Shown here: positions 1 through 64,000 of the stretch, one piece after another
Position numbering within the stretch: position 1 is the stretch's first letter
Layout of the letters: the number at the start of each line of letters is the position of its first letter
Source of the DNA: Citrus sinensis
Lineage: Eukaryota; Streptophyta; Magnoliopsida; Sapindales; Rutaceae
Direction of reading: 5' to 3'
DNA: 64,000 nucleotides
Assembly: GCF_022201045.2 (NCBI RefSeq)
Contig: NC_068564.1
Location: 2,108,001-2,172,000, forward strand
Program-made: the position numbers and the translations under genes
Notes under the pieces: generated by a model
Databases searched by the model: none
Seen by the model: the letters and a program-made list of their open reading frames with translations, nothing else
Told to the model about the DNA's origin: nothing

Positions 1-1903
1 ACTTGACCTCAAGCTAAAAAAAGGGGAAAACTAATTAAACCAACCTGAAGTTCTCTAATGGTGGGTTGAAATGCTCGCAGAGTTTTCCCCAAATTCCGAG
101 CAACCTTCATTTAGATAACTGAATTAAGATTAGAAAAATAGAATTATACATTATAACTCTAAACTCTGAAAGCAATCAAAGGATGATCCTAAAGGCACCA
201 AAAGAGCAACAGCAGAGTCAACTGATCCATAATAATGACAATCTTATTACACTAAAATGAAAAATGAGAAGGCATATCGCAAACTAGAGGCTATTCTAGG
301 GATGGCAAAATAACCCGGACCCGGCCCGGACCCGGACGAACCCGGATAATCCGGGCCGGGTTGAACCCGCACCGGAATATAAAAAAATCCGGGTCCGGAA
401 TAAATTTTAATAACCCGGATATATCCGGGTCCGGGTCCGGGTTTAGGTTAACCCGGACATCCGGAACCCGGACCCGGATATTTAATTTTAATATTATTTT
501 TTTAATTAATTTTATTGATTAATCTAAATGTGTTATTGTTTAAAAATGTATTAATTTTTTATTTTTAGAATTTTAGAAATTAATATTGATTCATTGATCC
601 GGGTTCAAAACCCGGAATCCGGAAACCCGGAATTTTCCGGGTTGAACCCGGACCCGGACCCGGGTGAAAAAATCCGGGTTAAAATCCGGGTCCGGGAAAA
701 GAAAATAGTATCCGGGTCCGGATTCAGAAAGGCTAAACCCGGACCCGGACCCGGATTTTGCCATCCCTAGGCTATTCACACGTAAATTAACATATTTCAA
801 CGACAACACAACTGACAAAAATAGTTAAACCTCTAGATTTCTTGAGTAATACAGAGTAGATGACATCAAGATGAAACAACATGTACCACCATTTAGCTCT
901 GGCAGTAGTCCTTATCACTACTGGATAGGTTGGTCATCAAATATTTGAGCTGTGTTATATTGTCTGACAACTCCCCTAGGAAAGATACTACATTTACTCA
1001 CAAGCCAAGAAACTTCATATATTTCAAAGTAGAAATCCTCAAGAAAATTCTCAATCTGCCTGATGAACATTTAACCATGAAACGTATGGATTTCTTCTCC
1101 TAACTTTAAAGAGCACTTTAAATTCACACACCAATGTCAGACCATTGCTGATTGTCTATCGCAATTACATAGGGACCTTTTTCTCTCTAGAGAATATAAA
1201 CTCCCCTCTTTTCACAAGCGTTTAACCAAATAGGTAGCAAAAGATCAATACTCTAATATTCATGCCTTAAAACTCATGGTAAACATAAAAATATCTAACA
1301 AACAGTCTGGTCAGCCCAAAAATTATCCACGTGCAGAGATAAGTAAGCTTTTGTATGTGTGTATTTATGTATATGTATATGTGTGTGTGTGCGCGCGCGC
1401 GCGCGCGCGCGTGTAAAACTCACCTCAGCAAGACCTTTGGGACCAAAAACCAACAAAGCCACCACCCCAATAACAAGAGCCTCAGGAGCTCCAACTCCAA
1501 ACAAAGATGCATAAAACACACCCCTTTTACACCTTCTCTTCTTCTCTGCACACACCATTTACACCAAAAATTTAAAAAAGAAAAAAAGAAAAAAAAAAGA
1601 GCATAACTTTTCAACAACAAGGAAAGGAATCAATCCCAGATAAGAATCAGTACCTAATAAATTAACAGACTTTGGTGTGACTGAAATACCCAGATGCTTT
1701 AATCCACTCCATTGTGAGAAAAGACTCGAACCCAGTTGCGGAATCGTTGTGGAAAGATGAAAATTTGTTGTTTTGGGACAGGAAATTGGGGTAGCAGAAG
1801 AAGATAGTGAGTAGACTGATGGTCTTGAGCTAGTGTAAGAAGGCGATGATGAACACAATAACAATGCATGAGTTGATGAGGCCATGACCGTCACTGTCGT
1901 CAT
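1..1903 (-). CDS. HCF106: HCF106/TATB, thylakoid Sec-independent translocase subunit (5' part; runs off the left edge)
   Basis: Tat translocase subunit that, with cpTatC, forms the receptor for twin-arginine precursors in the thylakoid membrane. Visible exons: 1903-1654, 1545-1424 and 104-45 (phases 1, 0, 0), giving 144 residues; the rest lies beyond base 1. Residues 1 to about 90 are Ser/Thr-rich and look like a plastid transit peptide. Residues 97-124 hold the diagnostic block: FGVGAPE, a short hydrophobic helix, then the FGPKGLAE hinge. Exon 3 encodes the start of the amphipathic helix (VARNLGKTLRAFQPTIRELQ). The GAPEALVIG and GPKGLAEVARN wording fits HCF106/TatB rather than TatA/Tha4 (family knowledge). 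Intron 1 is 108 bp. Intron 2 (105-1423) contains a hAT MITE and a (GT)n(GC)n tract. The ATG at 1903 is the first in frame. The bases at 1-44 are intron. Confidence 0.9.
289..777. mobile_element. hAT-type MITE with 8-bp TSD, inside HCF106 intron 2
   Basis: The element is 297-769 (473 bp). Its ends are near-perfect terminal inverted repeats, TAGGGATGGCAAAAT and ATTTTGCCATCCCTA, flanked by an exact 8-bp duplication GGCTATTC at 289-296 and 770-777, as expected for hAT elements. The interior consists largely of CCGGAC/ACCCGG motifs on either side of an AT-rich core (about 480-590), typical of hAT subterminal repeats. It encodes no transposase, so it is non-autonomous. The intact TSD points to a fairly recent insertion. 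Confidence 0.92.
1379..1414. repeat. Alternating (GT)n(GC)n microsatellite beside a splice donor
   Basis: About 36 bases of strictly alternating purine-pyrimidine (GT repeats, then ten GC repeats). The tract lies in HCF106 intron 2, starting about 9 nt inside the 5' splice site of exon 2 (donor GT at 1423-1422 on the minus strand). Such tracts are length-unstable and can form Z-DNA. Confidence 0.9.
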
Positions 1904-1940
1904 TTGTTTCAGAGAAAAATGTGATGCCGTTTTTTGTTAC

Positions 1941-2309
1941 GGCCCAAAATTATCTTGATAAAAGCAAAGGTCATCTCTTGAGAAATTTTGTTGCCATTTT
2001 TGTCAGTTGTGCAGCCACCAGTCGTGGCTGTCGATTGTACTTGTGGTTTGATTTTGTTGCTGGACATATTTTCGGGGGGTTAATATGGGCCAAAATTTAC
2101 TTTAAAACATTGGGCTTGCTGCAACTGAACTCTTGCTGTTGGGTCTTTATAAACTTTGGGCTTACCCACAAAAATGGGCTGAATGTGAGTTTAAAACGCA
2201 CAAAAGAAGTAATTACACATTTTCTTTTTCTTTTTTTAATATTATTACATTTACATTTTCTACGTTCTAGGTACAAATTAAGAACGGAAAAAAATTTGTG
2301 TGAGGCCCA
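1941..2309 (-). promoter_or_regulatory. HCF106 promoter region with six site II (TGGGCY) motifs
   Basis: Upstream of the HCF106 ATG the TGGGCY motif occurs six times in about 370 bp, in both orientations: 1941-1946, 2086-2091, 2111-2116, 2157-2162, 2175-2180 and 2304-2309. Site II elements are TCP-bound promoter motifs common in plant housekeeping and organelle-protein genes (established knowledge). The nearest lies about 40 bp from the start codon. I found no other gene here: the open frame at 1921-2340 has no protein-like character. Confidence 0.6.
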
Positions 2310-2340
2310 ATGGTGCTCTGCCACATGGGTCCTATGCTAG

Positions 2341-3031
2341 AACTCACTAATATTTTTAATATTAAATTTAGTTGTTCCTACCGTGGGATCTGTTGTTCTA
2401 TCGGGTGAGACAATCCCATACAAAACATTTTCATCAAGAATCTATTGGGAACTTTAAAGGTATACTAGTATTGCATGCATATAATAATAAATACTCCAAT
2501 GATATAAAATTTATCTACACATTTATAAACATATATATATATAATATTTTGTTATTGTGTATATAAAATAATCGCTAACTAAAATAAATATTTTATTATA
2601 TCAATTTTATTTTATTATTTCAATATTATAATAATAATAATAATAATATCTTTAAAGTTAATAATTTTATTTCTTAACTAATAAGGTTAATTTTAGATTT
2701 TTATAATGTATATCAGGATATGTATAGAATAAGATTAAGTATAATACTGACATTTAAAATTAGATTTTGAAATATTACCCCTTACTTACTTTTCAAAACT
2801 TATTGTAGGATAAGGTAATTTTGTTTAAAATAATTTATAAAAAAAAATTACTAAATACAAAAACTAGTTTTAAACTTTTAAAAATTATTTTTGAGCCACC
2901 AAAATGAATCTCAAATGAATTATAAGTAAAATACAAGCCAAAAGTAGTAGTGGTTGCCGTGTAATAATGTGAGAACATGAACGCAAACGCAATATAAAAT
3001 TTTTAGGAACTCGAGAGAAAACGGATGAGAA
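2341..3031. other. AT-rich intergenic DNA, no gene seen
   Basis: Very AT-rich sequence with short ATA repeats near 2625-2648. No credible ORF, RNA gene or complete transposon is seen before the hAT element that follows. Confidence 0.6.
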
Positions 3032-4170
3032 GATAACTCTAAGGATGGCAATGGATCGGATCTGACCCAAGATCCATGTGATCCAAATCCAATTGGATCG
3101 GATTTGGGTCGGATTAAAATAGATTTGGATTGGATTTGGATATCGATGTGTGGATCTAAGGCGGATCTGGAGCAAATTCAGATTTATCTTAATATCTAGA
3201 TCTAAATCCATATCCACTCACCATTTAATGTAATTTTATTTTTAAAAATTCTTAATAATTATCTAATTATAAATGATGATAAAATTTATTCATTAACATG
3301 TATTTAAGAATCTTAAAACTTAAAGGTACTTAATTGATAATAAGACAAAATTTTATCAAGTGTAAAATAAAATTAAGATATCCTGCCTAATTTTTTTAAG
3401 TTTTTCACTCTACAATTTAGTCTATTTATTCCTCTTTAGTCTACTCTCGCTTTTCCACTTCATTTGAATGCTTGGATCAATTATTTAATTGTTACGAAAA
3501 TCCATAGACTTGAGTTTGTTTTTCTATCATTTTCTCATAATCTTATTTATTTGTATAATCACTAATCAATGGTGGCTATCAACTATGAAATAATTATGTT
3601 AATAATATATTTAGTTAAATATGATCATAATAAAAATAATAAAGCACTGAATATAATAAATCATTTTTAACTTATATGTTAATATTTAATGATATAGGAA
3701 TGATGATAGTGTGCAATGGATATCAAGATGGTAAAGGAGACATTATAATATTATAATGATCTTATTCCTGCAATTACTTTTGATCGATATTTTATTATCT
3801 TTCTTATTTATTTATTTTGGTGTAAAAGTAGAAGCTACAATACTTATTAGATTTTTTATACAAATTATATAATTTAATTGTTACCAATGCATTTTAGTCT
3901 TAAATTTTCTTTCTAAAAAAAGATTGATCTCTTATTATTGAAATTTAAAATTCATGATGGATCTAGAGCAAATTTGGATTTTAATTTTTCTTTTTGGATT
4001 TGGAGCAGATATAGATCTTTATTTTTTATTTCGGATCTAGATATGGAGTGAAAAATATAAATCCATGACGGATCTGGAGCAGATATAGATATTAATTTTT
4101 ATTACGGATCTAGATCTAAAATAATATAGATCCAATCCATATATGCTTCACTGCCATCCCTAGATAACTC
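3032..4170. mobile_element. Non-autonomous hAT element with 8-bp TSD
   Basis: The element is 3040-4162 (1,123 bp). The ends read TAAGGATGGCA and TGCCATCCCTA and are flanked by exact 8-bp copies of GATAACTC (3032-3039 and 4163-4170). The outer 150-200 bp at each side carry repeated GGATCTGGAGCAGAT/GGATCGGATTTGG-type motifs, so the subterminal repeat family differs from the CCGGAC family of the other two hAT elements. The core is AT-rich and non-coding. Confidence 0.9.
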
Positions 4171-4792
4171 TCCTCCATTATTTATTTTACATTGATGAGA
4201 AGAGGAATTTTTATTCAAAATTAAGCATACCAGCACCACGAAAGCAGATATTAATTATTATGAAAAATTACTCAAGAAGTCCAAATGCACTTTCTCAATT
4301 ATGATCTATGCACGAATAATGAATCAATAATATTAATAATCAATGTCGATTGATTTTTTTTTTTTTTTTTTGTGTGGATTACAATCAATGTGGATTTTAA
4401 TAATGAAGGAATTGACCCACGATGATTTGTCATGTCATCAAAAGCTAATGTAAAAAATAAAGATGGTGTCAATGACATGCACCTCAGGGCAAACCCAGGC
4501 ATGAACCTATGAGGCTATGACAAGACACAAAGAAAATTAGGGAAAAAAAATGTATTGTTTTATGTTCTTAATTCATGAATGTAATGTTGTAGGGATATTT
4601 CAAATGCAGATACCTTGCGTTTTTTTAAATGAATCTTTAAATATGATTAACAATATCTACTCATGCAATTGATTGTAGTTAAAAAAAAAAAAGTCTTTAT
4701 TACTTTTAATACATTCTATTTCATTTATTGGAATCTTATCACGTGTTATCCATAAAGTAATCATGTAATAATAAATACACACATGATAAGAC
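4171..4792. other. AT-rich intergenic DNA, no gene seen
   Basis: Low-complexity AT-rich sequence between the hAT element and the SINE-like element. It contains a T-run near 4357-4370 and an A-run near 4681-4692. No coding or RNA feature could be supported. Confidence 0.5.
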
Positions 4793-4941
4793 TCGATGAA
4801 TAAATCAGGGCGAAAGCTTAGTTCAAGCGGTAAGAGTATTACTTTTTTAAGATTAAGGTCTTGAACTTGTTTGAGCTTTTATTAATGGAGAATTAGATGA
4901 AATTCAACCATACTCTTATTAAAAAAAATCAATGAATAAGT
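4793..4941 (+). mobile_element. Candidate tRNA-derived SINE with imperfect 13-bp TSD
   Basis: The body is 4806-4928. Near its left end is an A-box-like TAGTTCAAGCGG (4819-4830), and about 30 nt later a degenerate B-box-like GGTCTTGAAC. It ends in an A-run (4921-4928). Flanks TCGATGAATAAAT (4793-4805) and TCAATGAATAAGT (4929-4941) match at 11 of 13 positions, consistent with an aged target duplication. The promoter boxes, A-tail and TSD together suggest a SINE. The B box is weak, and a single copy cannot prove it. Confidence 0.5.
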
Positions 4942-6663
4942 AAACATAAAAAAAAAAAACATTGAAGACTTTTCATCGTAATTAAATAATAATATTGTCT
5001 AATTTCAAATTAACATTTTAAGACGTAGAAAACGAACAGGTCGAATAATTACTCTAATAATATCCTATTATATAACTAAATAATAGCTGAATTGAAATTA
5101 AAAAAATAAAATTTGCATACAAGAAAATTATAAGTAATAAATCAAGTCTCACCTACTTGATAAGTTGAACATGTGGTGTGCCGGGGAAGCTTTTGCCGTG
5201 TAGGGCCAAAAAGACACAAAGCCACCACATAAGAGGCCAGTTTTTGAGAAAATATCCAGTGGGTGCACCTCTTGGTGGACCCAATAATAAAAGTGGCTTA
5301 AGAAAAGCTACCTTTATTTGCTTCTTCTTCAAAAGTTATTTATTTATTTTTTATAGCTATTATTATCATTATTTTTTTTAACATTATTAGTCTTTTTTGT
5401 GGTTACACGAGTGGATCTAAAAAAACGTTATCATTATGTTTGAAGAACCTTTTTTGTTTTATAATCTTGTAAAAGTTATGAAAAGATAATGTATAAAGTT
5501 ATGCATAATGGGAAAAAAAAAACATTTGCATGGGAAAGAGGTTAATTAAAAGTTAAGAAAAGTTGATTAGAATTTTAGAAAGAAACCTAGTAAGTTTGTT
5601 GCAACATCATCACCGAATTAGTGAAAAGTAATTATGAAATTAAGGTAAAGGTAAAGGTTGTCAATTCAATAATTTTAATGACATGATATCATAAGCCAAA
5701 AGTTTTTTTTTTATATATTTTTTTATTTTAAATTGTTATATCACAATTCAGTGATGTGAAAACTTTTAATAAGAAAATTTATATTTAATGAAGGCGATCT
5801 CTAACTTATATTTATTATAACTTATGACCAACAAAATTAATATAAATACGAGTAATATGTAAATGGATAAATATTTACGATAAATTTTTTGTGTTTCGGT
5901 ATCTCTATCATCGATAAACTAACAATATTTTATTGCTCAAACAGTGCAATCTATTCTAATTAATTTATGGCCTTTTTAAAATGTAATTAAGTGATTTTTC
6001 TTTTTAAATTTTTTTTTTCCCTATAGAATTAGGGCATTGGGAAGGTACAGAAAAGGTTGAAAGGTAAGAACAACAACGAAGAAAAGATGAAAAAGATTAG
6101 AGACTTTAAAAAGCAAGTTAGCGGAAAGGGCCTTTTTTTTATTGATAAAAAAGTAAAAAGAGTAATAAGGCCAAAAGGGGAAGAGGTTGTGATGTCGTTA
6201 TCAATAGAGTTAAAAAGGAAGCATATAGATAAAATTTTGATAATTGATTGATTATTATTGCTTAGAAAGGACCACCGCCCGATCACAATATATTATTAAT
6301 TTAATTTGACAGAAGAACACCAATTTTTTTATTAAAAAAAAAAAGAAAAAGAAAAAGAAAAGAAAAGAAATAGGGTATGTCGCTATCTTACGCACGAGGG
6401 GTGCGCACGAAAACCGATTCAGCAAGTGAATGTGCGCACACACGTGCACAGTTTGACAATAAAGCTTCTCTTGTTGGCTACAGAGTAAACAATAATAATT
6501 GACAAATATAGAAAAATAAATTAGGCTCTTGGTCTAAAATACCCCTCTTCAGTCTTCACCCAGTGAGTGTTTGTCAATTGGTTTTATTATTATTGAGTTA
6601 ATTTGATGGGTTCCTTAGATATATAAAAATAATAATAATTAATACGTATGATTTTTGGGTGAT
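4942..6663. other. AT-rich intergenic DNA, no gene seen
   Basis: Intergenic sequence rich in A and T homopolymers. The overlapping short open frames around 6030-6290 on both strands are low-complexity Lys/Asn-rich or Phe/Ser-rich and look like chance frames. No gene is supported. Confidence 0.5.
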
Positions 6664-6902
6664 TTAGGGTGTGTTTGAAATGATAGGTAAATATTAATTA
6701 TTATAGATTTAAAATTATATTAATATAATTTTTTTTATTTATACAATAAAAAGTTTATTATATGTTTAATAATTTTGTGAAAGTTATTATTTAAAATTTA
6801 TATTTACTATGTATTATTAATTTTTATTTTATAATTATATTTTTTTTTTTACTGTAACTACATGTTAAAAGTTACAATATTTTAATACCGAACGGAACCT
6901 TA
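6664..6902. mobile_element. Tourist-like (PIF/Harbinger) MITE
   Basis: The element is 6667-6899 (233 bp), AT-rich and non-coding. Its ends read GGGTGTGTTTGAAAT and ACCGAACGGAACC, an imperfect terminal inverted repeat of the GG(N)4GTTTGG type used by PIF/Harbinger elements. It is flanked by the 3-bp target duplication TTA at 6664-6666 and 6900-6902. Confidence 0.6.
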
Positions 6903-8967
6903 GTCGGAGAGAGGGGATGAAAAAAAAAAAAGAACATAGTCAAAACAAGTGTGCAGCCATAAAAATTTTTTAATCGATGATTAAATCTAGTGTCTCAGGA
7001 TCCACGAATCAAGATCCAATTACCTATAAAGAATGTTTCAAGTTGCAATGGCACTAAATTTGGGTCTCGAAACTTCGATAAAATAAACCATGCTTACGGT
7101 ATTAAACAAATATTGTACATTCGTGAATCTCGTTCTACATATTTTTGAACTTAACAACTTTTGTAGTATCAATATGTTAATTAGTTTTTATAGAAATTAA
7201 AAATTAAATTTTGTACTTAAGAGATAGATGAGTTTATTTTTAGATTATACAGATATTCCAAAATATTAATATCTTAGGTTGGAGGGAAGTGAGAGTAATT
7301 ATTCTTTTTGTTTAATTTGAAATTAGTTACGAGTTTGATTTAGTTATAAAAGTAGAGTTGAATAAAACAAATCTAGATCTGATTTGAATTATTAAAATTA
7401 AATTAAATTATAAGATATATAGAAGATTAATTCAAATTAATATCTCAGGTTGGAGTGAAGTGATAGTAATTAATTTTTTTAATTTAAAATTAGTCATACG
7501 TTTGATTTAATTATAAAATTAGATTTGAATAAGACCACTACCTATTTTTTTTTTTTTTTTTTTGAAGGTAAGTTGAACTTTAGTCTCATACAGATCAAGT
7601 TTGGGGAGGTGTTTGATTAACATTGTATTTTTGATAAAATGCAAGATTCAGGAAGGAAAAAAAAAAAGTAAAGAAGAAAAAGAAATCACCCGCATGGGTC
7701 TGCCTATCAAACGGTCGAAAATTCATGATCAGCACAGGAATGACTTTTGATATTTTGCCGGCGTGTGGAGCAACTCAATGTGGAGCACAGAAACACGGTC
7801 ACGAGAGTCACGCGTACAAGGAAGGAGACAATGTATGCAGACCCAACACGTTAAACGACATTAACTCACGACTACTTCACGCCAATTCTCTTGTTCGGTT
7901 CCGTCACTAACTGCCTGCGTGGCATTAATCCGTGAATTTGAGTATAATAAGAGGGTAGTTACGCCATTACATCTAAAAAGAACAAATGCGAGCGTTATCT
8001 TTCAATTTTTTAATGCTTGCGGTGAAACTCTGGTGCTGCCTTAATTAATTAATATACTAATTTATCTGTTTACTGTGTGATTGACTTTATAGAAGGAAAA
8101 AAAAGAAGTTATAATTACAAAATCTCAAGAAGAGAGAGAGAGAGAGAAAGAGGGGTAGGGACAGCTGGCTCTTGTCCATTCTATTTTTGTAATATTATCA
8201 ACATTCTATGGATCTACTATCAAAATTTTTAGAAAATAAATTTAACATATTTATGAACTACACTTTGTTTTTGTTATTGTTAGTATTATAATCATCAAAA
8301 TATATTAATTTCCATTGCTTTTTTATTCACACTCTTATGTTCATTAAAGTAAAACTTACTGTCCCTACTTATAATTATATGAATTTTATTTATTTTTTCA
8401 TTTATTACATGCCAATTTTAATTAAAAATTTAATTTTTCATAAAGTTCTGATAATCGCCATTCATAATTATAATTTTTTATTGTTAATATTAAAATTTAA
8501 TCTCAAAAGATCAATTTTATCAAGAAATTATTGTTTCTCTAGAATTGCTTTTTTATTATAGGTGCATCCGCAATGTAGTTAAAACCAAAAAAAAAAAAAT
8601 GAAATTACTTTCAATAATACAAGTGATTTTAGTAGGACGGTAAACAAAAAGCTGAAGAAAAGAGAAACTAATAAGATAATAGCTCAATAATTAAGCCAAA
8701 ATAAAGAAACAAATTCTAATAATTGATTAAAGTGGTGGGACCCAGACTTCCATTCGGCTGACGTGTCAATAATTTTAAGTGCAAAATGGATGGAAACTGG
8801 AGGATAACGACTGGAGCGGAACTACTAAACCCGAAGGAAGAGTGTTGATGATCTATTATTGTTTTGGTACGTAATAATAAAACATATAAACTCACCGTTT
8901 CGTAATAATTCTTTTGCTCTTCGTTTTTTCAACCAAATCTTTGAAATACTTGAAAAAGCGGAAAGCT
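6903..8967. other. Intergenic DNA and HRGP-gene upstream region
   Basis: AT-rich intergenic sequence with an AG microsatellite at about 8131-8150. Near its right end is an ACGTGTC (ABRE/G-box-related) motif at about 8761-8767, some 290 bp before the HRGP-type ATG. The tandem-duplicated block begins at about 8968, so this promoter region was not copied with the second HRGP fragment. No ORF here looks real. Confidence 0.5.
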
Positions 8968-9031
8968 TTCGTTTGGAGATCCAAACGGAAGCTGTAGATG
9001 TTATTACACAACTCGTTTGTGCCGTCGTTTC

Positions 9032-9040
9032 ATGTTTTGA
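9032..9040 (+). promoter_or_regulatory. Minimal uORF (ATG TTT TGA) before the HRGP-type start codon
   Basis: A two-codon uORF lies 15 nt upstream of the ATG at 9056. If transcription starts above it, ribosomes must reinitiate or leak past it. It is preserved in the right-copy fragment (about 18660-18668). Confidence 0.45.
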
Positions 9041-9055
9041 AAATTTGAAAACAAG

Positions 9056-11721
9056 ATGAGTAGTGTTCACGACAGCGTCGAGACCGTTAACGCCGCTGCA
9101 ACTGCCATAGTTTCAGCTGAGTCCCGCCTCCGGCCAGCCGCGATTCAGGTTCGTTTATGGGGTTGTAACTATTCTTCTCTTTAATGAGTTATTTTGTTTT
9201 TAGTATAAGTTTTGTCCGGGAAAAAAAAACAGAGTTTTATTATTATTATTATTATTTTACATACACATATTCACAGGTTATGTGTTTGGTAGCTGAGAAA
9301 CTGAGGGAAAATAAGAGAAAAAGGGATATGGGATCTTGGGTTTTTTATGCTGTTGTTTGGCCTTTGAAAGTTGGGAGCTTTATGAAATGTTTAATTAGTT
9401 TCGGTGTCGTGAATTAAAATTTGAGTATCAAAGTTTGTTTAGTTATTGCCTTTGGATATCCTTTTTGTGAGAAGTTTTGAGTCTTGATGCATCTTGTTTG
9501 ATTTGTTTGTGAAAAAAATTATCTTTTGGCTCTGCTTACTGATAAGAAATTGAAGTTATTTGTAGAAGAAATCTAAGATATTAATCGAGTTGCTATGTTA
9601 GGACCGTATAAAATTTTTATAAGTTGAGTTATTCCACCATGATGAATGACTGTGATTCAGAGTCAAAGAAGATAACTTTTGAGCAAATTGACTGGAGATG
9701 CTGTGATGTTTCCTGGAGTTGCGATAGCCCTGCAAAGCTTAAATGCAGTTGGGCTGCTGAAGCCCTCTTCAGGACCAAAAGTTAAAAGAGAAAATTTTTG
9801 GAGTTTGGATCTGGTGTAATTAGTGACACATGGGGAGTATAATTAATTGTTATCAAAGAATAATTAATTTTTAATATTTTCTGGGCAATTGAATAAAATT
9901 TTCAAAATAATAACTTGAATTAGTTTTTATTTGAAGTCATATCATTAATGGATCCTTCACCTAGCATTTGGTGACAATATATGCTAGATCGAGGTGGTGT
10001 AATGCTGGCTGTGTTTAAATGGCAGAAGTGTAGTTTTGAGTTGCAGTTGTGTTGCTATGCCGTTACATGTCTTCTTTTAAGTAATTAGCTCTAAATGCCT
10101 TAGTATGTTGATGAAAATATTTCAACCAACACTTTATTAATGATTGTAAACCTTGGCTGGTCTTGTTAGTCAGGGCTGGCATTTTTTAATTAAGGTATTT
10201 CTTTTGGTAAATTTTCTTAAGCTGAATGACTTAGGTTGAAAATGAAGCCAACTCTGATTCTGTCCAAACTTCTTATTCTGTATTTTTTTTTTTAAAAAAA
10301 AATTACTACAGAAAAGAAGATGGGGAAGCTGTTGGAGCCTCTACTGGTGTTTTGGATCTCATAAAACTAGCAAGCGGATTAGCCATGCTGTCCTTCTTCC
10401 TGAACCAATGGTAACAGGAGCCGCAGCCCCAGCTGCAGAAACTCAAGCCCACTCAACAGCCATTGTACTTCCCTTCATTGCTCCTCCCTCTTCTCCTGCA
10501 TCGTTCCTCCAATCAGACCCTTCATCTGCCACCCAATCACCTGCTGGATTGCTTTCCCTCAATTCCCTTTCTGTCAACGCCTATTCTCCTGGTGGACCTG
10601 CATCCATGTTTGCCATAGGCCCATATGCTCACGAAACACAGTTAGTTACACCACCTGTGTTTTCTGCCTTCACCACTGAACCATCTACTGCCCTTTGCAC
10701 CCCCCCTCCCGAATCTGTTCAATTGACAACTCCTTCATCTCCGGAAGTGCCATTTGCTCAACTGTTGACATCTTCACTGGAACGTGCTCGAAGAAACAGC
10801 GGGACTAATCAGAAGCTCTCATTATCCCATTATGGATACCAGCCTTATCAGCTGTACCCAGGAAGCCCAGGTGGTCAACTCATATCACCAGGTTCAGTAG
10901 TCTCTTACTCTGGCACTTCGTCTCCTTTCCCAGATAGACACCCGATTCTTGATTTCAGTGCGGCGGCGGCACCCAAGCTCTTGGGCTTTGAACATTTTAC
11001 TACTCGCAAGTGGGGGTCGAGGCTAGGTTCCGGATCTGTGACTCCAGATGGTGTGGGGATTGGTTCAAGAATGGGTTCAGGCTCTTTAACGCCTGATGGC
11101 GTGGGGCTTGGTTCAAGGTTGGGCTCAGGAACTGTAACACCTGATGGTGCAGGTCTTGGTTCAAGGCTGGGTTCAGGATCTTTGACGCCTGATGGAATGG
11201 GTCCGACCTCTAGAGATGGATTTGTGCGGGAAAATCAGATTTCTGAGGTGGCATCCCTTGCCAATTCAGATAATGGAACTAAAAGTGATGAACATATTAT
11301 TGATCACCGTGTTTCATTCGAGCTGAGTGGTGAAGAAGTTGCACGCTGTCTTGCAAATAAGTCAGCTGCTTCTCCCAGAATCGTCCCAGAATTTCCACAG
11401 GACATAGTTCCCGAGGGCGAAATACGAAGAGATGGAAAATTAACGGATAGTGAAAATCATTTTGAGTTGTGTCCTGAAGAGTCTTCTAATAGAATGCCTG
11501 AGAAAACTATGCGAGACGGAGAAGAGGAATATTGCTACCGAAAGCATCGTTCAATCACTCTCGGGTCAATCAAAGAGTTCAACTTTGATAACACAGAAGG
11601 AGAAGTCTCCAATAAGCCCTCCATCAACTCTGAATGGTGGGCCAACGAAAATGTTGGAAAGGAGTCTAAACCCTCCAACAACTGGACTTTTTTCCCAATG
11701 CTGCAGTCAGAGGCCAGCTGA
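9056..11721 (+). CDS. Pro/Ser-rich 'hydroxyproline-rich glycoprotein family' protein (At5g52430-like)
   Basis: Function unknown; I recognise the family from the Arabidopsis At5g52430/At4g25620 type. Two exons, 9056-9148 and 10312-11721, joined in phase 0, encode 500 residues. Exon 1 gives the conserved start MSSVHDSVETVNAAATAIVS. Exon 2 opens with a Trp/Cys-rich patch (KRRWGSCWSLYWCFGSHK), followed by the LPFIAPPSSPASFLQSDP signature and a long Ser/Pro/Thr-rich, probably disordered region. Residues 266-329 (11014-11205) are four tandem 16-residue repeats around LGSGSxTPDG. There is no signal peptide, so the name 'glycoprotein' comes from composition only. It sits upstream of the lost LSI2/YODA' segment in the left copy of the duplication. 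A truncated second copy lies at 18684. Confidence 0.85.
11014..11205 (+). repeat. Four in-frame 48-bp tandem repeats in the HRGP-type gene
   Basis: Four consecutive 16-codon units, each GSR(L/M)GSG(S/T)(V/L)TPDG plus three variable residues. The units have diverged at synonymous sites, so the array is not a recent slippage product. Confidence 0.85.
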
Positions 11722-13960
11722 CATTCAAATTTTCCGGCATGGCTTCACCTTTGAGCCCAGATTATAATACTGATTGCAAGGCTAAAAGCCGCTAGATGCT
11801 AGCCTGTAGATGTAACTATGAAATTCATGCCATTTTGTGAATTGTGATATAGCTTGGCATGTCTGGGATCAAGGATAGATGGATGGAATAGATGAATCTA
11901 CTGCCGATGTGAGAGTACTTTTTCTAATGCCTTTTGACTATAAGAAAATGCAGACAGGAAAACAGTTTTTAGTTATCCATAGTGTGGGTACTGTTAGAGC
12001 ATTCTTTTTAATATTTCTTTACCTTTATGTTATACCAAACATATAGCCTTGTATCATGGATTTTTTTTCCTTATGTAATAATAAGTTTATTTTTTGGCAC
12101 GAGGAATCCTTTATATCTGTTTGGTTATCATTTTGGTTATATAATCCCCTCAATTTACAAATGCGGGAGCTCACAGAGGGTTTGATGTTCACTTGCAACA
12201 TCAGTATGATCCTACTGGTGTTTCCGTGAAGTTTTCTCGTTGTTTGGTACTGGAGGCTCATAATCCTGATAATTCATATTGATTACTACTCATGTAACCG
12301 CATAAATGTATATTTTACTGGAATAATACACATCTAAGAATAGAAACTCCTCTGTTTTTGGCGTGTGAGAATGGAAACTCTTTTCTCTTCTTCCATTTTC
12401 CCACAAAATAAGATTATTCTGGAAATGTATATCAGAAACTCAAAAGCAGGCGAGACTGTTCCTGTCCCAAATCTTACTTGGGCTAAAAATAATAACATAA
12501 GTGGGTATATGAGTTTATAGGCAGCCTTTTCTTTCGAGTAGGTTTTTAGGGATAGTTTTACTCGTGGATTCATAAAGTTAGATACCACATCGAAGTATGT
12601 AATATCAGACGGGCTGTCAGAATGAAAGAGTTACCACATCGAACTAAAGAGTTTAGAATGTCAGAATGAAGTCAAAATTGGATATGAATGACATGAACTA
12701 GAGACGATTGCTATCCATAGAATACAGGATCTGTTAAGTCACCCGATTGGAAAAGAAGGGTCGTTGTGGATGATGATTGGGTGGATTGTTACAATTTTAA
12801 ATCTCAGATGGTCTAAAATTACGAATCTAATTAAAGATGCATATAATAAACTCTTGCCGGTTTGTAGGTTGTTGAGTTCTGCCCATGAATTTGTAATACA
12901 TTACTAGGTGGTCCATTTGTTAGAACATTGCTCCCTGCCGCTCAGAAATTCAGAGCGCGCGAGGTTTTTGAGTGAAGAGATAAATGTAGTAATTAGGTCA
13001 CGATATCAGGCCATTGTCATTTATGTGTGATTTATGCTGGCTGGCTAAGATGAGCATACCGAGCGGTGATAATGCTTGTTAGGTAACAAGCCAGCCCCAT
13101 GTCATTCTCCAGCGTCCTCATCCAACCAACACAAGAGACAAAACTCGGAAGTAATAACGAATCAAAAACCAAGAATGTGCTTTGGTCCACAGACCAGAAA
13201 TTAGAAGATCTTGGAAAAATGACAATAGGAAATATTTGTATTTTTTTTTTTAATGCGGATGTCCTATTTTTTTCCTTCTTAGACACGTTATTAAGGATAA
13301 AAGATATAAAGTTTGTATATAGTGGGCCTGATTATGGTCTTTAGTAAAAACTCTATAATATATAAAATTAAAAAAATAATTCAAATTAAAAAAAAAAATC
13401 AAAATCAAAACAGGCTTGAGGCTACCGTATCCCTAGCCATAAATTAAACAAGTGAAACAAATGTACTACAACACAAGACACCAACTGCCTACCGCATAGC
13501 CAACAGCCGCACCCTCTCAGCCTCATAGCCGTTATCGCCAGCGATCGTCATGAGCCCAGCATGTGAGTCAGAAAATCACAGCAGTAGGCAGTAGGTAGCC
13601 ACACAAGTCGCAAGCCCAGCACTCAACACAGTAGCAAACCTAGCACTAGTAGCGCAGCAGCAATGAACCCATGTGATCTTTGAGAAGAAGCCACGCAGGT
13701 CGTGAGCCCAACGCGCAACACAATAGCAAATTTTGATGTAGAAATCTGGTCGTATATGTTGAGATGATCAATTTATCTCGTCAACATTTAAATTTGTTTT
13801 GATGGGGAATAAACTTGTCCTCGAGCACTCAAACAAGTAGATTCCAATAATCATTAATTTCTGGTTTCGATTATTTCATTTCTTGTAAAAAAAAATAATT
13901 TCTATATTAATTTTGAATATATATTGTAAAGTTGCAATTGTAGTGAGGTTGTTTATTTAT
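11722..13960. other. HRGP 3' flank; GC-richer repeat segment at 13430-13740
   Basis: The first few hundred bases are probably 3' UTR. The sequence around 12580-12850 has repeat-like phrases such as TACCACATCGAA, but I cannot assign a class. From 13430 to 13740 the base composition turns GC-richer, with two diverged copies of an AGCCAC-CAAGTCG-AGCCCA-CAACACA phrase about 93 bp apart; the source is unknown. The part 12971-13940 recurs at 19441-20404 in the right copy. No gene is supported. Confidence 0.5.
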
Positions 13961-15337
13961 TTATGTCATGTCATCATGGGATCAATAAAATTAACGTACA
14001 ATATTAAATTAAAAAAAAGCATTAAGTGAGTAATATCACTAAAACATTGCATTAAATTTAAAGAAAAATTTTAAAATCTTAGTAAGATCGATCACGCAAG
14101 TCATTAAATAAACTAAAATATACTATAACGGTAAAATAAAAAATTATAATTACCAAAAAAAGTCACTTTCAAATAAAGAAAAATCTGGCAATAATCAAAT
14201 ACAGTACATAATATTAATACAGTATATAATATTACCTATTATTATTATTATTTTAGATGACATCTTGACGCATATTATATTTATTACATAATAAATTTAC
14301 AATTAGCAGCATGATGACGTGGCATGCTCCATCAGTCCATCTCCCCTAAAGATTTTTTTCTTTTTAAATTTTTTTGGGGTAACTAACGGTTAAAAACGAG
14401 TTTACGGTACTCGGAAATTTACCAATGCGGCAATCACCATCATTACTTTTTAATAATTCTCTCTCTTTGAACTCAACAACAACAAAATTCTTCTTGCAAA
14501 GGAATCCCTCAATACGCTGCCGTTTTGACTAGGGTTCTTTCATTTCTCCACGATTACATTCAACCAGTTCTCATCTCAACATTACGCAACTAATCTCTCA
14601 GACGTACGTTTCTTCTTCACTTCAGATTCAAACTGCCGTTAAAACATGTGCCGGTGAGTACAATTTTTTGTTATTATTATTAGTATTCTTTTTTATGTCT
14701 TTATTTTTAGCCTGTGCTGAGATCTGTCTATTAACGCCGTCGTTTTGAACTAAGTTAAAGATCGTAAAACTCTGTTTAGTTCATTTGAGAAAAATCCAGT
14801 TATTTTTAGTGAATGAATTTCAGATTTTATTTTTAGCGCACGTGTTTATTTTGCCAGTTCCTATATGTAGTTAGAAATTTGAACTAATATGATTTGCGTT
14901 GTGATTATATATAATGCACGTACAAGACGTGCTTAATTTACGCGGTTTTAAGTGTAAAAATGTGGTTCCTTTTTAGAGGTTGTTGGATGAGGTAGCTTTG
15001 CTAGTCAGTCAAAATTGGCTGACTAATTTTGACTTTTCATATTGCCTGTGAGGTTTTTTTTTTTTTTTTTTTTGATCAGTTCATTGGTTCAGTACAACAT
15101 TCAGACATGCAATTTTTCTCACTTTTGTGTAATTTGATTTTGGAGTTGACAGTGACATAGACACAGTCTTGCTAATTATTGACCATGTTATATTTTTCAT
15201 TGTTTTTTTTGTTCAGGTTTTAGAATTTTAGAATAAAGTGTTGCACGATTGGTTGTTGGTTTTAGAAATGGAATTGCCTTAGAAGAAATTTCCAGCTGCT
15301 TTATTCTTTTTTTGGTAAATATTGAAGAATAAGAAAA
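13961..15337 (+). promoter_or_regulatory. Upstream region and leader of the YODA pseudogene, core promoter deleted
   Basis: It aligns with 32383-33930 of the intact gene but lacks about 171 bp: 32881-33051, which holds the TATA-like AT run and the CT-rich initiation region. The junction is at about 14458. The 5'-UTR intron, both tiny uORFs (ATGs at 14646 and 15268) and a TGACGTGGCA bZIP-type motif (about 14314-14323) are still present. Confidence 0.7.
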
Positions 15338-18300
15338 ATGCGTTCTTGGTGGGGAAAGTCATCGTCGAAGAAAAAAGCAAGTAAGGATGGTATAATTTGC
15401 ACAATACATCAAAAAATTAAGATCACATGTGAAGGTAAAGCAAGCAGTAAATCAGGAGGGTCTCGCAGACATTGCAATGATACAGTTTCGGAGCTAGGAT
15501 CCCAGTCCCGAGCAGAATCTAGATCAACTTCCCCTTCCAAGCAAGTAGGGAGGAGTCAAAGTTTTGTTGAAAGGTCCAATGCTCAACCACTTCCACTTCC
15601 TGGTTTGCGCTCTGCAGCTGTAAGTCGTACAGCTTCTGAAATTAGTATCTCCACTAAGCCAAAACTGGAAAAAGGTTCCAAGTCTTCATTGTTTTTACCT
15701 CTTCCAAGACCGGCATGCATACGTAGTAGGGCAAATCCTGCTGACTTGGATGGAGATTTGATCACCGCCTCTATTTCCAGTGAGAGCTCCATTGATAGTG
15801 ATGATCAAACTGACTCCCGTCATCGCAGTCCGCTGGCAAATGACTATGACAATGGGACTAGAACAGCTGCAAGCAGCCCTTCCAGGTTAGCCTGCTCGTA
15901 ACTCATTAACCTGGACGCTTTGACAATGGATAAAAATGTAAATGGATGGGAAATTTGTGTTCACATGTTATTGATGTTTTATTATATCTACTTATTCCTG
16001 ATCAATTGACTCCATCTTTCTTTCCACCCCTGAAGTGTGATGCCCAAGGATCATCTTTCCAATGCCTCTCAAACAAGTTCAAGAGAGGAAAAAAAACCGG
16101 CAAATCTTTCATTGAGTAATCGTCTCTCCCCATCACCCAAACAAAGACGTTTAAGTGGTCATGTGCCAAATCTACAGGTTCCGTATCATGGTGCTTTCAG
16201 CAGGACAGCTCGTTGTCAAGTCCCTCCAGAAGTCCACTGAGAGCATTTGGATATTTGAGCAAGTCGTGAATTCTGCTTTCTGGTCTGGGAAGCCTTATGC
16301 AGATGTCACATTACTTGGCTCTGGCCACTGCTCTAGTCCAGGTTCTGGTCAAAATTCTGGGAATAATTCGATGGGAGGTGATATGTCAGGACAGTTATTT
16401 TGGCAACAGTTACAAAGCAGGGGTAGCCCAGAATATTCACCAATACCTAGTCCCAGAATGACTAGCCCAGGCCCCAGCTCCAGAATCCAAAGTGGTGCTG
16501 TCACCCCTATTCATCCTAGAGCAGGAGGTGCACCCATTGAGTCGCAGACAAGCTGGCCTGATGATGGAAAACAACAAAGCCACCGCTTGCCTCTTCCTCC
16601 TATAACAATATCCAATTCTTCTCCCTTTTCTCATTCAAATTCGGCTGCAACATCACCCTCTGTGCCGCGAAGTCCAGGAAGAATGGAAAATCCAGTTAGC
16701 CCCGAGTCACACTGGAAACAGGGAAAGATGCTGGGTAGAGGCACATTTGGACATGTTTATGTTGGTTTTAACAGGTTTGTGGTTTATGTTTGTTTTAACA
16801 GGTTTGCCACAAAGAATATTGCTTTTTTTTAATTTTTTTTAATGCATGTGTACTTTGATTTTATTAATAAACTGCTTGCAAAACAATTGTATTAACCTCC
16901 CATCAAATTTAGTACATTAGCAAGCTAAGTAGTTGAGATCAGTGTTAGCAGATTTTCTTGATTATCGATTACAAATGGCTCATTAGGACTGAGGTTTTTA
17001 AATATGATGTTTTAATCTGTTTTGGTATTTTTACATGTTGGTCATTATTTAAGTTTGTATGTATCTGATTTCTCCTCTTAACTGGTCCAGTGATAGTGGT
17101 GAAATGTGTGCAATGAAGGAAGTTACATTATTTGATGATGCCAAGTCAAAGGAGAGTGCTAAGCAGCTGATGCAGGTATGATCACTTCCAAGTATAACAG
17201 TCAGCTTTCAGTTTATTAGATAATGGTTTTTGTTTCTTTGCCTCCCCCCCGCTGCCTGCATCCTTTCTTTGAATAGTTTATTTAATTGCTCCCTTGTTTT
17301 GTAACATATGCATAGCTTTAAGAAAACATTCTTACTCGAGTTCTGTGGCAGGAAATTGTATTATTAAGTCGCTTACGGCATCCAAACATCGTGCAATACT
17401 ATGGATCTAAAACAGTAAGTATTTTTGTTCTATTTCCATTCACTGAAGCATGTGACAATTGTTATTTAAAGCTGTTGATATTTATTTTCAGACATTGTCT
17501 TTTCATATGGTACAAATATGACTATTGGATTTTTTTTCCCGAACAGGTTGAGGACAAACTTTATATATACCTGGAGTATGTATCTGGTGGGTCAATTTAT
17601 AAACTTCTCCAGGATTATGGACAGTTTGGCGAACCGGCAATTCGTAATTATACACAACAAATCTTGTCTGGGCTTGCATTCTTACACTCAAAGCATACAG
17701 TCCACAGGTGATAATCCTCCTATTCTTGAATAAGTTTGAAGCTGCTATATACAGATTAGCTACTCTGCTCAATTTGTACATTGTTTGTATTCTTAAATAA
17801 AGGGCATTTATTTTACAGGGACATTAAAGGAGCAAACATACTTGTGGATCCAAATGGGCGGGTCAAGCTGGCAGATTTTGGGATGGCAAAGCATGTAAGT
17901 TTAGGCATAATAATTTCTTTTAATAAATGTATAAATTGCATCTGATTAAACGAGAATTTAGCGAAACATTAAATGCTCTGTGCAGATTGCCGGCCATTCA
18001 TGTCCATTATCATTCAAGGGAAGCCATTACTGGATGGCTCCTGAGGTCAGAAATTATTCCTTTTTGTACCTGAACTCATTAATAACAACATGGTTCTCAA
18101 TTGTGATATCAAATCTAAATTTACACTCAGGTTATAAAGAACTCAAGTGGTTGCAATCTTGCTGTTGATATTTGGAGTCTTGGGTGCACTGTTTTGGAAA
18201 TGGCTACAACAAAACCACCTTGGAGCCAGTATGAAGGGGTCAGTACTGAAGCAACAGAAACGATCTTAAATTTTCATCTTTCTTATACAGAAAATGATAG

Positions 18301-18572
18301 TTTATGTTGTCCAGTTGGAGCTCAGTTCATTGTGTGAGATAGTTGCATGTTATGATCTGCAGGTTGCTGCTATGTTTAAGATTGGGAATAGTAAGGAACT
18401 CCCAACAATTCCAGATGACCTCTCTGATGAAGGAAAGGATTTTATTAGGTTGTGTTTGCAACGTAATCCCTTAAACCGTCCAACAGCAGTTAAGCTTTTG
18501 GATCACCCTTTTGTGAAGGGTGCTGCACCTTTGGAAAGAACTATTTTGGCCCCTGAGCTGAGTCGTTTGTGA
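15338..18572 (+). pseudogene. YDA: YODA-type MAPKKK pseudogene (left copy): frameshifted and 3'-truncated
   Basis: Near-identical copy of the gene at 33931. Exon equivalents are 15338-15885, 16036-16774, 17091-17175, 17352-17414, 17547-17707, 17819-17894, 17986-18045, 18131-18238 and 18363 to the junction. Exon 2 has a 7-base loss at about 16204 and a 2-base gain at about 16252 relative to the intact copy. The frame is lost and a stop follows at about 16238-16240, so no kinase can be made from the normal start. Further decay includes GSPYW changed to GSHYW in the kinase P+1 loop. The gene ends at the duplication breakpoint (18558), where filler sequence adds a few codons and a TGA at 18570-18572, removing the C-terminal region. 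Its core promoter is also missing. Confidence 0.9.
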
Positions 18573-18596
18573 ACTCTACTCATCTTATTTTCAAAT
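18559..18596. other. Templated filler at the tandem-duplication junction
   Basis: This joins YODA' (ending at 18558) to the HRGP' 5' flank (from 18597). Bases 18569-18596 are the reverse complement of 18671-18698, with one mismatch in 28. Bases 18563-18571 repeat 18641-18649 in direct orientation. Two local templates in opposite orientation at a junction indicate error-prone templated end joining or replication template switching. Confidence 0.85.
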
Positions 18597-18683
18597 TCGT
18601 TTGGAGATCCAAACGGAAGCTGTAGATGTTATTACACAACTCGTTTGTGTCGTCGTTTCATGTTTTGAAAATTTGAAAATAAG

Positions 18684-18862
18684 ATGAGTAGTGTTCACGA
18701 CAGCGTCGAGACCGTTTACGCCGCTGCAACTGCCATAGTTTCAGCTGAGTCCCGCCTCCGGCCAGCCGCGATTCAGGTTCGTTTATGGGGTTGTAACTAT
18801 TCTTCTCTTTAATGGGTTATTTTGTTTTTAGTATAAGTTTTGTCCGGGAAAAAAAAAAAGAG

Positions 18863-18896
<34 letters not shown>

Positions 18897-19799
18897 TTAC
18901 ACACACATATTCACAGGTTATGTGTTTGGTAGCTGAGAAACTGAGGGAAAATAAGAGAAAAAGGGATATGGGATCTTGGGTTTTTATATGCTGTTGTTTG
19001 GCCTTTGAAAGTTGGGAGCTTTATGAAATGTTTAATTGGTTTCGGTGTCGTGAATTAAAATTTGAGTATCAAAGTTTGTTTAGTTATTGCCTTTGGATAT
19101 CCTTTTGGTGAGAAGTTTGAGGCTTGATGCATCTCGTTTGATTTGTTTGTGAAAAGTTTTTTCTTTTGGCTCTGCTTACTGATAAGAAATTGAAGTTATT
19201 TGTAGAAGAAATCTAAGATATTAATCGAGTTGCTATGTTAGGACCGTATAAAATTTTTTTAAGTTGAGTTATTCCACCATGATGAATGACTGTGATTCAG
19301 AGTCAAAGAAGATAAGTTTTGAGCAAATTGACTGGAGATGCTGTGATGTTTCCTGGAGTTGCGATAGCCCTGCAAAGCTTAAATGCAGTTGGGCTGCCGA
19401 AGCCCTCTTCTGGACCAAAAGTCAAAAGAGAAAATTTTTGAGTGGAGAGATAAATGTAGTAATTAGGTCACAATATCAGGCCATTGTCATTTATGTGTGA
19501 TTTATGCTGGCTGGCTAAGATGAGCATACCGAGCGGTGATAATGCTTGTTAGGTAACAAGCCAGCCCCATGTCATTCTCCAGCGTCCTCATCCAACCAAC
19601 ACAAGAGACAAAACTCGGAAGTAATAACGAATCAAAAACCAAGAATGTGCTTTGGTCCACAGACCAGAAATTGGAAGATCTTGGAAAAATGACAATAGGA
19701 AATATTTGTATTTTTTTTTTAATGCGGATGTCCTATTTTTTTCCTTCTTAGACACGTTATTAAGGATAAAAGATATAAAGTTTGTATATAGTGGGCCTG
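18684..19799 (+). pseudogene. HRGP-type gene fragment (right copy): exon 1 only, exon 2 deleted
   Basis: Exon 1 (18684-18776) is kept, with one Asn-to-Tyr change and its splice donor. The intron continues to about 19440, where the sequence jumps to the equivalent of 12971, deleting 3,170 bp that include all of exon 2. The break shares TTTTTG in both parental sequences (9795-9800 and 12965-12970). The native promoter was not duplicated. An ATT microsatellite in the intron is longer here (about 18866-18897) than in the left copy (about 9238-9257). Confidence 0.9.
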
Positions 19800-20430
19800 A
19801 TTATGGTCTTTAGTAAAAACTCTATAATATATAAAATAAAAAAATAATTCAAATTAAAAAAAAAAATCAAAATCAAAACAGGCTTGAGGCTACCGTATCC
19901 CTAGCCATAAATTAAACAAGTGAAACAAATGTACAACACAAGACACCAACTGCCTACCGCATAGCCAACAGCCGCACCCTCTCAGCCTCATAGCCGTTAT
20001 CGCCAGCGATCGTCATGAGCCCAGCATGTGAGTCAGAAAATCACTGCAGTAGGCAGTAGGTAGCCACGCAAGTCGCAAGCCCAGCACTCAACACAGTAGC
20101 AAACCTAGCACTAGTGGCGCAGCAGCAATGAACCCATGTGATCTTTGAGAAGAAGCCACGCAAGTCGTGAGCCCAACACGCAACACAATAGCAAATTTTG
20201 ATGTAGAAATCTGGTCGTATACGTTGAGATCATCAGTTTATCTCGCCAACATTTAAATTTGTTTTGATGGAGAATAAACTTGTCCTCGAGCACTCAAACA
20301 AGCAGATTCCAATAACCATTAATTTCTAGTTTCGATTATTTCATTTCTTGTAAAAAAAAATTAATTTCTATATTAATTTTGAATATATATTATAAAGTTA
20401 CAATTCTTCTTTTGCTTGTTTATTTATTTA

Positions 20431-22261
20431 TTAGTATTTGTAGTTTATTATATTGTGTTGCTAATATTTTGTGTGTTGGATAATCATATATTGGATAATC
20501 ATCTATAATTTAAGTTTTTTTTTTAGTTTATAACTTTATTACAAATTTATTTAAAATTTGATAAGAGCTCAAGACTGGATGAGCTTTCAAAACACTTTAG
20601 GCATGGGCTTGAAAAAGTTCGGCTGAAACTCATAAATTACCAACCCTACAATAGATTAGATTTTTAGATTGGATACCTAAAAATTTAAGTCAAATCCTCT
20701 CAACTAAATTATTAAGCGCAACGCATGACGAGCAAATTCTTGTAATTAGTTGAAGCCCTATCTACGAAAGTAGTACTTCATAAAAGTAGTTCATGATAAA
20801 CTCACAACTTGTGTTTTAGCATGGATGAAGAGATGTGCATGTTCCTCTCGAGACTCTCACTCTCCACTATATTATTAATATAATGGGTCAAGACCTAGTC
20901 ATTCGTTTTGCTTCAACTTCAAGGTTTTTCGTTCCGGCACATGTTTTGTGTATAACAAAAAAACGCATCACCTGAAAGTCGTAACGCTAGAGTTTATGCA
21001 TGACAAACAACAAATTGTTGTCAACAATCCCAAATATTAAAAATCTACGTGCGCTAACTTAATTTTAGCATAATTGGCTCCATCCGTATATAATGTTTAA
21101 ATAAGAGAAGATAGCTTGAAAAAAAATAAAAAAAAAAATCCACCAACATTGCATTGTATCCAGCCCTTTATGTGTTTACCTATAATTGTATTTACATGTA
21201 GAAGGATACTAAAAATTTTATTTTTTATTTTTTTTCCTTCATATAACATACAAGTGTCTTGTTAGGTATAAACATTAAATTTTAATTTCAAGTAATTTGT
21301 ACGAGCTCTTGCATGCATGCTCGACCGTTCAATCTAACATGAGATGTCATTAGATTATTGAGGCACTATATGCAATTTTATTATTTTAAACTAACCAAGA
21401 CAATTAAAAGATTAAAGGAAACAAAATCACATAATATCTTAGTTCATTAAAAGGTTCGGATCTTTTGAAAGCTGTTTGTTACAAATCAAAAGTCGAATCT
21501 AACTATCTAAGGGAGAGGGAGGCATGATTGAAGTCTGGCAATCTAATCAAGCAGCTCAAAATCGTCATCAATGATCTCACAATATATATATATGTATATA
21601 TTATGTATGTGATAAAATGACACATGTATATGAAATTATTTTTAACTGTTATTTCATTGTCAACAGTCAAACATTTTGCACTCCAAGTTAAGTTAAGTTT
21701 TGTCTCCACCAAATCCGTAAGAGATAGCATCATTGAAATATGAACAAATAGGTTGGGTCTGTGCTTGCTGCCCGTGCTGTGCTGTCATACATCATTTGTA
21801 TTATTTGTTGGAGCCGTTGCCATAAACAAATTTAAGAAGGGGATAAATACATTCAAGTCTTTTTATTTATTTTTTTTTTAAATAAGGATATAATTTCCCA
21901 TTCGTACTCCTTATCTTCAATTGAAATTATCGATTATTCTTATGTTTCTCGCATAATTTTGATGGGGAGTGTGTACCTTAACACGAAGGTTATTCAAACT
22001 ATTTCAATAGAGTCAGGGACCCATTTGCTTAAATTGACCACATTATGCCCGTTTTGTAAAATCTTAAGAGCTTTGGGATCCCAATGTTGTTGCAGCATTT
22101 AAGAAATTTGATGTAAACATTTTTAAGGGCTTCGGACCTTTCAAATTTGAGATCGTGATCCAATTTCATCTGTCATTAATTGACTGCATAATTATACATT
22201 AATAATTAGGTATCTATTAAAAATCTTATCCATTTGATTGATTGTGTTTGTATATTTAGGA
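20431..22261. other. Intergenic DNA of the right copy, no gene seen
   Basis: AT-rich spacer between the HRGP remnant and LSI2, absent from the left copy. Short open frames such as 21503-21733 (minus) are not protein-like. No RNA gene or complete transposon was recognised. Confidence 0.5.
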
Positions 22262-23121
22262 TTAGGACGCGATTAGCTTACTTTATTGCATTGTATTTTA
22301 TAGTGTATTTTATTAGGGTACATTATATTAAGTTGTAACACAATATTATTTTGGTATAGTATGGTCTGTATTATAAAATAATAATATTTTATATATTAAT
22401 TTTATTACTATTTTATTAATATTTTAGGATTTTATTACTAAATTTTTAAATTTTTTATTAGATATTTATTTTAATAATAAAAAAATTATTTAATGATATC
22501 CTATTATTAAATAATAAAGTATTACAATATTATGTTATATTACTATAATATAATTTATTTTCATATACTAATTATGATAAAAAAGTGTAATTTAATATGA
22601 TATTGTAAAAATATAGTTTATACAATTATACTATAATTTATATTATACTATAAATTAACATAATATTAAATTATCTATTTATTTTTATTTACTAATATCA
22701 AATATAATTGTTTGAATTAAAATTATTTTTAAATTTAGCACTTTAGAATTTATTAAATGATTAAATAAAATTAAAATACTTTACATATTTAAAGTAAAAA
22801 TAATTTAAAAAATAGAGTAAAATAATATTTTAATTATTTAGTTATTAAATATTTATTTATATTATTATTTTTATTTAAATTTAAATTAATATTTACTAAA
22901 TTTAAATTTTTTATAATTTATAGAATAATAAAACTAAATGATCATATTTAAAATATAAACATTTTGTTAATACAATACAGCTTAAACCCTACCATTGCAT
23001 TAGCCACTTTTTTAATGTAGTACAATACAACTCGAAATTTCAACCAGACATGGGTTAACATAAGAACAAATTTTTAATGCAATGCAACACAATGTAATGC
23101 AAGCTACCCAACGCATCCTTA
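22262..23121. mobile_element. Tourist-like (PIF/Harbinger) MITE, 854 bp
   Basis: The element is 22265-23118, extremely AT-rich inside. Its ends are an imperfect inverted repeat: GGACGCGATTAGCTTAC at the left, and at the right, read on the minus strand, GGATGCGTTGGGTAGCTTGC. Both continue into ATTGCATTGTATT-like sequence. A TTA target duplication lies at 22262-22264 and 23119-23121, as PIF/Harbinger elements make. Confidence 0.7.
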
Positions 23122-24964
23122 AGGACATGTCATAGTGTTGCCTAAATAGTTATGCTATGGTGTAGTCTATAGTTTGACATTTATTGAGAGATCTCTTATG
23201 GGTAGTCTATGCATGTAATATATTGTTGGTTGATCATATGATGAAAAATATTTTTCCATAATCAAGCGAAAGTCATGATTTTTTTTTTTTCTTGATTATG
23301 TTTATATGCATAGTTTGAGGAATATTGCAAATTCTTGTTAAGGATTAGGAGAAAATGACTTAATCTTTTCTACTATTTTCAAATACCGATCTAGAGAAGA
23401 CAGTTATAGTCTTTCTTTACCATCCTCAATTATCTCCTTCTCGCATGTGGGTGCATAATAAATCTTAAATCATGCCATGCCGGAAATAGAGACCATAGAA
23501 CACTCTCTTTTTCTTTTGCAGAGAAAAATCTTTTCGAATTTCTTTTCCTTGATAGTTGATACAAGAACCAATTACACTGTAGACTCGTGCATAATTACAA
23601 TCTTTTTTTTTTTGAAAAAAGATTTTAAAAAATAAATTTACTAACGACTGGAATGGTCGAAAAGATGAAATTCAATATCATAAAAATATTTTTGGGACAA
23701 ATAGATTAGTTAAATTTATAGAATAATAATAATAATCAGGTGGGCGACTGGATAAATGCTCAAAAAAATAATTAATTTATTATATATTCCGATCATGTTC
23801 AAAGTCACTGAAACTATATTTTATTCCCGTATGATCTGAAGTGACGTCCTCTCAGCAGGAAAAAACTGAAGTGAAGTGAATGGGATGCGATCCTAGATAA
23901 TATATATACTCGCCGCTCACCGTTCAGGGTTCACTGCCGCGACAAAGAACTGTAAAAAAGAAATAACTTTTACGCAATTTTGGGTTTATATATGGCAATA
24001 GCTCGTGATGAGTGGCCATGTGGCGTGTCACGGGAAAGTACCCGTCAGACGCATACAGCAAAAGATCCATTTATGTCAGTTTATGCAATTATGACCCACT
24101 TTTCTCCGTTCTGTGACTGATAAAAAACTTCCTAAATCTAAGCCATCCAATTACATTATCATGAAAAAGGTTTTGAACTTTTCATGCAGATAAGTCAATT
24201 TTTCTTTTTTCTTTTTTTCTAAAAAAATATTTTGAAGGTCCAGTTTTGCTTTGCAGGTTAAATTTTTAATTCATGGAGGGTTTTTATACAAGGTGAGGTT
24301 AGTTGTATGTTCATTTCACTGTTTTATTGCATCTGGGTATCATGAATTTCATTCAGATTTTGATTTAATGCTCACTATAATGGCCATAGAGATAGCAGCA
24401 GTTGTGGCTGTTGTTTTTTATATTCATATCGGGCTGTAACGTAAAAAGTCTTGCATTGTATTCTTCTGGTTTTTTTTTTTTTTAATAACGTTGATTCATT
24501 GTAATGAAAAATTCAATTAATGTTGCTTGTTTGGAATTTGAGATAATTCTTGCGACAAAGACAAGTGGTAGTAAACAGAAACGTTTGAATTTTTATTGAT
24601 GCTTGATTGATTGTTTTCTTTGATTTGTGGATTATCAGTTTTTGGCTTTTTCTGAGCTGTTAATGTGCCAAATTGCAGTGTAATTGTCCGGCTCACTAGT
24701 CGCACTCTAGCTGTTTGATTACTGGTAAACTAAAATTTCAACGGGCTGTTTTGAGTTCCTTAGTTTTGCCTTGAATGTATGTGTCAAGGGCCGGTTGGTG
24801 AATTTTCATTCAATGAGCATATTTCTGTGCTGGTTACTTCACTTTGCAAATTCTTTTTCATAAGAAATGGTTATGGTACAAGCTAAGGCGTTCAAATGAT
24901 TAATGTTTTGAGACTTTGGCTATTTGCGTAAGTGTAAGATTATCGACTTATTTGAGCTTGAAAA
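23122..24964 (+). promoter_or_regulatory. LSI2-like upstream region and probable intron-containing leader
   Basis: No coding gene. A TATA-like AATATATATACT lies at about 23897-23910. A perfect inverted repeat ACGGG-N6-CCCGT occupies 24030-24045. A TTTGCAG acceptor-like site at about 24250-24256 suggests a 5'-UTR intron. The transcription start was not determined. Confidence 0.35.
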
Positions 24965-27236
24965 ATGGCGATGGCATCCACAGTAAAGGTGGTTCTGGGC
25001 TCGATAGCGTTTGCAATCTTTTGGGTAATGGCAGTTTTCCCAGCTGTCCCTTTTCTACCAATAGGGAGGACTGCAGGATCCCTCCTTGGGGCTATGCTTA
25101 TGGTCATTTTCCAAGTCATAACCCCTGATCAAGCCTATGCTGCAATTGATCTCCCTATTCTTGGACTTCTCTTTGGAACAATGGTTGTCAGCGTATATCT
25201 GGAAAGTGCAGATATGTTCAAATATTTGGGGAGGATGCTCTCGTGGAAGAGCAGAGGACCAAAGGACTTACTTTGTCGAATCTGCTTGATTTCAGCCATT
25301 TCAAGTGCTCTTTTCACCAACGATACCTCTTGTGTGGTCTTGACTGAATTTGTATTGAAAATTGCAAGGCAGCATAATCTTCCCCCTCATCCATTTCTCC
25401 TTGCCCTTGCATCAAGTGCTAATATTGGGTCATCAGCAACTCCAATTGGCAACCCCCAGAACCTGGTTATAGCCGTTCAAAGCAAGATCCCATTCGGGAA
25501 GTTTCTAATTGGAATCCTCCCTGCAATGTTCGTGGGAGTTGCTGTGAATGCTCTAATTCTTCTTACCATGTACTGGAAATTGTTAAATTCTCATAAGGAT
25601 GAAGAAGATGCAACTGCAGAAGTTGTTGCAGAAGAGGATGTGACTTCTCATCGATTCTCACCAGCCACAATGTCTCATTTTACATCGTTAAACTCTCAGG
25701 AGTGGAACTCTAGATTGGAATCTATGAGTCTTCAAAACTCTCCAAATGTAAATGGAAACGGAAGTCATGCTGAGACTCTAAGAAACCGAACTAGTTTAGT
25801 TGAGAATGAGATCAACAGGGTATCTAGTGGTACATTTGAGTCTGCTAGGATTACAAATGAATCAAAAGAGGTGTCAACTGATGGAGGTTCTCAGAGAAGG
25901 GAGGAAACTGTCCCTTCAAGAGGAATTGGATCAGTAATTACATTGGTCAATGTTCTTTTACGGCAATTGTCACGGGGAAAGGAAAGTTTGAGTAGTGAGT
26001 GGAAAAGAGTTTTGTGGAAATCTTGTGTTTACCTTATTACCCTAGGCATGTTAGTTTCCCTACTTATGGGTCTCAACATGTCCTGGACAGCAATTACTGC
26101 TGCACTTGCTCTTGTGGTTCTTGATTTCAAGGATGCTCGACCAAGTCTCGAAAAGGTAAAATCTGCTATCAGAATGGTTCTTCTTCCTTTCTTGTCCGCA
26201 TGAAGTTTGTATATTTTAAAAGCGTATCACATGATAGGTTTAATGTTAACTGCTTTTGCATCATATATATTAATTGAAATTTTCTTCTTCCTTTTGACCA
26301 GGTGTCCTATTCGCTTCTAATTTTCTTCTGTGGAATGTTCATCACAGTCGATGGTTTCAATAAAACTGGAATTCCAAGTGCTCTGTGGGAATTCATGGAG
26401 CCCTATGCAGAGATTGATCACGTTGGAGGCATAGCAGTTCTCGCTGCTGTCATACTAGTCCTGTCAAATTTGGCTTCCAATGTTCCAACTGGTATGTTGA
26501 TGTTGTCTCTTGCACAAATCTGTTCAATAAGATTACTTTTAAAGCAAGAAACCTGGTCATACAATTTGCTGAATTCAACTTTGTAATTATTGTCAAATTC
26601 CTGTAAGTTTGTTGGGTCTCACGTATACCTGACTAAAAATAATAAATAAATAAATAAGTAAATGATCTTTAATCATTCACATTGTAGTAAATTTGCTGAA
26701 ATTCATGATGCTGTGGAATGGAATGCAAGAAATTTTTTTTAGAAGGTTATTCTGGTGCATGCTTCTTCTGATCTGTATCTCTCTGCCAGTATGAAAAAGG
26801 ATTTACCGAACATTTCTACATGAAAATATCTAATATTTCCTTTAAATATATGTTTAGTTATTCATTTGGATACATACCAAAACTGTTATAAGTGTAAACC
26901 ATCTATTCTCATATTGAATGGACTATTCACCTGTCCCAGAAGCTAGTTAAATAACCCGTTTGTATTATCTTAGTTCTCCTGCTCGGAGGCCGTGTGGCAG
27001 CATCAGCAGCTGCAATTTCTGCTGCCGACGAGAAGAAGGCATGGCTCATTTTAGCTTGGGTCAGCACGGTAGCCGGGAACCTCTCACTAGTGGGATCAGC
27101 CGCCAACTTGATAGTATGCGAGCAAGCCCACCGTGCTCCACATCTTGGGTACACCTTATCTTTCTGGAATCATCTTAAATTCGGAGTACCCTCAACTCTG
27201 ATAGTCACAGCTATTGGTTTGCCATTGATAAGATAA
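24965..27236 (+). CDS. LSI2: LSI2-like efflux transporter (ArsB/NhaD, CitM superfamily)
   Basis: Polytopic plasma-membrane carrier related to rice LSI2 silicon efflux transporters. The family exports silicic acid or other anions/metalloids with proton exchange; the substrate in this plant is unknown. Exons 24965-26155, 26302-26491 and 26974-27236 (phases 0, 1) give 547 residues, normal for the family. Conserved blocks seen: [14 protein letters not shown] (30-43), [15 protein letters not shown] (61-75), [15 protein letters not shown] (115-129) and [20 protein letters not shown] (150-169). The second half has [10 protein letters not shown] and [20 protein letters not shown]. Residues about 209-335 form a hydrophilic Ser/Glu-rich cytoplasmic-type loop between two membrane halves. 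It is the only surviving copy, because the left duplicate lost it. Confidence 0.9.
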
Positions 27237-29042
27237 TACTGTTATTTCTAAGCAGAAAATGTATATATTTTTTGCTTGAGAGAAGGCGGGAATTTTCCAG
27301 CAAGGCTTCAATAATGAACTGTACGTCTGTACCTTTCTTTTCGCTTGTACATAGGCCAAGATTTTGTTCAAACAAAGCTGGTTCAGTACCTACCTTACCC
27401 CAAAAAGGAAAAAAAAATAAAAGATTTTTATATGATGCTGTATGTATTTTTTTTTTTTTTTTTTTGTAACATTGTAGTGAGGTTGTTGTGAATCGTTAGA
27501 TTTAAGTGTTCTAATCTCGTTTATTCAGACAAATAATTAAAATGTAATAAGCAATCATTAGATTGCAGATGAATATGGAGAAAAAAAAATATCTCATTTT
27601 AATTTTTGTTTGCTGCTTTAATCTATTCGCTTCCCCAATATTAATCCTCTTCCAATAAAGAATAAATTGACAAATAAGTAATTTGCCCAACACGAAATCA
27701 TACATGCATGACAAGTCATTTTTGCCTTTTTCATGATAAGTCATATTAAAGTCTAGCGGTGCAGTCCACTTCTAGTTACTTGTACTGGTCTTTCTAGTTG
27801 CTGGATCCAACAAATTATATGACAATACACTCAGAGCCCAATAGCCAGGCCCAGTATAGCTTGTCCCCATAGTCAAAGATCACATTGACGTAAAGCAGCC
27901 AAATATAAATTCTAATTTATGACTCACCCAAACTTACGAAAGAAATTGACTTTGACTTATAGTATCTTCCCATGAACTCTCCAAATTTCAAAAATTTCAG
28001 TTCATCGATTTTGACTCATAAATTGTCTCTTTGCATGAGCTTTCCAACATCACATGGTGTATACAATATAAAAATATTTACACGCACGTATAGTATTTGT
28101 GTTTTCATCAATAAAACCACGGATCCGCATGTAATTTTTTTTTGGCTTTTTGTTCATCTTCTCCGTCAATCGAACTTCAAAAAATTGTGGGTGGAAACAT
28201 TCAATTTTTTTTGGTCCTGCCCCATCATTTATATCTTTAAAAACTTGAAACATTCTTGGCATGCAGCCATGAAGATGAAATTAGACCATTGATTTCATTC
28301 TAAATGGGTCATTGTCAAGGAATGGAGGAATAATATTTATAATAATAATAAAGATTTTAAAAGAACATGTTGAGAACAATTATTAAACAATAAAAAAATA
28401 AAATAAAAAATAAAAACGCGAATTTTAATGGAAAGAGATAAGGAATTTCTATCATATCAAATTCTATTTTCCTTTTCATTTTTTTTTTTTTTTTGGCGGT
28501 CCAACATCACTAAAGTCATTCTTGAACATTGAATCAATTCTTAAGGAGTCATTTTCATATTCGTGTACAATGATATAACATTTTAAAGTTAATAGAGTAC
28601 ATTAGAACACCCAAATTGATAGTAAGAATTAATTTTTTTTTTTTCATTCACAAAGAAATAAGTAGGGACTCGTACTTACAAGAACCATTGATCCAAATTG
28701 GTCTGGAAAACTCAATTTTAAATTCTGGACATAAATTCATTCAAAACCCAAATTCTTCTAAGAGCGCCCCCCCAAAAAAAAAAAAAAAACAAATAAATCT
28801 AGGTATTAGCTTAGCATCCACATGAAAAATGAGGACGAAAATGAAACACATTTAAAGTTTTACGAACAAACATTATGCATTGTGTTGTTTGACTTGTTTC
28901 TTGTCATATTGGTTTAAAAAAAAAGGAAAATAAAAAGAGAAGCCAATCATAAGTTGCCAAGAGACATGATAAGAAAGTGAAATGGGGCGGGGGACGTGCA
29001 TGGCACGTGCAAGAGTGATTCATCTCCCCTTGCTGCTTGCTG
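27237..29042. other. LSI2 3' flank and intergenic DNA
   Basis: 3' UTR-like sequence followed by AT-rich spacer with several A/T homopolymers. A 17-bp string at 27471-27487 is identical to 13937-13953 beside the left-copy deletion junction. Two ACGTGC motifs (one inside GCACGTGC) occur near 28994-29011. No gene is supported. Confidence 0.45.
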
Positions 29043-30363
29043 GCTTGCTTTAGGGGTGGCAATCAAATCCGAACCCGGATCGGACCCGGATTGAACCCGA
29101 AAAATCTGGTCTGGGTTCAACCCGCACCGGTATAGTTTTTATCCGAAATCCGGATCAGTTTTTGACAATCCGTATTTTTCTGGTCCGGATCCGATTTCAG
29201 GTGAACCCGTAAATCTGGAACCCGGACCCGGATATTATTTATTTTAATATTAATTTTGATCCGTAAATCCGTAATTATAAATAGAAAAATTAAAAAAAAA
29301 ACGAAAACAAAAGTGAAACCCTAGAATCTAGATCTCTCTCGTCTCGTTCCTCTAATCCTCTCTCGAAATTTCTCCTTCAACCTAAAAAAAATTATTGTAA
29401 ATCTGTAATTTCTCCTTTCAATCTCTCAAGTCTCATCCGTAAACCGTAATCCGTTCCTCTCTCAATCTCTCTCACCCGTGAACCGTGACTCATTGCTCAT
29501 CTCAGTCCTCCATCGTCACTTAATCTCTCTCACTCTCTCTGCAACTCTCCTATAATCTATTCTTCAGATCAGATCAGATCCTTCGCGTCGTGGCTTGTCA
29601 TCACCTTCACGGCGAGGCTTGTTCGTTTCATCACTCTGTCGCGGCCAGCAAAAGGGGTTGAAATCCACCTCAGTCTCGCTGCTGTGTTCTGTGTTCATCA
29701 GCATATACTTCAGTTGCTGCTGTGAATATTTGTGAGTCTCGGCTTTTCTCTTTACAATTTATGCTCTATTACACTTTGATTTTCCCTCTTTGCAATTTTT
29801 GTGCTGTTATGCTTTGAGCTTGTATTGCTGCTGGCACAATTTGATTTTTCCTCAGACATGGTTTTCTTTGTATATGACATATGAGAGCACTTGACTAATT
29901 ATAAGCTTTTTGTTTTTCTGAATTATTTGCCTCTTTTTGTTCTTTGTTTTTCTGGCACAAGGAGAAATTATTGTCTAAAACAGAACAGTTGCCATTTTTC
30001 TTCTGCCGCGTATTGTTGGTTTTGTGCATTAAGAGTTGGTTAGTGAGTAAGCTTAGAATTGAATTTGAAGTATAATTAGCCAAAGGGCTGCTGCCTATGG
30101 CTAGCTGCATGAATGGTAGTTCTGAGCCTGACTAGCATTAATACTCTGTTTTGCTTGCTTCTGCTTTCTCTCACTGAAAATGGGGTTCGACCTTGTCATG
30201 TGCTTTTACTACTTGTGTATACTGAGTTGCTTGAAGAGTAATGACTCTTTCCAGTTAGTATTGTACACTCCTGATCCTTTTCCTCGATTATAAATTTAGA
30301 ATAATCTGCCAATGCAGTAAGAATTGTTTAGGATATCTGCAAATTTGTCGCAGGCACTTTTTT

Positions 30364-30500
30364 GAGCACTGGTGGGCTGTGGGCAGTGGCTGGAAATCTG
30401 AGCACTAGTGGGCAGTGGCTGGAAATTTGAGCATTGGTGGGCTGTGGTCAGTGGCTAGAAATCTGAGCACTAGTGGGCAGTGGCTGGAAATTTCAGCTTT
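30364..30500 (+). repeat. Higher-order minisatellite (36+29 bp unit, twice) inside the hAT element
   Basis: Units beginning GAGCACT(G/A)GTGGGC and ending GGCT(G/A)GAAAT(C/T)T alternate between about 36 and 29 bp, giving a ~65-bp dimer present twice. Confidence 0.8.
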
Positions 30501-30606
30501 AAATTATAGAATTATGTTATGAATTTGTATTTGTGGATGTTTATTACTTTAAAACTTTGAATTTTAGATTTTATATTGTGTATTTGTGTTGTATTTGTTT
30601 TAGAAG

Positions 30607-30865
30607 CTGGATGTGTTATTATGTTCTGTTATTTGGCCCTGTGTCCAGCAAATTTTGATGAACCAAAGTTAAACAATTTGGTTCTAGTGGGCTGGTGGTT
30701 CTGGATGTGTTTATATGTTCTGTTTTTTTGCCCTATGTCCGGCAAATTTTGATGAGCCAAAGTTAAACAATTTGGTTCTAGTAGTCTAGTGATGTCACTG
30801 ATGTGTTATATGTTCTTTTTTTTTGCCTTTTATCCATCAAATTTTATTGAACCAATTCTAGGAAG
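30607..30865 (+). repeat. Tandem repeat, ~95-bp period, about 2.7 copies, inside the hAT element
   Basis: Units start at 30607, 30701 and 30797, each with TGATGTGT or GGATGTGT, then TATGTTCTG/T, then a TCC(A/G)GCAAATTTTGATGA-like phrase and AACAATTTGGTTCTAG. The third unit is the most diverged and is truncated. Confidence 0.75.
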
Positions 30866-31148
30866 AATTGTGTAATGTGTTGTTGGGGAAAAGATTAAAA
30901 CATTAAACCCCATCCCCTGTGCCTTGTTAAAATAAGTTATATGGTCTCTAAAAAAAAAAAAAAAGCAATCCGGGTTCAAAACTCGGAATCCGAAAACCCA
31001 GATTTTTCCGGGTTGAACCCGGACCGGAGTCGAATTTAAAAAACCCGGGTTTAATGCGGGTCCGGTTATGAAAATTTTGTGTCCGGGTCCGGATCCGGAA
31101 CAGCCAAACCCGGACCCGGACCCGAAAATTGCCATCCCTAGCTTGCTT

Positions 31149-32382
31149 GCTTCCGTGAGTTAGGCCACTTTATTCTTTCATTTCCAATGACGCTCACCTT
31201 CGTTTTAACTTTTGCTTTGCTTTGCTTGTACAATCATAAATATAAATTAAAATTAATATGTTGATGATTTTATTTATTATTCACTTATTGTATTTAAAAG
31301 AAATTAAAATTAAGGGAATTTTTCCTTTTTTTTTTTATAGATTTTTCATTTTAAGTTATAAGAATTTGGTCTATGTAACAATAAGCATGTATATACATAT
31401 ATCGCTCGGTAGCTAGAATTTAGATGACTACATTAAAGTCAACTCTTAAGTCAAACTCGTTTTTATTAACACTAGACTTTTAAGTGTACAGAACCTTTGG
31501 CTAAAAGTTGGACCCAACACAAAGGTCAACTAACCTCAAAATGCCACTAAAATGTTTTTTTTTTTTTTTGAAATGGAAAGCAATTTGAGATTTTTTTTTT
31601 TTTTTACTTTTTGGGATGTAATTGAAAACATTTTTGTGTAGAGACTTTTTGTTGGGTAACGTTTTTCATGGAAATACAAAATTAATTATGTTTCACGTTC
31701 CACATATGCTAAATACTTAATTCAAAAAATTAAAATGAGAATTTATCATGAACAAGAGATTCTGATTATTTGATAAAGCTCTCAACAAATTACAAAAATA
31801 TATATTAAATAAAGTATTTTAATGATTTATCTCTCAGTTATTGATTAAAATGAGGCTATCCTATCACATGAGAGTCTATAACCCGCTAGCAATATAAATT
31901 TCATTGATTAAATGTACATTTATCATTAAATTTAAATATAATATAATTAGATGTGAATAATTTACGCAATTAAATTTAGATCTCCAAAATTAAACTCAAG
32001 AACTATTGTTTTTAAAAATTATATGGGCCCCCTAAAATGTCTTGCCTATAATAGAATCCTTGCAAACTCGTGAAATAAAAATAAAACTTAGAAAATGACT
32101 TATTACAAATAAAAAATAATTTCTAAATAAAATCCAATCTATTGACTGCGATTTCATACTATTCAGTTTCACATTTTCATTAATCTCTTAATAAATTCGA
32201 ATTATCATCAATATTTTGCTATATTTTTAAAGGATGGTGCTATTTTAATTTAAACTCTTCATTTATAATTTTAATACAAATATTGAGTCATTTATTTCAA
32301 GTCACCCAACGGTGGATGATCATCGTTCAAAACAATGCCTAAAAATTAAAAAAAAATGTTAGAAAAATCTTAGGTGAGATGA
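31149..32382. other. AT-rich spacer upstream of YODA, no gene seen
   Basis: Low-complexity AT-rich sequence. It is absent from the left duplicate, whose YODA homology begins at about 32383. No ORF or RNA gene was recognised. Confidence 0.5.
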
Positions 32383-33930
32383 ATTATGTCATGTCATCAT
32401 TGGAATCAATAAAACTAACGTACAATATTAAATAGAAAAACATTAAGTGAGTAATATCACTAAAACATTACATTAAATTTAAAGAAAAATTTTAAAATCT
32501 TAGTAAGATCGACCACGCAAGTCATTAAATAAACTAAAATATACTATAACGGTAAAATAAAAAATTATAATTACCAAAAAAAAGTCACTTTCAAATAAAG
32601 AAAAATCTGGCAATAATCAAATACAGAACATAATATTAATACAGTACATAATATTATCTATTATTATTATTATTTTAGATGACATCTTGACGCATATTAT
32701 ATTTATTACATAATAAATTTATAATTAGCAGCATGATGACGTGGCATGCTCCATCAGTCCATCTCCCCTAAAGATTTTTTTCTTTTTAAATTTTTTTGGG
32801 GTAACTAACGGTTAAAAACGAGTTTACTGTACTCGGAAATTTACCAATGCGGCAATCACCATCATTACTTTTTAATAATTATAATATAATATAATTTTAA
32901 TATATATATATATATGTATTTTTTTTAATAATTGTAAAATCAACGCACAGACAACTCCATGTCTTGGGCTCAGACATACTCTCTCTCTCTTCCCTTTCCT
33001 TCTCTTTCTCTCTCTACATTTCTATCAATCTCTGTCTTCTTTTTTCGCGATCTCTCTCTTTGAACTCAACAACAACAAAATTCTTCTTGCAAAGGAATCC
33101 CTCAATACGCTGCCGTTTTGACTAGGGTTCTTTCATTTCTCCACGATTACATTCAACCAGTTCTCATCTCAACATTACGCAACTAATCTCTCAGACGTAC
33201 GTTTCTTCTTCACTTCAGATTCAAACTGCCGTTAAAACATGTGCCGGTGAGTACAATTTTTTGTTATTATTATTAGTATTCTTTTTTATGTCTTTATTTT
33301 TAGCCTGTGCTGAGATCTGTCTATTAACGCCGTCGTTTTGAACTAAGTTAAAGATCGTAAAACTCTGTTTAGTTCATTTGAGAAAAATCCAGTTATTTTT
33401 AGTGAATGAATTTCAGATTTTATTTTTAGCGCACGTGTTTATTTTGCCAGTTCCTATATGTAGTTAGAAATTTGAACTAATATGATTTGCGTTGTGATTA
33501 TATATAATGCACGTACAAGACGTGCTTAATTTACGCGGTTTTAAGTGTAAAAATGTGGTTCCTTTTTTGAGGTTGTTGGATGAGGTAGCTTTGCTAATCA
33601 GTCAAAATTGGCTGACTAATTTTGACTTTTCATATTGCCTGTGAGGTTTTTTTTTTTTTTTTTTTTGATCAGTTCATTGGTTCAGTATAACATTCAGACA
33701 TGCAATTTTTCTCACTTTTGTTTAATTTGATTTTGGAGTTGACAGTGACATAGACACAGTCTTGCTAATTATTGACCATGTTATATTTTTCATTGTTTTT
33801 TTTGTTCAGGTTTTAGAATTTTAGAATAAAGTGTTGCACGATTGGTTGTTGGTTTTAGAAATGGAATTGCCTTAGAAGAAATTTCCAGCTGCTTTATTCT
33901 TTTTTTGGTAAATATTGAAGAATAAGAAAA
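32383..33930 (+). promoter_or_regulatory. YODA promoter, leader and 5'-UTR intron with two tiny uORFs
   Basis: A TATA-like ATATATATATATATGTAT run lies at about 32900-32919, and a CT-rich Y-patch at about 32980-33060. A TGACGTGGCA bZIP-type motif lies upstream near 32735. The leader exon ends at 33246 (donor 33247-33248) and resumes at 33810. After splicing, an ATG at 33239 reads four codons to a stop formed across the exon junction. A second uORF, ATG at 33861, also has four codons. The main ATG is 33931. The same layout is in the left copy except for the missing core promoter. Confidence 0.6.
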
Positions 33931-36900
33931 ATGCGTTCTTGGTGGGGAAAGTCATCGTCGAAGAAAAAAGCAAGTAAGGATGGTATAATTTGCACAATAC
34001 ATCAAAAAATTAAGATCACATGTGAAGGTAAAGCAAGCAGTAAATCAGGAGGGTCTCGCAGACCTTGCAATGATACAGTTTCGGAGCTAGGATCCCAGTC
34101 CCGAGCAGAATCTAGATCAACTTCCCCTTCCAAGCAAGTAGGGAGGAGTCAAAGTTTTGTTGAAAGGTCCAATGCTCAACCACTTCCACTTCCTGGTTTG
34201 CGCTCTGCAGCTGTAAGTCGTACAGCTTCTGAAATTAGTATCTCCACTAAGCCAAAACTGGAAAAAGGTTCCAAGTCTTCATTGTTTTTACCTCTTCCAA
34301 GACCGGCATGCATACGTAGTAGGGCAAATCCTGCTGACTTGGATGGAGATTTGATCACCGCCTCTATTTCCAGTGAGAGCTCCATTGATAGTGATGATCA
34401 AGCTGACTCCCGTCATCGCAGTCCGCTGGCAAATGACTATGACAATGGGACTAGAACAGCTGCAAGCAGCCCTTCCAGGTTAGCCTGCTCGTAACTCATT
34501 AAACTCGATGCTTTGACAATGGATAAAAATGTAAATGTATGGGAAATTTGTGTTCACATGTTATTGATGTTTTATTATATCTACTTATTCCTGATCAATT
34601 GACTCCATCTTTCTTTCCACCCCTGAAGTGTGATGCCCAAGGATCATCTTTCCAATGCCTCTCAAACAAGTTCAAGAGAGGAAAAAAAACCGGCAAATCT
34701 TTCATTGAGTAATCGTCTCTCCCCATCACCCAAACAAAGACGTTTAAGTGGTCATGTCCCAAATCTACAGGTTCCGTATCATGGTGCTTTCAGCAGTGCT
34801 CCTGACAGCTCGTTGTCAAGTCCCTCCAGAAGTCCACTGAGAGCATTTGGTAGTGAGCAAGTCGTGAATTCTGCTTTCTGGTCTGGGAAGCCTTATGCAG
34901 ATGTCACATTACTTGGCTCTGGCCACTGCTCTAGTCCAGGTTCTGGTCAAAATTCTGGGAATAATTCGATGGGAGGTGATATGTCAGGACAGTTATTTTG
35001 GCAACAGTTACAAAGCAGGGGTAGCCCAGAATATTCACCAATACCTAGTCCCAGAATGACTAGCCCAGGCCCCAGCTCCAGAATCCAAAGTGGTGCTGTC
35101 ACCCCTATTCATCCTAGAGCAGGAGGTGCACCCATTGAGTCGCAGACAAGCTGGCCTGATGATGGAAAACAACAAAGCCACCGCTTGCCTCTTCCTCCTA
35201 TAACAATATCCAATTCTTCTCCCTTTTCTCATTCAAATTCGGCTGCAACATCACCCTCTGTGCCACGAAGTCCAGGAAGAGTGGAAAATCCAGTTAGCCC
35301 CGAGTCACACTGGAAAAAGGGAAAGATGCTGGGTAGAGGCACATTTGGACATGTTTATGTTGGTTTTAACAGGTTTGTGGTTTATGTTTGTTTTAACAGG
35401 TTTGCCACAAAGAATATTGCTTTTTTTAAATTTTTTTTAATGCATGTGCACTTTGATTTTATTAATAAACGGCTTGCAAAACAATTGTATTAACCTCCCA
35501 TCAAATTTAGTACATTAGCAAGCTAAGTAGTTGAGATCAGTGTTAGCAGATTTTCTTGATTATCGATTACAAATGGCTCATTAGGACTGAGGTTTTTAAA
35601 TATGATGTTTTAATCTGTTTTGGTATTTTTACATGTTGGTCATTATTTAAGTTTGTATGTATCTGATTTCTCCTCTTAACTGGTCCAGTGATAGTGGTGA
35701 AATGTGTGCAATGAAGGAAGTTACATTATTTGATGATGCCAAGTCAAAGGAGAGTGCTAAGCAGCTGATGCAGGTATGATCACTTCCAAGTATAACAGTC
35801 AGCTTTCAGTTTATTAGATAATGGTTTTTGTTTCTTTGCCTCCCCCCCGCTGCCTGCATCCTTTCTTTGAATAGTTTATTTAATTGCTCCCTTGTTTTGT
35901 AACATATGCATAGCTTTAAGAAAACATTCTTACTCGAGTTCTGTGGCAGGAAATTGTATTATTAAGTCGCTTACGGCATCCAAACATCGTGCAATACTAT
36001 GGATCTAAAACAGTAAGTATTTTTGTTCTATTTCCATTCACTGAAGCATGTGACAATTGTTATTTAAAGCTGTTGATATTTATTTTCAGACATTGTCTTT
36101 TCATATGGTACAAATATGACTGTTGGATTTTTTTTCCCGAACAGGTTGAGGACAAACTTTATATATACCTGGAGTATGTATCTGGTGGGTCAATTTATAA
36201 ACTTCTCCAGGATTATGGACATTTTGGCGAACCGGCAATTCGTAATTATACACAACAAATCTTGTCTGGGCTTGCATTCTTACACTCAAAGCATACAGTC
36301 CACAGGTGATAATCCTCCTATTCTTGAATAAGTTTGAAGCTGCTATATACAGATTAGCTACTCTGCTCAATTTATACATTGTTTGTATTCTTAAATAAAG
36401 GGCATTTATTTTACAGGGACATTAAAGGAGCAAACATACTTGTGGATCCAAATGGGCGGGTCAAGCTGGCAGATTTTGGGATGGCAAAGCATGTAAGTTT
36501 AGGCATAATAATTTCTTTTAATAAATGTATAAATTGCATCTGATTAAATGAGAATTTAGCGAAACATTAAATGCTCTGTGCAGATTGCCGGCCAGTCATG
36601 TCCATTATCATTCAAGGGAAGCCCTTACTGGATGGCTCCTGAGGTCAGAAATTATTCCTTTTTGTACCTGAACTCATTAATAACAACATGGTTCTCAATT
36701 GTGATATCAAATCTAAATTTACACTCAGGTTATAAAGAACTCAAGTGGTTGCAATCTTGCTGTTGATATTTGGAGTCTTGGATGCACTGTTTTGGAAATG
36801 GCTACAACAAAACCACCTTGGAGCCAGTATGAAGGGGTCGGTACTGAAGCAACAGAAACGATCTTAAATTTTCATTTTTTCTTATACAGAAAATGATAGT

Positions 36901-39084
36901 TTATGTTGTCCAGTTGGAGCTTAGTTCATTGTGTGAGATAGTTGCATGTTATGATCTGCAGGTTGCTGCTATGTTTAAGATTGGGAATAGTAAGGAACTC
37001 CCAACAATTCCAGATGACCTCTCTGATGAAGGAAAGGATTTTATTAGGTTGTGTTTGCAACGTAATCCCTTAAACCGTCCAACAGCAGCTGAGCTTTTGG
37101 ATCACCCTTTTGTGAAGGGTGCTGCACCTTTGGAAAGAACTATTCTGGCCCCTGAGCCTTCAGATGTTCCCCCTGGAGTTACAAATGGCATAAAAGCTCT
37201 GGTAGTTTCATTTCTCTTGATATTCCATTTCGTCTCTATTGGGATTGAGATTGTTGTGTATGCTTGATATTTGGTGCATGTTCTCCCTTTGGGTTCCTGT
37301 TTATTTTAGCAATGGAATTTAGATGTACCACGAATATTAAAATGGTGATATTGTCTTGATATGCTTTTCACATTCTTAACTGTCTCATATCTTTAATGTG
37401 CAGAAGGCATTATAGAATTTTTTTTCAACTGCTGTCTTATTCCAGTGAATCAATTAATTTGTAGGAAGTTCGTGTGATACATTGTGTTATCACATCAATT
37501 TTAAACTTTCAATGTTAGAGATATGCAATTCTGCTAGTTGGATAAGTGTTTGACTCGTGGTTGGAAAGAACATGTGCAGAATGTAGTGAAAATTGTTCTA
37601 AAATCTCAGGCAAAAGCAGATGATCATTATATAACTTGTTCTTTTTCTGGCTACTATGACATGGGAGTCTTATTTATTTAATCTCTCTAGCAAAATATTG
37701 ACAATCTTTCTAAATTCAGGTTCCTTCCTAGTCATATTGACATAATGCGTGCAGTAAAGCTCCATTGGGTTAGTACATAGAGATGTACTAACTAAAGCAA
37801 TTAAAGCTGCAGGGATGCTTAAGACAGTTTGCTAGTTTATCTTTAGTTGTGTATCACAATGAGATAAAGGTTTAGGGAAGTATTGTCCACTCAGTTGGGT
37901 GTTTAATGTGAGTTATGGATAATATAGAGTCAACTTTTTCCATCAAAACTTGGATTTGTGTATGGACAACAGCTGTTCCAGTTACATGGATATTTTGGGG
38001 GCAAATGTGAAGTAAGGCTTCAGTGAATAAATTTAGGTTTAGAGGGACAAATGAGACACCAAAGTAAACTTCTATACCAAATCTAGAAAATGATTAGTCC
38101 TGTTGATTTTAAATTGTTGTGATAAGCTTAGATAACAGTGATGAGACTTTTTTTTTTCATTATTTGATATTTGATGTGTGTTTGATTGCACATAAGAGCG
38201 GAGAAAATTCTTTGTGTTTTTTTCTTCGATTTTTGTACTTGGGCAATGACCTTGGGACTGTCTAAAGAAACTGGCTTGTTTTCCTAATGTCCATCTAGAG
38301 CATATCCTCTTCTTTGTATGCGGCCAATTTCTGACTATTGGTTTGGCTCATTAATTAACTTTCAGGGCATTGGACAATTGAGAAACGTTTCCACTTTTGA
38401 TACTGAGAGACTTGCTGTTCATTCATCAAGAGTTTCGCAAACTTCTCTCAATGCCAGGTCTCTCTTTTTCTCGCTTTCTTACACAAAAATTAGCAATGAT
38501 AAAAGTAACTCAACATCATCATCTTCACGAGCTTGAATTCTGATTTCTGTTACCTGATCTGCAGTGATATCAATATTTCAATGAACAGATCGTGCCCCGT
38601 GTCACCCATTGGAAGCCCTCTTTTACATCCAAGGTCACCACAACACCTGAATGGAAAAATGTCTCCTTCTCCTATATCTAGCCCTCGGACCACTTCAGGT
38701 GCATCCACACCTCTAACGGGTGGCAGTGGTGCTATACCATTCAATCACCTGAAACAACCAGTTTACTTGCAAGAGGGTTTTGGGAACTTGGCGAAGCCCA
38801 CAAGTAACTTTTATGGCAATGGCCCTTCTTACCAAGATACAAATCCTGACATATTCCGAGGGATGCAGCCAGGAGGGTCTCACATATTCTCAGAATTAGT
38901 ACCCTCCGAAAATGATGTTTTAGGAAAGCAATTGGGAAGGCCAGTTCATGGGGAACCGTACGATGGACAGTCGGTCTTAGCTGATCGTGTGTCTCGGCAG
39001 TTCCTGAAGGATCAGGTGAAGATGAATCCATCCCTAGATCTAAGTCCCCTATCTCCTTTGCCCGCCCGGACTAGTGGTATCTAA
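33931..39084 (+). CDS. YDA: YODA-type MAP kinase kinase kinase (intact copy)
   Basis: MEKK-class MAPKKK that activates MKK4/5-type kinases; in Arabidopsis YODA controls stomatal and embryo patterning. Eleven coding exons: 33931-34478, 34629-35372, 35689-35773, 35950-36012, 36145-36305, 36417-36492, 36584-36643, 36729-36836, 36962-37201, 38366-38457 and 38565-39084, together 898 residues (Arabidopsis YODA has about 880). The N-terminal 400 residues are Ser/Pro-rich, including the YODA-like stretch [18 protein letters not shown]. The kinase domain is about 411-665: Gly loop GRGTFGHV, Lys440, HRD 533-535, DFG 553-555 and SPYWMAPE ending at 579. The C-terminal tail is Ser/Pro-rich ([19 protein letters not shown]). 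Exon 2 ends at a duplicated donor, and the exon 8 donor GTCGGT is weak. It faces the SDR cluster tail-to-tail. Confidence 0.92.
35346..35401 (+). promoter_or_regulatory. Duplicated 5' splice site at the end of YODA exon 2
   Basis: Bases 35373-35399 imperfectly repeat the last 25-27 bases of exon 2, so CAG|GTTTG occurs twice, 27 nt apart (donors at 35373 and 35400). Use of the second donor would add nine in-frame residues with no stop, right after the glycine-rich loop. The left pseudogene has the same arrangement. Confidence 0.6.
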
Positions 39085-40563
39085 CTTCATTCATTTTTTT
39101 GGACCCACCAATCTCTGCGAACCTGAAGTTTTCAGATTCTCTTTGGTTCTACTAAACTATTTATTCTCAACTGCTGAGGAAGCTAAGTTGTCAATAAGTG
39201 TCCAGAGTGGAAATCTATGGAATAAGTTTTTTTTTTTTTTTTGGAGGGGGTGGGGTGGATGAAGGGGCTGGAGGTGGATACATTATTTGCCATGGCTTCG
39301 TTTTCGGGCTTATGTCTTGCAGATTCTTGATCGATCAGCAACTTAAGCTGTGTGACAAAACTGATACTACTGTTGGATGGCTAGGCTAATTTATAGTGGA
39401 GCTTGCTTCCCAGCTAATAACAAACTTGCTGTTGAGGGTAGTTTGTGATATGATTCGGCATCAACTTTGTACAGAGCAGAGTCCATAGAACGTCAACTTG
39501 TGGCTAACTGAACTATGGTATTACGAGCTTGATTATTATGGCGGAAGGTAGAGCTGACGATCCAATGTGGGGCTGTTCTTCAAGGAACTTAATTATAGCT
39601 GCAAAATCAGTACAGTATTTTTAGATCATGGTATAGAAGAGAAGAACGACCAACTCAGTACAATTATTAGACTGTAGGCTAATTTTTTTGGGGTCAAACT
39701 GCTGTACAGAAAAATGGAGAACAGAATTGGGTCCAAAATTTGTGTACAAAACGATCACAGATTTGTCAAGCTTCTGCATCAGTTGCAGTTGGTTCAGGTG
39801 TCACTATTGTTATGAATTGTTCTACCAATTTGTTGTATGTACATTAACACTTCCGTAAATTGAAGAGATCTCACTCCATGAACGTGTTTTTTTCTGACCA
39901 TACAGAGATGCGCATACAGGATTGAGAATTTGTTGATGTACTTGGATTTAATCATTGTAAATGTTCAAGTTCCAGCTCCCAGCACAAGATGCTAATCTGA
40001 TGCAAAAACGGAGAAATTGGGTGACGACTCCTTTGTCTGATTATACGATTTCTCTTTGTTGAGCTATATCTTTGTTTTCCAGGTTGTTAACTCTTATGTG
40101 ACACCAATTATCTGATGATGAATGAAGGTGAACATGTTACTGCATCACTAGAAGGATATTTGAACCCAGCCAAGCATACATACCTCAGTATGAAGCTTGG
40201 GATCAAATATTTGAAGTAGTCATCTAATCGAAGTAATATAGATTAACTGCAATCAGTGGCCTTGGCAATTCCAGTTTCATCAACTTGTATGTTACTATAC
40301 CTTCTAAAGCAGCTTGTATCAGATAAGTAGATTGAATCGGCAGAAGCAACAATATATGTTCATTAATATACCCTCTCAAGCAACTTGTATCATCTGCAAT
40401 CAGATGATCCACTAGAAAAACTTGCAACAGAAAAACAAGATCAACAGGATCGTATGGGTACAGAAATCTCTCGACACTTATTGTTTTGTTACAATGGAGG
40501 AGAGAGCAGAAGTTTTTAGTAAGCAATATCCTTATTCATGAAAACATAAAACATCTATATTCT
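39085..40563. other. Convergent 3' regions of YODA and SDR gene A
   Basis: Holds the two 3' UTRs facing each other. No further gene is seen. A T-run plus G-rich stretch at 39228-39258 gives only low-complexity open frames. Confidence 0.5.
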
Positions 40564-40745
40564 CTAAGAATTTTGAGACAATCTATTAATCAAATCCAAG
40601 CTGAAATCCCACAATTTCCTTGCCAACTCGGTATCAACAGCATGTGGGCTTGGTTGAGCTATGTTACTGTCGTTGAAATAGAGGCCAGTCTTCCCTTTAA
40701 CTTGTGGATGCAACGCAACATAACATGTTGTTGCCGCGCCCTGCC

Positions 40746-40776
<31 letters not shown>

Positions 40777-43700
40777 AACCGATATATGTAACTAAGAGCA
40801 TGTTCAAATACACCTATTTGAAAAGTGGACGGTTTAATTCCTATCAAAGGTATTCATCTGAATCTTTGGACATTGTAACAAGAATTGTGTATCTAGAGAT
40901 ATCTGTAAAGATGGAAATACCTGCTGCACGTTTCTGAACACAAATTTACCAAGAAAGCCAACAATAGCTGCAACAAACAAAAAGGAAAACATAAAGCCAT
41001 GGCACAACCACTGGATGCAAGATAGAGAAAAGGAAAAGGAAAAGACTTTGAAATACCACAAGGTATCCGGTCAAATTTTTCTTAATATTATGAATACCAA
41101 GTTCCTACCTTTCTGTTGTTGTCAAAGAATGAAACTCATGCCAGGCATCAATTACATCATACTATCAGCACACGAGATTTAGAAAGCAAAATTCAGTTTT
41201 TACAAAATATTGTTAACACTAAGATAGGTGAACAGGAAATAATGTCCTGCAGCAGGTGACCGGCAATTTTATTAAATTTCTAGATAATCTGTAGCTGGGT
41301 TAATACGCGCACACAGTTTCACTCCCATGTAATTGTGCGAGCCGAATTTGGTTAGTTTACACTTACTTCAGCATGAAAGATAAATTCATTCGCATATTTA
41401 GAACCACACACACAAAAGTGCATCACTTAGTGAAAGGCAGAAAAGGTTGACATGACATATCCACTAAGTTCCCTAATTGTGCTTCTTCATGCAAGAAAAG
41501 CAATCTAAAATATTATGACATACAAAATTCTCTAAAATGAAAAAAAAAAGCGCATCACGAAAAATTTGAGTTATTACCATTCACAAAGCCCTCCTGACGG
41601 AAAAGGTTGGTGTTAATTGCTCCAGGGTGAAGTGAATTTGCAGTTATCTCCACCCCCTCCTCTTCCTATTTAAAAACATTCCATCAGTATAGTACAGCAA
41701 AATATGTGGTTGATGTTCGGCAGTACACTAAACCATCATTATCTACCTTAGAAAAGATTCTTTTGATGTATATTACGACAGTGACACCAAAGTACAAGCA
41801 CAGTTGAGTATAAAAAGAAAATAAGCGAGGGAAAACATTGGTACCATGGATACTCATTAACGTAAAATAATAGGATGAGTTGTATATGGAGACACAGGTG
41901 ACTCATATCAAAAGTGAAAAACTTGTAATTTATTAAAGATGGATCAGTAGAAAAAAATGCTTTCTTCTTTTAAGAAATCTTAACCTTCAAATGTCTCGCA
42001 AGTTCATTGGCATGCAAAATGTTGGCGAGCTTCGATTGACCATACGCAACGAAATTCCCATACCTGCTCATAATAAACTCTAGGCAATCAAACTAATTGT
42101 GCATTTGTATGGCATGCGAATCAAACTTCATAGGTTTTCAAAGCTTTATTTTGATAGGACTCTATATGACGCCAGTGGATATGTAAAAAATACTTCTAAA
42201 TAAAATGTAATTCTACAGTGAATAATAGCATTACACCAGGAAGGAATCACATTGTAAAAACATAATAAATGCTTAATGACTTTATTGCTGACATGCTATC
42301 TGCTGAAAGCTTAAATATAGCCATCAAAAAGGAATTTCCAGATACCCAACAGGTGGTATGTCTGGAAAATGTGTGTATAAGCCACTAGTAACATTTGGGA
42401 GTTTATCCATTATTCAAAGCTTCACATTCAAGTTGTCATCGTTCATATACAAAGAAAAGAAAAGGAAAAGAAAAGGGTGGCACTATCAATCTCGTCAACA
42501 TCTTAAATGTTCCATAAATGACTTGACAATATTAGATATTTAATCAATTAATGTATGTAACTGAACAAGGCAGATGTGCAACTTAAATTAATTCCTGAAC
42601 TCGACCTGTTCTTAAACACTGGTAATAAATAGCATAGGTGCCTAGGAGCGAAAAGATGTGCATACTGAACAACAATCCACTAAGATGTTAGTTAGGGTCT
42701 TGATGACACCCCGGGAGGTCAATTAATAGCTGTATATTTCCCAAATAAACATCTCATGTAGACCACAGTAGAGTGACATAATGATTGTCATTTGTCAAGC
42801 ATACCATCTTGAACTAGAAAAAAGTATAATCAGACAGTGTTACCCTGACTGATCGTTGAGTTTCTCAAAACGAATTCCTTCACGATATGTAAACCGGTGA
42901 CCCTCTGAGGAGACATTTACAATTCTTCCTTCCCTGCCACTCTCTTGTGCTGTCCTCTTCATAGTGTCCAGTAAAAGATTAGTCAAAAGAAAATGACCTG
43001 GAGAAAGCATTTGAAAACAAGGTTATCCTAACTGTTCAATCAATAGTCAAATGCATCAGATGAAAATCCGGAAGAATTATTTTTTTTCTTTGTGAAACTA
43101 TTGCAAATCTTTGTGCAGAGCATTTGGCCGGTGACGAGTATTAAATGCCATGACATAAGTTTAAATCAGCACACAACGACTACAAAAACCCTCCCACTGT
43201 TAGGTACTTAATTTTCCACATTAAGACTGTGAAACTGGTTAGTTAATTCTGTTATGTGCTTAAGTGACGAGCTGAGTCAGCATTTGTGGGGCTAGTAATT
43301 AGTTAAGTTTGTTGCTGCTAACGACTGGACAACAAAGCTATAAATATATAATTAGAGGCTGATCAGATGAGAACTTTTATCACGATTTTGAGAGGCCTAG
43401 GGTGAGATATAGAAAATTCTATGTGAGAGAGATTTAATCCTTGTCATCAGTTGTCTCTTTGTAATCAATCAGTTCAATAGAAGCTCAAGCCCAAGAGGGT
43501 TCTTCAGTCGTGGATGTAGGTACCATTAGTACTGAACCACGTAATATTTGAGTGTTGTCTTCTTCTCACACTCTCTCCTTTCTTAATTCTTTAGTTTCTT
43601 GGATGTGTTGTTGCTTTATTTTCTTATGGTAACAATTCTTGGGGAGTCAGATTGAATCGATTTGGTTTATTAACGACCAAGATTTGATTAGTTTCTTAAC

Positions 43701-46700
43701 AAATTGGTATCAGAGCCCTTACAGCTCTTGGCTCTTGTTCTAAAATGCCTTCTACCAGATACGATCTAGAAAAGTTCAGTGGCGAAAATGACTTCTATCT
43801 ATGGAGTCTCAAGATGTGTGCAATCTTGATACAATAGGGGCTTGATGGTGCTCTTGATATTAAAGAAGATCAAATTAGCAAGAAAGAAAAAGTAAAAGGC
43901 TCCTCAGGTTCAGGTGGAGACTTGAGGACAATCAACAACAAAGCTCACAGCACCATCATCTTGCATCTTTCAGATGAAGTGTTGAGGGAAGTAGCAAAAG
44001 AAAAATCTGCATCAGGCCTCTGGACAAAACTTGAAGAGATGTTCCTGAAGAAATCTCTTGCCAAGAGACTTTATATGAAAAGAATGTTGTATATGTTCTC
44101 AATGAAGGAGGGAACAACCATGAAAGATCATCTTGATGAGTTCAATAAGTTAATTCTGGATCTGGAGAACATTAGCATCAATCTTGAAGATGAAGACAGA
44201 GCTCTTATTTTGTTAAGCTCTCTTCCAGACTCTTATGAGCACTTTGTTGATACATTATTGTATGAGAGACAAACCCTTACCTTAAAAGATGTAAAGAGTG
44301 CTCTCGAGTCAAAAGATTTGAAGAAACGAGCTAAAGGAAAAGATCAGGGGCTGGGTGAAATCCTGGTGGCCAAATCAAAATCTAAAAAGAAGAAAAAACA
44401 TGAGAAGAAATGAAACAACCAAAAGGAAAATATTGATAAGAAAAATAAGAAGAGGAAGTGTTACTTCTGTCAAAAGGAAGGGCATTATATTAAAGACTAC
44501 TTTGAGAAGAAGAAACTTGAAAAGATCCAAAAAGAGACCTCTGGGAAGGCAGCTATAGCATCAGAGGATGAAGAAGATTCAGAAGGTGTTGATGTACTCA
44601 TTGTTGCTGAGAAACAACCCACTGAAGAATGAATCCTGGATTCTGGTTGCTCCTTCCATATGAGCCCCAATAAGCAACTCTTCAAGACTTTTGAGAAAGT
44701 TGATACAAGAAAAGTTTTACTAGGTAATAACTTAGCCTGTAAAGTTGTTGGAATTGGGACTGTTACCATTACCATGCATGATGGGGGTAGAAAGAGATCT
44801 AAGAAATGTTAGATACGTTCCAGAGCTAAAAAGAAACCTTATATCTTTAGGAGAAGTTGACCAATTTGGCTGTAGCATAAAAACTGAAAATAGTGAACTA
44901 TAGGTCATTAAAAATGGCACAGTTACAATGAAGGGGGTTAGAAGAAATGTGTTATATGTTCTAATAGGATCCTCTTACACACCATGAATAATGGCCTCTG
45001 TTAGTAAGGATAAAACTAAGTTATGAGACAGAAGATTAGGTCACATGAGTGAGAAGAGTTTAAGAGAGCTAGGGAAACAATGAGTAATTGGTTCTGATCA
45101 GATCTCATCTATTGAGTTCTGTGAAAAGTGTGTGTTTAGGAAGGCAACCAGACAAAAGTTTGGCACTAGGAAGCAGGAAACCAAACATTCTGTGGACTAC
45201 ATTCATTCAGACTTATGGGGGCCATCACAGGTTCTATCACATGGTGGTGCTAGATACTTCATGACTTTGATTGATGACTACACCAGAAAAGTTTGGGTCT
45301 ATGTCCTAAAACAAAAAGGGGAAGCTCTACTGAAGTTCAAAGAATGGCTGACATTAATTGAAAACCAAACTGAGAGGAAAGTAAAAAGGCTGATGACTGA
45401 TAACGGCCTAGAATACTGCAGCAAGGAGTTTGATGGCTTTTGCAAAGAGAAGTGGATTATAAGACACAAAACAGTAAGACATACACCTCAGCAAAATGGC
45501 CTTGCTGAGAGGATGAACAAAACCTTAGTGGAAAAGGTCATGTGCATGTTGTTTAGTGCAAATCTATTAAAACACTTCTGGGCTGATGCTGTCACTACAG
45601 CAGTATATCTAATCAATAGAAGCCCCTCTACAACACTGAACTTCAAAACCCCTCAAGAGGTTTGGTCTGGTAAAACCCTTGATCTTAGTAATCTTAGAAT
45701 ATTTGGCTCACCAACATGTGCACACATCAACTAAGGAAAACTTGAACCTAGGGCAATTAAAGGTATCTTTATTGGTTACCCTGAAGGTGTTAAAAGATAG
45801 AAGATCTGGTGCTTTGATGGGAAACCTTCAAGAGTAATTGTGAGCAGGGATGTTATCTTTGATGAGGATTCTATGCTGCAACAAAAGGTTGAAACTGAAC
45901 TATTAGCTTCTGAGCAAAGTGTCAATCAAGAGCCTAACTTGGAGGTGGAGTCTGCAGATGACAAATTTAAATCCCATGATAGTAAATCTAGCTCCTCAGG
46001 AAAAGATACTTATCAAATGGCAAGAGACAGAGAAAAAAGAGTTATCAGAATGCCTAAGAGATTTGATATAGCTGACTTGATATCCTATGAACTTACTGTG
46101 GCTGAAGAAGTTATTGGGGAAGAACCTGGTAACTATAAATAAGCCATGAACAACAGAGATAAATCAAAATGGTTATCAGCAATGAAAGAAGAAATGTCAT
46201 CACTAAAGAAAAATGATACATGGATTTTGGTAGAAAACCCTATGGATAGGAAGTTAGTTGGGTGTAAATGATTTTTCAAGCTTAAAGAAGGGGTTGCTGG
46301 TGTTGAACCTCTAAGGTATAAAACTAGGTTGGTTGCTAAGGGTTTTACATAAATGGAAGGCGTAGATTACAGTGAAGTGTTTTCTCCTGTTGTTAAGTAC
46401 AGCTCAATCAAGGTGTTGATTGCCATTACAACTTATTTTGATCTGGAGTTGGGTCAACTAGATGTCAAGACAGTCTTTCTTCATGGCAACCTTGAGGAAA
46501 AGCTATACATGGAACAACCAGAAGGTTTCATTCAGAAGGGATTAGAAGACAAGGTTTGCTTACTTAAAAAGAGTTTATATGGCTTAAAACAATCACCCAA
46601 ATAATGGTATTTGAGATTTGACCAATTTATGGTGGCACATGGCTACTCAAGAAGTCAATATGATAATTGTGTATACTGTAAGCTTCTACCTTCTGGAGAT

Positions 46701-49700
46701 AGAATTTATCTGCTTCTCTATATTGACGACATGCTCATAGCATGCAAACACAGAGAAGAGATAGAGAAACTTAAGTCTGAGCTGAGATCTGAATTTGAAA
46801 TGAAAGACTTAGGCTCTGCAAGTAAGATTCTGGGAATGCAGGTCAAGAGGGATAGAGCTGCCAAAACTCTATTCCTCACACAGGCTGGTTATGTTAGAAA
46901 GGTGCTAAGCAAATTTAACATGGTAGATGTTAAAGCTGTTTCCACTCCCTTAGCCACTCATTTCAAATTGTCAAAACAGTAAGAGTCATCTGATGATGCT
47001 AATATTGAGTATATGAAGGAGGTTCCTTACTCTAGTGTGGTTTGGAGCATTATGTATGCTATGGTCTGCACTAGACCTGATGTTGCTTATGGTGTGGGCT
47101 TGGTTAGCAGATTTATGGGGAATCCAGGGAAGATTCACTGGAATAAAGCTAAATGGATACTTAGGTATCTTAAAGGGACATCTGAATTTGGTATTTTGTT
47201 TGGAGGGGATAATGGTGTCACAAGTAAGGTCATTGGCTATGTGGACTCTACTTTGCTGGTGATTTGGACAAGAGAAGGTCTACTACTAGTTTTGTTTTTA
47301 CATTGTGTGGTGGAGTTGTGAGTTGGAAAGCTTCTCTACAACCAGTGGTTGCTTTATCCACTACTGAAGCTGAGTACATTGCATCAGCTGAAGCTGTAAA
47401 AGAAGCAAAGTGGCTCAGTGAAATGGTGTCAAAACTGGGACTTAATTAAGAAACGATTCCCATATCTTGTGACAGCTCAAGTGCAATTCAGCTGAATAGG
47501 AATTCCAAATATCATGAGAAGACCAAACATGTAGATATAAGGCTGCATTTCATAAGGGAAGAAATTGAAAGAGGTGCAATAGATGTCGTTAAAATATCTA
47601 CTGAGGACAATCGAGCAGATGCATTAACAAAACCATTACCAACAATCAAGTTTAGGAACTCTCTGAGCTTGATTGGGATTAGGTGCTTGTAAGTCAAGCA
47701 TATCAACAAGCTGAAGCAGAGCTGGGTGAGGCTAGAATAGAATGAACTAAGGTGGAGATTTGTGAAGCTGGTTAGTTAATTCTGTTATATGGTTAAGTGG
47801 CGGGATGAGTCAGCATTTGTGGGGCCAGTAATTAGTTAAGTTTGTTGCTGCTAACGGCTGGACAATAGAGCTATAAATATATAGTTAGAGGTTGATCAGA
47901 TGAAAACTTTTATCACGATTTTGAGAGGCCTAGGGTGAGAGATAGAAAATTCTCTGTGAGAGAGATTTAATCATTGTCATCAATTGTCTCTTTGTAATCA
48001 ATCAGTTCAATAAAAGCTTCAAGCCCAAGAGGGTTCTTCAGCCGTGGATGTAGGTACCATTGGTACTGAACCACGTAAACCTTGAGTGTTGTCTTCTTCT
48101 CACTCTCTCTTCTTTTTTAATTCTTTAGTTTCTTGGATGTGTTGTTGCTTTCTTTTCTTATGGTAACAGTTCTTGGGGAGTCAGATTGAATCGATTTAGT
48201 TGATTAACGACCGAGATTTGATTAGTTTCTTAACAAAGACAAAACAAGTTGCCCTCAAAACCAGAAGAATGGCAAAGAACCACAGACCAATATTTTTCCG
48301 GCTTAATAAGTTTTAAATTAATATCAATTTGTAACTAATAAAATAGAACAAAATCATATATCCAGGTTATTGCTCACAATGACTAACAGAATCAGACAAT
48401 AATATATACTCAAAGCATATGTAAGTGTAACGAACCCAAGTGGTTTGTTGCAAATTGCAGTTCTATGTTGTCTTTGGAAAGCATGAACGGGCTTGCCATA
48501 ATTCCTGCATTGTTACTGGTAACAGAAAAGATAAAATCACTGAGATAATCAGACTCAAGGGAAATCGTCAAGTAAAAATTGTGTATAAATGCGTCTAAAT
48601 TGAAGAAATGAGAACAAAGTATAAGACATTGTGGAGATAGCCCGTAACAAGCTAAGCTTCCTATGTGAACCAGTACTGTGAAGAAAAAAACCATTGTAGC
48701 TTTTGTTCTTTTCTTACATTAGTATATTGAGTGGAAGACCCTTAGTGGTAAAATCTGATGCAAATTTCCTCACAGACGCCAAGGAACTGAGATCCAACTC
48801 CAAGACATCAACTTTAGCCGTTGGGATTTCCTTGACAATGGCATCTTTAACATCTGTACCAGCAGCCATATTTCTGACCGCCATAAATACATGGACACCC
48901 CGCAATGCAAGGACACGTGTGGTTTCAGCGCCGATGCCACTAGACGCTCCTGTAACCACAGAGGAAAATTCCTAATTAGTACACAGAGAAAAATACTCGT
49001 GCCTAAACAGTTGCTCTTCATGATCAACATATCTCTAGAATATGTCCATTTTGCAGGTCCTATTAAGAACTTCTTACCCAAGTCAAAAGCAAGAAATGTG
49101 GAACCATGCACGAGGGATAGGATAAATTCCAATTCATCAATGAAGCAAGAGGGATAAGATAAATTGCAATTCATCATTTTTCGTGCAGTGAAAAGGAGAA
49201 AAACTATAAAAGCAGCTTGCGTGTGGCTGGGTTCAATTTTGGAGTCGGACAAAGGTTCAAAAGCCCACCAAGAAAATCCCTCAAATCACACTGTTCTCTC
49301 GAGACAGCAACATGTTGCATATGGACCGTATATCACATAAACATGGAAATATATATTAAATATTCTCTAGAACAGGGAAGCTGCTTTAAGCATCCCCTGA
49401 TACCAAAAATACATGATGAACTCTAAATTTCAGGACGGTTGATTTGCTTTAAAATTAATTTTGAGAGCATAACTTTTACCCAACTAACAAGTGATCACAT
49501 ATGTTAATCAAAGTAGGTTTCAATACGCTAGTAACAAGTGAAAAAATTGTTATATTTTCCAGTACTGAATTAAATGTTCTCATCTAACGTGTAGATAAAT
49601 GTTAGGTACTGAAGCATGTATCCCCCACTTTCAATGATCATATGAGACCATACACAGGCCCCACAGGCCATAGTTGTTTCCCCAAAATTATCCAGAGCTC

Positions 49701-49938
49701 AAGCTACCAAATAAATAACCAGCCCGAACAACAATTTACTCGAGCATTCAAGAAAAAGAAAAGAACCCAGATATCAGTTTATTACAATAATTTTTTTTTT
49801 CTTTAAGAAAAAGGAACTTCAAAAACCTGTGACAATAGCAGTGAGGCCAGTGGCATCAATCCCTTGAGTAACTTCTTCAGCAGTTGATGAAGCAGAGAAA
49901 CCAGATGGCCCTTTTCTGTTAAACAAACGCATCATCAT
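40564..49938 (-). CDS. TIC32: TIC32-like short-chain dehydrogenase A (Copia in intron 3)
   Basis: NADP(H)-dependent SDR of the TIC32/retinol-dehydrogenase-like family. TIC32 acts at the plastid inner envelope; the substrate is unknown. Eight exons: 49938-49827, 48949-48718, 48515-48436, 42997-42844, 42063-41985, 41665-41578, 40967-40921 and 40740-40564, all in phase, 322 residues. Cofactor motif TGASSGIG (37-44), NNAG (116-119), active-site Ser in NVSS (169-172) and YGQSK (200-204). N-terminus [16 protein letters not shown]-terminus SQNS. The first of three consecutive ATGs was chosen. Intron 3 spans 5.4 kb because a Copia element sits in it in the opposite orientation. Its donor GTTCGT is weaker than in B and C. 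Intron 7 ends in T12-G23-CAG, an odd acceptor. It may still be functional, as no coding disruption is seen. Confidence 0.88.
40743..40778 (-). repeat. Poly-G/poly-T tract at the intron 7 acceptor of SDR gene A
   Basis: Read on the minus strand: T12 (40778-40767), G23 (40766-40744), then CAG and exon 8. The G-run sits between the pyrimidine tract and the AG. Confidence 0.9.
43228..43701 (+). repeat. Copia 5' LTR
   Basis: 474 bp, TG...CA ends, with a TATA-like CTATAAATATATA at about 43339-43352. Pairs with 47761-48235. Confidence 0.93.
43745..44412 (+). pseudogene. Copia gag remnant
   Basis: Starts at the ATG at 43745, just after the primer site. An in-frame TAG occurs at about 43832, and the long open stretch 43922-44412 holds the UBN2-type gag core. 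A degraded zinc knuckle follows at about 44457-44505, with CxxC and His present but the last Cys replaced by Tyr. Only Copia-type capsid function is implied. Confidence 0.8.
44560..47700 (+). pseudogene. Copia pol remnant (protease, integrase, RT, RNase H)
   Basis: Recognisable in order: a protease DSG at about 44636-44646; an integrase core in 45132-45734 (HSDLWGP, DDYTR, DNGLEYC, QQNGLAE); reverse transcriptase from about 46150 to 46982 with the YIDDM active site near 46721; and RNase H with LSTTEAEY near 47357. The frame is cut by many stops: 44630, 44981, 45025, 46271, 46351, 46603 and others. Confidence 0.88.
47761..48235 (+). repeat. Copia 3' LTR
   Basis: 475 bp, immediately after the polypurine tract; followed by the TSD AAGAC. 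Confidence 0.93.
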
Positions 49939-51501
49939 CTTTCTCTTACTTTCTCTTACAGTGTGATACGAGAAATATATTGAGGCACAGTTCAGTTAAA
50001 CTATCAGGCTGCTGACAATCTGAGAATGGGCAGTAGTTTCTCGTTTACACGGCTTTCAGACAACGATCTGTTCTTGTCCGAAATCGGGCCACGCAAATTA
50101 ATTAATTATTAATTAACTGATTGATTGATTGAGTATAGTCTACATGGACGGCCATCTTTGGCTTTGAGTTTGAAGTATGGCGGTGGTTAGTCACACTTGT
50201 AATTAACGTTTTCTTGTTATTTTCTTTTAACATTAAGGAAAAAAAAAAGCCATTAACCTTTTTGTCAAAGTAGTAGGTATCGTGATCGCAATTCGCAACA
50301 GTCAAGCGGCAAACTCAAATATCTTACATTAGCTCAGCTGCTCAGGTTAAAATAGTTCATTAATATATTTTTGTACGAATATAGGAGAAAAATGCCATTG
50401 AAAAAGAAAGTTACCAATTAAAAAGAGATCATGAGCTATACTCAATCAACTCTGAAGATAATATATATGCATATATTTTAAAATAAAACCAAAATAGTGT
50501 TGGGCAGTGGCGAAGTGGATATCTACATTTGACAACTAAAATTTTCTTTTATTTCAATAATAAAAAAGTTCCTTTCCCCCTTCCCATTCAACATTAAAGG
50601 CCTCACTTCTTTGCGGACTGCTCTTATCGCCTCTTCCTATGCTTCTTGTGTCTACTTTGTGAGATTATTTACACTTAAAATTTATTTTGAACATTCTTAT
50701 TTTTTACTACAACAAAACCCTCATTAAGACCAATTCAATATAAATAAATAGAATAATAATACTTTTGACACCAACCTAGCGCTTACACGCCCATGTAAAA
50801 TTATTAAACCTTAAATTTAGAACGTTCTTCCTCACCATTAAAACTCGTGCATTGTTTAAAAGTATATTTAACAAATTTGCACAAAGAGACTCCATGATTC
50901 AAATTTCTTTGACTTAAATTTCAATTTTTGTTGAACATAGGATATCAATTTATATCCTAACTGATTTGTCATCAGTAGAATTTTACTACTTAGATTAGAA
51001 ATGATAGGACTTAATAATTAACTATCACTTAAACCAATCAAATAATAACTTATCATTTGCCACATCAGTAGAGATATAAATTAAATATATCAACTAAATA
51101 AATATATCATTATTGAATTAACAATTATTTATACCTTGATTGAATAATTAATAAACGTACGTCAAATATGAAGCTGCGAACAGAGCAAGAAGAAATCATG
51201 CATGCATGCATCTTATAATGCAATAAGGAAATTGTTAAGATTATGTTGAACGCCTGAACAATCCTGATAAAAATTGAAAATCAAGCTATAACCAACCAGA
51301 AAATAGAATAAATGAAATTGCAATAACATAATGTACGGCAAGTAGTTTCCATTAATTCTAGATTCTTAATTTTGAAAAATGCATGAAATTAAACATTTAA
51401 CTAAACTCATTAGTCTTTATATACACACACCCACACTCTAGTCCTAGTCCTACAAGTATTGGACAGCATTGAGTTGATGATGATGAATATCATTATCATG
51501 A
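49939..51501. other. Upstream region of SDR gene A and downstream flank of the B3 gene
   Basis: Probable promoter of SDR gene A next to 49938, then AT-rich spacer. No further gene is seen. Confidence 0.5.
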
Positions 51502-52419
51502 TCATGAAGCAGCGACGTCAGCGTGGTCTTGAACAATAATTATCGGGGCTGGGGCACGCTTAAGAACGGAGAAGTTGAATCTGGAATAGAAAGAATCCCA
51601 GCACATCCCAATTTCGTCACCAGCAGCCAGCTCTCGTCTGCGCACAAAGTCTGCAGTCCAGTGATTGATGAGCACATAGCTGTTAGAAGTTGCCCATTTC
51701 TTGAACACCAAACGGTGCATTGAATTCGTATCACAATCCCACACGCTGACCCTAAGACCTTCCGGATTCCCAATTACTTCATTACGACTAGCCTCGTCGA
51801 GAAAAGGCATCACATATCTCTCGGCCAAACGTGTTTGCACTAACAGCCTCGACAAATGCCCCAGGTCACTACGAGTAAGTATCTTGGTGATGCTCCATGG
51901 GTACGTGAAGAGGTCCAGTTTTGTTGAGACCCCAATTCGAGACTCGTGTTCCTCCTCTCCGGGCCTATAATATTTCATTAGCCCAATGTTGTACGCCAGC
52001 ATTTGATTTCTCATCATGTCCTCTGCAGGAATGTAAACTTGAGTGGTGTCTTCTTTGGTAGGCCAAGTGTCATCACGCAAACTCAGTTTTGTTGAAATCT
52101 CCTTTCTGTTATCATTATTAATAATAATAATGTTGTGATCTCGCTTTCTTGTTCTTTTCTTACTGCTTTCTTGATGAACTTGTTGCACATGCTTCCGTTT
52201 CTTATTGAATTTGGAGCAACAGGATATTGGCTCTTGACTGCTAGTTCTACTCATCGCCATTCTTGAACCGGAGGAGAAGCTATCATCAACTATTGATGAC
52301 GAAGAGGGATTAGACCCATTATTAGTCCCTTGATTCTCTATGGGGTCTTTCTTTCCTGACGAAGAAATGGCACCAAGCGGGTTTTGCGGCATCCCCATTA
52401 TATTCTTGATGAATATCAA
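51502..52419 (-). CDS. B3 DNA-binding domain protein (At2g33720/At1g05920-like)
   Basis: Plant-specific B3-type transcription-factor-like protein of 305 residues in one exon. Residues 1-110 are Ser/Asn-rich with a basic nuclear-localisation-type cluster (KKRKHVQ and KKRTRKRDH). The B3 fold covers about 175-290: WSITKILTRSDLGHLSRLL, then WDCDTNSMHRLVFKKW, SYVLINHWTADFVRRREL and GDEIGMCWD. This wording matches the small B3 subfamily typified by At2g33720 (family recall). Alternative in-frame starts are Met8 and Met10; the first was used. It lies between SDR genes A and B on the same strand, with no sign of shared regulation. Confidence 0.85.
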   Translation of the reverse strand: MIFIKNIMGMPQNPLGAISSSGKKDPIENQGTNNGSNPSSSSIVDDSFSSGSRMAMSRTSSQEPISCCSKFNKKRKHVQQVHQESSKKRTRKRDHNIIIINNDNRKEISTKLSLRDDTWPTKEDTTQVYIPAEDMMRNQMLAYNIGLMKYYRPGEEEHESRIGVSTKLDLFTYPWSITKILTRSDLGHLSRLLVQTRLAERYVMPFLDEASRNEVIGNPEGLRVSVWDCDTNSMHRLVFKKWATSNSYVLINHWTADFVRRRELAAGDEIGMCWDSFYSRFNFSVLKRAPAPIIIVQDHADVAAS

Positions 52420-53864
52420 ATTGGCTAGGGTTTTGATTCTTGAGGGTTGTTGAGGCCTAGGGTTTTTACGTGCAAAAATTAAAGAAGAGAAAATGTTGTA
52501 TGAAATTTTTGTGTGGGTTTATGGAATGTAAAAGAGAGGCACTTAAAGTATACATAAATAGAGAGAACTGATATGAGGTTATCAGAAGTGAATTAGGAAA
52601 ATTAACATACGTACACATTTCAATTTTCAATTTCCCATTGATTTTAGGTTTCCTAATTAAGTAATGAGAGTTTCATTAGAGCAACAATAAGTTTCCTAAT
52701 TCTATATTGAGTACCAGCTATAAATAAGAAAAGATATTTTGCTATTTGTTTTACACATATCCTTCATATATTAGAAGAACGGATTTAGATTCTTTTATAA
52801 TCTTTTTTTGAATATTTTAAAGATTTTATAACATGTCAATTTTGTATTCAATGGTCAAGATTTGTTTATATTTTTTTCATAAATTATTATTTATTCTCCT
52901 AATATCTATTATCTTTTTGTTCTTCTTCTTCTTTTTAAATTCTTTTTTCACAAGCTTTTTTCTCCAAACTAAGAGAAAATCCATCAAACAGAATTTTTTT
53001 TATCGGGAACTTGATATTAATCCAAAAAATAAATAAACAAATATGAAAAAAATGTCGTATAAAAATAGTTTATTGTGTGTAAATCTCCCACCAACTATAA
53101 ACTCAATTGCTGCTTATCCTTGATCAAATATGTATTATGTCTCCCAACTAATCACCTTGGAAATCGTTCAATTGTTTATTGATTGTGAAATATTGCCGTT
53201 TTTTTCTTTTAATTTTTTTTTTCATTTCTAATACATATATTAGGCTATTTCTTCCTGTTATACTATGTTAATTCGATTAGAAGATCCAAAAAGGATATAG
53301 TAAGTGATATTATAAAATCATTAGAATAATAATTGATGTTGTTTAATTTTCATCTTCTTCTTTTAAAATTAGGGAAGACAAAATATGTTAAGATAAAAGT
53401 AAATAAATCTTGACCATTCATCATAAAATTATTACATATAGTGAAATTTTTAAAAAATTAGATTACAAAGAGGATATACTCTTTTAAGAAATATTTTTTA
53501 ATCTTTAATTTGTAATACTTTCATTTCATTTTATGGTCAATCTTTACTCCATGCTGTGAAAAAAACGTATTGAAATTAAAAAACAAAGGGGGGCCCGGTT
53601 GAATGGGGTGTAGTTATAGGAATAGGATGGAGCAATCAATGGAGTCCATGTGTCCTTTCTCATTTCAGATAGGAAATTACGAATGTACAATTACAATACC
53701 ATCATAGTAACATCATGTATTATTTGCAATGAGTTTGACCATGCCATTATGCCAAGTCCAGTTTTATCAACAACATGGTTTGCATTTTGCAGTTATACAA
53801 GAGCAAAAAAATGTATAACAGAAAGCTCAAGCACCAGCTGAAATGTCTTAGATTCAAGCTCAAG
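52420..53864. other. B3 gene upstream region and AT-rich spacer
   Basis: Promoter side of the B3 gene, then AT-rich DNA up to the 3' end of SDR gene B. The frame at 52833-53036 is a Phe/Leu low-complexity artefact. No gene was recognised. Confidence 0.5.
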
Positions 53865-56800
53865 CTAATGCATGCTTTTGTTTTCAGAACATTTGTTAAT
53901 CAAATTCATGCTGAAATCCCATAATTTCCGCGCTACCTCAACGTTAAGTGCTTGTGAACTTGGTTGAGCGACTTTACTGTCCGAGAAATAGAAGCCACTC
54001 TTCCCTTTAACTTGTGGATGCAATGCCACATAACATGTAGTAGCTGCCCCCTAAGTATCCAGAACAAAATAAACAAACATATAAAAAAGATAGGAATAAT
54101 TAAAGAGCCTGTTCAAAAATACTTGAAAGTGGTGGGCAGTTTATTTTCAGTCTTGTATATTTCATTTGAATCTACGGTTTCTGTTACGAAGAATTAACAA
54201 TTAATGAATCCGAAGAAGTAATCTCATATCTTATTTCTTTGTTTCTGAAAATTTAGGATTACCTGCTGAACATTTTTCAGCAACCATTTACCAGCAATGC
54301 CAGGAAGAGCTGCATCCAACCAAAAGAAATCGGAAGTTAACAAAAATAATCAGATTTTTTTTTTTTTGGTGAAGTTGTGTTGTCTCAATTATCTGTATTG
54401 GTTCACCCTTTAAATCCTATGCAATAAGTTCACTAATTGTGCTTCTTCATACACGCCGAAGCAATCAAAATTGTACATACATGCAAGACCTAGAAGGAGG
54501 GGGGGGGGGGGGGGGGGGGGAGAAGAGAGAGAGACTCACCATGCAGTATAGTGCTCATGCTACGGAAAAGGCTGTTATGACGGATAATGTTGGTGGCAAT
54601 TGCTCCTGGGTGAACTGAATTTGCAGTTATGTCCACCCCATCTTCCTGTTTAGAGAACATCCCATTAGTATATTGCAGCATGGACAACACATCAATTATT
54701 CTCATTGAGGAAAAACAAAGGTTGAATTCTAAATCAGAAAAATGAATGAGAAAATCGTACCAAAGAAATCAAAGAAACAGTTGCAGAAAATACAGTTTTC
54801 TACTTGCAGTAACTTATAATTCATCAAAGCCGGAGTGGTAGCCAATTCTTTAAATGTCTAACCTTTCAATCAGAAAATTGGTTTTAGGAGAAGTCTTACC
54901 TTTAAGTGTCTCGCAAGCTCATTGGCATGTAGAATGTTGGCAAGCTTTGATTGACTGTATGCACGAAAACCATTGTAACTGTACATAAACAAGTCCCGGA
55001 AATCCGATTACTTATATAGCATATTCAAGAGTGAATAGCATTACATCTCAGGAATCACATTGAAGAAAAAACAGAAGATGAAGAAGAAGAAGAAGAAGCA
55101 GAGCAGATGATTGGAAGGACCTGTACCGAGCAAGAATCCACTATGAATGTTAGCTTAAGGTCTTCAAAACAACCAAGTGGTTGATTTGTATATGTCTCAT
55201 ATTGACTACACTTGAGTGATTTTAAATGATTGCCAAGGGGACCATCTAAAAGTAGAAAAATTAAGTATTATTCGGATTGATGGTTTTACCCTGACGGATC
55301 ATTGATCTTATCAAAACGAATTCCTTCATGATATGCCAGCCGGTGACCCTCTGAGGAGACATTAATAATTCTTCCTTCCCTGCCACTCTTTCGCGCTGTC
55401 TTCTTCATTGTGTCCAATAAAAGATTCGTCAAAAGAAAATGACCTGGAGAAAGTATTTGAAATTAAGGTTACTGCATTCTCCCATCAATCATCATATGCT
55501 TCAGAAGAAAGATAGGAAAAAAATTTTCATAAGCACCGAGAAGTTTCAATTCTTTGTGAAGAACAATTAGTTTGAATCTTCTCCTATAAAAATGCTATCA
55601 TTTAGCTTAAAGCAGTGTAAAATGACAGTAAATATCATCTCTGTGTAAGATAGATAATTCTTCCACATCAAGACAAATAAATCACCCTTTGAAGCCATGG
55701 GACTGCAAAAACTCCTAGCTATTACAGCCTCCACTGATCAGTACTTCTCGTGCTTAAGAAATTTGGAAACAACATTGGTTCATAATTAATAAAATGGAAA
55801 ACTTCGTTCCTTTTTTTCCCCTTTTTTCCCATTGCTAAAACTCTTCAAGAGCATCAGATAATAGTATTGTGCTATGTAACGCACCCAAGTGATTTGTTGC
55901 AAACTGCAGTTCAATGTTGTCTTTGGAAAGCATGAATGGGGTTCCCATGATTCCTGCATTGTTGCTTATAATTGGAAAAGCAATCAGTCACTGTAAAATT
56001 TCATTAAATATAAGTATGTGTAAATTGAAGAAATCAGATCAAAACATAAGAAAATGAGTTAGCACAAGAAAATGTGAGGCAGTAGAACGGCATTTACATT
56101 AAGATATTCAATTGATGATGCTGGATGTTATATTCCGATGCAAAATTTCTAACGGATTCTAAGGAACTGAGATCCAACTCCATGGCATCCACTTTGGCAG
56201 AAGGGATTTCCTTGACTATTGTCTCTTTAACATCTTTACCAGCAGCAATATCCCTGACCCCCATAACTACATGGACACCACGCAAGGCAAGCACACGTGC
56301 AGTTTCAGTGCCAATGCCACTAGTTGCTCCTGTAATCACAATGTCCATGAGGGGGATAGAGTTAAAAAAAAAAAAAAAAAAAAAAACCTTGTTAGTACAC
56401 ACAGCAGATTCTTGTGTCAATACAATTACCCTCATGCTAATATGTACAATTTTACAACTCTTAACTAAGGAAAAATCTAGGGAAATGTCAAATTAAACAA
56501 GGCGCATGGAGACCAATTTAAATAATTCAACTTTACTTCTGAGTTGACATCATAGGTATGATGAATTCTAAATAAATTTCAAGAAGGTTGACTTGTCCTC
56601 TCACAATTGACAATTTGATCGTAATTTTGATACAATTTCTTCTCAATCGGCAACCACTCCAGAAAAGTTAATCGGAGTCAGCATTCAGACACTCACATAA
56701 AATAATATAACGCTTCGGAACATATTAAGTTCAAGGCAAAACGCTGTCATTTAACATGTGATAACAGTTAAGTACTGAAGCATGTCTGACTTTCCTGGAC

Positions 56801-57154
56801 CATATAAGATCGAACAGAGGCCCCATAATGTGTAACCAAAATCATCCAAAGCTAAATACACCAAATAAGTAAAGAATTTTCACTTTGTCAATAAAAGAAG
56901 GAGCTTCAGTTTCCATAACCACGTAGACAAAATCATAAAACTGAAACCCAGATTTCTGAAAAATGTAAAAAGATCAGTTCACTCAAGTACTCAAGAAGAA
57001 TAAAAGAACCACGTTAACATTTTAGGTGTCAAAAAAAGAAACCTGTAACAATGGCAGTGAGGCCAGAGCCATCAATCCCGTCAGTAACTTCCTCAGCAGT
57101 TGAAGAGGCTGAGAAGCCAGATGGCCCCTTCCTGTTAAACAACCACAGCTTCAT
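53865..57154 (-). CDS. TIC32: TIC32-like short-chain dehydrogenase B
   Basis: Second tandem SDR. Exons 57154-57043, 56329-56098, 55964-55885, 55443-55290, 54978-54900, 54645-54540, 54309-54263 and 54050-53865, all in phase, 331 residues. The cofactor site is TGATSGIG (37-44), then NNAG (116-119), NVSS (169-172) and an active-site YSQSK (200-204), where the usual Gly after Tyr is Ser. Exon 6 is 106 nt against 85-88 in the paralogues, inserting about seven residues ([11 protein letters not shown] region) in the substrate-side segment. The C-terminus is extended (KCSENKSMH). A G22 tract lies in intron 6 close to the exon 6 donor. Start chosen: ATG of [15 protein letters not shown]. No disruption seen; probably functional. 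Confidence 0.9.
54499..54520. repeat. G22 homopolymer in intron 6 of SDR gene B
   Basis: A run of 22 G on the plus strand, so C22 in the transcript, beginning about 20 nt inside the exon 6 donor (GT at 54539-54538). Confidence 0.92.
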
Positions 57155-57947
57155 TGTCCTTCTCTTTCTCCAACAGTATGTGAAGACTCGTACAATTTTA
57201 CAGGCACAGGCTTCTGAATCTCTCTACAAAGGGTGGCAGTTTATAAAGACTGACAATTAATTTGAAAATTGTTCTTGAAAGTGGAGACATTGGTGGTTCA
57301 TTCGATTGATGCTAGTGCTGGACATTTTTGACTAGCTAATGTCCAAGGCTCCAAGCTGGCGATTGGCGTCAATTATTGCCACTCAAAATAATTTATCTGA
57401 TTAGCAAAAGGCCAACTATAAGATATAATATATCTTTTGTAATTTGTTTGTCTTTATGCAGACATCTTTTAACAGGACCAAAATTCAGTGGAACGCGTAA
57501 TCTATGTGTGAGTACATTTATCTAATGCGAATTATCTTTAGACTAAAATACCATTGATGAAGAACTGAACTAGGGCTGTTCATTAATTCAAATTCAATCC
57601 AATGTCAGGCCAATACCTATTTCAACCGGTTCATTGGCAGTCTTATCAAAATTTACATCATGGGCTTGAGTCTCATGTAGTGTTTGCAGTGTGTTTAATT
57701 AATAATATCTTTTAAAAAAAATTCAATCCAATGTAATCATAGATTGGATCTTGCAACTATTGAACCGCCTTAACAAGTTAATATCAAAGCTTTCATCATC
57801 ATCAACAAAATATAACAGAAAGCTCAAGGAAAAAAAAAAAAAAAGAAGAAGAAGAAAAGGATGATGGGTTCCTATCAGTTACAGAAAATCTATTTAATGT
57901 CTTGTGTCTTGTTTCTCTGGAAGAGGCAGCAGTAACTTTTTTACTCT
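57155..57947 (-). promoter_or_regulatory. Short spacer: SDR gene B promoter and SDR gene C 3' end
   Basis: About 0.8 kb between adjacent same-strand SDR genes. It must hold the gene B promoter. No clear motif was assigned; an A-rich tract lies at 57831-57850. Confidence 0.45.
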
Positions 57948-60768
57948 CTATGAATTTTGAGAACATCTATAGATCAGATCCGAGCTGAAATCCCACAGTT
58001 TCTGTGCCAACTCAGTGTTAACAGCTTGTGAGCTTGCCTGAGCTACGTTACTGTCTGCGAAATAGCTGCCAGTCAACCCTTTCACATGTGGATGCAATGC
58101 GACATAACATGTTGTTGCTGCCCCCTACATTCAGATAAAAGTAATCAAACAAGAAAATACGGAAAATTAAGAGCCTATGCTAAAATACAAAACTTCTATT
58201 TATTACAACTAAAGATCTAAAACTTTTCTGCATTGCCTTCTGGAAGAAGGATATTTATAAACTCATATTTGAAAATTGACAATATAGTTTCTGTCAGCAT
58301 TTTTCCTGAAAATCTATGAGACTGTAGCTGAGAATGATGCTTCTTAAGAAAAAAATTCAAATTTTGTTCATTTGTTTCTGTAAAGAGTGGAATTACCTGC
58401 TCAACATTTTTTATCACATATTTACCAAGAAGGCCTACAAGACCTGCATCAAACCGAAAAGGACCATATAGTTGACATAAGCCTGCCACTTCCATCAAAT
58501 GCATGAAGGCAAATAGTGAAAGGGAAAGACTCGAACAAGAACACAAAGGCCAAAAGGAATCCAGTCGAATTTTCCCAGGCTAACAAAATGAGGTATTGAG
58601 TTGATACCACTGAAAAAGCTGATATTGCGGAAAAGATTGGTGGTAATTGCCCCTGGGTGAACTGAATTTGCTGTTATGTCCACCCCATCTTCCTGTTTAG
58701 ATAGGATCACATCAATATATTAAATGAAATTTTGGTTCAGATGACTCATAATGGGCTTTGCAGCATACCACCATTATGTTTTACAAGTAAAGATCATGAC
58801 TAATGAGTACTACTGGCAGATATGAGAGAAAACACTTCAGTAAGCTTAAAACAAGAACAGATGCCATTCTTAGCATAAAAAAGGAGTGCATAAAGAAGAT
58901 TAATTAACATTATTCCTAAAAGAAATGATAGATTGGTTTGTAATATACAGCCTCGAGCAAGTCATGCACCTTTAAACGCCTAGCAAGTTCACTAGTGTGC
59001 AGAACATTAGCAAGCTTTGATTGGCCATATGCTGAAAAACGGTTGTACCTGCACGTTATTAACGCCATATGTTAAGACAGGGAAGATTTACATCATGTTT
59101 GATTAACACTTTTGAATACAAATCACCATATAAACAACTTACAAGCTATCCTTAAGTCCCAACTGTTGTAAACTGTCTTAATTCAAACAAGCCTTAGCAG
59201 TCCAAAAGCGACATGCATGATATTTTTTAATAACTATAATTCAAAAGCCAACATCTATAAAGTTTACTCGCCATAATTGTATGAAATCTTAAATATCATG
59301 TAATCAATCATTTCCAACTTTATATTATTCATTAGTCACAAGCAGAGTGAAGCCCTTGTACTTTGACATCATTCCCTTCTTGCCTTTCCTAGATCAAAGA
59401 TTTGAATCTAGTAGTAATAAATCTAATAAAAAGCAACTTCTCATATAATTTGGATTTGCTACTTGACCACAATGGAAAACTTGAGTACTCAACTTACATT
59501 AAGCAATATTGATTGTGTAACATATTATAAACTGAAGTACTTTAATCATCAAGAGGAGAAAATTGGGATTATAGTAGGATATTACCCTGACTGATCATTG
59601 ATTCTATCGAATCGTATGCCTTCTGGATATGAGAACTGGTGACGACGTGATGACACATTTACAATCCTTCCTTCTTTGCTACTTTCACGTGATGTTTTTC
59701 CCATTGTTTCCAACAACAAATTTGTCAAAAGAAAATGACCTGCAAGAAGATAGAGTCCAAATCACTCATCTCCAATAAGTCAATAGAATTACAACTCAAT
59801 TAGCTTAAACATCTTTGTTGAATAGGATTTCCTCTTTCCCTCTAAATCATCTTGGGGCATCATTATACAAACCTCTAGTATTTCTACATTAAGGCCAGAA
59901 GTATAAATTCCACGATTCAATTAACTAGTGTTTGGGAAAAAAAAAACAAAAGTTATCAGTTCCCACTGATGTTTTTATTCCATTATATAGATTACACAAT
60001 GTAACATGTCTCACCAATGTGGTTCGTAGCAAATTGCAGCTCTATATTGTCCTTGGAAAGCATGAATGGTGTTGCCATGATTCCTGCATTGTTACTTAGA
60101 AATGCATAATTCCTCTCAGTGCAAGGTTCCATGTTACAAACAATACACTCTAAACCAAAGACTCCGAATTAAGCTTCTAAAAACTAAGAAAGTACCGTTA
60201 ATCTTACATGAGAATGTTCAGTGGAAGACCTGAAGACTTGAATTCTGATGCAAATTTCCTCACCGATGCCAATGAACTTAAATCCAACTCCATGGCCTGT
60301 ACCTTGGCATTAGGGATTTCCTTAACAATTGCTTTTTTGACCTCTCTACAAGCAGCCATGTTCCTCACTGCCATAACTACATGAACACCACGCAATGCAA
60401 GAACCCTAGCAGTTTCTGTTCCAATACCACTTGAAGCTCCTACACAAACAGAAACCACTCCAATTATCAAGCACAGAGAATGGGCTAAAGCTAGAATAAT
60501 AAATCATATACATAGTCACAATCACCAAGTATTTTGTTACAATTTCCTAGTTAACTGTCAAAATTTCTCAAGTTTTTGAGTTACATTTTTTGAATGTCTA
60601 TAAGAAATTAAAATATAATTATAAGTTTAACAAAAGTTGAAAAAAAAAAAAGATAATGTTACCTGTAACAATGGCAGTGAGACCAGAGCCATCAATCCCT
60701 TGAGTAACTTCTTCAGCTGTTGAAGAAGATGAAAACCCAGAAGCACCTTTACTGCTAAGCCTCCACAT
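57948..60768 (-). CDS. TIC32: TIC32-like short-chain dehydrogenase C
   Basis: Third tandem SDR. Exons 60768-60663, 60439-60208, 60094-60015, 59739-59586, 59048-58970, 58692-58608, 58443-58397 and 58124-57948, all in phase, 319 residues. The N-terminus [20 protein letters not shown] matches the family consensus. Motifs: TGASSGIG (35-42), NNAG, NVSS followed by RRHQF instead of the usual EGHRF, and YGQSK (198-202). The C-terminus is RCSQNS. It is the most compact of the three complete copies (2.8 kb) and has no large insertion. It probably encodes a working NADP(H) oxidoreductase; the substrate is unknown. Confidence 0.92.
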
Positions 60769-62129
60769 TCTTTCTCTTTCTCCCTCAATCTGAGCTTCAA
60801 ACTAAGAGTTTGCAGAGCAGATAGGTTATTGACCACTATTTTAACCGATAATTTGTGAAAATCATACAAATTTTGTCCAAATTTAGAATGATAATACGAA
60901 TATTCAGGTGAAAAAGACTAAAATGCCTAAACAATTTCAGACAAAAACAGAGCACCCTCGACAGTCCTATCCTGTGGCTTCAATTTTATATCTTCACGGT
61001 TCGTTTAGTTTGTTTAAACTGGCGGGAATCCGTTTACTTGGATTGTTGTTTTAACCTTCACAAATTTTAGTATAGTTTTGCAAAATTCTTTTCATTTTAG
61101 TATTTATTCAAATAGCCCCACCAAAATTCTCTGGGCATTTTAAAAGAAATATTAAAATTTAAAAATCTCAAAATTATCCAGCAGGCCATCACTGACCACT
61201 TTCTCCCTCTATTTTATAATTTTATATTTTCTTTCTACTCCCACGTTCTACAACCTAAAAACACAATTTCACTCTTGTTAAGTTTATTTGTTTCTTAGCA
61301 TATCATAACTTATATTTCATACTTTCAATAAATAAATTTTTTTCTTCATATTCATTAAATTATGTATTTAGTAAAAATTAATTTCTTGATATTCATTAAC
61401 TTTCATAGCTGATAAAAATTTTATTGATGTTCATTTTAAGGTTGGTTTTTATTCTTCTTATTTAGTGACTCAAATTATTTACAGATAAAAAAATATATCT
61501 AAATAAATTAATGAGAATTTGTGAATTAAGAAAGAAGGAGAAGAAATTGTTAATTAAATAATTTGCTTAAAAATTATTTAGATAATAAAATCCTAAATTA
61601 AAAGAAAGTATTGAGAGGAAATTAGTGGGTTCAAATAATCTCAGCTATATTCAAAAGAAAAAAAATCTGCATGACTTTACAATTCTATCCTTGTTAGACT
61701 ATTGAAAATTCTATATTATCCTCCACATAACCACGTGCTTCCTTCGAAGAGTTCAAATTAATTTTTTATAAATTGGCCAAGTAGTTTCTCATTTAATTTA
61801 CTTGACTGACTAACAGTGTTTGAATCCTTTGGATGTGAAGGAATATTTTTTAAAAACGAAAATGATTCAGATTTTATGTCTACGTTTTTAAGGAAAATAA
61901 CTTGTAAATTGACACAACCGTCCTCCAATTTTAAATAAAAATTAGCACAAAAGTACAGTTCCATCTTAACTTAATATATGAAATACCACAATCACTTTTT
62001 TAGGGAATTTAAGAGCAAACATTTACAAATATAATAGAAACATGGAGTATTTTCGCCTTATTTTATTTGTTTTCACTTGAGATATTCATTTTGAATCAAG
62101 AACGGCAACCGGTGACATATCTGGCTGTA
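60769..62129 (-). promoter_or_regulatory. Spacer between SDR genes D and C
   Basis: Gene C promoter side (60769 upward), then AT-rich DNA to the gene D stop codon. The frame at 60627-60869 overlaps gene C exon 1 and is not real. No other feature seen. Confidence 0.45.
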
Positions 62130-64000
62130 TCATTTAACCAAATTCATGCTGAAATCCCAGAGCTTCTTTGCCAACTCCATGTTCTGGCCTTGCGAATTTG
62201 GCTTGTAGATGTTACTGTCAGAGAAGTACTCGCCGCTTACACCCTGGACTTGGGGATGCAATGCCACGTAGCATGTTGTAGCAGCCCCCTGTAATCAGAT
62301 TCAGGAATTTGTACAAAGCAGAATTAATGAACTGAAAGTGTATAATGGAACTTCAATTTCACAAAACTCTCATGCAAGCAAATAATTATTGTATAAAAAG
62401 ATGTAAAACTTTCACTAGTTTGGCTATCATATGTCGGTAAGGCAGTAAGCATATGGTCCGCAGCTACTCCTCATTCTATGACTTCTTGACAAGCTTAAAT
62501 GAAAAATATGGAATTACATCTAGACAGAAAAGATGATTAAAATTTTAGAGGGTATGTAAGCACATCACAAAATCATTTCTATATATGTATTCAACATGAT
62601 ATAAAAACTTACCTGTGGAATATTTTTTAGCACGAGTTTACCGACAGTATTACAAAAGCCTGCATCAAACCAAGGAAAAAGTAAAAAATGAGACCATTAG
62701 AGGCATTTGCATCAGGCTCGTGACAGTGAAATACATGGCAAATAAGGCAACATATTAGAAATGTTAAATGATGAGAAAGTCCTCATAACAAATGTAATTA
62801 ATACATCAAAATATTCCCAAGCATTAGTACATGGACGAAAATAAGTTAAAAGGAGTTCAGGGAATAATATTACCAATTCCTGCTAATTGGCTCTAATACC
62901 AACAAAACAATTTTACGACATTAACAACACACCTGTTTGCCTTCTCTAATGTTATACAACTAGAAGACCGAGTTAATTGCAGTCCAGTCATAAACTACTA
63001 GTCACAACATGAAATGCTAAAAAAATCACCTCTTAAGATTCCATTATAACGGAAAAGATTGGTGACAATTGATCCTGGATGAAGTGAATTCGCAGTTATG
63101 TTCACTCCATCTTCCTGTTAAAAAAAAAAAAGCACCATTAGGATCGAGACCATTACGCATGTAGCAAGCAAATGACCCAAAAGTGTAGTACAAGCATGTG
63201 CCTGTATTGACAAATAAGTGGAGACATAATTGAGGATAGAAGAAAAGAGTATGGGAAAGTTTTGCATTTTCCTCATGCATTAAAGAAAATAACTGGATCA
63301 CTTCTAAAATGGCAGAGATAGAAGAGAATAACAAATCAAACAATTAAAAGAAATGCTGGCTGAGAGAGTACAGTTTTCTCAAAAGAATTTGTAATTCAGC
63401 AAAGCAGGAAACAGACAGCAAATTCAATCGTACTTGAGAAAAAATCTACCTTCAAATGTTTTGCAAGCTCTTTAGCATGCAAAATGTTGGCAAGCTTCGA
63501 TTGGCCATACGCACCAAAACTGTTGTACCTGCACATAAGCAAGTCCATACAGTCAAACTAATTGTGCATAACTTCAGCATGTGCATCAAGATTCAACAGG
63601 TCTACATAGGGCCTCAGATTTTCAAAACTCAATATGACACCCTAGGATATGTAAAGAATACCTCTGCATAAAGCATGAAAATAGTCTAGAGTGAATTAGG
63701 GATCAATTTTTGAAACATATGAAGATGCTTAACACTTTATTGTTGAATTGCTTATCAATTAGTTTTACTAATGATCATCAAAAGAGGAATTTCCAGATAA
63801 ATAGAAGACACTGTAACATTTTGGAGTTCATTAATATCATCAAAGCTTCACATTCAAGTACTATTTTCAATATTTCGCTGAAAGGGCTAGTACTTTCAAC
63901 CTTGTCAACTTTTTGGGAAGTTCCAGAATTGAGTTGACAACACCAGGTTTATGTCATGTAAATAGCCAATGAAAATGAACAGGCAGATGTGTAACATTTC
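62130..64000 (-). CDS. TIC32: TIC32-like short-chain dehydrogenase D (3' part; runs off the right edge)
   Basis: Fourth tandem SDR. Only the last four exons are in the window: 63528-63450 (with the YGQSK active-site motif), 63114-63030, 62659-62613 and 62288-62130. Exon lengths 79, 85 and 47 match gene C exactly. The final exon is shorter (53 codons including the stop) and ends SMNLVK, so it lacks the extra C-terminal residues of A, B and C. From 63529 to the right edge the sequence reads as intron 4. No disruption is visible in the part seen. Confidence 0.88.

Follow-up and report, generated by a model that had tools for sequence, protein, structure and literature searches.

The window analysed here is a 64,000-nucleotide stretch of Citrus sinensis DNA (GCF_022201045.2, contig NC_068564.1, positions 2,108,001 to 2,172,000). 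It contains two direct copies, L and R, of a block with parts or all of three genes: HRGP, an LSI2-like transporter, and YODA. In window coordinates, the genes and the larger segments are:

8968-18558, + strand: block copy on the left (L), holding a complete HRGP and a YODA that lacks its last exons; LSI2 is deleted
9056-9148, + strand: HRGP exon 1 in L (31 codons), whose ATG is 88 bp inside the block edge; the peptide also occurs in the gene model P0121 (see below)
9801-12964, + strand: 3.16 kb kept in L and deleted from R; the R join, 19435-19440, has the 6-bp microhomology TTTTTG
10312-11721, + strand: HRGP exon 2, intact in L and absent from R
15338-18569, + strand: YODA-L, exons 1-9, with GT-AG sites at 8 of 8 introns; changes at 16203 and 16254 shift the exon 2 frame by a net -5
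18596-37157, + strand: right copy (R) of the block; HRGP exon 1 remnant, LSI2 and YODA intact, with YODA extending beyond the block to 39084
18684-18776, + strand: what remains of HRGP exon 1 in R, preceded by 88 bp of its upstream DNA
20432-32383, + strand: 11.95 kb R-only segment by self-BLAST (LSI2 and its flanks), deleted from L
24965-27236, + strand: LSI2-like transporter, whose exon 1 matches Pfam CitMHS (PF03600); exon ends were read by eye
29051-31140, + strand: hAT-like element within the R-only segment, with TAGGGRTGGCAAT termini and an 8-bp target duplication, GCTTGCTT
33931-39084, + strand: YODA-R, 11 exons

YODA-R is a YODA-type MAPKKK: its near matches, among the matches listed, include YODA-like proteins of Pistacia and Mangifera. 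Both of the YODA kinase pieces that we scanned gave Pfam kinase matches (one below the curated cut-off). HRGP exon 2 is open in L, YODA-R reads through its 11 exons to give 898 amino acids, YODA-L is frameshifted, and exon 1 of YODA differs between L and R at just 2 of 548 positions (15471 and 15809). The frame of YODA-L enters the filler sequence at the tandem junction for 4 codons and then stops, so that its end reads APELSRL. Scanning the window for Rfam families and tRNAs gave no hits.

Self-BLAST of the window bears out the two copies lying side by side. The direct matches are 8968-9800 with 18596-19440 (96.1% identity), 12965-13964 with 19435-20431 (96.9%), 13961-14458 with 32384-32880 (96.8%), and 14458-18558 with 33051-37157 (99.0%). 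The gaps between them are where they had been predicted: 3164 bp in R (HRGP exon 2), and 11952 bp (LSI2) plus 170 bp in L. The outside flanks are not duplicated (E of 1e-10, over 60 bp). At these thresholds, matches between flank and block are limited to both ends of a dispersed element at 297-770, and the 40-64 kb part of the window matches only itself. There is no similarity beyond the edges of the L and R blocks at E of 1e-10. The two outer edges (8768-9168 compared with 36957-37357) share no match longer than 8 bp, so we rejected duplication through flanking repeats (NAHR). It had also been argued that adding back the losses gives 21.7 kb for both copies independently. This is circular and not independent evidence, because any two collinear sequences end up at nearly the same length when each is credited with the gaps of the other.

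The remaining features are the joins:

13925-13964, + strand: join left in L by the LSI2 deletion; 17 bp matching 27471-27487, then 16 bp matching 20416-20431, then 32384 onward, with 5- and 4-bp overlaps
14457-14459, + strand: join left in L by the 170-bp deletion upstream of YODA (the missing part is R 32881-33050), with 1-bp microhomology
18556-18597, + strand: tandem junction with patchwork filler; AGCTGAGTC (identical to 18743-18751), TCGTTTGTG (identical to 18641-18649), then an inverted piece

The inverted piece, 18569-18597, copies 18670-18698 at 28 of 29 bases. Its longest exact run is 22 bp, and the maximum in 500 local simulations was 11. The other 16 bases of the filler are covered by the two local pieces; this occurred in 1 of 20000 shuffles and in none of about 20000 16-mers from the window. 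At the LSI2-deletion join, the 17-bp match comes from 13.5 kb away (60 simulations reached a maximum of 12). Both of these joins are templated patchworks, like the traces of serial template switching: short local copies, some of them inverted, with microhomology at each switch. The repair pathway may have been polymerase-theta-like end joining (TMEJ) or microhomology-mediated break-induced replication (MMBIR); TMEJ and MMBIR leave similar junction marks. The mechanism is read from the junction sequence alone. (For polarising the filler allele, the sole match of the paralogous stretch C3, described below, to the HRGP exon 1 region is 11 bp.)

The original prediction was that the three genes were duplicated whole and that one copy of each was then lost, in a complementary pattern. 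One intact copy per gene does remain. But the tandem junction lies inside the ninth exon of YODA, and only beyond the right edge of R do exons 10 and 11 appear. Similarly, R begins 88 bp before the ATG of HRGP, with no match past the block edges. The genes were not all present in two complete copies before the losses, and we consider this history improbable. One tandem duplication followed by deletions stands, on the evidence of C3 and of gene models with the same junction on a second contig, but reciprocal loss describes the locus only in part: HRGP and YODA were cut by the duplication breakpoints, and LSI2 alone was ever duplicated whole.

The paralogous stretch C3 carries a single-copy trio, HRGP (+), LSI2 (+), and YODA (-), within about 36 kb, with YODA inverted relative to our locus. 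Six in-frame protein query pieces match C3 at 50-72%. Because this trio has LSI2, R has kept the ancestral LSI2 and L has lost it by deletion. LSI2 and YODA are probably adjacent in Nyssa sinensis as well, because a gene model from that species (P0109) fuses LSI2 (318 of 398 residues identical) with YODA. We also considered whether the gaps are insertions into the other copy rather than deletions, as the joins have 4- and 6-bp overlaps that might be mistaken for target-site duplications. This is scarcely credible: the extra segments carry parts of genes whose trio stands on C3, and the patchwork join sits in the copy without the segment. For the gene segments, the C3 trio led us to reject insertion. 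The exceptions are the 170 bp and the 2.1 kb hAT-like element, which may be a true later insertion in the R-only segment.

Another worry, raised with the original prediction, was that the blocks are alternative haplotypes placed end to end by a phasing or assembly error. Sweet orange arose from pummelo and mandarin, and its haplotypes are 96.2% alike according to PMC9832951 (section 6), a value close to that between L and R in the first three matching blocks (96.1-96.9%). (The same paper gives DVS_B as a whole an 87.4% pummelo origin.) But we have several pieces of evidence against an artefact. First, the filler at the junction is pieced together from local sequence. Second, gene models on a second Citrus sinensis contig of 32056483 bases include both an R-type YODA (P0004) and an L-type YODA (P0121); we placed them on one contig by its equal size. 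P0121 reads APELSRL, then VETVNAAATAIVSAESRLRPAAIQ of HRGP exon 1, then sequence spanning the R deletion join, so the junction and the R deletion are both common to the second contig's gene models. Third, P0140, a gene model from Citrus x changshan-huyou, ends in the junction peptide APELSRL. A caveat is that P0121 and P0140 are gene predictions and that the haplotypes were compared as proteins. Nevertheless, these models place the duplication in more than one haplotype or assembly, and P0004 and P0121 led us to reject the artefact, which we regard as extremely unlikely.

Because the second contig's gene models have the same junction, the duplication was, to judge from these models, already in place when the two sweet orange haplotypes diverged. 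It had been called recent, which holds only as a relative term. In 821 of 821 aligned residues P0004 and P0002 are the same, leaving aside a 28-residue extra stretch. Of the L-specific residues, 6 of 7 are common to both haplotypes. Single residues are weak markers, because P0208, a partial model from Citrus unshiu, combines the L residue at 401 with R-like residues elsewhere, and because threonine at residue 158 is also present in two unrelated matches. The protein collection was clustered at 90% identity, so there may be L-type models other than those among the matches listed.

The divergence between L and R is uneven. It is 2.2% and drops to 0.7% past about 14300; the best change point is near 14301 (0 of 300 permutations reach it). 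Noncoding sequence has 49 events in 2225 positions left of YODA versus 15 in 2065 within YODA (Fisher p = 7e-5). The lower divergence of YODA is not accounted for by a single duplication and uniform drift. Gene conversion after the duplication could have re-homogenised the two YODA copies, a two-step history that is compatible with our preferred explanation. Residue 393 also fits conversion: L is like R there, whereas the L-type model on the other contig shares its residue with Melia and Acer. But we found no tract with a sharp far end, the L-specific residues common to both haplotypes show no conversion over them since, and an uneven mutation rate or selective constraint could give the same pattern. 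We see conversion as a serious possibility, a little short of an even bet.

Overall, it is highly probable that HRGP-LSI2-YODA was copied in tandem once by template switching, that the two end genes were cut in the process, and that losses came later. A stretch of about 20-22 kb would have been copied by serial template switching. Synthesis would have run out of YODA inside the ninth exon, landed briefly at three wrong sites (two direct and one inverted) within about 155 bp of the block's HRGP end, and then copied the block again. Gene content would have been unequal from birth, with only LSI2 doubled whole. YODA-L would have kept its kinase domain, lost its last two exons, and run into HRGP exon 1, and HRGP-R would have been cut at its promoter, with 88 bp of upstream DNA. 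All this would precede the separation of the haplotypes. Later, LSI2 would have been lost from L, again by template switching, and HRGP exon 2 from R, by a plain microhomology deletion. The order of these losses is our best reading of the locus, and the remnants probably have no function. The decay of YODA-L would include P573H in the kinase activation segment, before the haplotype split, and the frameshift, on this window's haplotype only.

Could the L-type gene of the second haplotype be a working chimera, with the YODA kinase part, no C-terminal tail, HRGP exon 1, and a former intron? We find this very doubtful. A YODA-HRGP fusion across the junction is predicted by splicing in P0121, but the frame in the window stops 4 codons past the YODA homology, as does P0140. 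A search with the chimeric tail matched P0121 alone (1 of 168 candidates), so only one gene-model cluster is known to carry the full fusion. Against a working chimera, the P0121 and P0140 models lack the normal exon 1 start and exon 4. (The missing exon 4 may be an annotation fault, because public models of the intact YODA-R lack it too.) If the chimera were real, its activation-segment change from P to H could turn it into a dominant-negative inhibitor of the YODA pathway. This window's haplotype would then have lost the chimera by frameshift and promoter deletion, and citrus hybrids would segregate for it.

None of the titles listed by a literature search aimed at this locus concerned it. 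We compared the locus with systems described in three sources. As in PMC5460883, breakpoints lie within genes and join part of one gene to part of another; the citrus case differs in being in a plant, older than the haplotype separation, and already decayed. Templated insertions by polymerase-theta end joining, which reach about 35% in Arabidopsis thaliana (review PMC12426944), are also patchworks of several short pieces primed by minimal base-pairing. In contrast to those cases, one locus here carries two patchworks, the first at a roughly 20 kb tandem duplication and the second at a 12 kb gene deletion, and polymerase theta is a candidate enzyme. Maize fractionation proceeds by short deletions with flanking direct repeats of 3-24 bp (PMC2893956). 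Genes were lost by deletion here too, with flanking repeats of 6 and 1 bp at two joins, but after a small tandem duplication instead of tetraploidy, and with only LSI2 redundant.

The locus is a legible record of one plant tandem duplication, of its making and its undoing. Because the duplication and the 12 kb deletion each left patchwork joins, template switching probably both created and removed a gene copy here. The locus also illustrates a trap: intact genes split between two copies mimic reciprocal loss, even though the breakpoints alone decided two of the three outcomes. For citrus, the junction is a marker that is exact to the base in this window and is seen as a peptide in the second sweet orange contig and in a third assembly. 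Overlying this marker is the haplotype-specific decay of a truncated MAPKKK.

Self-comparison of the window revealed two direct copies, left (L) and right (R), of a block holding HRGP, LSI2, and YODA. (We mark each gene copy with -L or -R.)

8968-18558, direct orientation relative to R: L copy
18596-37157, direct orientation relative to L: R copy

These coordinates match those of the original prediction, as do the two differences in 548 bases between L and R in YODA exon 1. We also take the gene names from that prediction. Close relatives are also named YODA by their sources, and LSI2 matches CitMHS in Pfam; HRGP has no Pfam family match. L lacks 11952 bp (20432-32383 in R) and 170 bp (32881-33050 in R), and R lacks 3164 bp (9801-12964 in L). 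In each YODA copy, a 27-bp tandem repeat covers the splice donor of exon 2 (16755-16806 and 35353-35404), so the repeat probably predates the duplication.

Were these gaps deletions from one copy or insertions in the other? The original prediction argued for deletions because adding back the gaps gives 21.7 kb for each copy. The figure is right, but it is not evidence for deletion, because any two collinear sequences give equal totals. Gene order elsewhere is informative. The three genes occur once each on a 50 kb stretch of another contig, C3, where HRGP, LSI2, and YODA follow one another in that order within about 36 kb; six in-frame query pieces match there at 50-72%.

C3:1728211-1764400 (L011-L015): paralogous trio, YODA inverted relative to the window, found with in-frame query pieces

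In addition, a gene model from Nyssa sinensis joins LSI2 and YODA. From these arrangements, we infer that LSI2 originally sat between the other two genes and that L lost it. (A further HRGP relative is at C5:38906595-38907218, on a third contig.)

The R-only segment includes an element that we presume to be hAT-like. In the self-comparison, both of its ends recur near the left edge of the window, in a shorter relative at 297-770. If the element inserted after the duplication, the block would originally have measured about 19.6 kb.

29051-31140, inside the R-only segment: 2090-bp element with termini TAGGGRTGGCAAT and 8-bp target duplication GCTTGCTT

The block did not include all three genes in full. 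The tandem junction falls within the ninth exon of YODA, and exons 10 and 11 (38366-39084) occur once, to the right of R, so YODA-L never had the C-terminal part. YODA-L keeps the kinase exons, with GT-AG ends at all eight introns, and its frame runs four codons beyond the YODA homology (...APELSRL) to a stop. Similarly, R begins just 88 bp upstream of the HRGP ATG, so HRGP-R never had its full upstream region. LSI2 is the only gene of the trio that was duplicated whole. The proposal that dosage returned to one by loss thus holds for LSI2, by deletion, but the outcomes for YODA and HRGP were set by the breakpoints.

The junction between L and R contains a patchwork of filler (18556-18597). First, 18569-18597 repeats 18670-18698 in inverted orientation, with 28 of 29 bases matching and 22 of them in a single exact run (versus a maximum of 11 in 500 local simulations). 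Second, 18556-18571 consists of two overlapping 9-base pieces, from 18743-18751 and 18641-18649. (Only 1 of 20000 shuffled 16-mers, and none of about 20000 from the window, could be built from two pieces of at least 8.) No template is more than about 155 bp from the landing point, and at the sole template base that differs between L and R (9052/18680), the filler carries the R base. Matches between the outer edges of the block do not exceed 8 bp. We read this composition as the mark of serial template switching. Judging from the sequence, the duplication would have arisen this way, by polymerase theta or by break-induced replication with microhomology, which would leave a junction that looks the same. 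For polymerase theta, a review calls templated insertions a "smoking gun" and describes patchworks of several segments (PMC12426944).

The join in L where LSI2 was deleted has 17 bp from 27471-27487, then 16 bp from 20416-20431, and then continues from 32384; these pieces overlap by 5 and 4 bases. The longest match in 60 simulations of the window was 12, versus 17 here. Given these templated pieces, the loss of LSI2 also looks like the product of template switching. There are 6 bp of microhomology at the HRGP deletion join in R and a single base at the 170-bp deletion join in L. Near the LSI2 join, 13865-13924 is the end of a dispersed repeat: 6 of the 26 genome matches listed for this stretch stop exactly at 13924, and the templated patch begins 13 bp beyond.

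In noncoding sequence, L and R differ by 49 events in 2225 positions to the left of YODA, versus 15 in 2065 across the introns of YODA and its 5' region (Fisher p = 7e-5). A change point fits best near 14301 (from 2.2% to 0.7%), and none of 300 permutations equalled it. For comparison, the report on the phased Valencia genome gives haplotype A as 97.1% mandarin in origin and counts about 4.35 million SNVs separating the sweet orange haplotypes (PMC9832951). Over about 299 Mb, this is about 1.5%, which is below the left-hand value and above the YODA value. This fits a duplication older than the separation of the haplotypes, with later conversion over YODA. Alternatively, constraint or mutation rate may account for the low divergence in YODA.

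We also considered a second haplotype. Two predicted Citrus sinensis proteins, P0121 (650 aa, 23 members) and P0004 (849 aa), come from a contig of 32056483 bases. (We place both on one contig because the sizes are equal.) Of these, P0004 belongs to the R type and P0121 to the L type. P0121 carries the filler peptide APELSRL, followed by VETVNAAATAIVSAESRLRPAAIQ of HRGP exon 1 and by sequence matching 19261-19497, which spans the R deletion join. If these protein models are correct, the second haplotype also carries the duplication, its filler, and the deletion in HRGP-R. Among the 240 proteins listed, APELSRL is found only in P0121 and in P0140 (from Citrus x changshan-huyou), where it is the C-terminal end. 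The full YODA-HRGP chimera is a predicted model in one protein cluster only.

Seven residues are peculiar to L (158, 401, 413, 563, 573, 658, and 659 in R numbering). Six are common to P0121 and P0140, and 413 is private to the window. (Outgroups do not polarise residue 401, at which the partial Citrus unshiu model P0208 carries the L residue alongside R-like residues at other positions; T at 158 is also in two other matches among the proteins listed.) P573H is in the activation segment, and proline is present at this motif in 213 of the 215 motif-bearing proteins listed, the exceptions being P0121 and P0140. (The motif is absent from 25 of the 240 listed.) The frameshift in the window's YODA-L is absent from both. 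Because six of the L residues are common to these proteins and the frameshift is private to the window, YODA-L was probably altered before the haplotypes parted and then decayed further here. Both proteins lack the normal exon 1 start (P0121 begins there in another frame), which points to a separate lesion in them.

YODA-R (33931-36305) has changes as well: H to P at residue 45 and Q to H at 506 are common to P0004 and another Citrus sinensis model, P0002, and are absent from P0001, L, Melia, Pistacia, and Acer. These changes are peculiar to the R copy of sweet orange contigs. Both public models omit exon 4 entirely and exon 2 in part (34629-36012), though the sequence is open.

To the right of the blocks, self-comparison found several diverged repeats that match one another (40550-63800), and one minus-strand ORF among them matches short-chain dehydrogenase. 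These repeats probably form a tandem gene array that a retroelement has split. The retroelement has integrase core and RVT_2 matches between its terminal repeats. The 338-aa frame has no Pfam match at E 0.001.

43228-48237: Copia-type retroelement whose 477-bp terminal repeats are 93.3% alike
51505-52518, minus strand: 338-aa open frame

Overall, the tandem duplication is real. It belongs to a known kind, and two template-switch joins can be read unusually clearly. The story of gene loss is corrected: breakpoints decided the fate of two of the three genes, and deletion decided the third.
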